A stretch of DNA of 44,518 nt from Mesorhizobium sp. (GTDB lineage Bacteria; Pseudomonadota; Alphaproteobacteria; Rhizobiales; Rhizobiaceae). Below the pieces are notes generated by a model, which did no database searches, was not told where the DNA came from, and was given only the letters and a program-made list of their open reading frames with translations. The position numbers and the translations under genes were made by a program. Every line of letters begins with the position of its first letter. The stretch's first letter is position 1. The stretch spans positions 1 to 44,518 of the forward strand of contig NZ_JAFKID010000037.1 in the NCBI RefSeq assembly GCF_017306545.1, in the 5' to 3' direction. This document shows positions 1-44,518 of the stretch, in pieces.

Positions 1-282
1 GGTGTTGGCGACCATGCCCGGCCCGCCATGGCCGGGCCCGCAGATGTAGATCATGTCGAGATCGCGGGCGCGGATGACGCGGTTGAGGTGCACGTAGACG
101 AAATTGAGGCCCGGCGTGGTGCCCCAGTGGCCGAGCAGGCGCGGCTTGACGTGCTCCGGCCGAAGCGGCTCCTTGAGCAACGGGTTGTCGAGAAGATAGA
201 TCTGTCCGACCGAGAGGTAATTTGCTGCCTGCCAGTAACGGTCGATGAGGTCGAGTTCCTTCTGGTCATATGCGTCGGCCAC
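1..282 (-). CDS. xfp: Phosphoketolase, N-terminal part (runs off the window edge)
   Basis: Thiamine-diphosphate enzyme that cleaves xylulose-5-P and/or fructose-6-P with phosphate to acetyl phosphate and a shorter sugar phosphate; cytoplasmic. Only the first 94 codons are present. The translated N-terminus contains the family signatures [13 protein letters not shown] (residues 49-61, with His52) and GPGHGGPG (82-89, with His85), which belong to the ThDP-dependent phosphoketolase active-site region. The start is GTG at 282, chosen for the GAGGAG ribosome site 8 bases upstream. It lies 138 bp downstream of the cytochrome c gene on the same strand, so it may be read through from that gene's FixK-controlled promoter; I see no FixK box of its own. 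The family is clear; xylulose-5-P versus fructose-6-P specificity cannot be judged from this fragment. Confidence 0.93.
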
Positions 283-420
283 GATCCTTCTCCTCGATTA
301 TCAGTCGCTGGAACGGAACAAGTAAACTAGGTCCCCTGGCGATCCGTACCACCCCAGAGCGTCTCAGCCGATCCTTGGGTCCGATGCCAGCGATCCGATC
401 AGGCCCGGCGGCTTCGGATC

Positions 421-825
421 CTAACGCCGCTGCAATGACTGCACATAATCGGCCAGTTGAAGGATGCGTTCGGTCGTGACGGCCTCTCCGCCCTTCGGTC
501 CGTATTTTTTGGCGTCGCCTTCCAGAAACCGTTCGCCCCATACCGGCATGTCGCGATAGTCCAGCTGGTTCGCCGTATGCCGGCCGTCAATGGTGGCGAA
601 CACCAGCCAGTAGGGAAACTCGCCGCCGTTCCGCTCGGACAATCGCGTAAGGTTCGCCGGAGCCTTGTAGAGGTCATGGGCCAGAGGGCCGTCGCCTTCG
701 CCGGATTCGCCGTGGCACATGGCGCAGGAGTTCAGATACTCGGCCTGGCCGTAGCTCGTTTCCTGGCCGGACGCCGCAGAGCAAACGCACAGGAGGGACA
801 CCGTTGCCGCCAACGCCCATTTCAT
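421..825 (-). CDS. Class I c-type cytochrome, periplasmic
   Basis: Small monohaem electron carrier of 134 residues. It has a hydrophobic signal peptide, then the covalent haem motif CAMCH and a late RDMPVW segment whose Met is the likely sixth haem ligand. The ATG at 825 has AGGAG 7 bases upstream; the ATG two codons earlier (831) sits almost on top of that site, so 825 is preferred. A perfect TTGAC-N4-GTCAA box lies 57-70 bases upstream of the start, suggesting FixK activation at low oxygen. A close paralogue lies at 37766-38173 with the same motif order and the same C-terminal TTER..ADYVQSLQ. The likely role is electron delivery to a terminal oxidase under oxygen limitation; no partner oxidase is in the window. 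Confidence 0.92.
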   Translation of the reverse strand: MKWALAATVSLLCVCSAASGQETSYGQAEYLNSCAMCHGESGEGDGPLAHDLYKAPANLTRLSERNGGEFPYWLVFATIDGRHTANQLDYRDMPVWGERFLEGDAKKYGPKGGEAVTTERILQLADYVQSLQRR

Positions 826-881
826 CTCCATGCTCCTTTCGGCGTTCCAAAGGCAGCATGGCTCGAAAACCGAACCTTTCC

Positions 882-895
882 TTGACCGGCGTCAA
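882..895 (-). promoter_or_regulatory. FixK/FNR box upstream of cytochrome c
   Basis: TTGACCGGCGTCAA, a perfect palindrome of type TTGAC-N4-GTCAA. Its centre is about 63 bases from the cytochrome c start, which would place the transcription start near 847 if the usual -41.5 geometry of FNR/FixK class II activation holds. Confidence 0.75.
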
Positions 896-914
896 ATCGT
901 CATGCGCGGCACGG

Positions 915-1361
915 CTATTCCTTCGCCTCTCGCCCCGAGATTTGATCAATCGAGATACGGAAAAACACGTGCGACATTTCGTTCGAGATCGGTGGCAGAA
1001 GCGGCTTCAGCGCGCCCGGCTCCCACCAGTCGTTGTACTTGCTCAATATCGACCAGGCGTGGTCTCTGTCGCGCTTGTGGCCTATCTCGTCCGGCAATTC
1101 TTCGCACCTGCCGTCGACGACAACGCTCTTCCACTGCCGGTGTTTGCCGTGTTCTTCGACAACCACCGACACACATGGATTCGCCCGCATGAATTCGATC
1201 TTCTTGCCAAGCATCGAGAACATGAAGAGGTGGTTCTCGGCATGAACGAAATAGGCAGGCACGACGTAGGGCTGATTGTCTTTGGCGCAGGCGATTCTGC
1301 ACAGCCGGTTGCTATCCAACAGTTTCGTGCATTCTAGCGTCGTCATGGTTCTGATCAACAT
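915..1361 (-). CDS. Pyridoxamine 5'-phosphate oxidase-like (PNPOx) flavin-binding protein
   Basis: 148-residue protein of the split-barrel FMN-binding superfamily. The core reads as strand-rich segments around 'CRIACAKDNQPYVVPAYF' (residues 21-38), 'LFMFSMLGKKIEFMRANP' (45-62) and a 'W..V.V.G..EEL' strand (77-89), typical of the PNPOx-like group that binds FMN, F420 or haem. ATG at 1361 is preceded by AAGGAGG with 5-base spacing. It follows the phosphoribosyltransferase gene after 13 bp and is probably the last gene of that operon. Members of this superfamily recur in hypoxia and dormancy regulons, which fits the FixK context, but the substrate is unknown and true vitamin B6 oxidase activity is unlikely from sequence alone. 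Confidence 0.85.
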   Translation of the reverse strand: MLIRTMTTLECTKLLDSNRLCRIACAKDNQPYVVPAYFVHAENHLFMFSMLGKKIEFMRANPCVSVVVEEHGKHRQWKSVVVDGRCEELPDEIGHKRDRDHAWSILSKYNDWWEPGALKPLLPPISNEMSHVFFRISIDQISGREAKE

Positions 1362-1374
1362 GCCCGCCTCCTTT

Positions 1375-2091
1375 CTATCGCTTCTTTTTCGCGTCGGCTG
1401 TGTGGGGATTTTCCACAGCCGCTTTGCCTCGTTTGCTGGTCGCGGCGTCCCTGCCCTCTCGGCCGCGACCCAAGGCGGCGAGCACGTCCTCGTCGTCGAG
1501 CTGTTCGAAATTGCAATAGTAGTAGCCAAGCGCCCGAAAATGCGGCGGCTGCGCCAGGCACACGATACGATCCGCCTCCTGGCTGAGTTCTGCCACGGTC
1601 TCCGGCGGGGCAATCGGCAGCGCCACGACGATTGCTGTCGGCGATCGCCGTTTGAGTGCGCGTATGGCCACCTTCATCGAGGTGCCGGTTGCCGCGCCAT
1701 CGTCCACGAGAACCGCGGTTTTTCCGGCAATCGAAAGCGGCGCCCGGCTGCCTCGATAGAGGGTTCGTCGGCGTTGGAGCTCTGGCCGCTCGCGTTTCAC
1801 CAGCGTCGCCAGAGCCGCGTCGTCGAGATTGTAGGCTTCCACGATTTCTCGGTTGAGGACGACGTCCGGCGGATCGCCGTCGACAATCGCCGCCACCGCA
1901 AGTTCAGGATTGCCTGGAGCGCCCACCTTGCGGACGATGACCAGGTCGAGAGGCGCCTTCAGCACGGCCGCGACCTCGGCGGCCACGGGCACGCCGCCAC
2001 GCGGCAGAGCAAGGACGACGGGTGCGTGAAGCGATAGCCCGGCGAGTTCGTTCGCGAGCATCCGTCCTGCTTCCTGGCGATCGCGAAACAT
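1375..2091 (-). CDS. Phosphoribosyltransferase-family protein
   Basis: 238-residue type I phosphoribosyltransferase fold. The PRPP-binding loop is VLVDDGAATGTSM (about residues 127-139), preceded by the N-terminal 'LALPRGGVPVAAEVA' segment (28-42). These stand-alone PRTases carry no recognisable nucleobase hood, so the acceptor is unknown. The C-terminal 30 residues are charged and low-complexity and look dispensable. It starts 3 bp after the DUF2267 gene ends, so the two are surely cotranscribed, and a PNPOx-like gene follows. PRTase-domain proteins are also found in stress and dormancy gene sets in actinobacteria; here the upstream FixK box at 2623-2636 suggests oxygen control. Confidence 0.9.
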   Translation of the reverse strand: MFRDRQEAGRMLANELAGLSLHAPVVLALPRGGVPVAAEVAAVLKAPLDLVIVRKVGAPGNPELAVAAIVDGDPPDVVLNREIVEAYNLDDAALATLVKRERPELQRRRTLYRGSRAPLSIAGKTAVLVDDGAATGTSMKVAIRALKRRSPTAIVVALPIAPPETVAELSQEADRIVCLAQPPHFRALGYYYCNFEQLDDEDVLAALGRGREGRDAATSKRGKAAVENPHTADAKKKR

Positions 2092-2094
2092 GAC

Positions 2095-2523
2095 TCAGTC
2101 CGCCGGCCAAAGCTGCCGGAGCGCTTTTCTCATCGAGTTGCGAACCTGATCGATCTCTCCGGCCGAGATATGGCGATCGAGAAGATGAAAAACAGCCCCG
2201 ATGGCACGATCGAAATCAACCTCCGCTTCGAAGCCGAATTCCCGTCTCACGGCTATGATGAAATCGTCCTTGCGACGTTCGTGGCCAAGGCCGTTGAGAG
2301 GACGCCAGCCTTCGAAAAACACGCCGCGGATCAGGGTAGGCAATTGCGCCGCCAGATCGCTCATTTCTTCCGGCGGAAACCAATCACGGAGCGCGTGCAA
2401 GACCGCCTTCAGCAGCCGATAGGCGCGCGGGACATCCCAGTCCAACTCGCCGGCGACTTCATTGGCCCAATGTTGCGCCTGTTGTGCTGCCTGCGAAAAG
2501 TTCGAGATCGTGGTTTTGGTCAC
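2095..2523 (-). CDS. DUF2267 family protein
   Basis: 142 residues, all-helical, matching DUF2267 in length and layout: a central 'DWDVPRAYRLLKAVLHALRD' (about 29-48), 'LAAQLPTLIRGVFFEGW' (57-73), then a C-terminal region ending in a helix of basic residues. Its function is unknown; the family is frequent beside Hsp20, universal stress and PRTase genes. Start GTG at 2523 is chosen because GGAGGAG lies 8 bases upstream; an in-frame extension to 2577 lacks a comparable site. It is first of a tight operon with the phosphoribosyltransferase gene (3 bp gap). A FixK box 100-113 bases upstream of the start would give a leader of about 65 bases. Confidence 0.88.
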   Translation of the reverse strand: MTKTTISNFSQAAQQAQHWANEVAGELDWDVPRAYRLLKAVLHALRDWFPPEEMSDLAAQLPTLIRGVFFEGWRPLNGLGHERRKDDFIIAVRREFGFEAEVDFDRAIGAVFHLLDRHISAGEIDQVRNSMRKALRQLWPAD

Positions 2524-2741
2524 GGCTGCGGCTCCTCCTTGGGCTCGATTTGCCGCACGTCCGGTCGTTTCGACCAAGGTAGCGGCAGGTGAATAACGAA
2601 GGTCAACTCTCTGAGCACCGCGTTGACCCGGATCAAAGCTCGAATTCTCTCATGTCGGCTCATGATAGATCCTTGTCCGTGGCTCAATCGATCCTCAGCC
2701 GCTGCTAGCTCAGCTCTTTCTTCGAGCCGGTACTCTTCCAT
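2520..2741 (-). CDS. Small hypothetical protein (uncertain)
   Basis: 73-residue ORF, charged and probably helical at its start (EEYRLEERAELAAAEDRL), loosely resembling small rhizobial proteins with 'AERHIAEGE.RI.RQR' repeats. It overlaps the preceding small gene by 37 bp and the DUF2267 gene by 4 bp. The ATG at 2741 has no clear ribosome site. The segment LIRVN is encoded by the FixK box at 2623-2636, so either the box sits inside a real gene or this ORF is an open reading frame by chance over a promoter. I favour a decayed or marginal gene. Confidence 0.35.
   Translation of the reverse strand: MEEYRLEERAELAAAEDRLSHGQGSIMSRHERIRALIRVNAVLRELTFVIHLPLPWSKRPDVRQIEPKEEPQP
2623..2636 (-). promoter_or_regulatory. 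FixK/FNR box, candidate promoter of DUF2267-PRTase-PNPOx operon
   Basis: TTGACCCGGATCAA (TTGAC-N4-ATCAA). Centre 106 bases upstream of the DUF2267 start; a -41.5 geometry predicts transcription from about 2588. It lies inside the marginal ORF at 2520-2741. Confidence 0.6.
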
Positions 2742-2908
2742 GCCCGCCAATGCGTCGGTGATACGTCAAGCCTTTCATGGGTCTTTGACGCGATCCATCC
2801 GGTCAGGATACGTTGGCAGGGAAACACTAGCGCATGAGTGCCGTCCCGGTCTTGAACCGCCAATTCGAGATCGCGATTAAAGGGTGCGGTCGCTATCGGG
2901 TACCACAT
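2705..2908 (-). CDS. Small conserved rhizobial protein of unknown function
   Basis: 67 residues starting MWYPIATAPFNRDLELAV and continuing with 'HALVFPCQRILTGWI' and 'DVSPTHWRAWK'. This layout is a small single-domain protein that I recognise as recurring in Hyphomicrobiales genomes; no function is known to me. The ATG at 2908 has a GGGGA ribosome site 6 bases upstream. It lies 63 bp downstream of the fixK-like gene on the same strand and may be read through from it. No membrane segment or metal motif is visible. Confidence 0.7.
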   Translation of the reverse strand: MWYPIATAPFNRDLELAVQDRDGTHALVFPCQRILTGWIASKTHERLDVSPTHWRAWKSTGSKKELS

Positions 2909-2971
2909 GTATTTCCCCGAAGATTTCCGGAAGTCCGGTAGAGCCTGTCCGCGCCTGCTGATGACAGCTGC

Positions 2972-3619
2972 TCATGCAGCCATATCCTGGAGCGTCTGCA
3001 ACTTGACGATCTCCACGCTCCGCAGGCTTGGCAACCGGATGACTCCCTTGCTTTTCAGCTTCGAAAAGACCCGCGACACGGTTTCGATCGTCAGACCGAG
3101 ATAGTCGGCGATATCCAATCGTGACATCGGAAGCTCGACCTGACGCAGACCGCCTTGACGTTCGGACATCTCAAGGAAGAAAGCCGCGACGCGTTCCACG
3201 GCATTCTGGCGACCCAGCACCAGAAGTTGCTCCTGCGCACGCACGAGGCTTTGAAGCGCCATGGGCAGGAGTTCGGCTACGACGTGGGCAGCCGAAGGGC
3301 TGAGGACGCGAATGCCGGTGCCGCAGATTGCCTCGGCGAAGAAGTGATGGCTCTTGTCGACTTCGAAACCGAACATCTCGCCGGCCAGGTGAAATGCCGA
3401 TATCTGACGTCGGCCATCCGACAAAAGACGGTAGATGCGGACGGCGCCGAATTCCACCTGGTAGAGGTTTCCGCACGTCTCGCCCTGGGCGTAAATTTCC
3501 GAGCCTGCCGGGAAGAATGTGGCGGGATGACCGCTTCCCAGCGGCGTGTTGGATTCGTTGCGCTCGAGCAGGATGCTGCCTAGCTGATGGGAATAGCGCG
3601 ATTGCTCAAAGTTCGTCAT
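2972..3619 (-). CDS. fixK: Crp/Fnr-family transcription regulator, FixK type
   Basis: 215 residues: N-terminal cyclic-nucleotide-like beta-barrel (about 30-115), long dimer helix (115-150) and a winged helix with the recognition helix in SRLDIADYLGLTIETVSRVF (166-185). Glu179, Ser182 and Arg183 form the E--SR signature that reads TTGA-N6-TCAA half sites. There is no N-terminal cysteine cluster, only Cys49 and Cys99, so it is not an iron-sulfur FNR and is better called FixK, activated through its own transcription. Start ATG 3619 has GAGGGA 6 bases upstream; the longer frame to 3655 lacks a ribosome site. A FixJ-box candidate lies at 3687-3705. The abundance of matching boxes around this locus makes it the probable local activator. 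Confidence 0.9.
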   Translation of the reverse strand: MTNFEQSRYSHQLGSILLERNESNTPLGSGHPATFFPAGSEIYAQGETCGNLYQVEFGAVRIYRLLSDGRRQISAFHLAGEMFGFEVDKSHHFFAEAICGTGIRVLSPSAAHVVAELLPMALQSLVRAQEQLLVLGRQNAVERVAAFFLEMSERQGGLRQVELPMSRLDIADYLGLTIETVSRVFSKLKSKGVIRLPSLRSVEIVKLQTLQDMAA

Positions 3620-3686
3620 GGATCGTCCCTCGATACCGATGACGAAACAATCCACCCAAATCCGAAGGATCGAAATTCGGTTGTAT

Positions 3687-3705
3687 CCGTACGGGTTTCT
3701 ACGTA
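3687..3705 (-). promoter_or_regulatory. Candidate FixJ-binding site in the fixK promoter
   Basis: On the minus strand the sequence is TACGTAGAAACCCGTACGG, two GTA/TAC-type half sites around a AAACCC centre, 68-86 bases upstream of the fixK start. Spacing and composition recall FixJ sites described in rhizobial fixK promoters, but I match it from memory and not by a matrix. Confidence 0.5.
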
Positions 3706-3711
3706 TCAGGG

Positions 3712-4053
3712 TCAGGACTTACCGACGATCGCGTCTTGAACAGCCTGCAGGAGCGGTTCGCCGAGAAACGGTTTTGCCAGGCATCTCGCATAGGGCACTT
3801 CCTGCGGCGAGCGGTATTGGTCAATCAGCAGAATGACGGGATGCCTGAAGCTCGCGAACAGGCCCTGCGCGTATTGCCAATCATGAATGGCGTCATCGTC
3901 GACAACCGCGCAACCGACATGTTGAGCTTGTGGCGATCCGAACGCTGGACCAAGGGCGTCGTAAGACAATACCGCGACGCCGCTGCTTTCAAGCACGAAA
4001 GTGAGCGAGTGCCTGAAAGCCACGTCCGGGGTCACGACGATTACTTGAGCCAT
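3712..4053 (-). CDS. Single-domain response-regulator receiver protein, FixT-like candidate
   Basis: 113 residues, only a CheY-like receiver and no output domain. It has the hydrophobic strand VIVVTPD (Asp10, but only one acid of the usual pair), a possible phosphoacceptor in CAVVDDDAIHD (Asp52/53) and the KPF lysine (Lys94). The acidic pocket is therefore degenerate. It sits between fixK and fixJ on the same strand, and a degenerate FixK box lies at 4124-4137. In Sinorhizobium and Caulobacter, FixT is a receiver-only protein, controlled by FixK, that inhibits FixL; position and size fit, and Cys48 and Cys91 are notable because Caulobacter FixT binds an Fe-S cluster. Start 4053 is chosen from the box spacing; the ribosome site is poor and a GTG at 4104 is an alternative. 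Confidence 0.75.
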   Translation of the reverse strand: MAQVIVVTPDVAFRHSLTFVLESSGVAVLSYDALGPAFGSPQAQHVGCAVVDDDAIHDWQYAQGLFASFRHPVILLIDQYRSPQEVPYARCLAKPFLGEPLLQAVQDAIVGKS

Positions 4054-4123
4054 CCTTCCGCACCCACCGAGTTGATCCAGCGCAGATCGTGCGTACTGGA
4101 CCACGTCGCCTCAGATCGGCGCA

Positions 4124-4137
4124 TTGCTGTGGATCAA
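4124..4137 (-). promoter_or_regulatory. Degenerate FixK box upstream of receiver gene
   Basis: Minus strand TTGATCCACAGCAA: first half site perfect, second half AGCAA instead of [AG]TCAA. With -41.5 geometry transcription would start near 4089, giving a 36-base leader to the ATG at 4053. Confidence 0.4.
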
Positions 4138-4168
4138 ACGGACGTTACCCAGGCTTTCGACAGTGAGT

Positions 4169-4786
4169 TTATGAAGACAGGCCCATCGCTATGCTCATGC
4201 GAACCAGCTCAGGCAGGTTCCTCGCTTGCATCTTCGACATGATATTGGCGCGATGAACCTCGACCGTGCGAGGGCTGATGCCGAGATCGAAACCGATGGT
4301 CTTGTTGGGCAGTCCCGCCACGACGGCGGACAACACCTGGCGCTCGCGCTCCGAAAGGCTGTCGAGCCTTGCACGCAGCGTTGCCGTGTCCACTATCGCT
4401 GCCGGGCTTTCTTCCAGCTGGCTTGCGGCTCGCTTGATCGCCTCGACCAGCGCTTCGTCTTCGAACGGCTTTTCTATGAAATCGAGGGCGCCGGCCTTCA
4501 TCGCTGCAACTGCCATCGGAACGTCCCCATGGCCCGTGATGACCACGGCGGGGATCGAGGCGCCTGTTGCCTTCAGTTTTTCCAGCAGTTCCACGCCGCT
4601 CATGTCGGGCATCCTCAAATCCGTGATAAGGCAGGCCTTGCCGACGGTCTTTGCCGCGGCAAGGAAGCTGCTTGCGGAATCGTGCACCCGAACCGTGAAG
4701 CCCGTCATGGTCAGGAGGAAGGCCAGCGATTTGCGAACTGGCTCTTCGTCGTCGACGATGTGGACCACGTAATTGTCAATCTGCAT
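4169..4786 (-). CDS. fixJ: Response regulator FixJ
   Basis: 205 residues. The receiver has [13 protein letters not shown] near the N-terminus (acid pocket at 12-14), phosphoacceptor Asp56 in [23 protein letters not shown] and the EKPFED lysine. The C-terminal LuxR-type helix-turn-helix has [18 protein letters not shown] and [14 protein letters not shown]. Wording and length are very close to Sinorhizobium FixJ. Phospho-FixJ activates fixK. ATG 4786 has AAAGGAGG upstream and lies 8 bases inside the end of fixL, so translation is coupled to the kinase. Confidence 0.96.
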
Positions 4787-6281
4787 CCGACACCTCCTTT
4801 CCCGCCAGCGGGAGCGTAAACCTGAACGTCGCCCCGCCGCTGTTGTTTCGACTGGCCGAGATTTCGCCGCCATGCGCTTCGATGATCCGCCTGGAGATGG
4901 AAAGCCCGATCCCCATACCACTCGCCTTGCTGGTGACGAAAGGCTGGAACAGGCGCGCCGCCACCTCTTCGGAGATACCCGGGCCGGTATCAGCAACCTC
5001 GACCACGACATCGCCGTCTTCAATGATCGTGCGGACGACCAGTTCGCGTTTCTCGCTTTCGCGCATGGCTTCTATTGCATTGCGCATCAGATTGATCAGC
5101 ACCTGTTGGATCTGGACGCGGTCGACAAGGATATCAGCGCCCTTCGGCGCAAAGTCGAATACGGAGCGAATCCCCAACTCACGCGATCCGACGAGCGCGA
5201 GAGCGCCGGCTTCTTCGATAAGCTTGCGCATGGTCTCCCGGGTAACATCCGTTTCGCCGCGCGTGACGAATTCCCTCAGATGCCGGATTATCCCGCCTGC
5301 GCGCAGCGACTGCTTCGTCGTCTCCTGGAGAGCGCCCCGAATGCGATCGGCGGCGGCGTCGTCCAGGCTGTTGAGGAAGTGGACACAGCCTTGTGCGTAG
5401 TTAGCAATGGCGGCAAGAGGCTGGTTCAGTTCATGCGCCAGCGTCGAGGCCATCTCTCCGAGTTCGCTGAGGCGGGCAAGCCTTGCGAGCTCGCTCTGGA
5501 TTTGCTGCAAACGGGCCGCGGACTCCTCGCGCTCGGTCAGATCCCGGATGAATCCAGTGAAGAACCGCCCGCTTGCCGATCTCATCTCGCCAACGGCCAG
5601 TTTCATGGGAAAGGTGGACCCGTCCTTCCTGCGGCCAACCACGACGCGGTCGATACCGATGATCCGCTTCTCGCCGGTCGCAATATATCGCTGAATATAG
5701 CCGTCATGCTCGCTGCCATAAGGCTCGGGCATCAGGATGTTAACGTTGCGGCCAAGCACCTCGGCTTCCGTATAACCGAATTGTCGGACGGCAGCCGCGC
5801 TAAAGGAAGTGATAAACCCTTCTTCGTCTATCACCACGGTCGCGTCGGGCACCGTATCCAGGATCGAACGCAAATGATCCTGTTGAGCTCTGAGCGTTTC
5901 TTCGGTTTTGTCGAGGGCGCGACGCGCATGATGGAGCATTTCCCCCATCCAGGCGATGGCAAGTCCGACTACGGCAAAGACCGAACTTTGCACCCAGGAA
6001 GAGGCATCGGAACCCGCGAGGTAAAGCGCGCCCAGAAGGGAGAGGACGAGGGCAAAAAGCCCGGGACCGATGCCACTCGCGATAGCCGCAAGAAGAATGG
6101 CAGGAACGAAGAATATGAAGGTTATGGCACCGCCCAGGACGCCCTGTAAGGACAACCGAACGACAAACATTGCAGTCACGGCTCCCGCAGCGAGCAAATA
6201 ACCGACACGCCCCTCGAATCGGGCCGAGAAAACCGCCTGCAGGAAGCGGCCTTGTAAGCCGCGGATGTCTCTTGCCGGCAC
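4776..6281 (-). CDS. fixL: Oxygen-sensing histidine kinase FixL
   Basis: 501-residue membrane kinase. Several N-terminal membrane segments (roughly residues 25-115) are followed by a PAS domain (about 135-250), then dimerisation and ATPase domains. The haem-binding proximal His192 is in [10 protein letters not shown] and the oxygen-switch Arg212 in GIDRVV; the phosphorylated His283 is in [15 protein letters not shown] and G boxes ([20 protein letters not shown]) follow. These are each two residues from Sinorhizobium FixL (His194, Arg214, His285), which supports the GTG start at 6281, preceded by GAGGAG with 7-base spacing. Oxygen bound to haem should inhibit the kinase. It overlaps fixJ by 11 bp. 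Confidence 0.96.
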
Positions 6282-6630
6282 CGGAACGCTCCTCGTCACA
6301 TCGCCTCGAAAGGAGGTTATCACAAGGTCGTGATTTGTCGGAGCGGAGTCACCACTGAGACATGTGAACTCGACCAAAGAAGTATGCGCGCGCTTGGAAG
6401 AGAAAGGAAGGAAACCACCATGTGTTTCATGACGGTACCGAGATCCGGTAGGTTTGTCGGTTCTTCGATCTTACGCCTGCTCCTGTCTTCCTTTCCAGAT
6501 GTGGCGCGCCTTGGCGCCTTTGTTCCACATCGGGTTGGTACGTTCTTTGAGCGAACGCAAGGACCCGCGAATTGGCTGACACGATATCACCGGCGTGCTG
6601 TCAGCGGCACGCCGGTGTTCGCATGAACGG
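6282..6630. other. Intergenic region between hsp20 and fixL (349 bp)
   Basis: Holds the presumed fixL promoter and the hsp20 stem-loop at 6588-6617. No intact FixK box is seen; TTGAGCGAACGCAA at 6547-6560 keeps only part of the pattern. A plus-strand ORF of 68 codons (6420-6626) has a GGAAGG site upstream of its ATG, but it has no recognisable features and runs over the stem-loop, so I do not call it a gene. Confidence 0.5.
6588..6617 (-). terminator. Stem-loop downstream of hsp20
   Basis: Perfect 11-bp inverted repeat CACCGGCGTGC / GCACGCCGGTG with an 8-base loop, beginning 14 bases after the hsp20 stop. There is no T-run, so it is either a weak terminator or an mRNA-stabilising hairpin. 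Confidence 0.6.
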
Positions 6631-7155
6631 TCAAGCCGCCTTGACCGCAATCGTCTTCTCGCCCTTCTTCGCCTCGGCCGTCTTGGGCAGCTTCACCGTC
6701 AGGACGCCCTTCGCGAAGTTTGCGTCGATCCTGTCGGCCTCGACACCCTCGGGGAGCTGGAAGCTGCGCTGGAAAGACCCGTAGCGACGTTCGGACAGGT
6801 AGTAGTCCTTTCGCTTGTCCTCCTTTTCCTCGCTCTTCTCGCCCTTGATCGTCAGGGTGTGATTGGAAAGCTTGATCTGGACGTTCTTGTCGCTCAGCCC
6901 CGGCAACTCCGCCGTGATCTCGTAAGCGTCGTCCGTCTCGATGAGATCCATCGCAGGCGCGATCTGCCATTCCGAGCGGGCGATGCGCGGGACCTCAAAG
7001 CCCAGAACTTTCGACGGAAGACGCCAGTCGAACGGACGGAAATCGTCGAACAGCCGGTCGATCTCCCGGCGCAGGCTCTCGAACGGCGCCCAGTCCTCGG
7101 ATTTCGCGGGTGCAGTGGATTTCTTGACGGGCAGTTTGGTGGCAGCCTCGGCCAT
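6631..7155 (-). CDS. Small heat-shock protein, Hsp20/alpha-crystallin family
   Basis: 174-residue ATP-independent holdase chaperone. A variable N-terminus with RLFDDF is followed by the alpha-crystallin domain (about 65-165), including DAYEITAELPGL, HTLTIKGEK and the diagnostic GVLTVKLPK. The start ATG at 7155 has GAAGGAGA upstream. The same reading frame remains open for another 1.7 kb upstream, over the divergent exporter gene, but has no protein-like content there. A FixK box at 7394-7407 faces this gene over a long leader. Placement beside fixLJ suggests induction at low oxygen. Confidence 0.94.
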   Translation of the reverse strand: MAEAATKLPVKKSTAPAKSEDWAPFESLRREIDRLFDDFRPFDWRLPSKVLGFEVPRIARSEWQIAPAMDLIETDDAYEITAELPGLSDKNVQIKLSNHTLTIKGEKSEEKEDKRKDYYLSERRYGSFQRSFQLPEGVEADRIDANFAKGVLTVKLPKTAEAKKGEKTIAVKAA

Positions 7156-7393
7156 GGGGAATCTCCTTCGATTGGACAAATTCACCAGATGCCGCCGCCT
7201 CCGCTCTTCCACCTTTAGGTATCTCCAGGAGGCGCTAGAGCCGGAGGACGGCGGATCCGCTTGCGAGATGTCATCGCCGATCTGGCCCATCGCTCGGCCG
7301 ATGACGTTTGCAAACGCCGCGTTCGCCTCGCTTCGCCTGATCCAACTCGATCCAGCAAGGATTTCAGCAAACGATATCTCGTCGGCTCTCTCA

Positions 7394-7407
7394 TTGACGC
7401 GGATCAA
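7394..7407. promoter_or_regulatory. FixK/FNR box (hsp20 side)
   Basis: TTGACGCGGATCAA, TTGAC-N4-ATCAA, both half sites intact. It is the closer box to hsp20. Confidence 0.65.
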
Positions 7408-7536
7408 ACCGTGTCCGTCATGCGCTTTTCGACGCATGTGCTCCTGTTCAACGCAAAACGAAGTGAACGGCCGAGAACGCCCTTGATCCTGGCCAGTGCG
7501 CATCGTCGACGCATATTCGTCGCATGCTGCTGCCGA

Positions 7537-7550
7537 TTGACGCTGATCAA
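7537..7550. promoter_or_regulatory. FixK/FNR box (exporter side)
   Basis: TTGACGCTGATCAA, both half sites intact; closer to the plus-strand exporter operon starting at 7774. Confidence 0.65.
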
Positions 7551-7773
7551 GGTCGCCGCGCCCTGCTCCGGTTTTGATGCCGACAGATTGCAGGCAGCGG
7601 AGTTGCGCGATGGACGATGTCGCCATGGACCCTCGACAGATCAATTCCTTCGACGTGCGTGGTTGGTTTGATCGGGGGATCGATCTTCCGCTTCGACTCG
7701 GCAACGCTGATGGCGCCTTTCCCGGCATCGGGCAACCTGACCAGGCGCCACGCGGCCGCAACGGGACCTGGAA

Positions 7774-8844
7774 ATGACGCCAGGGCGGCGTATCTGGCTC
7801 ACGGTCGGCGTATTGGCGGTGCTCGCCGCCGGCGGATACTTTGCCTGGCAGAGCTCCCACAACGGTGCGTTGCCGGAAGGACTGGCGAGCGGAAACGGCC
7901 GCATCGAAGCGGTCGAGATCGACGTCTCCGCGAAGTCGCCGGGGCGCATCAAGGAGATTCTTGTCGACGAGGGCGATTTCGTGAAGGCAGGCGATGTACT
8001 CGCCCGCATGGACACGACGCAGCTCGAAGCCCAGCGCCGGCAGGCCGAGGCACAGCTCCAGCGCGCAAGGATCGGCGTCGATACTGCCAACACGCTGATC
8101 GTCCAGCGAGAGGCCGAAAGGACCGCGGCGGCCGCCGTTGTCACGCAGCGCCGGGCCGAGTTCGACGCCGCCGAGCGGACGTTGAAGCGCTCGGAGCAAC
8201 TGGCGGCCACCAACACGATCTCCCAGCAGGTGCTCGATAACGATCGCGCGGCTGAGCGTAGCTCGGCAGCGGCAGTCGCGGCTGCCGAAGCCCAGCTTGC
8301 AGCCAGCGCGGCGGCCATCAACGCCGCCAGAGCGCAGGTGGTGGATGCGCAAGCTGCGGTGGATTCCGCGCAAGCCGCAATCGAAAGCATCGACGCCGAA
8401 ATAGACGACGCGACGCTCCGCTCGCCACGTGACGGACGCGTGCAGTATCGGGTGGCCGAGCCGGGCGAGGTGCTTGGCAGCGGCGGCAGGGTTCTGAACC
8501 TTGTCGACCTGGGCGACGTCTACATGACGTTCTTCCTGCCGACCGCGCAGGCCGGCCGCGTGGCGATCGGCGCCGAAATTCGGCTCGTCCTCGACGCCGC
8601 CCCCCAATATGTCATCCCCGCGAAAGCGACGTTCGTCGCCGACGTCGCGCAGTTCACGCCGAGGACGGTCGAGACCGAGGAGGAACGCCAGAAGCTGATG
8701 TTCCGCATAAAGGCGCGGATTTCGCCCGAGCTGCTGCGAAAGTACATCCGGCAGGTGAAGACCGGCCTGCCCGGCGTCGCCTATGTCCGGATCGATCCCG
8801 ATGTCGAATGGCCTGCCGCCCTGCAGGGAACGCTGCTGCAATGA
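7774..8844 (+). CDS. HlyD-family periplasmic adaptor of an ABC exporter (YhiI-like)
   Basis: 356 residues: one N-terminal membrane anchor (about 7-26), a first lipoyl half ([18 protein letters not shown]..), a long alanine-rich coiled-coil hairpin (about 80-205) and a second lipoyl half ([18 protein letters not shown]), then a beta-barrel. It bridges an inner-membrane transporter to the outer membrane. The stop overlaps the start of the ABC gene by 4 bp (ATGA). Adaptor, double-ATPase fusion and ABC-2 permease in this order match the E. coli yhiI-rbbA-yhhJ cluster. The cargo is unknown. FixK control is suggested by the box at 7537-7550. Confidence 0.92.
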
Positions 8845-11591
8845 ACCATGGAGCAGCGGCAGCGGCCCAGGTGGCACGATTGGAAGGCGTCAGCCTTTCC
8901 TATGGAAAGACTTCCGCCCTCGAGGCGGTTACCCTCGACATCCCGTCCGGCTGCATGGTCGGTCTGATCGGCCCGGACGGCGTCGGCAAGTCCAGCCTGC
9001 TTTCGCTTATCGCAGGCGCCCGGACGATCCAGGCCGGCCACGTCGAAGTCCTTAGCGGCGACATGGCCAATGCCGCGCATCGGCGGGGTGCCTATCCGCG
9101 CATCGCCTATATGCCCCAGGGGCTCGGGCGCAACCTCTATCCGACGCTTTCCGTGTTCGACAATGTCGACTTCTTCGGCCGCCTCTTCGGGCACCAAACA
9201 GGTGAACGCGAGCGCCGCATCCGGGAGCTTCTGGAAAGCACCGGGCTCGCCCCGTTCGCCAGCCGGCCGGTTGCCAACCTTTCAGGGGGCATGAAGCAGA
9301 AACTCGGTCTTTGCTGCGCGCTCATCCATGACCCTGACCTCCTGATCCTCGACGAGCCGACCACCGGCATCGATCCACTCTCTCGTCGGCAGTTCTGGCA
9401 ATTGATCTGGCGGATAAGGAGCAGCCGCGAAGGCATGAGCGTTGTCGTGGCCACGGCCTACATGGAGGAGGCCGCCCGCTTCGACTGGCTTGTCGCCATG
9501 GACGGCGGGCGGGTGCTCGCTTCCGGCACTCCGGCCGAACTGCTGGAACGTACCGGGACTGTCGAACTCGACGCAGCCTTCATTGCCCTGCTGCCAGCCG
9601 CAAAACGTGAAGGATACCGGAAGATCGTCATTCCGCCGCGGCCGACGGACGCCGACGGCGAGGCGGCGATCGAGGCCGAGCACCTGACCAAGCGCTTCGG
9701 CGACTTCACGGCCGTCGACGACGCCAGCTTCCGCATAGGCCGCGGCGAGATTTTCGGCTTCATCGGATCGAACGGTTGCGGCAAGACGACCACCATGAAG
9801 ATGCTTACCGGTCTTCTGGACGCAAGCGATGGCCGGGCGATGCTTTTTGGTCGCGAAGTCGATCCGCGGCACGTCGAGGTCAGGCGGCGCGTCGGTTACA
9901 TGTCGCAGGGATTCTCGCTCTACTCGGAACTGACAGTCCGCCAGAACCTCGAACTCCATGCCCGTCTGTTCGGCCTGCCAGCCGACAGCATCGGCGCGAG
10001 GATCGACGAGGTCGCGCGACAATTCGAACTGACGGGAATTCTGGATGCATGGCCGGAGGCGCTGCCGCTCGGCAACCGCCAGCGCCTGTCGCTGGCGGTT
10101 GCCATGATCCATGCGCCGGATGTCCTCATCCTCGACGAGCCGACGTCCGGCGTTGATCCCGTAGCCCGGGACGGGTTCTGGAGAATCCTCGTCGATCTGT
10201 CGCGACGCCTGAACGTGACCGTCTTCGTCTCCACCCACTTCATGAACGAGGCGGAACGCTGCGATCGGATCGCCCTGATGCACGCAGGCAAGGTCCTCGT
10301 CTGCGACACGCCGGTCGCCATCATGGCCAGCCGCGGCATGCCGACGCTGGAGGCAGCCTTCGTCGACTATCTGGAGGATGCCGCAACCGGCGGGCAGCCC
10401 CCCGACATGGCCGCCGAATCCCTCGCGCAACCTCCCGGCGCCTCCAGAGGCGGCACACGCCATCTTTTCGATTTGCGCCGCATGTATGCCTATACGCGAA
10501 GGGAGACGCTCGAACTGCTGCGCGATCCGATCCGCGCGACGCTCGCCACCGTGGGCAGCCTCATCCTCATGTTCGTGATCGGCTACGGCATCAACATGGA
10601 TGTCGAGAACCTCACCTTTGCCATCCTCGACCATGACGACACGGCCATCAGCCGGGACTACGCCTTGCAACTGTCCGGCTCCCGCTTCTTCACCGAGAAG
10701 CCTCCGCTCGCCGGATACGCCGATATGGACAGGCGGATGGCAAGCGGTGAGATCGCGCTGGCACTGGAGATCCCGCCGGGCTTTGCGCGTGATCTGGCGC
10801 GCGGTCGCGAGATTTCCGTCGGCGCCTGGATCGACGGCGCGATGCCGGCGCGGGCCGAAACGGTACGCGGCTATGTCGAGGGTATGCATGCGGGCTGGCT
10901 CGCGCAGAAAGCCCGCGAGCTCTATGGCGACGCCGCCGCGCAGGGCGATTTCCAGCTTGAGGTGCGCTACCGCTACAATCCGAATGTCCGCAGTCTGGAC
11001 GCCATGGCACCGGCCGTCATCCCGATGCTGCTCCTGATGATCCCGTCCATGCTCGCGGTGCTGAGCGTGGTGCGTGAGAAGGAGCTCGGGTCGATCGTCA
11101 ATTTCTACGTCACTCCGGTAACCAGGATGGAGTTCCTGCTCGGCAAGCAGATCCCTTATGTCGGGATCGCCATGTTGAACTTCCTGCTGCTGACGGCCTT
11201 TGCTGTCTTCGTGTTTCGCGTGCCGCTGACCGGCAGCCTGGCGACGCTGACCGCGGCCGCTTTCCTCTATGTCGTGGTGGCGACGGCCATGGGCCTGTTC
11301 CTCTCCACCTTCATGCGCAGCCAGATCGCCGCCATCTTCGGCACCGTGCTGATCACCATGATCCCGGCCGCTCAATATTCGGGAATGATCGATCCCGTAT
11401 CATCGCTGCAGGGCGTCGGCGCCTTCATCGGGCAGATCTATCCGGCGACCTACTTCATGGCCATTTCGCGCGGCGTCTTCTCGAAGGCGCTTGGCTTCGA
11501 CGATCTGTCGGGAGCGTTCGTTCCGCTGCTGATTGCCATCCCCGTGCTCATCGGCCTCAGCGCCGCTTTCCTCAGAAAACAGGAACGCTGA
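8841..11591 (+). CDS. rbbA: RbbA-type ABC transporter: two ATPase domains fused to an ABC-2 permease
   Basis: 916 residues. First ATPase domain: Walker [10 protein letters not shown] (44-52), signature NLSGGMKQK and Walker [11 protein letters not shown]. Second ATPase domain: Walker [10 protein letters not shown], a degenerate signature LPLGNRQRL in place of LSGGQ, and Walker [11 protein letters not shown]. The C-terminal third is an ABC-2 permease with one N-terminal and a cluster of C-terminal membrane helices, and a large periplasmic loop. The E. coli homologue RbbA was described as ribosome-associated, but operon context here says exporter. It overlaps its neighbours by 4 bp and 1 bp. The altered second signature suggests unequal ATP sites. 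Confidence 0.94.
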
Positions 11592-12703
11592 TGCGGCTTG
11601 CCAACATCTTTCATCTGGGCGTGAAGGAACTGCGGGGGCTCGCCCGGAACGCCATGCTGCTGGTGCTGGTCGTGTATGCTTTCTCGGTGGCGATCTATGT
11701 CGGGTCGAAGGCCATGCCCGAAACCTTGAACCGGGCGCCGATCGCCATCGTGGACGAGGACCAGTCGGCCGTATCCTCGCGCATCGCCGGTGCCTTCTAC
11801 CTTCCCTATTTCATGCCGCCCAGACTTATCGCGCAGCCTGAGATGGACCTCAGGATGGATGCAGGCCTCGACACCTTCGCCCTCGATATTCCTCCGAACT
11901 TTCAGCGTGACCTGCTGGCGGGTCGTTCGCCAACCCTCCAGCTCAACATAGACGCGACACGCATGTCGCAGGCGTTCACCGGCGGCGGTTATGTCCAGTC
12001 CATCGTTACCGGCGAGGTCGAGGAATTCCTGGCCCGCCACAGGACCGAGAAGCGCTTGCCGGTGGAACTCGATCTGCGCGCTCGCTTCAATCCGGAACTG
12101 AACAAGGGATGGTTCGGCGCCATCAACGAGATGATCGAGGCCATCACGATGCTTTCCGTCATCCTCACGGGCGCCGCGCTGATCCGTGAGCGGGAGCACG
12201 GCACGATCGAACACCTGCTGGTGATGCCGGTCACCGCCTTCGAGATCATGGTCGGCAAGCTTTGGTCCATGGGACTTGTCGTACTGGCTGCGACGGCATT
12301 CTGCCTTTTTGTTGTCGTCCGGGGTCTGCTTGCAGTACCGGTCGAAGGATCGCCGGTCCTTTTCATGTTCGGGGCTGGGCTCGACATACTTGCCATGACC
12401 TGTCTTGGCCTGTTCCTGGCGACCGTCGCGGGGTCAATGCCCCAGTTCGCCTTGCTCGTGATGATGGTGCTGATGCCGCTTCAGTTGCTGTCGGGCGGCG
12501 TGACGCCACGCGAGAACATGCCCGAGATCATCCAGGCGATCATGTACGCGGCCCCGAACACGCATTTCGTGATCCTGGCCCAGGCCGTGCTTTTCCGTGG
12601 CGCCGGGCTTGCTATGGTCTGGCCGCAACTTGTCGCGCTGGTGGCCATAGCCGGCATGCTATTCGCCTTTTCGCTCCAACGTTTTCGCCGGTTTCTGCGA
12701 TAG
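11591..12703 (+). CDS. ABC-2 type permease (YhhJ-like)
   Basis: 370 residues: one N-terminal membrane helix (about 20-40), a periplasmic domain of about 140 residues, then five to six helices with the ABC-2 motif IREREHGTIEHLLVMPV (about 201-217). It probably pairs with the permease half of the preceding fusion to form the translocation path. The start codon overlaps the previous stop (TGATG). The next gene on this strand is 128 bp away and not part of the exporter. Confidence 0.93.
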   Translation: MRLANIFHLGVKELRGLARNAMLLVLVVYAFSVAIYVGSKAMPETLNRAPIAIVDEDQSAVSSRIAGAFYLPYFMPPRLIAQPEMDLRMDAGLDTFALDIPPNFQRDLLAGRSPTLQLNIDATRMSQAFTGGGYVQSIVTGEVEEFLARHRTEKRLPVELDLRARFNPELNKGWFGAINEMIEAITMLSVILTGAALIREREHGTIEHLLVMPVTAFEIMVGKLWSMGLVVLAATAFCLFVVVRGLLAVPVEGSPVLFMFGAGLDILAMTCLGLFLATVAGSMPQFALLVMMVLMPLQLLSGGVTPRENMPEIIQAIMYAAPNTHFVILAQAVLFRGAGLAMVWPQLVALVAIAGMLFAFSLQRFRRFLR

Positions 12704-12783
12704 CGGCCACATCATCGCGATAGCACGTGGTTGGAGAGATCGAGGCGGAAACGTTTCTTTGATCCCGCGCAAAGCGTGTTCGA

Positions 12784-12812
12784 GGAACGCGGGCGATGGT
12801 GGGCTCCGTATA
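12784..12812 (+). promoter_or_regulatory. Possible ECF-type promoter upstream of the sigma factor
   Basis: GGAAC at 12784-12788 and CGTATA at 12807-12812, separated by 18 bases, resemble the -35 and -10 of many ECF sigma promoters and would allow autoregulation. The spacer is one or two bases longer than usual. A FixK-like half box, TTGATCCCGCGCAA, lies at 12759-12772. Confidence 0.35.
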
Positions 12813-12831
12813 ACAGTTAGCCTGGAGGAGA

Positions 12832-13371
12832 ATGCCAGTCATGCGCAAGGAATTGAAAACCGATCTCCTTTCGCTCGTTCCTTCCTTGAGGGCATTCGCA
12901 TTCTGTCTTACGCAAGACGCTGCGAACGCCGACGAACTCGTTCACTCGTCCTTGACCGAGATATGGTCCGTCCATGCCGACAAAAAGGGCGTTGCCCTGA
13001 AGATCGGAGCCTTCAACGCCCTGCGCCGTCATTTCTTGCGGCAGGTGATTGTCGATCCGGTGTCGGCGCAGGCGTTCGCTTGGCAATGGATCTCGGGAGA
13101 CGACAATGCCTTCAAGGCTTGCTTCGAGCGTCTGCCACGAACCGAAAGGGAAGCCCTGTCATTGGTCGATGCGTGGAGGTTCGACCCATCCGAGGCGGCC
13201 GAGATCTGTGACTGTGACCGTGAGACGATCGATCAGCGCCTCGTCATGGCCCGTAGCCATTTGACCGGCGATCGCCGTAAACAGTCCCGATTGAAGCGTT
13301 CGGGACTGATGCCGCCTCAATTCTGCCGGCTGCAGGCTGATTCTCGCGAAGCGCTTCGAATGCCGAGGTGA
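12832..13371 (+). CDS. ECF-family RNA polymerase sigma factor
   Basis: 179 residues with sigma region 2 (about 8-75, LVPSLRAFAFCLTQDAANADELVHSS...) and region 4 (about 100-150; LPRTEREALSLVDAWRFDPSEAAEI then a helix-turn-helix). It directs RNA polymerase to alternative promoters. The C-terminal 30 residues are basic and not part of the fold. GGAGG precedes two possible ATG starts at 12832 and 12841; the first is given. No anti-sigma gene is adjacent on either side, which is unusual, since such regulators usually sit next to the sigma gene. Confidence 0.85.
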   Translation: MPVMRKELKTDLLSLVPSLRAFAFCLTQDAANADELVHSSLTEIWSVHADKKGVALKIGAFNALRRHFLRQVIVDPVSAQAFAWQWISGDDNAFKACFERLPRTEREALSLVDAWRFDPSEAAEICDCDRETIDQRLVMARSHLTGDRRKQSRLKRSGLMPPQFCRLQADSREALRMPR

Positions 13372-13495
13372 CGGCCGGGTTATAGTTGGGGCCTTCGCAC
13401 TCCTTCTGGTCAGCGAGAATCCCCAACTTTGCCGGGACAAGGTGGCGAACTCTGCGTACGGGGCTTTCACGCCCCGCCACGGCGGCTTCGATCAT

Positions 13496-13509
13496 TTGAC
13501 CGAGATCAA
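13496..13509 (+). promoter_or_regulatory. FixK/FNR box upstream of the fused kinase gene
   Basis: TTGACCGAGATCAA, both half sites intact; centre 115 bases upstream of the GTG at 13618, giving a leader of about 74 bases with -41.5 geometry. Confidence 0.7.
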
Positions 13510-13617
13510 TAGATGTCGCGGGTTTGGAGCTAGTTTCGATATCAACAGGAAAGGCGACGCGGGAAGAGCGCGGAAACGAAGGCAGGTCCGGAGCGTGTCA
13601 GCATAGGGGATGTATCC

Positions 13618-15162
13618 GTGAACTTTCAGGACCAGAGGGAGACGATTGCTTTCCTCTCCGAACCGTCGACTTTCGAGGTCTCAGCCCCCGTGGAGGCCAT
13701 CGAGACTCACATCTCGCGCATCTTCCTGGCGGGGGACCGCGTCTTCAAGATGAAGCGCGCGGTCAAGCTGCCCTATGTCGACTTCTCGACGCCCGAACTT
13801 CGCCTCGCGGCGTGCCGCAAGGAGGTGGAGCTCAATTCCACCACTGCTCCGGATCTCTATATCGGCGTAAGGCGGATCACACGGGAAGCAAGCGGCCGCC
13901 TGCTGTTCGACGGTGAGGGGGAACTGACCGACGCAGTCGTGGATATGAAGCGCTTCGAGCAGTCCGCCCTGTTGGATCGCATGGCGGAAGCCGGCGCCCT
14001 TACACCCCACCTCATGACGCGGACAGCGCTCATGATCGCGCGCTTCCATCGCCAGGCGCCGGTGATGCATGTCGGAGGAGGCATGGCGAACCTTGCGAGA
14101 GTGCTGGACATCAACAAGGCCGGCTTCGCCACCAGCCACGTGTTCAGTGAAACGGAAGTCGAGTTTCTCGACACCGCTTTCCGAACGGAGTTGGCGCGTC
14201 ACGGTGACGTGTTGAACCAGCGCGAGTCGGCCGGCAAGGTGCGGCGCTGCCATGGCGATTTGCATTTGCGCAACATCTGCCTGTTCAATGGCGAGCCCTG
14301 TCTTTTCGACTGCATCGAATTCAATGACGACATCGCGACGGTCGACATGCTTTACGATTTGTCGTTCCTGCTGATGGATCTTTGGCATCGCGGCTTTCCA
14401 GAGTTGGCCAACCTCGTAGCAAACCGCTATCTTGATGAAACCGACAACGAGGACGGCTTTGCCCTTTTATCTTTCCTGATGGCAATCAGAGCCGCGGTTC
14501 GTGCTCACGTCATCGGTACTCAGGTGGAAGAAGGCGGCGACCCCGCTGGCAATCTGCGGGCACAGGCTCGCGCCTATTTCGACCTTGCCGCGGAGCTTCT
14601 GAATGAGCGTCCGGTCCGGCTCATTGCGCTCGGTGGACTGAGTGGTTCGGGGAAGACCACCATAGCGGAAGCACTTGCCGCGCATGTGGGCTCGCCGCCT
14701 GGCGCGCGTATCGTCGAGAGCGATCGTATCCGCAAGGCTATGCACGGCGTACCGCCTGAAACACGCCTGCCGGAAAGAGCCTATCGACCCGAGATATCCG
14801 AGCGGGTTTATCGAGACATGGCATGGCGATCGAACCTCATATTATCTGAGGGCGGCTCTGTTGTGGCGGATGCGGTATTCGAACGACGGCAGGATCGTGC
14901 GCGCATCGAGCAAGCGGCGGCGGTTCGAAAACGGCCTTTTCTCGGCGTTTGGCTGGACGTCGCTCCCGACGTGTTGTGGCGCCGTGTCGAACAGCGGCAC
15001 GGCGGCCCGTCGGACGCAACTGTCGAGATCCTGTCGCGGCAGTTGGAGAGGGACGTGGGAGAGATCACTTGGCACCGCATCGACGCCGTGCGACGGCCGG
15101 CCGCGATCATCTCCGATATCCTGGCCCTGCCGATCGCTCGAAGTTCCACAGAGGCAGGATGA
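13618..15162 (+). CDS. Bifunctional aminoglycoside-phosphotransferase-like / P-loop kinase fusion
   Basis: 514 residues. The N-terminal two thirds are an APH-like kinase: the catalytic loop is CHGDLHLRNICLF (about 217-229), followed by the metal-binding FDCIEFND. The C-terminal third is a P-loop AAA_33 kinase with Walker A GLSGSGKTT (about 340-348) and an ESDRIRK motif. The fusion is found widely in proteobacteria and actinobacteria; the substrate is not established and antibiotic resistance should not be assumed. GTG 13618 has AGGGGA 7 bases upstream. A FixK box precedes it. The mycobacterial hypoxia (DosR) regulon includes a protein of this type (Rv2004c, from memory), a parallel worth testing. 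Confidence 0.9.
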   Translation: MNFQDQRETIAFLSEPSTFEVSAPVEAIETHISRIFLAGDRVFKMKRAVKLPYVDFSTPELRLAACRKEVELNSTTAPDLYIGVRRITREASGRLLFDGEGELTDAVVDMKRFEQSALLDRMAEAGALTPHLMTRTALMIARFHRQAPVMHVGGGMANLARVLDINKAGFATSHVFSETEVEFLDTAFRTELARHGDVLNQRESAGKVRRCHGDLHLRNICLFNGEPCLFDCIEFNDDIATVDMLYDLSFLLMDLWHRGFPELANLVANRYLDETDNEDGFALLSFLMAIRAAVRAHVIGTQVEEGGDPAGNLRAQARAYFDLAAELLNERPVRLIALGGLSGSGKTTIAEALAAHVGSPPGARIVESDRIRKAMHGVPPETRLPERAYRPEISERVYRDMAWRSNLILSEGGSVVADAVFERRQDRARIEQAAAVRKRPFLGVWLDVAPDVLWRRVEQRHGGPSDATVEILSRQLERDVGEITWHRIDAVRRPAAIISDILALPIARSSTEAG

Positions 15163-15166
15163 TGCT

Positions 15167-15180
15167 TTGATCCCTGTCAA
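15167..15180 (+). promoter_or_regulatory. FixK/FNR box upstream of trxC
   Basis: TTGATCCCTGTCAA, TTGAT-N4-GTCAA, both half sites intact. It starts 5 bases after the kinase stop; predicted leader to trxC about 58 bases. Confidence 0.7.
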
Positions 15181-15272
15181 TGCCCGACCGATATCGCCGT
15201 TCATCCTGAACGACGACCGCGATGGAGAGTTGGCTTGGGAAGCGGCCTGCGTGCGTTTGGAGAGGAAGCGCC

Positions 15273-15719
15273 ATGAGCGGTAGGATGATCGTCTGTGGCC
15301 ACTGCGGCAGCACCAATCGCTTGTTGCAGGAACGTTCCCCCCAGGCAGCGAAATGCGGGAGGTGCGGACGCAAGTTGTTTGCCGCCATTCCGCAGGACGT
15401 AAGTCGCTCGATATTCGAGCGCCACCTGACACGTACGAGTGTGCCTCTCCTGGTGGACGTATGGGCTCCCTGGTGCGGACCTTGCCGCGCAATGGCGCCG
15501 GCCTACGAGGCAGCCGCGAAAGAATTGGAGCCGACCATTGTCCTGATCAAGCTCAACTCCGACAAGGAGCAGGCTCTATCGACAGAACTCGGCATCCGGA
15601 GCATTCCGACGATGATCCTCTTCCACCGCGGCAAAGAGATCGCACGGACATCCGGGGCTATGTCCGCTGGCCAGATAATCCAATGGGTTCGCGAGCGGCT
15701 ACCCGCTGCCGCCATCTGA
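15273..15719 (+). CDS. trxC: Thioredoxin 2 (zinc-binding N-terminus)
   Basis: 148 residues. An N-terminal zinc ribbon with two CxxC pairs (CGHC and CGRC, residues about 8-32) precedes a thioredoxin domain with the active site WCGPC and the cis-proline segment SIPTMILF. It reduces disulfides in the cytoplasm. ATG 15273 has GAGGAAG upstream. The next gene starts 7 bp after the stop, so the two are likely cotranscribed from the FixK-boxed promoter. Confidence 0.95.
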   Translation: MSGRMIVCGHCGSTNRLLQERSPQAAKCGRCGRKLFAAIPQDVSRSIFERHLTRTSVPLLVDVWAPWCGPCRAMAPAYEAAAKELEPTIVLIKLNSDKEQALSTELGIRSIPTMILFHRGKEIARTSGAMSAGQIIQWVRERLPAAAI

Positions 15720-15726
15720 AACACGC

Positions 15727-16980
15727 ATGGATGCGCTTCTGCCACGTCTCGGCCTTGCTCTGGCCATCGGCCTTCTAGTCGGGCTTGAGCGCGGCTGGAG
15801 GGAGCGTGACGCTCCCGATCGGAGCCGCACCGCGGGCATTCGCACATACGCAATCTCCGGTTTGCTGGGCGGTGTCTTCGCCGCGCTCGCCGAGTCGCTT
15901 GATGCCGTTTCCGTCCTTGTTGCCGGGTTCCTGGGTTTCGCGGCCGTTTTTGCCTCCTTCAAGGCACGCGAAGCCGCATTTGACGACGACTTCAGCGCGA
16001 CGGGCGTTATCGCGGGGCTTGGCGTTTTCGCGCTCGGCGCGCTCGCTGTCTCTGGCGATTATCAGGCCGCTGCCGGTGGGGGCGCCGCGCTTGCCGGCAT
16101 TCTCGCCAGCCGTGAGGTTCTACACGAACTGCTGAAGCGATTGACTTGGGTGGAATTGCGCTCGGCGCTTGTCCTGTCCGTGATGACAGCGATCATATTG
16201 CCACTCCTTCCAAATCGCCCCATTGATCCATGGGGCGGTCTCAACCCGTGGGAAATCTGGTTCTTCACCGTTCTGGTCGCGGCGATCTCCTATCTCGGCT
16301 ATATCGCCGTGCGCGTATTCGGGACCACGCGTGGGTTAATCGTCAGCGCGCTCGGCGGGGCACTCGTCTCGTCGACGGCGGTTACGCTTGCCCTTTGCCG
16401 CGCTGCAAAATCGGGTGGTGATGCATATCCGTTGGCAGGTGCGGCCTTGCTCGCTGCCATGATTTCCGTCGCCCGCGTCTGCCTCGTCGTGGCGGTCGTG
16501 GAACCAGGCGTTCTTGCTTCCGTGGGGCCGGCAGCGCTTGGGATCGCCCTTGGTTTCGGCCTTTACGGAGCGCTTCTCATAAAAAGGCAACGCCCTCACG
16601 CGGAAGTGGACATGCCGGCCCGCAGCCCCTTCGATCTCGCCGCGCTGTTGATGTTCGCCCTGGCGTTCGCGATCGTGGCGACAGTAAACGCTGCACTGGC
16701 CACACTGATCGGCGCTCAAGGTCTAGTGGCCACCTCTGCCGTTTCCGGTCTGTTGGATGTCGATGTCGCCGCACTGAGCGCCCTGCGCCTCGTAGGAACC
16801 ATAACCACACCGGTCGTCGCCGGGCATGCCGTACTTGCCGCCATCCTCGTCAACTCTCTCGCGAGGGTCGCTCTGGCGATTGCGTCTTCCCCGTTTCGCT
16901 TCTGGATTTCGTTTCTGCTGGGAACAGCATTTGGGATCACCGGTGGCGCGACGGCTTTCATCCTTGTCCCATCGCTTTGA
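15727..16980 (+). CDS. MgtC/SapB-family membrane protein with DUF4010
   Basis: 417-residue inner-membrane protein with about ten hydrophobic segments. The N-terminus has the MgtC signature: LALAIGLLVGLERGW then RTAGIRTYAISGLLGG. The C-terminal half, from about residue 190, is the DUF4010 domain. MgtC proteins modulate ATP synthase or magnesium-stress responses in pathogens; the role of the DUF4010 fusion is not known. It follows trxC by 7 bp and ends convergent with the ArsR-type repressor gene, 67 bp away. Confidence 0.88.
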   Translation: MDALLPRLGLALAIGLLVGLERGWRERDAPDRSRTAGIRTYAISGLLGGVFAALAESLDAVSVLVAGFLGFAAVFASFKAREAAFDDDFSATGVIAGLGVFALGALAVSGDYQAAAGGGAALAGILASREVLHELLKRLTWVELRSALVLSVMTAIILPLLPNRPIDPWGGLNPWEIWFFTVLVAAISYLGYIAVRVFGTTRGLIVSALGGALVSSTAVTLALCRAAKSGGDAYPLAGAALLAAMISVARVCLVVAVVEPGVLASVGPAALGIALGFGLYGALLIKRQRPHAEVDMPARSPFDLAALLMFALAFAIVATVNAALATLIGAQGLVATSAVSGLLDVDVAALSALRLVGTITTPVVAGHAVLAAILVNSLARVALAIASSPFRFWISFLLGTAFGITGGATAFILVPSL

Positions 16981-17047
16981 GACGTGTCTCGGTACCAAGG
17001 CTCCGCGCCTGAGTAACGATAGCTTCGGGCTCATGTCCTCATGGCCT

Positions 17048-17362
17048 CTATGTCGGACCAATTCCCTCGCCTGGACAATACGCTTCATGGAGGGCCTCGA
17101 CCACGGTCAGCACCTCCGGGCGCGCGATGCGGTAATGGACTGTCGTTCCTTCCCGTCGCGATTCCACCAGGCCGTCGGCCCTGAGCCGCATGAGTTGCTG
17201 CGACATCGGTACCTGCTCGATGCCAAGTTCCTCGCGAAGCTGCGCCACTGATTTTTCCTGCCCGCCCAATGCGCACAGCACCAGCAGCCGCTGTGGATGC
17301 GACAGGCTACGCAAAAGCTCAGCGGCTTTGCCAGAGGCCGGGATCATTTCTTTTACATTCAT
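17048..17362 (-). CDS. bigR: ArsR-family repressor of SqrR/BigR type (persulfide sensor)
   Basis: 104-residue winged-helix protein. The helix-turn-helix is in 'SVAQLREELGIEQVPMSQQLMRLRADGLV' (38-66). It has only two cysteines, Cys30 in LLVLCALGG and Cys96 in EAYCPGEG. Their 66-residue spacing equals that of SqrR (Cys41/Cys107) and BigR (Cys42/Cys108), which form a disulfide or polysulfide bridge on sensing reactive sulfur and then leave DNA. It is divergent from sqr, with a palindrome between them. ATG 17362 lies within that palindrome, so it probably represses itself. Confidence 0.88.
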   Translation of the reverse strand: MNVKEMIPASGKAAELLRSLSHPQRLLVLCALGGQEKSVAQLREELGIEQVPMSQQLMRLRADGLVESRREGTTVHYRIARPEVLTVVEALHEAYCPGEGIGPT

Positions 17363-17389
17363 ATTCTTGAATTTATATTCTTTGAATGT
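17355..17389. promoter_or_regulatory. AT-rich operator-like palindrome between bigR and sqr
   Basis: A 35-bp segment bounded by ACATTC and GAATGT with internal ATTC-TT-GAAT repeats, strikingly AT-rich in GC-rich DNA. It overlaps the repressor start codon and lies about 110 bases upstream of sqr, the expected place for a SqrR/BigR operator controlling both directions. Confidence 0.65.
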
Positions 17390-17431
17390 TAGATGCAAGG
17401 CGTTCATTCGCGAATGCCCCCCGCAGCGGAT

Positions 17432-17445
17432 TTGAGCCGGATCAA
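17432..17445 (+). promoter_or_regulatory. FixK-like box upstream of sqr
   Basis: TTGAGCCGGATCAA: one base off the TTGA[CT] half site, second half intact. With -41.5 geometry transcription starts near 17480, about 21 bases before the sqr start, as at the two cytochrome-type boxes with short leaders. Confidence 0.5.
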
Positions 17446-17500
17446 GGCGCGGGGCCACGGAGACGCCACAATAGGCCAAAGGCGAAAAGAGGGAATGCCC

Positions 17501-18793
17501 ATGTCGCACATCGTTATCCTCGGCGCAGGTCTCGGCGGCACCATCATGGCCTACGAAATGAAGGAGAAGTTGCGTCCGCAGGATCGGCTGACCGTCGTCA
17601 ACCAGGGCAGCACCTATTCCTTTGTCCCGTCAAATCCCTGGGTCGCGGTCGGCTGGCGCGAGCGCAATGACATCGCGGTCGACCTTGCGCCGGTGCTCGC
17701 CCGGCGTGGAATTGAGTTCCGGCCGGAGGGCGCGCGCCGCGTCCATCCTAAGGAGAGCCGGATCGAACTCAACGACGGTTCCTTTCTCGACTACGACTAT
17801 CTCGTCATCGCCACCGGTCCCGACCTGGCGTTCGATGAAGTGTCTGGTCTGGGACCGGAGGCCCATACGCAATCGATCTGCCAGGTCGACCACGCCGAGC
17901 AGACCAGGGTGGCCTTCGACGCATTGGTAAAGGCGCCTGGACCGATCGTGGTGGGCGCAGCCCAAGGAGCCTCCTGCTTCGGGCCGGCCTACGAATTCGC
18001 GTTCATCCTCGATACCGCGCTCAGGAACGCGAAAAAGCGCGACCAGGTGCCGATGACCTTCGTCACGCCCGAGCCCTATATCGGCCATCTCGGCCTCGAC
18101 GGCGTGGGCGACACCAAGGGTCTGCTCGAAGGCGCCCTGCGCGAGCGGCACATCAAATGGATCACCAACGCTCGCGTCGTGAAGGTCGAGGCCGGGCGGA
18201 TGACGGTCGAGGAAGTCGACCAGGACGGCACGGTCAAGGCCACGCACGACCTGCCCTTCGCCTTCTCGATGATATTGCCGGCGTTCCGCGGCGTGCCGGC
18301 CGTCGCCGGCATCGAGGGACTGACCAATCCCCGCGGCTTCATCGTCATCGACAGGCACCAGCGCAATCCCGCCTACCCGAACGTCTTCGGCATCGGCGTG
18401 TGCGTCGCCATCCCTCCGGTCGGCAAGACGCCGTTGCCGGTCGGCGTGCCGAAGACCGGCTTCATGATCGAATCGATGGTCACCGCGACGGTGGAGAACA
18501 TCGCCGCGCTGCTGCGCGGCGAACAGCCGCGCGCCGTCGCCACCTGGAACGCCGTGTGCCTGGCCGATTTCGGCGACGAGGGCATCGCCTTCGTCGCGCA
18601 GCCGCAGATACCGCCGCGCAACGTCAACTGGTCCTCGCAGGGCAAGTGGGTGCACGCCGCCAAGGTCGGCTTCGAGAAATATTTCCTGCACAAGGTCCGG
18701 CAGGGCAAGGCCGGGACCTTCTACGAGAACCTGACGCTCGATCTGCTCGGCATCCGCAAACTCAAGGACATCCATCTGGAGCCGACGGAATAA
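17501..18793 (+). CDS. sqr: Sulfide:quinone oxidoreductase
   Basis: 430-residue membrane-associated FAD flavoprotein that oxidises sulfide to sulfane sulfur and passes electrons to quinone. The FAD-binding motif HIVILGAGLGGT opens the protein. With the ATG at 17501 the cysteines fall at 127, 159 and 353, identical in number to the three essential cysteines of Rhodobacter SQR, which decides the start over the in-frame ATG two codons earlier. GAGGG is 7 bases upstream. It heads an operon with a DUF2892 protein, an RND adaptor and pump, and a DUF302 protein, divergent from a sulfur-responsive repressor. Confidence 0.93.
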   Translation: MSHIVILGAGLGGTIMAYEMKEKLRPQDRLTVVNQGSTYSFVPSNPWVAVGWRERNDIAVDLAPVLARRGIEFRPEGARRVHPKESRIELNDGSFLDYDYLVIATGPDLAFDEVSGLGPEAHTQSICQVDHAEQTRVAFDALVKAPGPIVVGAAQGASCFGPAYEFAFILDTALRNAKKRDQVPMTFVTPEPYIGHLGLDGVGDTKGLLEGALRERHIKWITNARVVKVEAGRMTVEEVDQDGTVKATHDLPFAFSMILPAFRGVPAVAGIEGLTNPRGFIVIDRHQRNPAYPNVFGIGVCVAIPPVGKTPLPVGVPKTGFMIESMVTATVENIAALLRGEQPRAVATWNAVCLADFGDEGIAFVAQPQIPPRNVNWSSQGKWVHAAKVGFEKYFLHKVRQGKAGTFYENLTLDLLGIRKLKDIHLEPTE

Positions 18794-18821
18794 CCCGCCG
18801 GCCGCACACAAGGAGAATGAA

Positions 18822-19025
18822 ATGACCATCGACCGCGCCGTCCTGATGTTCGCCGGCTTCATGGTGCTGGCTTCGCTGGCGCTCGCCTACTTCGTATCGC
18901 CGTGGTGGTACCTGCTCACTGCCTTCGTCGGCCTCAACCTGCTTCAGGCGTCGGTGACCGGCTTCTGCCCGGCGGCCATCGTCTTCAAGCGCCTGGGCTG
19001 CAAGGCGGGCGTGGCCTTCAAGTAG
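18822..19025 (+). CDS. DUF2892 small membrane protein
   Basis: 67 residues with two hydrophobic segments (about 8-24 and 29-45) and the DUF2892 signature NLLQASVTGFCPAAIVFKRLGCK, which keeps two cysteines. The same fold is the membrane part of YgaP-type rhodaneses, which handle persulfide. An AAGGAG site precedes the ATG. It lies 28 bp after sqr and fits a sulfur-transfer role at the membrane. Confidence 0.88.
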   Translation: MTIDRAVLMFAGFMVLASLALAYFVSPWWYLLTAFVGLNLLQASVTGFCPAAIVFKRLGCKAGVAFK

Positions 19026-19094
19026 CGCCGGCGGTTCCGTGCCTCGCCCACGGGACCGACCAGGCCCAGATTTTCCAGCTTTCCGGGTTTTCCA

Positions 19095-20099
19095 ATGTTC
19101 CGTTGCTTTCTCACGGTCGCCCTGGCGGCTGCGACTGCCGCCGTTCCGCAAGCGGCCTTCACCGCCGAATTCGCAGTACACGCCATCACCATCCCCGAGA
19201 TGAAGGCCGTGTTCGGTCAGGTTGAAAGCCGAACCGTCGTGCCGGCGCGCGCCCGCATCGGCGGAACCATCCGTGAAATCCGCGTCAGCGAGGGCAGCGA
19301 GGTCAGGGAAGGCGACGTCATCGGCGTGGTGGTCGACGACAAGATCGCGCTCCAGCTCGCCGCCGCCGACGCCAAGATCGCGGCACTGAAGTCCGAGTTC
19401 GCCAACGCGCGCACCGAACTGGAACGGGCCGAGCAGCTCGTCGCGCAGGGCGTCGCCACTCAAAGCCGGCTCGACGCGGCGAGGACCGCGCTCGAAGTCG
19501 CGACCAACCAGGTCGCGGCGGCGGAGGCCGACAAGGCCGTGATCGCGCAAGGGGCGAAGGAGGGCGACGTGCTGGCGCCGGCTACAGGCCGAGTGCTCAC
19601 CGTCCCCGTTACCGCAGGCTCGGTCATCATGGCCGGCGAGCCCGTCGCCCGCATCGCCACCGGCCCCTACTATCTTCGCCTGTCGCTGCCGGAGCGGCAT
19701 GCCGCGGAAATCGCCGAGGGCGCCATCGTGGAAGTGGGCGTGCGCGGCCGAGCACAGGCTTCCGGGGCACCTGGAGCCACGGCGCAAGGCAGGATCGTCA
19801 AGGTCTATCCCGAGATCGCCGACGGGCGGGTCATCGCCGATGTCGATGTCGCCGGCATCGGCAGCTATTTCGTCAACGAACGCACGCTGGTCTCGATCCC
19901 GGTCGGCAAGCGTTCCGTGCTTGCGGTGCCGCAGAAGGCGGTGACCTCCCTGCACGGCATCGACTACGTTCGGCTTGCTGCGACGGACGGGCCGATGGAC
20001 GTCGCGGTCATCCTCGGCGAGACCTTCGAAAGCCAAAGCGGGACGCTTGTCGAGATCCTGACCGGCCTGAAGGACGGCGACCGGATCATGCTGCCATGA
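19095..20099 (+). CDS. RND efflux periplasmic adaptor (membrane fusion protein)
   Basis: 334 residues with a signal peptide (to about residue 24), a short coiled-coil hairpin (about 80-145) between two lipoyl halves (VVPARARIGGTIREIRVSEG... and VLAPATGRVLTVPV), then beta-barrel and membrane-proximal domains. It docks the RND pump to an outer-membrane channel. The ribosome site at 19095 is weak. Its stop overlaps the RND start by 4 bp. No outer-membrane channel gene is in the cluster. Confidence 0.9.
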   Translation: MFRCFLTVALAAATAAVPQAAFTAEFAVHAITIPEMKAVFGQVESRTVVPARARIGGTIREIRVSEGSEVREGDVIGVVVDDKIALQLAAADAKIAALKSEFANARTELERAEQLVAQGVATQSRLDAARTALEVATNQVAAAEADKAVIAQGAKEGDVLAPATGRVLTVPVTAGSVIMAGEPVARIATGPYYLRLSLPERHAAEIAEGAIVEVGVRGRAQASGAPGATAQGRIVKVYPEIADGRVIADVDVAGIGSYFVNERTLVSIPVGKRSVLAVPQKAVTSLHGIDYVRLAATDGPMDVAVILGETFESQSGTLVEILTGLKDGDRIMLP

Positions 20100-23000
20100 A
20101 GGGGCCCGGCCTCGGCATCGCCGGCGGGTTGACGCGCGCTTTCATCGCGTCTTCGCTGACGCCGCTCTTTCTCCTCGCCGCGCTCGCGCTCGGACTGATC
20201 GCGCTGGTCACGCTGCCGCGTGAGGAGGAGCCTCAGATCTCCGTTCCGATGGTGGATATCCACGTCGCCGCCAACGGCCTCAAGGCGGAGGACGCCGTCA
20301 AGCTGGTCACCGAACCGTTGGAGACCATCGTCAAGAGCATCGACGGCGTCGAGCATGTCTATTCGCAAACCGAGGACGACGGCGCGCTGGTGACGGCTCG
20401 CTTCAAGGTCGGCACCGATGCCGACGCGGCGGTGCTCAGGGTGCGCGAGAAGATCGGCGCCAACATGGATCGGATTCCGGTCGGCATCCCCGAGCCGCTG
20501 ATCGTGCGGCGCGGCATCGACGACGTGGCGATCGTGACCGTCACCCTGCACCCTGCTCCGGAAGCGGCGGCGCGCTGGACCGCCAACGGCCTGACCCGGC
20601 TGGCCCGCGAATTGCAGGTCGAGGTCTCGAAGCTTCCCGATGTTGGGCTCACCTACATCGTCGGCGAACAGCCGGAAGCGATCGAGGTCGAGCCCGACCC
20701 CGAGAAACTGTCGCTCTACGGCATCACGCTGCAACAGCTCGCCGCCAAGATCGACGGCGCCAACCGTTCCTTCCGGGTGGGCACGGTGCGCGAAGACGGC
20801 CAGCAGCGGGCGATCGTGGCCGGCCAGACCCTGCGCGACCTGCCCGAAATCAGCAATCTTCTCCTGACGGCGCGCGACGGCCGCCCCGTCTACGTGCGCG
20901 ACGTGGCGAAGGTCGTGCTGGCGACGTCGCCGGCGGAAAACCGCGTCACCAACATCAGCCGGACCGATGCCGGCCTCATGCGGACTCCCGCGGTCTCGCT
21001 CGCCATCGCCAAGCGGCCCGGAACCAACGCCGTCGTCATCGCCGACGAGATCGTCCGGCGCCTGGAGCAGGCGCGCGGCGAGATCTTTCCCAAGGACGTC
21101 GAGATGACGGTCACGCGCAACTACGGCGAGACCGCCAACGAAAAAGCGAACGAACTGCTCTTCCATCTCGGCCTCGCCACGATCTCGATCGTGGTGCTGG
21201 TCGCCGTGGCCATCGGCTGGCGCGAGGCGCTCGTGGTGGCGGTCGTCATCCCGACGACGATCCTTCTGACGCTCTTCGCCTCGTGGATCATGGGCTACAC
21301 GCTCAATCGCGTCAGCCTCTTCGCGCTGATCTTCTCGATCGGCATCCTCGTCGACGACGCCATCGTTGTCATCGAGAACATCGCCCGCCACTGGGCCATG
21401 CGCGACGGCCGCTCGCGCGTGGCGGCGGCCGTCGACGCCGTGGCCGAGGTCGGCAACCCGACCATCGTCGCCACGCTGACGGTGGTAGCCGCGCTCCTGC
21501 CCATGCTGTTCGTGTCGGGCATGATGGGGCCTTACATGAGCCCGATCCCGGCCAACGCCTCGGCGGCGATGCTGTTCTCCTTCTTCGTCGCCGTCATCCT
21601 CACGCCGTGGCTGATGGTCCGGATCGCGAGGACCGACGCATCCGCCGGCCATGGCCATGCGCAAGCCGCGGACGGCGGCCGGCTCGGGCGACTCTACGTC
21701 GCGGTCGCGCGGCCGATCCTCAGGAGCCGGGCGCGCGCCTGGACCTTCCTGCTCCTCGTCGGCGCGGCCACGCTCGGGTCGCTGGCCCTGTTCTACACCC
21801 AGAACGTGACGGTGAAGCTCCTGCCGTTCGACAACAAGGCGAACCTCCAGGTCGTGCTCGACCTGCCGAAAGGTTCGTCGGTGGAGGACACCGACCGGAC
21901 CCTTCAAGACATGGCCGGGCGCCTGGAGAGCGTACCGGAGATCGTCTCGTTCCAGACCTATGCCGGCACTTCCTCGCCCTTCGACTTCAACGGCCTGGTG
22001 CGGCACTACTATCTGCGCTCCGGCCCCGAGCAGGGCGACATCGCCGTCAACCTTCTCGCCAAGGGCGAGCGTAAGCGCGCGAGCCATGCCATCGCCCTCG
22101 ACATCCGCCAGCGCCTGAAGGGACTCGCGCTGCCGAAAGGCGCCGTGGTCAAGGTGGTGGAACCGCCGCCCGGCCCGCCGGTGCTCGGCACGCTGCTGGC
22201 GGAAATCTACGGCCCCGACCCCGAAACCCGCCGCGCCGTGGCCGAGAAGGTGCGCGAAGCCTTCGCCAGCGTGCCGTTCATCGTCGATGTCGACGACAGC
22301 TACCACAACCGGCCCGAGCGCGTGCGTGTTTCCATCGACCAGGACAATATGGAATTCTACCGGGTCGAGCAGTCGGACGTCTACGATACGCTGAACGCAC
22401 TCTATGCCGGCAGGACCGTCGGCTACTCGCATCGCGGCGGCGGCCGCCAACCGATCCCGATCCGCATCGCGCTCGCCAAGGGCGGTTCCGTGGTCGACGA
22501 GCGCACGCTGACGACGCCGGTGCCGGCCAACGCTTTGCCCGGCGGGCGTGACGTTGTCGAACTTGGCGACGTCGTCTCGGTTTCGCGAGAGCCCGCTTCC
22601 TGGCCGATCTTCCGCCACAACGGCCGCCCGGCGGAAATGGTGATGGCCGAGCTGGCAGGCGCCTACGAGGCGCCGATCTACGGCATGCTCGCGGTTGACG
22701 ACGCCATCGCCAGAGCCGACTGGGGCAATCTGCCGAAGCCGGCCATCGCGCTGCACGGCCAGCCCGACGACGAGAGCCGGCCTACGCTACTGTGGGACGG
22801 CGAATGGGAGGTGACCTGGGTGACCTTCCGGGACATGGGTGCGGCCTTCATGGTGGCGATCCTTGGCATCTATATCCTGGTGGTGGCCCAGTTCGGCTCC
22901 TTCAGGCTGCCGCTAGTCATCCTGACGCCGATTCCACTCACCTTCGTCGGCATCATGTTCGGGCACTGGCTGTTCGACGCCGCCTTCACGGCTACCTCGA

Positions 23001-23386
23001 TGATCGGCTTCATTGCGCTTGCCGGCATCATCGTGCGAAACTCGATCCTGCTGGTCGACTTCATCCGACATGCAAGCGGCACCGACCGCTCCCTCATTGA
23101 TGTGCTGCTGGAGGCTGGAGCGATCCGCTTCAAGCCGATCCTTCTCACCGCACTGGCGGCGATGATCGGCGCGGCCGTGATCCTTGCCGATCCGATCTTC
23201 CAGGGTCTGGCCATCTCGCTGCTTTTCGGTCTCGCATCCTCCACGGCCCTTACCGTGCTCGTCATCCCCGCCATCTATATCGCATTGCGGGGCGAGCGCC
23301 GTCAGGATGATGGGATGCACCCGCTGCCGGCCGCCAGCTCGGTTCACAACATTCTTGAACCCGCCGCAACCAGGAGTCTGCCATGA
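20096..23386 (+). CDS. RND-family efflux permease (AcrB/MexF superfamily)
   Basis: 1096 residues in the usual RND layout: N-terminal membrane helix, large periplasmic loop, six helices, second loop, and six helices at the C-terminus. The helix-4 proton-relay pair is in GILVDDAIVVIENIARHW, the position of AcrB Asp407/Asp408. It pumps small molecules from periplasm or membrane using the proton gradient. Being cotranscribed with sqr and DUF302 genes, it may export a sulfur compound, but the substrate is not determinable here. Confidence 0.95.
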   Translation: MKGPGLGIAGGLTRAFIASSLTPLFLLAALALGLIALVTLPREEEPQISVPMVDIHVAANGLKAEDAVKLVTEPLETIVKSIDGVEHVYSQTEDDGALVTARFKVGTDADAAVLRVREKIGANMDRIPVGIPEPLIVRRGIDDVAIVTVTLHPAPEAAARWTANGLTRLARELQVEVSKLPDVGLTYIVGEQPEAIEVEPDPEKLSLYGITLQQLAAKIDGANRSFRVGTVREDGQQRAIVAGQTLRDLPEISNLLLTARDGRPVYVRDVAKVVLATSPAENRVTNISRTDAGLMRTPAVSLAIAKRPGTNAVVIADEIVRRLEQARGEIFPKDVEMTVTRNYGETANEKANELLFHLGLATISIVVLVAVAIGWREALVVAVVIPTTILLTLFASWIMGYTLNRVSLFALIFSIGILVDDAIVVIENIARHWAMRDGRSRVAAAVDAVAEVGNPTIVATLTVVAALLPMLFVSGMMGPYMSPIPANASAAMLFSFFVAVILTPWLMVRIARTDASAGHGHAQAADGGRLGRLYVAVARPILRSRARAWTFLLLVGAATLGSLALFYTQNVTVKLLPFDNKANLQVVLDLPKGSSVEDTDRTLQDMAGRLESVPEIVSFQTYAGTSSPFDFNGLVRHYYLRSGPEQGDIAVNLLAKGERKRASHAIALDIRQRLKGLALPKGAVVKVVEPPPGPPVLGTLLAEIYGPDPETRRAVAEKVREAFASVPFIVDVDDSYHNRPERVRVSIDQDNMEFYRVEQSDVYDTLNALYAGRTVGYSHRGGGRQPIPIRIALAKGGSVVDERTLTTPVPANALPGGRDVVELGDVVSVSREPASWPIFRHNGRPAEMVMAELAGAYEAPIYGMLAVDDAIARADWGNLPKPAIALHGQPDDESRPTLLWDGEWEVTWVTFRDMGAAFMVAILGIYILVVAQFGSFRLPLVILTPIPLTFVGIMFGHWLFDAAFTATSMIGFIALAGIIVRNSILLVDFIRHASGTDRSLIDVLLEAGAIRFKPILLTALAAMIGAAVILADPIFQGLAISLLFGLASSTALTVLVIPAIYIALRGERRQDDGMHPLPAASSVHNILEPAATRSLP

Positions 23387-23769
23387 GCTATTATTTCTCG
23401 AAAGTTCTGACCTGCGATTTCGACAAGGCCGTGGAACGCGTCACACTGGCGCTCAAGGGTGCCGGGTTCGGCATTATTACCGAGATCGACGTAAGAGAAA
23501 CCTTCAAAAGGAAGCTGAACGCCGATTTCCGCAACTACCGCATTCTCGGCGCCTGCAATCCGACCATGGCGCGCGAGGCGCTGGAGATCGAGGACAAGAT
23601 TGGCACCATGTTGCCCTGCAACGTCGTCGTGCAGGACATGGGCGACGGCCATGTCGAAGTGGCTGCGGTCGATCCCGTGGCGTCGATGGCCGCCGTCGGG
23701 AATCCAACTTTACTGCAGGTTGCCGGCCGCGTGCGGGAGATGCTCAAATCCGTGGTTGAAAGCCTCTGA
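23383..23769 (+). CDS. DUF302 family protein
   Basis: 128 residues, typical DUF302 length, with 'LKGAGFGIITEIDVRETFKRKL' and 'YRILGACNPTMAREAL' as the core. The conserved Cys-Asn-Pro and the segment GTMLPCNVVV carry the two cysteines common in proteobacterial members. Function is unknown; the domain often accompanies sulfur-oxidation genes. The start overlaps the RND stop (ATGA), so it is the last gene of the sqr operon. Confidence 0.9.
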   Translation: MSYYFSKVLTCDFDKAVERVTLALKGAGFGIITEIDVRETFKRKLNADFRNYRILGACNPTMAREALEIEDKIGTMLPCNVVVQDMGDGHVEVAAVDPVASMAAVGNPTLLQVAGRVREMLKSVVESL

Positions 23770-23888
23770 ACTTAACGACAGCGCCGTTTGACCTCCTGAC
23801 ATTGCTCGTCCGACCGGAGATGCTCGCTTCGATCGGGCGAGCGTTAAAGATCAGCCGCAAGACCGATTTCACACTACCTCCCTATGAA

Positions 23889-23902
23889 TTGACGTCGATC
23901 AA
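23889..23902 (+). promoter_or_regulatory. FixK/FNR box upstream of the Spy-like gene
   Basis: TTGACGTCGATCAA, both half sites intact; predicted transcription start near 23937, 19 bases before the ATG at 23956. Confidence 0.7.
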
Positions 23903-23955
23903 GGCCGGCCTGGCTCGGACATGTTCGACTGAACGCACAATCATTGGAGGTCCAG

Positions 23956-24501
23956 ATGTCAAGATCGTGGATTGGAGCAGTGCTTGCGACTGTGGTGACC
24001 GCCACCGTGATCAGCGGCCCAGCTGCCGGCGACGATCGCGGCTGGTGGCCGCACTGGGGCTGGGAGCACATGACGAGCGACGGCTGGGGCCCCGGCATGA
24101 TGGGATGGTGGGGGCGGCCGGATGGCATGGTCGAGCGCGTCGACGGGCGACTTGCCTACATGAAAACCGAACTCAAGATAACGCCCGAACAGACAGCGGC
24201 ATGGGATGCGTTTGCCGCAGTCGTTCGAACCTCGGTCGAGGCACACAACGAAATGATGCGCTCGACTACCGAGGAATTCGACGATGGAACCATATTCGAC
24301 AAGCCCCTGCCCGAGCGGCTCGCATCGCAGATCACGCGGATGGAGGCGCGCTTGGCGCAGATCAAATCCGTCAAGGTAGCCGCCGACGATCTTTACGCCG
24401 TTCTCACGAACGAACAGAAGGCAGCCGCCGACGATGTCGTTCTCCCGTTGACGGGTCTGGGAATGGGACGCAGCCAGGGCCGGCACATGATGCGCTGGTG
24501 A
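23956..24501 (+). CDS. Spy/CpxP-like periplasmic protein (LTXXQ motif)
   Basis: 181 residues with a signal peptide (cleavage near the GPAAG segment), a tryptophan- and glycine-rich stretch (about residues 31-55, many WG and MG pairs) and a helical domain with the LTXXQ-type repeats 'ITPEQTAAWDAF' and 'LTNEQKAAADDV'. Related proteins act as periplasmic chaperones or stress modulators. The ATG at 23956 has GGAGGT 4 bases upstream and is preferred to the TTG at 23944. A FixK box precedes it. The rich Trp/Met/His N-terminus could bind metal, which is only a guess. Confidence 0.85.
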   Translation: MSRSWIGAVLATVVTATVISGPAAGDDRGWWPHWGWEHMTSDGWGPGMMGWWGRPDGMVERVDGRLAYMKTELKITPEQTAAWDAFAAVVRTSVEAHNEMMRSTTEEFDDGTIFDKPLPERLASQITRMEARLAQIKSVKVAADDLYAVLTNEQKAAADDVVLPLTGLGMGRSQGRHMMRW

Positions 24502-24602
24502 GAGGCCGCGTGAGCGGAAGGGCGCTAGGGTACCGTTTTGAACTCTGACTTTGGATGCCCACCCCATCGACGGTAGCGTGGATGATTACGTAAGTTGTCC
24601 GT

Positions 24603-26063
24603 ATGTGGACGCTCATCGTCACCCATTGGCCTCATATCCTCGCGGTCGTCTCAACGTTGATCGCGGCGGCGGCCGCGGTGCACGCCGCGATGACAAAAGA
24701 CGAAGTACGCGCAGCCATTGGCTGGGTCGGCGTCATTCTCCTGTCGCCTTTCATCGGCGCGCTACTCTACGCCGTAGCCGGCATCAACCGTATCCGCCGC
24801 GTCTCGATCGCGGCGGAGCGGTCGGCGGCCGGACACGAAGTGCTGGAACATCCGCGCTTCGATGCAACTTCCGAAGCAGTCGCCAGCCGCTTCGGCAGGC
24901 GGTTCGCCGCACTGAAGATCGCAGGCGACAGGATAACCCATCACGCGCTGACGACGGCAAACGCCATCACCGATTTGGATACCGGCGACGAGGCCTACGC
25001 TGCGATGATCGCGGCGATTTCCGCCGCGCAGCGCAGCGTCGTTCTCGAAACCTATATTTTCGACCGCGATCCGATCGGGCTGCGTCTTGCAGATGCCTTG
25101 GTCGATGCCGCACGGCGTGGTGTCGCCGTGCGCGTGCTGATCGACGCGGTCGGAGCCCGCTACTCCGTGCCCAGTATCGTCGATCATCTGAGCGAGGGTG
25201 GTGTCACCACCCGCGTGTTCAATGGGCGCATCATCAGCGGGCTGCGGCTGCCCTACGCCAATCTGCGGACGCACCGGAAGATTCTCGTGGTGGACGGCGC
25301 CGTCGGCTTCGTCGGCGGGATGAACATCCGGCAAGGCTTCACTGCGGAATTCGCCGGGGCGGCCATGGCGCACGACACGCATTTCCGTATCGAAGGGCCG
25401 GTGATCGCAGATATCTTCTCGGTCGCCGCCGAGGATTGGTATTTCGCCAGCGGCGAGCGCCTCCATGGCGATGCCTGGCGTATCGCCATGGAGGCGTCCG
25501 GCGAGCCCGGCTCGCCCATGTTCATGCGCGCACTTCCTTCAGGCCCCGATGCGAGCCTCGAAGCCAACCACAAGATGCTGATGGCCGCCTTCTCCATTGC
25601 ACGCCGCTCCATCCGCATCATGTCGCCCTACTTTCTGCCCGACCGCGAACTGATCAGTGCGCTGACCACTGCTGCCCGGCGCGGGATCGACATCGACATC
25701 GTGGTCCCGTCAGCCAACAATCTGCTGCTCGTTGACCGCGCGATGACAGCCCAGTTCGACCAGGTCGTCAGGAGCTATTGCCGGGTCTGGCGTGCGCAGG
25801 GACCTTTCGACCATTCCAAGCTGCTCGTCGTCGATTCCATCTGGGCCTTCGTCGGCTCCTCCAATCTCGATCCGCGCTCGCTGAGGCTGAACTTCGAGAT
25901 CGATCTCGAAGTGCTGGACGCCGGCTTCGCGACACGGATCGAGCGGCGCATCGACGCCGCGATCGGCTCGGCTGTCGAGGTGACTCTGGAAAGCCTGCGC
26001 GCCAGACCGTTCCTCGAACGCCTGATCGACCGTATTTTGTGGCTCGGATCGCCTTACCTTTGA
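24603..26063 (+). CDS. cls: Cardiolipin synthase (phospholipase D superfamily)
   Basis: 486 residues: two N-terminal membrane helices, then two phospholipase D domains. The catalytic HKD motifs are THRKILVVDG (about 223-232) and FDHSKLLVVDS (about 401-411), followed by GSSNLD. It condenses two phosphatidylglycerol molecules to cardiolipin at the inner membrane. GTT/GTA context gives no clear ribosome site, but the hydrophobic start and family length support ATG 24603. The next gene, an EEP-family hydrolase, is on the same strand 102 bp away. Confidence 0.93.
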   Translation: MWTLIVTHWPHILAVVSTLIAAAAAVHAAMTKDEVRAAIGWVGVILLSPFIGALLYAVAGINRIRRVSIAAERSAAGHEVLEHPRFDATSEAVASRFGRRFAALKIAGDRITHHALTTANAITDLDTGDEAYAAMIAAISAAQRSVVLETYIFDRDPIGLRLADALVDAARRGVAVRVLIDAVGARYSVPSIVDHLSEGGVTTRVFNGRIISGLRLPYANLRTHRKILVVDGAVGFVGGMNIRQGFTAEFAGAAMAHDTHFRIEGPVIADIFSVAAEDWYFASGERLHGDAWRIAMEASGEPGSPMFMRALPSGPDASLEANHKMLMAAFSIARRSIRIMSPYFLPDRELISALTTAARRGIDIDIVVPSANNLLLVDRAMTAQFDQVVRSYCRVWRAQGPFDHSKLLVVDSIWAFVGSSNLDPRSLRLNFEIDLEVLDAGFATRIERRIDAAIGSAVEVTLESLRARPFLERLIDRILWLGSPYL

Positions 26064-26165
26064 CGCACCAACTATGCGTCGTCTATCGATTGCAGTGGAA
26101 TTCACCGGTACCCAGATAACAGAGGCGGCTTGAGATTTAGGCGCGAAATCGACAGAAAGACGAGA

Positions 26166-27014
26166 ATGATCATGCACAGGTTCGGCCCGGGTTTCCCCAC
26201 AAAGGTCCTCGAACAGCTTCGAATGCGTCGGCAGCGCGCCGGACAATCGACGACGGCGGAAGGCATGGAACAGCCGGGCGTGCTAGTGGCTTCCTACAAC
26301 GTCCACAAATGCGTCGGTACCGACGGAAGGTTTGATCCCGAACGAACTTTCCGGGTCATTCATGAAATAGATGCGGACGTCATAGCCCTGCAGGAAGCTG
26401 ATAAGCGTTTCGGCAATCGCGAGGGCCTGCTCGACCTCGCGCGTCTCGAGCGCGAGTCTGGCCTGGCGCTTGTGCCGGTATCGGGAAACATGCGAACGCA
26501 TGGCTGGCACGGAAACGTCCTGCTTTTCAGGCGGGGCGTTATCCGCGACGTGCATCAGATAGCCCTTCCGGGGCTGGAGCCGCGCGGCGCGATTGTCGCA
26601 GAAATCGAACTGGAAGCCGGCGGCGCCGTCAGGATCATCGCAGCGCATTTCGGGCTTCTCCGCCGCTCTCGCACCCATCAGGCGCATTTGATCCAGCAAA
26701 TCATGAACGCCAGAGACGAAGTCCCGGCATTGCTGATGGGCGACCTCAACGAATGGCGACTTAACGGCCGTTCCGCGCTCAACACGTTTAATGCCGCATT
26801 CGGTCCGTTGCCAGAGCCTGTTCCCAGTTTCCCCTCCCGATTGCCTCTCCTGGCACTCGACCGCATGATCGCAAACCGTAGGGACATTCTCTCGCCGATC
26901 ATGGTCCACGATACGCCGCTGGCACGTCTGGCCTCGGACCACCTGCCGATCAAGGCGTATGTCAGCCTCGCATCCGCGCACTCGACGGCCAAACCCGATC
27001 TCGAGGCGGCCTGA
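26166..27014 (+). CDS. Endonuclease/exonuclease/phosphatase (EEP) family hydrolase
   Basis: About 282 residues. The EEP fold motifs are present: ASYNVHKCVG (first strand, Asn), VIALQEADKR (catalytic Glu), MGDLNEWR (Asp/Asn pair) and LASDHLPI (terminal Asp-His). Such proteins cleave phosphodiesters in nucleic acids or lipid head groups. Its position after cardiolipin synthase is common in rhizobia and may hint at a phospholipid substrate. The start is uncertain: ATG 26166, ATG 26172 and TTG 26130 are all possible, none with a strong ribosome site. It is convergent with the P-type ATPase gene, 17 bp apart. Confidence 0.85.
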   Translation: MIMHRFGPGFPTKVLEQLRMRRQRAGQSTTAEGMEQPGVLVASYNVHKCVGTDGRFDPERTFRVIHEIDADVIALQEADKRFGNREGLLDLARLERESGLALVPVSGNMRTHGWHGNVLLFRRGVIRDVHQIALPGLEPRGAIVAEIELEAGGAVRIIAAHFGLLRRSRTHQAHLIQQIMNARDEVPALLMGDLNEWRLNGRSALNTFNAAFGPLPEPVPSFPSRLPLLALDRMIANRRDILSPIMVHDTPLARLASDHLPIKAYVSLASAHSTAKPDLEAA

Positions 27015-27031
27015 GGCAAGAGACGGCTTGT

Positions 27032-29587
27032 TCAGAATCGGAGCCGGTCGCGCCAGATTGACTTGGCGAGTTCGAGTACGATCAAAGCGATCATCGCCGC
27101 TGCCAACGCAAGGCCGATATCCTCCCCATGTAGCGGGCCGAAGCTGAACAGCCTCCGCACGGACGGCTCCAGCAGGCCGAGCGCGAGGACGAGCGCGACC
27201 GCGGCGAAAATCCACGCAAGCGCAGGGTTGGGCCTTCGGATCGCCACGATAGGCGACGAACTGAAGGAGCGATTGACGAGGACGAGGCTGGCTAGGCAGA
27301 AAATCAAGGCAACGAATGTAAGTGCCCGTACCTCGTCTGCCGGCGTGCCGCGCCCAAGGGTGTAGATGAAAATCGTGCCGGTCAGCGCCAAGACCAACGC
27401 ACCCTGGAGCACGCTCCAGAAGATCAACGACCAGGAGAACAATGGCTCCGATGGTTGCCGCGGCGGGCGGCGCATGACATCTTCTTCCTCGCCTTCCGCC
27501 TCGAAGACCAGCGTGCATACTGGATCGATCACCATCTCGAGGAACGCAATGTGAATCGGGCTGAAGATGATCGGAAAGCCGAAGACCAGCGGTAACAACG
27601 CCAGGCCCGCGATCGGCACGTGAACGGCGAAGATGAAACCCATAGCCTTGCGGATGTTATCATAGATGCGCCGCCCGAGCCTGATGGCTGAGACGATCGA
27701 GCTGAAATCGTCATCGAGGAGGACTATGGAGGACGCTTCGCGCGCCACGTCCGTACCGCGGCCGCCCATGGCGATGCCGATATGTGCGGCCTTCAGCGAC
27801 GGTGCATCGTTGACGCCGTCTCCGGTCATCGCAACGATTTCGTTGTCCGCTTTCATCGCCTGGACGATGCGAAGCTTCTGTTCCGGCATGATGCGGGCGA
27901 ACACCGTTGCGCTCCGGGCACGTTTCCGCAGATCTTCGTTTCCGAGCTTCTCCATCATTTCGCCGGTGACCGCGGCGGCACCTTCAGCGAGGCCTGCACG
28001 GTGCGCAATGGCGCAAGCCGTCGCCGGGTAGTCGCCGGTGATCATGACGACGCGGATGCCGGCGGAGCGGCAGTCGTCGATCGCCTGCGGGACGCTCTGC
28101 CGCAACGGGTCGGCCAGCCCGACGAGGCCGAGGAATGCGAAGGCGAAACCATGCGGCGTGTCCGGTAAAGCCTCGCCTTCATGGGCCGCTTTAGCGACAC
28201 CCAGGACGCGGAGCCCTTCCGCGGCCATTGCGTCGACTGCCTGACGGACCATGGTACTCTCTGCCTCTCCGAGATTGGAGATCTTGGCGATTGCCTCCGG
28301 GGCGCCCTTCGCTGCGACGGTGAATTTCGGCTTCGCTGCGCCGTCGTCGCGCCAGACGTTGGTGACGGCGAGGAGTTCCGGACGCAGCCCGTAGCTTCGG
28401 ACCAGCGTCCAAGCGGTTCTCGAGTGGCCTGCGATCCGCTCCTTGGCGAAGTCGTGGAAAGCCTTCTCCATCGGGTCGAACGGCTCGGGCGCGCTGGCCA
28501 GGAGTCCTTGGAAAGCCAGGTTCTGTGCGTCTTCCGGTGCCGGGGCGTCGGAGACTTCGTAACGGCCGAGCCCGTTGTCGCTCCTCGGACGCAGTTCGGC
28601 GACGGACATGCGGTTCTCGGTGAGCGTGCCCGTCTTGTCGGTGCACAGCACCGTTGCTGAACCGAGCGTCTCGATGGCCGCCGCCCGGCGCGTCAGGACG
28701 CGAGCGCGTGAGATCCGCCATGCGCCCATGGCCATGAATACGGTGAGCACGACCGGAAATTCTTCCGGGAGCATGGCCATGCCGATGGTGATGGCGGCGA
28801 GTACCGCATCCAGCCAGCCGCCGCGCAGCATGCCGTAGAGCACCAGCACGACGAGGCTTACCAGCCCTCCGCCGATGGCCGAAAGCTGCACCAGCCGCAA
28901 GATTTGAGCGCGAAGGCGCGGCGGTTCCGCCTCAAGGCCGTGCAATGACTGGCCGATCTTGCCGATCTCGCTTCGCGGTCCGGTGGCGAAGACCTCTGCG
29001 ACGCCGCTGCCACGCACGATCAGCGAGCCGGAATATACGTAGGGAAGATCGTCGCCCCCCGGCCTGACGCCGGACGAAGGCCGGCCAACCGTGACGGATT
29101 TGCGGACCGGCAGGGACTCTCCCGTCAGCAGCGACTCGTCGGCTTGAAGGTCGCGGCCCTGCAGGATCGTCGCGTCGGCCGGCACGCGATCACCTTCGCC
29201 GAGGATGACAAGGTCACCGCGCACCACCTCGCGGCCCGGAATGCGCTGGTGGACGCCGCTCCGTATAACCAGGGCTCGCGGACTTGTAAGATCGCGCAAC
29301 GCCTCCAGCACGCGCTCGGTGCGCGTTTCCTGGATCACGGTGATGATGACCGACATGCTTGCGAAGGCGAGCAGGATGAGCGCTTCCTCGCGGTCGCCCA
29401 GCAGGAAGTAGATCACTCCGCCCGCGAGCAGCAGCGCCAGCATCGGCTCGCGCAGGACCTCCAGCACGATCGCGAGCGCGGTCCGATGCTCATGTCTCGG
29501 AAGCTCGTTGTAACCTTCTGCCTTGAGGCGGCGGGCCGCTTCTTCCTCGGCGATTCCCTGGAAACGAGAAGGCTCGGGCGGTTTCAT
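27032..29587 (-). CDS. Cation-transporting P-type ATPase (P2-like)
   Basis: 851 residues. N-terminal cation-ATPase domain, actuator with LLTGESLP (154-161), membrane motif PEEFP (274-278) and the phosphorylated Asp317 in CTDKTGTLTENRM; the hinge is MTGDGVNDAPSLK. A C-terminal cation-ATPase domain of six helices follows. PEEFP/PEGLP-type membrane motifs belong to calcium-like P2 pumps, but ion specificity cannot be fixed. ATG 29587 has GGAG rather far upstream. I see no FixK box in the 126 bp between it and the histidine kinase gene. Confidence 0.94.
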   Translation of the reverse strand: MKPPEPSRFQGIAEEEAARRLKAEGYNELPRHEHRTALAIVLEVLREPMLALLLAGGVIYFLLGDREEALILLAFASMSVIITVIQETRTERVLEALRDLTSPRALVIRSGVHQRIPGREVVRGDLVILGEGDRVPADATILQGRDLQADESLLTGESLPVRKSVTVGRPSSGVRPGGDDLPYVYSGSLIVRGSGVAEVFATGPRSEIGKIGQSLHGLEAEPPRLRAQILRLVQLSAIGGGLVSLVVLVLYGMLRGGWLDAVLAAITIGMAMLPEEFPVVLTVFMAMGAWRISRARVLTRRAAAIETLGSATVLCTDKTGTLTENRMSVAELRPRSDNGLGRYEVSDAPAPEDAQNLAFQGLLASAPEPFDPMEKAFHDFAKERIAGHSRTAWTLVRSYGLRPELLAVTNVWRDDGAAKPKFTVAAKGAPEAIAKISNLGEAESTMVRQAVDAMAAEGLRVLGVAKAAHEGEALPDTPHGFAFAFLGLVGLADPLRQSVPQAIDDCRSAGIRVVMITGDYPATACAIAHRAGLAEGAAAVTGEMMEKLGNEDLRKRARSATVFARIMPEQKLRIVQAMKADNEIVAMTGDGVNDAPSLKAAHIGIAMGGRGTDVAREASSIVLLDDDFSSIVSAIRLGRRIYDNIRKAMGFIFAVHVPIAGLALLPLVFGFPIIFSPIHIAFLEMVIDPVCTLVFEAEGEEEDVMRRPPRQPSEPLFSWSLIFWSVLQGALVLALTGTIFIYTLGRGTPADEVRALTFVALIFCLASLVLVNRSFSSSPIVAIRRPNPALAWIFAAVALVLALGLLEPSVRRLFSFGPLHGEDIGLALAAAMIALIVLELAKSIWRDRLRF

Positions 29588-29713
29588 CGTCCAACTCAGG
29601 CTCCTTGCGGGCGGCGGAACGCTCGACCTCCCGAACTGACCGGCCGAAACTTGTCGGCTACTTTCCGCAGCATCTGTCTATCATGGCATCAGGATGGCCT
29701 TTGCCAGTTCTTC

Positions 29714-31045
29714 TCATTTGCCGGGGATGAATCTGGCTTCGAAGCCGTCCTGACGCCCTTCGCGCGGAGAGACCAGTTCTATCCGCCCACCGATGCCCGA
29801 AGCGATCGCCTTGGCGATGGCGAGCCCGAGGCCGGCGCCTTCCCCCTGCGCGCCGCCTCGCTCGAAAGGCTCGGCCAGGCGGGCAAGCATGTCCGCCGGG
29901 ACTGCGCTTCCCGCGTTGAAGACCCGCAGCACGCCGTCCGCCGACAAGGCGACACGCACCGGCTCGTGCCGCGAGCCATGCTTCAGCGCATTCTCGATGA
30001 GATTCCGCGCCAGGATCGCAAATGCGTCGGCGTCGATGTCTGAGAACACCGGAGCGTCAGCCAGAACCAGCTCGATCCGCTTCGGATCGTCCATCGTCAT
30101 CTCATCGACCAGCACTCGCAACACGGTCGCTACGTTCACCGGCTGGGCCGCCTGAAGCCGCCCCCCTTCGGCCCGTGCAAGCTGCATCAGTTTCTCCGAC
30201 AGCCTGGAAAGCCGTCGCAACGCCGTCTCGATGTGCCGCGCCCTTCTGCGGGTGGCCTCGTTCGGCGCCTCGGCGATCAGGCGCTGCGTCTGCGCCAGCG
30301 CCGCAGCGACTGGCGTACGCAGTTCGTGCGCGGAATTGGCCGTAAAGCTTCGCTCTGCTTCCAGCGTGCGCCTGAGCCGCTCCAGCAAGTGGTTTACCGC
30401 CATTGCTATCGGCCGGATTTCGGATGGCAGGCCATCGGCCGCGACCGCCGTCAGGTCACCGCCGCCGCGGGCCTCTATACCCGAACGGAAGGTCCTTATA
30501 GGCGCCATTGAAAGTCGCACGACCGCCCAGACGCCGAGCAGGCTGAGAGGGATGACCAGGCCGAGCGGCAGTGCCAGGCCGAGCAGAACCTCCTCGGCCA
30601 CCGCGCGCCGGTGGACGAGGGGCTCGGCCACGGCGATCGTCACCGTACCGCGCAACGCGGCGTCGAAATAGATTCGGTGGGTCGAGGTATCGGCGAAGCC
30701 CGTGCCGGCGAAAGGCGGAAAGACGGCCAGATCGGCATTGTGTGATCGCAACAGGACCTTGCCCTCGGAATCCCTCACGACGTAGGTGAAATATTCGTCG
30801 TGCCGGCGCAGCGTAGCCACGCTCTGCTCCGCATCGTCGTCGCCATCATGATCGCGGCCGATGATGTCGAGAACGGCCAACGGCAGGATGCGTTGCGCCG
30901 TTTCCTCCAGTGCGCTGTCGAACACCTCGTTCATCTCGTGGCGCAGCTTGTGCGCCGTCACCGTGGCCGCAACCACCCACAGCAGCGCCACCCCCAACCC
31001 GAGCCACAGCGAAAGCCGCCATTGCAGACTTCTGGGCAGCATCAT
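29714..31045 (-). CDS. Sensor histidine kinase (OmpR/EnvZ-type system)
   Basis: 443 residues: membrane helix 1 (about 12-31), periplasmic sensor of about 120 residues rich in Asp and His (HDGDDDAEQ), membrane helix 2 (about 155-178), HAMP linker, and kinase core with His240 in SFTANSAHELRTP, N box LARNLIENALKHG and G box GAGLGLAIAKAIAS. Layout matches QseC/PhoQ-like kinases. It overlaps the response-regulator gene by 4 bp. The acidic periplasmic segment could bind divalent cations, as inference only. Confidence 0.93.
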   Translation of the reverse strand: MMLPRSLQWRLSLWLGLGVALLWVVAATVTAHKLRHEMNEVFDSALEETAQRILPLAVLDIIGRDHDGDDDAEQSVATLRRHDEYFTYVVRDSEGKVLLRSHNADLAVFPPFAGTGFADTSTHRIYFDAALRGTVTIAVAEPLVHRRAVAEEVLLGLALPLGLVIPLSLLGVWAVVRLSMAPIRTFRSGIEARGGGDLTAVAADGLPSEIRPIAMAVNHLLERLRRTLEAERSFTANSAHELRTPVAAALAQTQRLIAEAPNEATRRRARHIETALRRLSRLSEKLMQLARAEGGRLQAAQPVNVATVLRVLVDEMTMDDPKRIELVLADAPVFSDIDADAFAILARNLIENALKHGSRHEPVRVALSADGVLRVFNAGSAVPADMLARLAEPFERGGAQGEGAGLGLAIAKAIASGIGGRIELVSPREGRQDGFEARFIPGK

Positions 31046-31704
31046 CTGGCATTTCCAAGCCGGTATCCGATACCGCGCACGGTATCGATCACTGAATGTC
31101 CCAGCTTCTTGCGCAGGCGACTGACATGGACCTCGATCGTGTTGCTTTCCACCTCGGCGCCGAAGGCATAGAGCCGCTCCTCAAGCTGCACCTTGGACAT
31201 GATTTGGCCGGGGCGCTGGACGAAGGCCTCGAACAGCGCCCATTCGCGCGCAGTCAGATCGATCGGCCGGCCGCCGCGCGCGACAGTCCTGGCCGCGAGA
31301 TCGATCTGCAGGTCGCCGATCTCGACGAGCGGGTTCGGATTGCCGCTGTAGCGCCGTGCCACGGCGTTCAGCCGTGCCGAAAGCTCCGATAGGTCGAAGG
31401 GCTTGGTCATGTAGTCGTCCGCCCCGGCGTTGAGCCCCTGGATACGATCGGAGATCTGGTCCAGCGCCGTCAGGATGATGACCGGCGTAGCGCAGCCCTT
31501 CATGCGCATGCTGCGCAAAAAGCTGATGCCCCGCCCGTCCGGGAGCATCATGTCCAAGAGGATAAGGTCGTAAGCCGCACTCTCGAGGTAGGTTGTCGCA
31601 GCGTCGAGTCGCGTCACCCAGTCGACCGAATGGCTTGACGCGACGATGTGGTCACGCACGGCCGCGCCCAGGATCGAGTCGTCTTCCACCAGCAGGATTC
31701 TCAT
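31042..31704 (-). CDS. OmpR-family response regulator
   Basis: 220 residues. Receiver: acid pocket VEDD at 6-9, phosphoacceptor Asp51 in LLLDMMLPDGRG, switch Thr in ILTALDQ, lysine in MTKPFD. Output: winged helix with LTAREWALFEAF and the recognition helix NTIEVHVSRLRKKLG. ATG 31704 is chosen because the receiver begins there; in-frame extension to 31878 has no domain content. It is first of an operon with the kinase and divergent from a PepSY gene, its probable target. Confidence 0.94.
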   Translation of the reverse strand: MRILLVEDDSILGAAVRDHIVASSHSVDWVTRLDAATTYLESAAYDLILLDMMLPDGRGISFLRSMRMKGCATPVIILTALDQISDRIQGLNAGADDYMTKPFDLSELSARLNAVARRYSGNPNPLVEIGDLQIDLAARTVARGGRPIDLTAREWALFEAFVQRPGQIMSKVQLEERLYAFGAEVESNTIEVHVSRLRKKLGHSVIDTVRGIGYRLGNAR

Positions 31705-31749
31705 GAAGGGACCGTCCTGTTCCTTACCGTGCGATTGCCATCGAATCCT

Positions 31750-31763
31750 GTCAGCAAGCTGAC
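31750..31763. promoter_or_regulatory. Palindrome in the response-regulator / PepSY divergent promoter
   Basis: GTCAGC-AA-GCTGAC, a perfect 6-bp inverted repeat about 46 bases upstream of the regulator gene and 85 bases upstream of the PepSY gene. It could be an operator for the OmpR-type regulator, although those usually bind direct repeats. Confidence 0.3.
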
Positions 31764-31847
31764 GGGTATGTCCACTCAGCTTCAGGTGTTCGTCAGGCAA
31801 GACTGCCATGGTCACCGCGACCGAACGTCGAGCAAGGACAAACAAAT

Positions 31848-32237
31848 ATGAGGAAGCATACACTGGCAGCGGCTGCATTTCTCGTATTTGCCGGATCGGG
31901 CGCCGCGATGGCCGACGACGACTGCCACCTTCCGATGGACCAGTGGCAGCCGCGCGCGGCTGTGCAGAAGATGGCCGAAGCCCGCGGCTGGACCGTCCGC
32001 AGGATCAGGGCCGACGACGGCTGCTACCAGATCAGTGGCACCGACGAGAATGGCCGCGGCCTTAAGGTCAAAGTGGATCCCGGCTCGCTGGAGATCGTCA
32101 AGATGAAGCGAGAAGGGCAGGATGAAGACGATGACGACAATGGCTCCAGCCGATTGCAGGCGGCGCCCGCCGGAATGGTCGCGCCGCCTTCCAACGGACT
32201 CTTCGGCAAGGGCGCCCCGAAAGCCGAAGTGAAATGA
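31848..32237 (+). CDS. PepSY-domain periplasmic protein
   Basis: 129 residues with a signal peptide (cleavage after about AMA, residue 22), a single PepSY domain (about 28-85: 'AAVQKMAEARGWTVRRIRADDGCYQISG.. KVKVDPGSLEIV') and a disordered tail. Two cysteines (Cys26 and Cys59) may form a disulfide. Genes of this kind are usual targets of the adjacent OmpR-type system. AAGGAC lies 8 bases before the ATG. It precedes a cytochrome b561 by 49 bp and probably is cotranscribed with it. Confidence 0.88.
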   Translation: MRKHTLAAAAFLVFAGSGAAMADDDCHLPMDQWQPRAAVQKMAEARGWTVRRIRADDGCYQISGTDENGRGLKVKVDPGSLEIVKMKREGQDEDDDDNGSSRLQAAPAGMVAPPSNGLFGKGAPKAEVK

Positions 32238-32286
32238 CGAGCCGTCTCACCCCAGTCACGACGACGAATTTCCAAAGGTGAACAAG

Positions 32287-32823
32287 ATGCAGGAAGAACG
32301 CGTGAGAACCCGCAATTCCGCCCGCTATTCGAAAAGCATGATCGTCATCCACTGGGTGACCGCTCTGGCCGTGCTGGGCGCGTGGCTGACCTCGGAAGGT
32401 GGCCGGAACATAGCCGAAGATCCGCCGCTGCTGCATTTCTCGCTTGGGCTGGCGGTGCTCGTGCTGGTCGTGCCCCGCCTGATCCTGCGCCTCGCGGGTG
32501 GAGCGCCCGACGTGGAACCCCAGGGCGGCTGGCTTGGCGCGACCGCCAGGGCCGGCCATGCGGTGCTCTACCTGTTCCTGATCGCCCTGCCTCTGACCGG
32601 CTGGTACGCCGCTTCGCGCATGGGCGTGCCCGTATCATTTTTTGGCCTGCACCTGCCGGCCATCGCCGAGCAGGTCCAGGGCCAGCCGGGCCTGATCGCC
32701 GATCTCCATGAAAATGGCGGCACCGTGATCCTCTATCTCGCCGGCCTGCATGCCCTGATGGCGATCTGGCACCAGTTCGTCCTGCGCGACGGAACGCTCC
32801 AGCGCATGATGAGTCCGCGCTGA
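32287..32823 (+). CDS. Cytochrome b561
   Basis: 178-residue membrane protein with four hydrophobic helices. Histidines in helix positions 'SMIVIHWVTAL', 'LLHFSLGLAVL', 'AGHAVLYLFLI' and 'LAGLHALMAIWHQF' are the expected axial ligands of two b haems. It passes electrons between quinol and periplasmic acceptors. ATG 32287 has AAGGTG 6 bases upstream and is preferred to GTG 32278. It follows the PepSY gene in a likely two-gene operon. Confidence 0.92.
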   Translation: MQEERVRTRNSARYSKSMIVIHWVTALAVLGAWLTSEGGRNIAEDPPLLHFSLGLAVLVLVVPRLILRLAGGAPDVEPQGGWLGATARAGHAVLYLFLIALPLTGWYAASRMGVPVSFFGLHLPAIAEQVQGQPGLIADLHENGGTVILYLAGLHALMAIWHQFVLRDGTLQRMMSPR

Positions 32824-32866
32824 GGTTTTTTCTCACGCCAAGTGGCTTCCTCCGCTTGTCCACGGC

Positions 32867-32892
32867 CCCGGCGCGACAAGGCTCGCGCCGGG
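32867..32892. terminator. Bidirectional terminator-like stem-loop between cytochrome b561 and apbE
   Basis: Perfect 9-bp inverted repeat CCCGGCGCG / CGCGCCGGG with an 8-base loop, placed between two convergent genes. No long T-run follows on the plus strand. Confidence 0.6.
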
Positions 32893-32902
32893 TCTCAATG
32901 CG

Positions 32903-33871
32903 TCAGGCTGCGTAGGATTCCTCGAAAACCTCACCGACCGCGACTTGGCTAAGGGTATCATCCGACCTTAGGATGAACAGCGCATCCAGACCGTTGCGCC
33001 GGGCCAGTTCTCGCCCTTCTCCCTGCCCCAGGACTAGAAGCGCCGTCGCCCATGCATCGGCTTCCATGCAAGCTGGGCAAATAACGGAAACCGACGCAAC
33101 ATCATTGATCACCGGCCCACCGCTCGCCCGATCCATCGTATGGGAAAGGCGGCTCCGCCCGATCTCGATCCAGTGCCGGTAATCGCCCGAAGTCGCGATG
33201 GCTGCATTGTGCAACGCAACTGCGCCGAACGGCGCGCGCATGTCGTAGTCCGGCTTTTCCACGGCGACGATCCATGGCGCTCCGTCCGGCTTGGTGCCTG
33301 TCGCCTTCAGCTCGCCGTCCAAGGCGACGAGGGCACTGTCGATACCGAAATCCCGCATAACTTCCGCCATCGCATCCACGGCAAAGCCCTTGGCGATGCC
33401 CGACAGGTCGAGCGTCACCGGCGCGTGCTTGCGCGCCCGGCTGCCCGAAGGGTCCAGCTCCAGCACCTCATGGGCAGGCGGCCGCCCTTTGCCGACCCAG
33501 CGCCGGACGGCCTCCTCGTCTGGTGCCTTGCCGGAAGGACCGAAGCCCCAAGCATTCACCAGGTCTCCCAGGCCGATGTCGAAGGCTCCGGCCGAAGCCC
33601 TGCCGATCTCAATGCCCTTTTCGAGCACGAGCATCAATTCGGCAGGCATCGCAACCCATTTTCCCGGCGCCGCCGCGTTCAGGCGCATGAGGTCACTGTC
33701 GGGCTTCCATGTCGACATCTGGCGGTCGATGTCGGCCACAGCGCGGGCGAGCGCAGCTTCCGGCGCGACCAGCCCGAAGGTTTCGGGGGCATAGAGCAGC
33801 ACCGACCACCTCGTGCCCATAACGGGACCGCTCAGGGTGCGGCGAACCGGTTCAGTAGACGTCTTCGACAT
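32903..33871 (-). CDS. apbE: FAD:protein FMN transferase (ApbE family)
   Basis: 322 residues. Key ApbE features: PVMGTRWSVLLY near the N-terminus, 'DIGLGDLVNAWGFGP' (about 98-112), 'LDLSGIAKGFAVDAM' (about 153-167) and the C-terminal 'ADAWATALLVLG'. The enzyme uses FAD and Mg2+ to attach FMN covalently to a Thr or Ser of redox partners. I see no lipobox, so it may be cytoplasmic, or exported by a partner. Its start overlaps the end of the PepSY-flavoreductase gene by 20 bp, so the two are functionally linked. Confidence 0.92.
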   Translation of the reverse strand: MSKTSTEPVRRTLSGPVMGTRWSVLLYAPETFGLVAPEAALARAVADIDRQMSTWKPDSDLMRLNAAAPGKWVAMPAELMLVLEKGIEIGRASAGAFDIGLGDLVNAWGFGPSGKAPDEEAVRRWVGKGRPPAHEVLELDPSGSRARKHAPVTLDLSGIAKGFAVDAMAEVMRDFGIDSALVALDGELKATGTKPDGAPWIVAVEKPDYDMRAPFGAVALHNAAIATSGDYRHWIEIGRSRLSHTMDRASGGPVINDVASVSVICPACMEADAWATALLVLGQGEGRELARRNGLDALFILRSDDTLSQVAVGEVFEESYAA

Positions 33872-36056
33872 ATTTTCCCTGCGCCTTGAGGGCCTGTGGT
33901 GTCAGGCCAAGAGGTGAAATCACCTGCGCGAGCGCCTCCATGACGCCGGCCGCCATCTCACGGCCGCCGCACACCATGATTTGGGCGCCGCCGGCAATCA
34001 GAGTGCGCAGGCACTCGGCGTCCTCACGCAGCAGGTCCTGCACGTAGCCACCGCCCGCGATGCGCGAGAAGATAGCGCTGATGCAGGTAAGCCGCCCGTC
34101 GCCCAGCCAGCCCGCGATCGCATCCCGGTAGAGGAAATCGGATGCCGGATGGCGTCCACCGAAATACAGGTGCATGGGGCGGGCCTTTCCGTTCGCCCGG
34201 ATGAAGCCCGCCAAAGGGCCTATTCCAGTGCCGGCGCCAACCAGGATGACCGGCATGCGACCGGGCAAAGGGCGGAAACCGGAATTGCGCCTGACGAAGG
34301 CCCGGATGCCGTCGCCCGGACGAAGGGCGTGGAGCAAGGTCGAACAGGCGCCGCCGGGCTGTTTGCGCACGCAGATTTCGACGGCTCCGTCGCAGCTCGA
34401 GCTCGCCAGCGAATAGTATCGCGGGGTCATACAGCCGGGCGCTACGACGCCGAGCAGGTCGCCCGCCGCGAACCGGGGCCAGGCGCGCCCGGAAAGACGG
34501 GCCATCAGCCCCGCGTTCGGCATGGAAAAGCGCAGGATGGCGGTGGGCGCCTGCACGTCCGCGCCGTAGTCGACACGCTCGATCAGCGTCAGTGTCTGCG
34601 TGCGCGGAACCTCCGCTACATGCGCCAGCCTGATGGTCTTGCCCATGACGGCGGACAAAACCTCTCCCCAGCGGGAGAATTCCTGCGCGGACTGGCGGTC
34701 GATCGCCGCGAGCGGCATCAGCCGCTTCCAGCCCTTGCTGCGCAAGGCCCTCTCCACGTCGCGGGCGAACCGGCAGAACGCCGGGAACTGCCGGTCGCCG
34801 AAGCCGAGAACAGCCACCGGGAAATGCGGGGGCTCCATCCGATCGATCCGTCTCAGGAAGGAATCGGCGCCGGCAGGCGCCTCGCCGTCGCCGTAGGTCG
34901 CCGCAAGCACGAACATGCGCCTGGCGGCGGGGTAGCGGGCGGCTATGTCGTTCATGGGTGCGGTGTGGACATGGTGGCCGAGGGCGGCGAGCGCCTCGTG
35001 TAGAGTGCGGGCGAAGCCCCAGGTGCTGCCGCTTTCGCTGCCCACCAGGATCACCGTATCCGCCGCCGCCGACGCGGCGTTGCGGGCGATGCGGACGCGG
35101 CCCCGGCGTTGACTCCACCAGATCGCTGTTCCAGCGCCGCCGAGCACGGGCACGCCGAGGGCGCTGGCGCCCAACAGCAGCCCGAGCCACCACAAGCCCT
35201 GGCCGGTGTGAATCATGTAAATGAACTCATAGATCTGCCTGGCGGCGCCGCTGTCCTGCCAAGCCAGCATCTGTCCCGTCGCCGGATCGACAAACCCCTC
35301 TCCCGTCGCAGTGCTGAGTTCATACACATCGGACGGGATGGATCGATCGGGAAAGGTGAGTTCGCGAAGCTGGCCAAGGTCGATATCCTGCAATGCCGCG
35401 AGCCGGTCAGCCGGCAGTGCCGGCCCGGCACCCGCCGCGACCTGCAAGACAGGAGCGGCCTGCGAGCTACCGTCAGGGACCAGTCCGAACGTGGCAAGCG
35501 ACATGTAGAGCGCCGTCACGGTGGACAAAAAAACGCCGAGAGCGGTCAGCTTCCCGAGGCCGATGTGCAGCCGTTGTGCGCCGGTGCCGCGGGCGCGGCC
35601 GAGCATGCGCCGCCAGCCGCCCGCGCGCCGGGCGGTCATTTGCAAGCCCGACAGGGTCAGCAGCAAAAGGGCCAGCGCACCGATCGCCCCAGTCGCGCGG
35701 CCGCCATCGCCAAGAAAGAGCGACCGGTGCAGGTTCTTCACCCAGCGTTCGACCGCCGAAGGCGCGACTTCACCGATGGCCCGGCCGGAAGCGGGATCGA
35801 TCACGCTGGAAACGGCGCGGCCGTTCTCCAGGTAGGAGGCGACGATCCCGCCCGAAGGCGAACGCACGATCTGTTCGACATCCGGATAGGCTCTTTCGAT
35901 CCGACCGGCGACCTCGGCGACGCTGAGCCGGCCGGAAGCGGCGACCGTTCCGGCCCTTTCCAGCGCGGGCAGGACCGACAGATACGTCCCACTGAGCGCC
36001 AGGATGGTGATCAAGATCGCGGCGAAGAGGCCGAGAAGCCTGTGAAACAGACGCAT
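33852..36056 (-). CDS. PepSY-TM / flavodoxin / CysJ-like reductase fusion
   Basis: 734 residues. The N-terminal part (about 1-320) is a PepSY_TM membrane domain with four helices and a periplasmic PepSY repeat. A flavodoxin-like FMN domain follows (about 335-475, starting ILVGSESGSTWGFART), then an FAD/NADP reductase domain (about 485-734) with the FAD motif RYYSLASSS and nucleotide motif VGAGTGIGPL. It should carry electrons from cytoplasmic NADPH across the membrane to a periplasmic acceptor, possibly ferric iron or a flavinylated partner made by the adjacent ApbE. Overlap with apbE and a 24-bp gap from the DUF2271 gene indicate one operon. Confidence 0.92.
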   Translation of the reverse strand: MRLFHRLLGLFAAILITILALSGTYLSVLPALERAGTVAASGRLSVAEVAGRIERAYPDVEQIVRSPSGGIVASYLENGRAVSSVIDPASGRAIGEVAPSAVERWVKNLHRSLFLGDGGRATGAIGALALLLLTLSGLQMTARRAGGWRRMLGRARGTGAQRLHIGLGKLTALGVFLSTVTALYMSLATFGLVPDGSSQAAPVLQVAAGAGPALPADRLAALQDIDLGQLRELTFPDRSIPSDVYELSTATGEGFVDPATGQMLAWQDSGAARQIYEFIYMIHTGQGLWWLGLLLGASALGVPVLGGAGTAIWWSQRRGRVRIARNAASAAADTVILVGSESGSTWGFARTLHEALAALGHHVHTAPMNDIAARYPAARRMFVLAATYGDGEAPAGADSFLRRIDRMEPPHFPVAVLGFGDRQFPAFCRFARDVERALRSKGWKRLMPLAAIDRQSAQEFSRWGEVLSAVMGKTIRLAHVAEVPRTQTLTLIERVDYGADVQAPTAILRFSMPNAGLMARLSGRAWPRFAAGDLLGVVAPGCMTPRYYSLASSSCDGAVEICVRKQPGGACSTLLHALRPGDGIRAFVRRNSGFRPLPGRMPVILVGAGTGIGPLAGFIRANGKARPMHLYFGGRHPASDFLYRDAIAGWLGDGRLTCISAIFSRIAGGGYVQDLLREDAECLRTLIAGGAQIMVCGGREMAAGVMEALAQVISPLGLTPQALKAQGKYVEDVY

Positions 36057-36080
36057 CTTGCAGACCCGAACCGGCCGGGC

Positions 36081-36551
36081 CTACATGTCGTAGGTGAAGG
36101 CGCTGATATAGCGCCGACCGGCCACAGGTTTCCCCGCCCCGCCGGACGTGAGCGGAGCCACCACGTCGGAGGGGCTGTCGCGCATATCTTCGGCAGCCGC
36201 GTCCACATGAATTTCATAGCCGGCGTCGAAGAGGGCATCGGCGAGGTCGAGGGAAATCTTCAAGGAGCGTCCGGAGCCGACACTCGCGCCGGTGATGCCG
36301 TTGATCTCGCCAAGGTTCCCGCCCGATCCCCGCAGCCAGCCGCCGAGGTGGCGGTAGTATTTCGACCTGCCGCCGGCCATCCAAAGCGTGCCCTTGTAGG
36401 CTCCCGCCGCATCGGTGACATAGAGCGCCAGATAGGCGCCGTTGCCGCCATAATCATTGAGGGTCGTGGTCAGTGTGACCGGACGAGCCAACGCCAGCGC
36501 GGGGAAAGTCAGCGCCGTAGTCAGGGCCAGCACGGCGACAAGCGATTTCAT
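36081..36551 (-). CDS. DUF2271 periplasmic protein
   Basis: 156 residues with a signal peptide (cleavage near ALA, residue 22) and the DUF2271 core, including 'KYYRHLGGWLRG' and 'NGITGASVGSGRSLKI'. The TGAS segment is notable: in FMN-binding proteins ApbE modifies a Thr within a SGATS-type motif, so 'ITGASVGSG' could be a flavinylation site, as inference. ATG 36551 has GGAG 7 bases upstream. It is first gene of the PepSY-flavoreductase / ApbE operon. Confidence 0.86.
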   Translation of the reverse strand: MKSLVAVLALTTALTFPALALARPVTLTTTLNDYGGNGAYLALYVTDAAGAYKGTLWMAGGRSKYYRHLGGWLRGSGGNLGEINGITGASVGSGRSLKISLDLADALFDAGYEIHVDAAAEDMRDSPSDVVAPLTSGGAGKPVAGRRYISAFTYDM

Positions 36552-36732
36552 CGGCAAACTCCGCAGCGGATTTTCACTGCGCCGAAGCTGCCGGCTCAGT
36601 CTGACGCATTCCTGAAGAGGCGGGAAAAAGCTCTTAAGGTGGCCGTCAGCTTGAAACGTCACAGGCATTACAGATAGGATTTCGCCGCTCCCGATCCGTA
36701 ACGTCGGACGTCCGCATTGTTCAAAGCATTTG

Positions 36733-36760
36733 CCCTGCCGTTATCGCAAGCTTGGCAGGG
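36733..36760 (+). other. Stem-loop upstream of the VIT/CCC1 gene
   Basis: CCCTGCC / GGCAGGG, 7-bp stem with a 14-base loop, about 90 bases before the transporter start. It lies in the 296-bp divergent gap 36552-36847 in which I see no other clear signal. A leader regulatory hairpin is possible but unproven. Confidence 0.25.
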
Positions 36761-36847
36761 GCAGCAGCCATTCCCGGAAGTCCGTTTTCGCTTCATCATC
36801 CCGGAAGCCTGCAACCGCGAGCAAAACCTGCAAGGAGACGTCGCGTC

Positions 36848-37546
36848 GTGCCCCCGCATATGCATCCGGAGAACCATCTCGTAAAACGTATCGGCTGGCT
36901 GCGCGCCGCCATATTGGGCGCCAATGACGGGATCGTCTCGACTGCAAGCCTGATCGTGGGCGTCGCGGCTGCTTCATCCTCGACATCCGAGGTCCTTGTC
37001 GCCGGTATCGCCGGGCTGGTTGCCGGCGCGATGTCGATGGCCGCCGGCGAGTATGTTTCGGTCAGTTCCCAATCCGATACGGAACAGGCCGATCTCGCGC
37101 GCGAACGGGCAGAGCTTGCCAGTCAGCCGGATTTCGAACGCGATGAACTCGCACAGATCTACATGCAACGCGGCCTTGATTCTAAACTCGCGTATGAGGT
37201 CGCGGATCAACTCATGGCCAAGGACGCGCTCGGCGCTCACGCACGCGATGAACTCGGCATGTCCGAGGTGACGGCGGCGCGGCCGATCCAGGCCGCAATC
37301 ACATCGGCGGCGACGTTCGCTACCGGAGCGGCCTTGCCCCTGCTCACGGCTCTTCTCCTGCCGCGCTCCATCCTCATCCTCGGCGTATCCGTCGCTTCCC
37401 TTTTCTTCCTTGCCCTGCTCGGCGCGATCGGAGCACAGGCCGGCGGCGCGAACATAGGCAAGGCAACGGTGCGGGTGACCTTCTGGGGCGCGATAGCAAT
37501 GGCGCTGACGGCAGGAATCGGGGCGGTCTTCGGAACAGCGGTCTGA
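36848..37546 (+). CDS. VIT1/CCC1-family iron/manganese transporter
   Basis: 232 residues. The N-terminal signature 'WLRAAILGANDGIVSTASLIVGVAAA' (about 17-42) and 'GAMSMAAGEYVSVSSQSDTE' (about 60-79) are characteristic of the VIT family, followed by a charged cytoplasmic segment with repeated Glu/Asp and three C-terminal membrane helices (from about 152). It moves Fe2+ or Mn2+ out of the cytoplasm. GTG 36848 has GGAGA 10 bases upstream; ATG 36860 is an alternative start. Placement beside the PepSY-flavoreductase cluster points to metal homeostasis. Confidence 0.9.
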   Translation: MPPHMHPENHLVKRIGWLRAAILGANDGIVSTASLIVGVAAASSSTSEVLVAGIAGLVAGAMSMAAGEYVSVSSQSDTEQADLARERAELASQPDFERDELAQIYMQRGLDSKLAYEVADQLMAKDALGAHARDELGMSEVTAARPIQAAITSAATFATGAALPLLTALLLPRSILILGVSVASLFFLALLGAIGAQAGGANIGKATVRVTFWGAIAMALTAGIGAVFGTAV

Positions 37547-37698
37547 CGACCCGCAATTTTTGCAAGACTATCTGCCGACATGGCCGAAGGGTCCGCCATC
37601 ACGCGGCGGGGCCGCACAGGCATATCCTGATCCCAACCGGTGCCTTTTGACGCAAGGGAATCCAACACGGCCTCGCGACGGCATAGTACGGGTGACAA

Positions 37699-37712
37699 TT
37701 GATTCAGATCAA
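37699..37712 (+). promoter_or_regulatory. FixK/FNR box upstream of the second cytochrome c
   Basis: TTGATTCAGATCAA, a perfect TTGAT-N4-ATCAA palindrome. Predicted transcription start near 37747, 19 bases before the ATG. The arrangement mirrors that of the paralogue at 421-825. Confidence 0.8.
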
Positions 37713-37765
37713 GGCGGTGCGGCGGCGGCAGTTCCAGTCTTTGGCCGGCAGCCGCACGCTCGGAT

Positions 37766-38173
37766 ATGGCGATGAAAAGGGTCATAGCAGCGTTGTTCAT
37801 TGGCTTCAGCATTGCCGGCGCAGTTGCCGGCGAGCGGATGAGCTATGGCGAAGCCGAATATCTGAATTTCTGTGCAACCTGTCACGGTGTCGAAGGCAAG
37901 GGTGACGGGCCGCTGAGGGATTTGCTCGTCAAGCCTCCCGCCGACCTCACAAGCATCAGCAAGCGCAATGGAGGCAGGTTCCCATATGCCCGCGTCATCG
38001 CCGTGATCGATGGACGATATGACGTGCCGGGTCACGGCAATCGCGACATGCCTGTCTGGGGACGTCAGTTCCTTGAGGATGACCAGCGCCTGTATGGTCC
38101 AGCCGGCGGAGAAATCGTCACGACCGAGCGCATCAACGAGCTCGCAGGCTACGTCCAGTCATTGCAAAGATAG
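37766..38173 (+). CDS. Class I c-type cytochrome, paralogue of the one at 421-825
   Basis: 135 residues: signal peptide (to about residue 22), haem motif CATCH (Cys36, Cys39, His40) and RDMPVW with the likely Met ligand. More than half the residues match the other cytochrome by eye, including MSYGEAEYLNFC, the FPY segment, DMPVWG and VTTERI..AGYVQSLQ. Both are preceded by a FixK box at similar distance. The ribosome site is weak and ATG 37772 is an alternative. It is the last gene before the accessory region that begins near 38.3 kb. Confidence 0.92.
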   Translation: MAMKRVIAALFIGFSIAGAVAGERMSYGEAEYLNFCATCHGVEGKGDGPLRDLLVKPPADLTSISKRNGGRFPYARVIAVIDGRYDVPGHGNRDMPVWGRQFLEDDQRLYGPAGGEIVTTERINELAGYVQSLQR

Positions 38174-38385
38174 ACGGATCTTTCGAGGTCCGATTTCTGC
38201 CTGCAACGATCGGGCAGACCGTAGAGGCCGATGCATTTCAGGGGTCGCCGATCGGACGGTGGTGCGAGGTTGACCTCTTCAGTCTGCCGTCGAATCCTGG
38301 CACAAGTCAATTTCCACCGCCGGCAGGTAGTGTCTCAGTTTGAAATTTGACGCCCCGCTTGTCGCGATCCGTGCTGAACTCCTAT

Positions 38386-38403
38386 ATGCTTACCGGAAAG
38401 CAT
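38386..38403. promoter_or_regulatory. Palindrome A of the accessory module (ATGCTT-N6-AAGCAT)
   Basis: ATGCTT-ACCGGA-AAGCAT just upstream of the start at 38414, overlapping the region of a possible promoter (TTGTCG at 38359, CTATAT at 38382, 17-base spacer). The same half sites and spacing recur at 40574-40591. It is a likely operator, perhaps for the XRE-ImmA regulator encoded between them. Confidence 0.55.
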
Positions 38404-38413
38404 GGAGGCCAAA

Positions 38414-38617
38414 ATGGGTGACGAGAGACGGGCCACGCGTGCAGCACGGAAAGCTTCAGAGCTGGCCCAAACTGGCCTCTATGCCGATCACAAAGCCATC
38501 CTCGAGACGATCGGACCGGAGTATCCGGATATCGAGAAACTTGTCGGTGACGCTTTGAAACGGCAGCTTGATGAGACATGTGCGATATTAAAGGACACAG
38601 ATGCCAACCGGACCTAA
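38414..38617 (+). CDS. Small hypothetical protein, first gene of accessory operon
   Basis: 67 residues, charged and probably helical (GDERRATRAARKASELAQ.. LVGDALKRQLDETCAIL). No family is recognised. ATG 38414 has GGAGG 5 bases upstream and is preferred to ATG 38402. It overlaps the next gene by 17 bp, implying coupling. An operator-like palindrome lies just before it. Confidence 0.65.
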   Translation: MGDERRATRAARKASELAQTGLYADHKAILETIGPEYPDIEKLVGDALKRQLDETCAILKDTDANRT

Positions 38618-38831
38618 AGGCCAAAAGCGCCCCGCCGATGTGATCGGCAACGCCGTCAAGATCATGCGTATTGCGACCGGCGAGGAAGCCGATGACGTGC
38701 AGGACGACGGCAAAGACCCTGCCGCCAAGGTGCTCGGCGCAAGGGGTGGCAGGAAGCGCGCGGAGAACATGACGCCAGAACGGCGCGCTGAGATTGCTAA
38801 GAAAGCTGCCGAAAAGCGGTGGAGGTCATAA
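38601..38831 (+). CDS. Small basic protein with C-terminal 'TPERRAEIAKKAA..RW' motif
   Basis: 76 residues. The N-terminus PTGPKGQKRPADVIGNAVKIMRIATG and the C-terminus MTPERRAEIAKKAAEKRW recur in small alphaproteobacterial proteins often labelled RNA-binding or hypothetical; the Gly-rich GARGGRKRAE before it is KGG-like. Function is unknown. Start overlaps the preceding gene. Confidence 0.75.
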   Translation: MPTGPKGQKRPADVIGNAVKIMRIATGEEADDVQDDGKDPAAKVLGARGGRKRAENMTPERRAEIAKKAAEKRWRS

Positions 38832-38907
38832 TGTTTGCATAAAAACCGTTGCGTTTGGGAAAATCCCATGTCACTTTGCTGAACGACCAGCCGGGGACAG
38901 ATTCGCT

Positions 38908-39486
38908 ATGACTGAACAAGACAAGGTCCGCTCAATCCTTTCCGATTTTGAGTTTCGGCTGCACTCAATTTTGCAGAAGGCATGGGCGGAATGGCAGGAG
39001 ATGCCGAAAAAAGGCGTCTTGTCTGCCCGGTCTCGGGCGTCAATCATTTTCGACTTCATAAAGCGCTTTGCCATCGAAGAGTTCGACGGTGACGAGGATA
39101 TTCACGCTCTGCCGAAAGGGCAGACGGTCAAGTTCTTGTTCCAGGATCAGGTTCTCATCCGGTTCAAGAAAGCCAATGCCAAGGGCATTGGGTCGAACAT
39201 CGAGACTCAGGCCGTTCTGGAGTTCGTAGATCCACAACTGAAAATCCCCGACATGCTGCCGGAGATTTTTAAAGTGGAGGTTTGCTATACGCTCGACAAA
39301 TTGGCGACGAAGGTTGAGACCGTAGCGGTAACGAAGCGTGACCGGCATCAGAAGCTCTGGAGCTACCCGATATTCGGTGGCGAAAGTGGCGAGGTTGTTC
39401 CCATGCCGACGCGCGCGCCGGACCCGGAGATGCCTCCGACTGTTCGCCCGAGAAAGCCGGCAGAAAAGCCCGAAACCGGCGAGTAA
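38908..39486 (+). CDS. Hypothetical protein of the XRE-ImmA module
   Basis: 192 residues, no recognised family. It begins with charged helices (TEQDKVRSILSDFEFRLHSIL) followed by a mixed region with strand-like 'KVEVCYTLDKLATKVETVAV', and ends in a proline-rich tail (PDPEMPPTVRPRKPAEKPE). ATG 38908 has GGGGA 10 bases upstream. It ends 4 bp before the XRE-ImmA gene, so it is probably the partner of that protein, comparable to the substrate or repressor in ImmA/ImmR-type pairs, but no DNA-binding motif is seen in it. Confidence 0.75.
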   Translation: MTEQDKVRSILSDFEFRLHSILQKAWAEWQEMPKKGVLSARSRASIIFDFIKRFAIEEFDGDEDIHALPKGQTVKFLFQDQVLIRFKKANAKGIGSNIETQAVLEFVDPQLKIPDMLPEIFKVEVCYTLDKLATKVETVAVTKRDRHQKLWSYPIFGGESGEVVPMPTRAPDPEMPPTVRPRKPAEKPETGE

Positions 39487-39490
39487 GCAG

Positions 39491-40567
39491 ATGTCAGCCA
39501 ATGGTTCCATGCTGCGCCTTGCGCGGCAGCGAAAGGGAATCCAGCAAACCGATGCCGCATCCCGTCTAGGGATAGACCAATCGCTGCTTTCTCGAATCGA
39601 GAACGGATTCGTAGAGCCGAGGGAGGAAGTCATATTGCGCGCTGAAAGCGCGTACGACCTGCCGAGGTCTTTTTTCTATCTGACCGATCCCGTTTACGGA
39701 GCGCCGGTGAGCGTTCATCCCATGTGGCGCCGGAAGGCAGACGTAACTATCCGTGAAATGGACGCAATCGTCGCGGAGTTGAACATTCGCGTGATGCATC
39801 TTCGGCGCTTCCTTGACGGAGCGGAGTACTCCCACGCGAACGATCTTCCCCGCCTTGATATCGAAGACTATGGCGATGCTGAACATATCGCCGGGCTGGT
39901 TCGAGCGCATTGGAAGGTTCCGCGCGGCCCTATCAAGGACCTGACTTTATTGGCGGAGCGCGCGGGCGTTCTGGTTTCTCTTTCTCGGCTGACCGGTGCA
40001 TCAGTCAGCGGCGTCACTTTCGCTACTCCCGGCCTTCCGCCGCTGGTCGTGCTGAACAGTGAGCAGCCAGCCGACCGCCGGCGCTTCACCTTGGCACACG
40101 AACTCGGCCATTTGGTCATGCACCGGTTTCCATCACCGACGATGGAAGAAGAGGCAAACGCCTTTGCGTCTGCGCTCCTGATGCCTGCCGCAGACATCAG
40201 GCCATACTTTGTGGGGCGGAGGATTGACCTTGCTCTGTTGGCCTCGCTCAAACCAGAATGGAAGGTGGCGATGCAAGCGCTGCTGATGCGCGCAAGTTCG
40301 CTGAACCTGGTTACGAGAAATCAATCCCAATATCTCTGGAAGCAGATAAGCGCGCGCCGACTTCGTTTGCGTGAACCTCCCGAACTCGACTTCGAGCCCG
40401 AGCGGCCAACTGTCATTGACACGATGCTACGCGTTCACATCGATGCACTTGGATACTCGCAAGGCGAGGTAGCCCAACTGCTTCATCTCGGTGAACATGG
40501 GCTGAGAGAGTTCTACGATCTTTCGCCGCCCGCTTCCGCGCGTCCAAAGTTCACGGTTATGAAATGA
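39491..40567 (+). CDS. XRE-family regulator fused to ImmA/IrrE metallopeptidase
   Basis: 358 residues. An N-terminal helix-turn-helix (about 7-60, 'RLARQRKGIQQTDAASRLGIDQSLLSRIENG') is joined to an ImmA/IrrE zinc peptidase domain with HELGH (203-207) in FTLAHELGHLVMHR and a downstream glutamate cluster MEEEANAFASALLMP. Such proteins cleave a repressor when a signal arrives, or act as the DNA-binding antitoxin/regulator of mobile elements. It is last in a four-gene set between two identical palindromes. Start ATG 39491 lies 4 bp after the previous stop. Confidence 0.9.
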   Translation: MSANGSMLRLARQRKGIQQTDAASRLGIDQSLLSRIENGFVEPREEVILRAESAYDLPRSFFYLTDPVYGAPVSVHPMWRRKADVTIREMDAIVAELNIRVMHLRRFLDGAEYSHANDLPRLDIEDYGDAEHIAGLVRAHWKVPRGPIKDLTLLAERAGVLVSLSRLTGASVSGVTFATPGLPPLVVLNSEQPADRRRFTLAHELGHLVMHRFPSPTMEEEANAFASALLMPAADIRPYFVGRRIDLALLASLKPEWKVAMQALLMRASSLNLVTRNQSQYLWKQISARRLRLREPPELDFEPERPTVIDTMLRVHIDALGYSQGEVAQLLHLGEHGLREFYDLSPPASARPKFTVMK

Positions 40568-40573
40568 ACTTCT

Positions 40574-40591
40574 ATGCTTGACACTAAGCAT
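40574..40591. promoter_or_regulatory. Palindrome B of the accessory module (ATGCTT-N6-AAGCAT)
   Basis: ATGCTT-GACACT-AAGCAT, the same half sites and 6-base spacing as at 38386-38403; it even extends by one base each side (TATGCTT/AAGCATA). It lies 22 bases before the transposase-like start at 40613. Confidence 0.55.
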
Positions 40592-40612
40592 AAAAGTTCA
40601 GATATTAGGGGC

Positions 40613-41500
40613 ATGAACAAGCTGCCCCTGAAAACCCGCATCCAAATCCTCACCATGCTTTGCGAGGGGTCGTCCATGCGGTCGATTTCTCGTATTTGCG
40701 ACGTGTCGATCAACACGGTTTCAAAGCTGCTTGTCGATGCCGGTAAGTTCTGTGCCGATCTACACGACCGCGAAGTGCGGAACGTGCGGGCGAAACGGGT
40801 GCAGGCAGACGAAATCTGGTCATTCGTCGGTGCGAAGGCGAAGAACGTAGCGACCATGAAGCAGCCGGTCGATGGTGCTGGCGACGTGTGGACTTGGACG
40901 GCCTTGGACAGCGACAGCAAGCTTATCGTTTCGTGGTTTGTCGGCGGACGCGACAGCGAATGTGCGCTGGCATTTATGGAGGACGTTCGCGACCGCCTCG
41001 CCAACCGCGTACAGCTTACGACCGATGGACACCGCGCCTACCTCAATGCGGTCGAGGAAGCGTTTGGAGCGGATATCGACTATGCAATGCTGGTGAAGCA
41101 GTACGGCGAGCCGGAAGGCAACAAGTCGCCGGAGCGTCGCTACAGTCCGGCCGTATGCACCGGAGCGAAGAAAACCCGCATCGAAGGATCGCCCGATCCG
41201 GCGCATGTCAGCACGTCGCATGTTGAGCGCGCCAATCTTACGATGCGGATGGCGAACCGTCGTTTTACGCGCCTTACCAATGCGTTCTCAAAGAAGTTCG
41301 AAAATCACGTCCATATGATCGCGATCTACACGGTTTGGTACAACTTCATCAAAATGCACAAGACGCTACGCATGACGCCTGCAATGGCCGCTGACGTTGC
41401 CGATAAGCTCTGGTCGATGGATGATCTTTGCCAGATGATGGACGCAGTTGCGCCCAAGCCCGGCCCGCGCGGGCCATACAAAAAGCGCACAGCCGCTTGA
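40613..41500 (+). CDS. IS1-like DDE transposase
   Basis: 295 residues. A helix-turn-helix at the N-terminus (GSSMRSISRICDVSINTVSKLL) and an IS1-type catalytic core: Asp66 in QADEIWSFVG, Asp138 in TTDGHRAYL, Glu205 in STSHVERANLTMRMANRRF. It is encoded in a single frame, unlike IS1's frameshifted InsAB. No terminal inverted repeats are visible in the 45 bp upstream or 67 bp downstream, so it may be an isolated or domesticated transposase. A possible operator palindrome precedes it. The longer frame to 40574 has no ribosome site; 40613 is chosen. Confidence 0.85.
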   Translation: MNKLPLKTRIQILTMLCEGSSMRSISRICDVSINTVSKLLVDAGKFCADLHDREVRNVRAKRVQADEIWSFVGAKAKNVATMKQPVDGAGDVWTWTALDSDSKLIVSWFVGGRDSECALAFMEDVRDRLANRVQLTTDGHRAYLNAVEEAFGADIDYAMLVKQYGEPEGNKSPERRYSPAVCTGAKKTRIEGSPDPAHVSTSHVERANLTMRMANRRFTRLTNAFSKKFENHVHMIAIYTVWYNFIKMHKTLRMTPAMAADVADKLWSMDDLCQMMDAVAPKPGPRGPYKKRTAA

Positions 41501-41567
41501 ATTATGCTACTCTTTCGCTGATTTGTAACGCGAACGCAGCACTACACCCGTTCCAAAGGAGGTTGAT

Positions 41568-42014
41568 ATGACAGTGCCTGTCCTTTCAGCCGCTAGGCGG
41601 CTGGCCGAGCGTTCTGGATGGAGTCTATCCAATCTGGAACTGCAAAAGATTTTGTACCTCGCGCACATGTTCTATCTTGGCCGGCACGGCGGCGAGCCGC
41701 TTGTGCCAGGTTACTTTGAGGCTTGGGATTACGGTCCGGTGCATCCGAGCCTCTACCACCGGGCGAAAATATTCGGTTCTGATCCAGTCGGGAATGTGTT
41801 TCACGAAGCCCCGGAACTGCCGGCCGGGCCGGAGCGCGAAATTCTAGACGAAGCATATGACAGCCTCGGCAAGGCTGGCCCCGGCCGGTTGGTAAATGCC
41901 ACCCATCGACGCGGCGGCGCTTGGGATACGCATTACGTTCCGGGTGAGCGTCACTGCATCATCCCGAACGCCGATATCCTGCGGGAATATCAGGGACTGG
42001 GAAATGCCGCCTGA
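41568..42014 (+). CDS. Panacea-domain (SocA-like) protein, possible antitoxin
   Basis: 148 residues. The Panacea domain (formerly DUF4065) is recognised from 'SNLELQKILYLAHMFYLG' (about 21-38), 'FEAWDYGPVHPSLYH' (about 50-64) and a C-terminal 'IIPNADILREY'. These proteins are known as neutralisers in diverse toxin-antitoxin pairs and as SocA, a proteolytic adaptor, in Caulobacter. An excellent ribosome site, AAAGGAGG, precedes the ATG. Its stop overlaps the start of a partner gene (42004) that is cut by IS66. Confidence 0.88.
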   Translation: MTVPVLSAARRLAERSGWSLSNLELQKILYLAHMFYLGRHGGEPLVPGYFEAWDYGPVHPSLYHRAKIFGSDPVGNVFHEAPELPAGPEREILDEAYDSLGKAGPGRLVNATHRRGGAWDTHYVPGERHCIIPNADILREYQGLGNAA

Positions 42015-42087
42015 AAAACCGGGCGGCACAGAATACCCGTTCAAGGGTAAGCGCTGTCCCGTTGGCACCTTTCGCGCGTTGTCGTGA
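42004..42087 (+). pseudogene. Truncated partner gene of the Panacea protein, cut by IS66
   Basis: ATG 42004 overlaps the Panacea stop by 11 bp. Only 27 codons remain (MPPEKPGGTEYPF... CPVGTFRALS); the stop TGA at 42085-42087 is built from the first bases of the presumed IS66 end (GTGAGCG from 42084). The original protein was probably longer. It may have been the toxin of the pair, but the stub is too short to identify. Confidence 0.55.
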
Positions 42088-42122
42088 GCGACGATGCTCG
42101 GAGCCTTTGAGGGCTTCGACAC

Positions 42123-42569
42123 ATGACGATTTCAGAGCTTACGCTTAAGTCCAGGGACGAGGAGCCGGTTCGACGGCTTGAGATATTCACGGGTTCTGGA
42201 CGGCGGCGCGAATGGTTGCCGGAGGAGAAGGCGCGGATCGTGGCGGAAAGCTACGATGCTGGCGAGACCGTGAGCGCGGTGGCTCGGCGACATGCATTGT
42301 CCCCGCAGCAGCTGTTCGCCTGGCGCCGGTCCGCGCGGGTGCCGTTGGCGAATGCGCCGGCACCGGAGCCGTTGTTTGTTCCAGCGGTGGTCGCGGCACA
42401 GGAGCCCGAACCGGCGGGGAAGCGCGCGAGATCGACACGGAAGCGGAAGGCCGCGCGAGAAACCGGCGTGATAGAGCTGGAGATTGACGGCGTCGCCATG
42501 CGGGTCGGTCGTGGCGCCGACGCCAGGACGGTGGCGGCGGTGATCCGTGCGCTGAAGGCGCCGTCGTGA
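42123..42569 (+). CDS. tnpA: IS66 accessory protein TnpA
   Basis: 148 residues: a Tn/IS66 OrfA helix-turn-helix region (REWLPEEKARIVAESY... AVARRHALSPQQLFAWRR, about 30-65) and a basic linker. It is needed for IS66 transposition, role unclear. The tnpB start overlaps its stop (GTGA). Confidence 0.92.
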   Translation: MTISELTLKSRDEEPVRRLEIFTGSGRRREWLPEEKARIVAESYDAGETVSAVARRHALSPQQLFAWRRSARVPLANAPAPEPLFVPAVVAAQEPEPAGKRARSTRKRKAARETGVIELEIDGVAMRVGRGADARTVAAVIRALKAPS

Positions 42570-42922
42570 TCGGGCCGACGGGTGTGGTCAAGGTGATGGT
42601 CGCGACGAAGCCGGTGGACTTCCGCAAGGGGGCCGAGGGCCTGGCGGCGCTGGTGCGCGAGACGATGGGCGCCGATCCGTTCTCTGGCGCGGTCTACGTC
42701 TTCAGGGCCAAGCGCGCCGACCGGGTCAAGCTGGTGTACTTCGACGGCACCGGCGTGTGCCTGCTGGCGAAGCGTCTGGAGGACGGGAAGTTCTGCTGGC
42801 CTGCCATCACCGATGGCGTGGTGAGGTTGTCGGCGGCGCAATTGCAGGCGCTCCTGGAAGGGTTGGATTGGCGGCGCGTGCATGACACCCGCGAGACGCG
42901 CGCGCCGGTCGCGGCAAGTTGA
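42566..42922 (+). CDS. tnpB: IS66 accessory protein TnpB
   Basis: 118 residues with the canonical IS66 Orf2 segments 'KPVDFRKGAEGLAALVRE', 'VYVFRAKRADRVKLVYFDGTG' and 'LAKRLEDGKFCWP'. GTG start overlaps the tnpA stop by 4 bp. Intact. Confidence 0.94.
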   Translation: MIGPTGVVKVMVATKPVDFRKGAEGLAALVRETMGADPFSGAVYVFRAKRADRVKLVYFDGTGVCLLAKRLEDGKFCWPAITDGVVRLSAAQLQALLEGLDWRRVHDTRETRAPVAAS

Positions 42923-42980
42923 TTCCATGGGAGGCTAGAGGCGCTGGCAAAGCATTGGAATGCATGATTGAATCGGCCTT

Positions 42981-44462
42981 GTGAGCAACCCGGCCGAGCC
43001 TCAGACCAACGATCCGATCGCGCTTCAGGCGATGCTCGCGGCGGAGCGCGCCGAGAACGAGCGGCTGCGCCAGATCATCAAGGAACTGCAGCGCCACCGC
43101 TTCGGCCGCAGAGCAGAGAGCCTGCCGGTCGACCAGCTGCTGCTGGGCCTGGAAGAGGCCGAGCAGATCGAGGCTGAAGGCTTCGCCGCGGAGGACACCG
43201 CCGATACTGCCAAGCGCGAGGCTCGCGCCAGGAAGCGCCGCGCCAACCGTGGATCACTGCCCGCGCATCTGCCGCGTATCGAGCAGATCATCGACATTCC
43301 CGACAAGATCTGCCCGTGCTGCAAGGGAATGCTGCATGTCATGGGCGAGGATCGCTCCGAGCGCCTCGACATCGTGCCGGCCCAATTCCGCGTCATCGTC
43401 ACGCGCCGACCGAAATACGCCTGCCGGAGCTGCGAGGAGGTCGTGGTGCAGGCACCGGCTCCGCCACGGCTTGTCGAGGGCGGCATCCCGACTGAGGCGA
43501 CCGTCGCCCATGTGCTGGTCTCCAAGTACGCCGACCATCTTCCCCTGTATCGCCAGGCGCAAATCTACGCCCGCCAAGGCGTGAACCTGGATCGCTCGAC
43601 GCTTGCCGATTGGGTCGGCAAGGCGGCTTTCCTGCTCCGCCCCATCCACGAGCGGTTGTTCGAGCGGCTGAAGGCGTCCGGGAAGCTCTTCGCCGACGAG
43701 ACCACGGCGCCGGTGCTCGATCCCGGGCGCGGCCGCACCAAGACGGGCCAGCTGTTCGCTTATGCTCGCGACGATCGCCCCTGGGGCGGGATCGCTCCAC
43801 CTGGCGTCGCCTATCTCTATGCACCCGACCGCAAGGCCGAACAGCCACTGCGGCACCTTCAGGGCTTCGTCGGAATCCTGCAAGTCGACGGCTACGCCGG
43901 ATACCGGGCGTTGGCCGAGCGCAATGCCGTGAGCCTGGCGTTCTGCTGGGCGCATGTCCGTCGACGCTTCTACGAGCTGGCCCAGTCCGGGCCCGCGCCG
44001 ATCGCCACGGAGGCGCTCCAGCGCATCGCCGAGCTCTACAAGATCGAGAACGAGATACGGGGGCGCTCGCCCGAAGAGCGGCGCACCGCGCGCCAGGAGA
44101 GAAGCCGCCCCGTCATCGATACCCTCCAGCCATGGCTGCGCGAGAAGCTCGCCCTGGTCAGCCAGAAGAGCAAGCTCGCTGAAGCAATCCGCTACCCGCT
44201 CTCGCGCTGGGCCGGACTTGGTCGCTTCCTCGACGACGGCCGCGTCGAGATCGACTCCAACGTCGTCGAACGCTCGATCAGGCCAATCGCCCTCAATCGG
44301 AAGAATGCGCTCTTCGCCGGTTCCGACGGCGGTGGCGAGCACTGGGCGACCATCGCCTCGCTCGTAGAAACTGCATTATGCCGTGCGCGGCATAAGCAGG
44401 TTTATGCCGGACGACGAACTATGCCGAGCGGGCAGTTTTTCTCCAATGTTTTCAAGATATAG
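42981..44462 (+). pseudogene. tnpC: IS66 transposase TnpC, C-terminus replaced by an inserted element
   Basis: The reading frame keeps the coiled N-terminus with HRFGRRAESL, a zinc-binding segment CPCC...CRSC, and the DDE core: DETTAPVLDPG, LQVDGYAGYRAL, and IDSNVVERSIRPIALNRKNALFAGSDGG. After ASLVET (near 44373) the sequence stops resembling TnpC and ends in about 30 unrelated residues (ALCRARHKQVYAG...VFKI). The normal last 35-40 residues are missing, so activity is doubtful. GTG 42981 is the start. Confidence 0.85.
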
Positions 44463-44518
44463 CGGTAGCTGGATCGGCATAGTTTAGGGTCTCTCCGTCG
44501 CAATTGACGCGAAGGAGA
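44374..44518. mobile_element. End of an unidentified element with ATGCCG repeats, inserted in tnpC
   Basis: Five ATGCCG/CGGCAT copies in 107 bp: forward at 44378, 44404 and 44421 (approximate starts), inverted at 44388 and 44475. They make an 8-bp palindrome TTATGCCG-TGCG-CGGCATAA (44376-44395) and a 10-bp inverted pair AACTATGCCG / CGGCATAGTT (44417-44426, 44475-44484). Clusters of short repeated sites at an element's end suggest recombinase binding sites, as in tyrosine-recombinase elements (Tn554/RIT-like). No coding sequence is seen before the window ends. Confidence 0.55.

Follow-up and report, generated by a model that had tools for sequence, protein, structure and literature searches.

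A probable FixLJ-FixK low-oxygen regulon clustered with its regulatory genes in Mesorhizobium sp.

Does a stretch of Mesorhizobium DNA that encodes FixL, FixJ and FixK also hold, close by, the genes which these proteins control? A sequence-only reading of the 44,518-base stretch analysed here (the window) had proposed a local, physically clustered low-oxygen regulon. We agree in the main, and put the probability that FixL, FixJ and FixK here control a low-oxygen regulon gathered around their own genes at about 0.87. The boxes, their enrichment, geometry and half-site conservation, and most of the gene identities, can be read directly from the DNA. The regulators are as follows.

2972..3619 (-) FixK of the CRP/FNR family, with two cysteines and the recognition helix IETVSR
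3699..3706 (-) candidate FixJ site ATACGTAG; one mismatch to the consensus GTAMGTAG, 80 bp upstream of fixK
3712..4053 (-) FixT-like protein between fixJ and fixK; positioned as its pSymA relative, 37% identity
4169..4786 (-) FixJ response regulator; Pfam receiver and LuxR HTH, 67% to pSymA FixJ
4776..6377 (-) FixL haem-PAS histidine kinase, from profile and structure alignment; start codon not settled

As proposed earlier, fixLJ is next to fixK, with the FixT-like gene between fixJ and fixK. The E--SR recognition residues noted before in FixK are there, in the I-E-T-V-S-R of its helix, which contains E-x-x-S-R, and the protein matches PF13545, PF00325 and PF00027 over cut-off (CRP-type HTH and cNMP-binding fold). 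Its best PDB match is FixK2 (4i2o, E 1.7e-40), whose recognition helix is near-identical (LETVSR). FixK proteins lack at least one of the four cysteines of the FNR [4Fe-4S] cluster (PMC2908626), and the window protein has two cysteines in all, C49 and C99. The NCBIfam FixK equivalog is still the best match at 174.9 of 300 bits, below its cut-off; this model, named for Caulobacter, is taken to be narrow. FixL likewise has the FixL equivalog as its best match below cut-off (527.7 of 850 bits), and its PAS domain aligns with 1d06 over nearly the full length and retains EHDGY, the histidine of which we take to be the haem ligand. The FixT-like protein has no Pfam match, a weak NCBIfam FixT match (5.5e-4, 19.9 of 150 bits) and a tblastn match to pSymA at 4e-11. 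For the candidate FixJ site the consensus comes from PMC4999443. The octamer is weak alone, because the window holds 19 GTAMGTAG octamers with one mismatch; it is exact in Root552 (GTACGTAG) and reads CTACGTAG in the C32 copy of the locus, and the core TACGTAG is retained in all four sequences compared.

The pattern TTGANNNNNNTCAA was found exactly at all nine positions proposed for intact sites (882, 2623, 7394, 7537, 13496, 15167, 17432, 23889 and 37699), and the window has no other exact copy. With two less perfect sites, the boxes are:

882..895 (-) FixK box TTGACCGGCGTCAA; CATGCT 21 nt downstream, on the cytochrome side
2623..2636 (-) FixK box TTGACCCGGATCAA, upstream of the DUF2267 gene; unchanged in the genome's second copy, where the flanks are 70% identical
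4124..4137 (-) box TTGCTGTGGATCAA, 77.5 bp ahead of the start of the fixT-like gene; fits TTG(A/C)N6(T/G)CAA
7394..7407 (-) FixK box TTGACGCGGATCAA, assigned to hsp20
7537..7550 (+) FixK box TTGACGCTGATCAA, assigned to hlyD-rbbA
12759..12772 (+) probable eleventh box TTGATCCCGCGCAA, centred 66 bp ahead of the start at 12832; fits the FixK2 consensus
13496..13509 (+) FixK box TTGACCGAGATCAA; TAGTTT 21 nt downstream
15167..15180 (+) FixK box TTGATCCCTGTCAA; exact pattern match
17432..17445 (+) FixK box TTGAGCCGGATCAA; ACAATA 22 nt downstream
23889..23902 (+) FixK box TTGACGTCGATCAA; exact pattern match, before the LTXXQ gene
37699..37712 (+) FixK box TTGATTCAGATCAA; exact pattern match

The site at 4124 had been called degenerate; it does have one mismatch (TTGC) to TTGA-N6-TCAA, but it fits the published FixK2 box TTG(A/C)-N6-(T/G)CAA, and TTGC is retained in the second genomic copy, Root552 and Mesorhizobium (Ollibium) composti. 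The 12759 candidate is retained in Root552 and M. composti. This relaxed consensus occurs at 14 sites in the window against 2.32 expected. Three of them were set aside: 6547 (TTGAGCGAACGCAA) is absent in Root552, while 14260 and 16395, which fall within the APH-AAA and MgtC ORFs, are regarded as chance. The remaining genes of the window are:

421..831 (-) small c-type cytochrome (Pfam Cytochrom_C); start 825 or 831, box 882 centred 57.5-63.5 bp upstream
915..1613 (-) ORF with C-terminal pyridoxamine-phosphate-oxidase-like domain (PF12900); true start probably about 1358
1375..2091 (-) phosphoribosyltransferase-family protein (PF00156)
2095..2523 (-) DUF2267 protein (PF10025)
6631..7155 (-) Hsp20 / alpha-crystallin (PF00011)
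7774..12703 (+) transporter block: HlyD adaptor 7774-8844, RbbA (ribosome-associated ATPase/transporter) 8808-11591 (+), ABC-2 permease 11591-12703
12832..13371 (+) sigma-70 region 4-like protein (PF08281)
13618..15162 (+) APH-like and AAA_33 fusion protein (Pfam)
15222..15719 (+) thioredoxin with thioredoxin-2 type zinc ribbon (Pfam)
15727..16980 (+) MgtC/DUF4010 membrane protein (Pfam)
17501..18793 (+) FAD/NAD(P) oxidoreductase, Pyr_redox_2 (Pfam)
19095..23769 (+) RND adaptor, RND pump and DUF302 protein (Pfam)
23956..24501 (+) LTXXQ-motif protein (PF07813)
24603-26063 (+) PLD-family protein
26130-27014 (+) endo/exonuclease/phosphatase-like protein
27032-29587 (-) P-type cation ATPase
29714-31045 (-) histidine kinase
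31042-31878 (-) response regulator
31848-32237 (+) PepSY_2
32278-32823 (+) cytochrome b561
32903-33871 (-) ApbE
33852-36056 (-) PepSY-flavodoxin reductase
36081-36668 (-) DUF2271
36752..37546 (+) VIT-family transporter (PF01988)
37772..38173 (+) small c-type cytochrome (Pfam)

Eight of ten boxes are centred 48.5-115.5 bp from the likely start codon; those at 7537 and 7394 are centred 230.5 bp (measured from the ORF start) and 245.5 bp away. The P-ATPase/ApbE/PepSY block (27032..36668) has no exact box inside.

Enrichment over the genome background, the test suggested for the proposal, came out in its favour by a wide margin: nine exact boxes against 0.41 expected, a density about 22-fold that of the rest of the genome (Poisson P 6e-10). 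The whole genome (4,818,058 bases, 66 contigs) holds 53 exact boxes and 15 copies of a backwards-read control pattern. The regulon is local in that its sites are densely clustered here, but 44 of the 53 are elsewhere in the genome, including one at 197 bp upstream of an oxidase ORF of the COX1 family (cbb3-type by eye). First-order Markov simulations of the window gave a mean of 0.33 boxes and a maximum of 2 (n=100). Among 240 palindromic patterns, TTGA-N6-TCAA came top with nine (next 4, mean 0.27), and a scan of TTGA/TCAA spacers from 0 to 19 gave nine sites when the spacer was 6 and no more than one for any other length. Allowing up to one mismatch yielded 18 sites against 9.62 expected, a number reached in 2 of 100 shuffles; since this excess is modest, the signal resides in the intact sites.

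The spacing to the promoter had been read as compatible with activation from -41.5, and a peak of -10-like hexamers 21-22 nt past the box agrees. In nine of the ten gene-directed window boxes two or all three of the key -10 bases stand 21 or 22 nt downstream; besides offset 21, the overlapping offsets 20 and 22 score 5 and 6, and all the rest from 3 to 69 no more than 4. We also pooled 103 boxes from this genome, nine same-genus genomes, Root552 and pSymA, leaving out boxes near locus ends and retaining near-duplicates. Here the full T-A-n-n-n-T occurs in 10 boxes at offset 21 and 9 at offset 22, with at most 4 elsewhere. Boxes of the form TTG(A/C)-N6-(T/G)CAA, which mark a FixK regulon when placed at about -41.5, are thus present by sequence and, on the geometry that we infer, in position; this would be the class II arrangement. 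Six window boxes pair with an alignable counterpart, four of these in Root552 and two in the C32 copy; across the six pairs half sites are unchanged at 48 of 48 positions, while the flanks are 70-83% identical. Both results, geometry and half-site conservation, support a function for the boxes.

Conservation over wider sets is more varied. In the second genomic copy the stretches holding boxes 882 and 37699 are not alignable with the window, and the LTXXQ gene again has an exact box upstream (C32:6080), within flanks that cannot be aligned. The box before the APH-AAA gene recurs weakly, in 5 of 30 orthologous upstream regions, and two of the five belong to the window itself and to a genome nearly identical with it; a control pattern reached 7. 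Around fixK, boxes gather in all nine further same-genus genomes examined (nine of the 36 searched, selected for long contigs), with 51 boxes in 9 x 40 kb against 3.8 expected; in four of these nine the search saw neither FixL nor FixJ within the 40 kb.

The window is part of something larger. M. composti has a stretch of about 78 kb with 18 boxes, of which the window corresponds to about half; outside the window its genes were named by eye, phosphoketolase and acetate kinase excepted. The window copy is 97.7% identical to M. composti (a 38 kb block), and the genome that holds the window has parts of the island a second time, at ~84% identity, with a second FixK. In M. composti CC-YTH430 one FixK locus was found. 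Two backbone regions are 83-87% identical to M. composti, the C57 oxidase region (pieces at 87% and 83%) and the C33 ilvD-like region (85%); two short C33 pieces further along are at 77-78%. C45:17001-37000 had been tried as a yardstick and nearly nothing of it matched in M. composti, so the backbone figure rests on those two regions. Contig C38, which holds the island's left half, joins it to a further ~47 kb carrying conjugation genes. Because the window stands at 97.7% against a backbone at 83-87%, and because of these conjugation genes, the island was probably gained by horizontal transfer.

The same contrast in identity is the pattern expected if the window and C38 were contaminant contigs from a relative of M. 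composti, and not a second copy in one cell. We consider this unlikely: the contamination listed for the genome is 0.07%, identity varies along the 38 kb block, and the island is linked through C38 to the conjugation genes, the 20 kb of C38 searched (20001-40000) having no match in M. composti. Going beyond transfer as such, the odds seem even that an ~80 kb regulon of sensor, response regulator, inhibitor, FixK and boxed targets moves between species as one conjugative unit, and has here come to lie next to a copy that belongs to the host, ~84% identical and apparently chromosomal. With a mobile copy beside a host copy, the cell would run two interchangeable FixLJ-T-K circuits that share one box.

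The boxes might also be real and yet be used by another CRP/FNR protein, FixK being one of several users. FNR, DNR and FixK site types are nearly identical (PMC2908626), and we considered the C40 protein (EVVSR), an FnrL-like C39 protein and the LHTVSR proteins at C33 and C35. The C40 protein does have E-x-x-S-R, but its score is just 27.4 bits against the FixK model and 19 against Fnr. The C39 protein has FnrL as its best NCBIfam match (76.6 of 300 bits, below cut-off) and an N-terminal C-x2-C, but E-x-x-S-R is missing from it as from the C33 and C35 proteins, and C-x2-C-x5-C is absent from all five sequences examined for it (the C33, C35, C39 and C40 proteins and window FixK). Among the best six of 20 matches to CRP/FNR-type proteins (at least 46.8 bits), two are the FixKs, and each of the remaining four is distant or has no E-x-x-S-R. 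Since box clusters are also centred on fixK in this genome and in all nine others examined, a different principal reader appears improbable; the regulators that fit best are FixK and its paralogue, with others conceivable. That the boxes are a functionless by-product of base composition or repeats is scarcely credible, for although one-mismatch sites are only about twofold over shuffles, the simulated mean, the 22-fold density, the -10 geometry and the half-site conservation speak against it.

The clustered low-oxygen regulon is thus supported at the sequence level by enrichment, by the -41.5 geometry and by a FixK2-like helix; binding, oxygen dependence, direction of control and physiological role are predictions. 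At low oxygen, the haem-PAS kinase FixL would phosphorylate FixJ, which would then raise fixK transcription via the FixJ-like site 80 bp before the gene. FixK dimers would bind TTGA-N6-TCAA boxes centred near -41.5 and activate the adjoining operons in class II fashion. Predicted targets are the two small c cytochromes, Hsp20, the HlyD-RbbA transporter, thioredoxin and the flavin oxidoreductase, as well as the APH/AAA, LTXXQ and DUF2267/phosphoribosyltransferase proteins. The box ahead of the fixT-like gene, less perfect but conserved, would fit negative feedback on FixL. The output would be oxygen-poor survival, through protein protection and electron disposal, and not nitrogen fixation; no nifH was found over the cut-off in the genome. 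The wider island may add acetate metabolism and, by eye, nitrate respiration.

On Sinorhizobium meliloti 1021 pSymA (590-688 kb) the order fixL-fixJ-fixT-fixK is that of the window, where the third gene is fixT-like, and these 98 kb hold 21 exact boxes as a raw count. Relatives there include phosphoketolase (69%), acyl-CoA synthetase (63%), metal ATPase (55%), BON (53%) and Hsp20 (54% and 50%), with USPs, a quinone oxidoreductase, a CBS protein and an MgtC-like protein (several named by eye); filtered tblastn found no relatives of RbbA, APH-AAA, the RND pump, the FAD oxidoreductase or LTXXQ in the 98 kb. pSymA is a symbiotic megaplasmid, in contrast to a genome without nifH over the cut-off. 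The Bradyrhizobium diazoefficiens FixLJ-FixK2 regulon has the same box consensus. According to PMC9104804, its FixK2-dependent genes encode Hsp20, USP, phosphoketolase/acetate kinase, PNPOx-like protein with cytochrome c, and an RND adaptor, locus numbers suggest several clusters, and FixK2 has a regulatory Cys183; the likeness is by description, 4i2o being the one sequence comparison. Also by description, the window resembles the betaproteobacterial lxa locus of Burkholderia cenocepacia (BCAM0275-BCAM0323), which PMC6127331 presents as a low-oxygen block of ~50 genes with alpha-crystallin, a BON protein and USPs. For the Caulobacterales fixLJ-fixK cluster, horizontal transfer from Rhizobiales has already been proposed (PMC4999443); that would be an old transfer of a regulator cluster, whereas the one suggested here is apparently recent and includes some 80 kb of targets.

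Such low-oxygen islands are already known in rhizobia, and the window is another example, one in which regulator and targets are kept together. Its FixLJ-K regulon stands in a genome with no nifH over the cut-off and most likely serves oxygen-poor persistence rather than symbiosis. If the transfer is true, joint mobility would be part of the reason that regulator and targets lie together, and the strain would offer a natural test of a regulon shared by two oxygen-circuit copies.

Nine exact TTGA-N6-TCAA boxes, predicted FixK sites, had been listed in the sequence-only reading, and all lie where claimed (starts at 882, 2623, 7394, 7537, 13496, 15167, 17432, 23889 and 37699), with zero others in the window. 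Simulated sequence carried a mean of 0.33 exact boxes per window. The whole genome holds 53 in 4.818 Mb (15 in a backwards-read control), and its remainder predicts 0.41 for the window (P 6e-10); on this comparison, which was named beforehand, the frequency is therefore far above the genome background. The excess was smaller when up to one mismatch was allowed (18 sites vs 9.62).

A class II box centred at -41.5 places the -10 hexamer 22 nt downstream, and spacing of this kind had been proposed for several sites. Ten boxes were oriented towards their likely genes (the nine exact ones and 4124); in nine of them, two or all three of the key -10 bases (T1, A2, T6) are present 21 or 22 nt past the box. 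Other offsets from 3 to 69 gave at most 4/10, save for the overlapping offsets 20 (5/10) and 22 (6/10). We also pooled 103 boxes, in both directions, from the window, other contigs of its genome (C38, C2, C32, C33 and C35), nine same-genus genomes, the divergent relative Root552 and pSymA, the S. meliloti 1021 megaplasmid. A complete T-A-n-n-n-T occurred 10 times at offset 21 and 9 times at offset 22, the next highest count being 4 and the all-offset mean 1.08. Taken with the -41.5 geometry, this -10-like peak makes class II activation the natural reading of the boxes.

Half-site bases were identical at 48/48 positions in alignments with Root552 (four boxes) and the C32 copy (two boxes), against flanks of 70-83% identity. 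Box 23889 has a counterpart upstream of the same gene at C32:6080, where the surrounding sequence is unalignable; aligned counterparts of 882 and 37699 were looked for in the second genomic copy and none was found. The site at 4124 is present, reading TTGC...TCAA in three of three relatives, but its label of 'degenerate' is unneeded because the published FixK2 box, TTGA/C-N6-T/GCAA (PMC9104804), allows TTGC. By that consensus 12759, which lies 66 bp upstream of a sigma-70-like gene and is retained in Root552 and Mesorhizobium (Ollibium) composti CC-YTH430, is a probable eleventh site. Counting against conservation, an exact box was found in 5/30 upstream regions of orthologs of the APH-AAA gene. 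This gene (13618-15162) encodes an APH-like domain fused to AAA_33, with matches in 64/119 same-genus genomes at E<=0.001, some of them weak. The original observation was right, and its interpretation as a clustered low-oxygen FixK regulon is well supported from sequence by enrichment, geometry and half-site conservation.

The regulatory genes of the window are as follows.
2972-3619, minus strand, fixK
3712-4053, minus strand, fixT-like gene
4169-4786, minus strand, fixJ
4776-6377, minus strand, fixL

FixK has two cysteines, unlike the FNR set, and its best PDB match is FixK2 (4i2o); the FixL PAS domain aligns at near full length with FixL 1d06. As on pSymA, the FixT-like gene is flanked by fixJ and fixK; its protein has two cysteines and no 4-Cys motif, a FixT feature described as unique to Caulobacter (PMC7078487). 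The octamer ATACGTAG is located 80 bp upstream of fixK and resembles, with one mismatch, the FixJ-site consensus GTAMGTAG (PMC4999443), which Root552 matches exactly; with 19 one-mismatch octamers in the window, this candidate FixJ site is suggestive only. Among the best 6 of 20 CRP/FNR matches listed in the genome, a second FixK, on C32, is 89% identical to that of the window; C33 and C35 have one LHTVSR-type protein each, C40 a distant protein with EVVSR, and C39 an FnrL-like protein without E-x-x-S-R. C35 also holds a COX1-family gene, judged cbb3-type by eye, with a canonical box 197 bp upstream, a natural positive control beyond the window.

The low-oxygen island appears to extend beyond the window. 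In M. composti the equivalent region lies on a single contig, with 18/45 exact boxes within 77.5 kb (expected 0.45); C38 matches its left half and the window its right half. C38 and the window each end inside a phosphoketolase gene, which suggests that they are probably adjacent, and together they hold 16/53 exact boxes of the genome. Left-half translations, named by eye, include USPs, an amino-acid permease with ornithine carbamoyltransferase, nar genes, BON and radical SAM; acetate kinase and phosphoketolase are the sole Pfam-confirmed identities among them.

Three further contigs match the island.
C32: window 1-302 (92%), 895-6346 (85%) and 23945-24761 (78%)
C33: window 26763-27016, 29686-36666, 36790-37546 and 37826-37943 (80-85%)
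C2: left half of the island in M. composti (79-88%)

These matches would represent one second copy, shorter than that of the window. It is partial, ~84% identical and includes fixL-J-T-K. An LTXXQ gene directly follows fixL on C32, so the Hsp20-to-RND segment is absent from that contig. On C33, the P-type ATPase stretch is mostly missing. Since C33 holds the sole full-length ilvD-like match in the genome (85% to M. composti), the second copy looks chromosomal and native. At window 29714-36668 a kinase/regulator pair adjoins PepSY, ApbE, cytochrome b561 and DUF2271 genes. This group lacks an exact FixK box and may be a periplasmic module for flavin electron transfer under separate regulation.

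Window and M. composti are 97.7% identical across 38 kb; by contrast, an oxidase region on C57 is 87% and 83% identical to M. composti. C38, the contig of the island's left half, encodes a relaxase, a coupling protein and VirB4/6/8/10/11-type relatives at 9770-29847, and its 20001-40000 segment had zero matches in M. composti. Our reading of these comparisons is that the island was probably transferred horizontally on a conjugative element, either a plasmid or an ICE; less probably, the island contigs are contamination. Identity dips at window 4200-9000 (fixJ, fixL, hsp20, hlyD), to 86-92% per 1-kb step against 96-100% in the rest (in 200-base steps, 81-94% at about 4.2-7.8 kb and 90% at 8-9 kb), a possible recombination tract. 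The M. composti alignment ends at 38326, and the right end (39338-44462) carries an IrrE/HTH protein, a transposase, a SocA-like (Panacea) protein and an IS66 set.

Across nine other same-genus genomes, the 40 kb around fixK contained 51 boxes vs 3.8 expected, an enrichment significant in each (P 0.006 to 2e-14). Gene content there varies, and in 4/9 no FixL/FixJ was seen within the 40 kb; boxes thus commonly cluster around fixK in this genus, the member genes being exchanged. Another same-genus genome, G010, has five separate FixK matches (69-74% identity), four beginning at most 4 bases from a contig start, and perhaps also has several FixK copies.

No nifH match above cut-off was obtained in the genome, and M. 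composti, renamed Ollibium composti, is described as without nod and nif (PMC11057113). FixK2-dependent genes of B. diazoefficiens include those for Hsp20, USP, phosphoketolase/acetate kinase, PNPOx-like/cytochrome c and an RND adaptor (PMC9104804). Predicted FixK targets are reported in S. meliloti (PMC3164228), a low-oxygen block of 50 genes in B. cenocepacia (PMC6127331) and broad FnrN/FixK networks in Rhizobiales, with fixLJK transfer to Caulobacterales proposed (PMC4999443). Among the titles listed in our literature search, which covered few subscription papers, none dealt with an island of FixLJ-K targets able to transfer. The FixLJ-K island is an already known kind of system; beyond the original observation, the analysis contributes the actual extent of the island, a fixT-like gene, additional sites, a second copy and the island's probable mobility.
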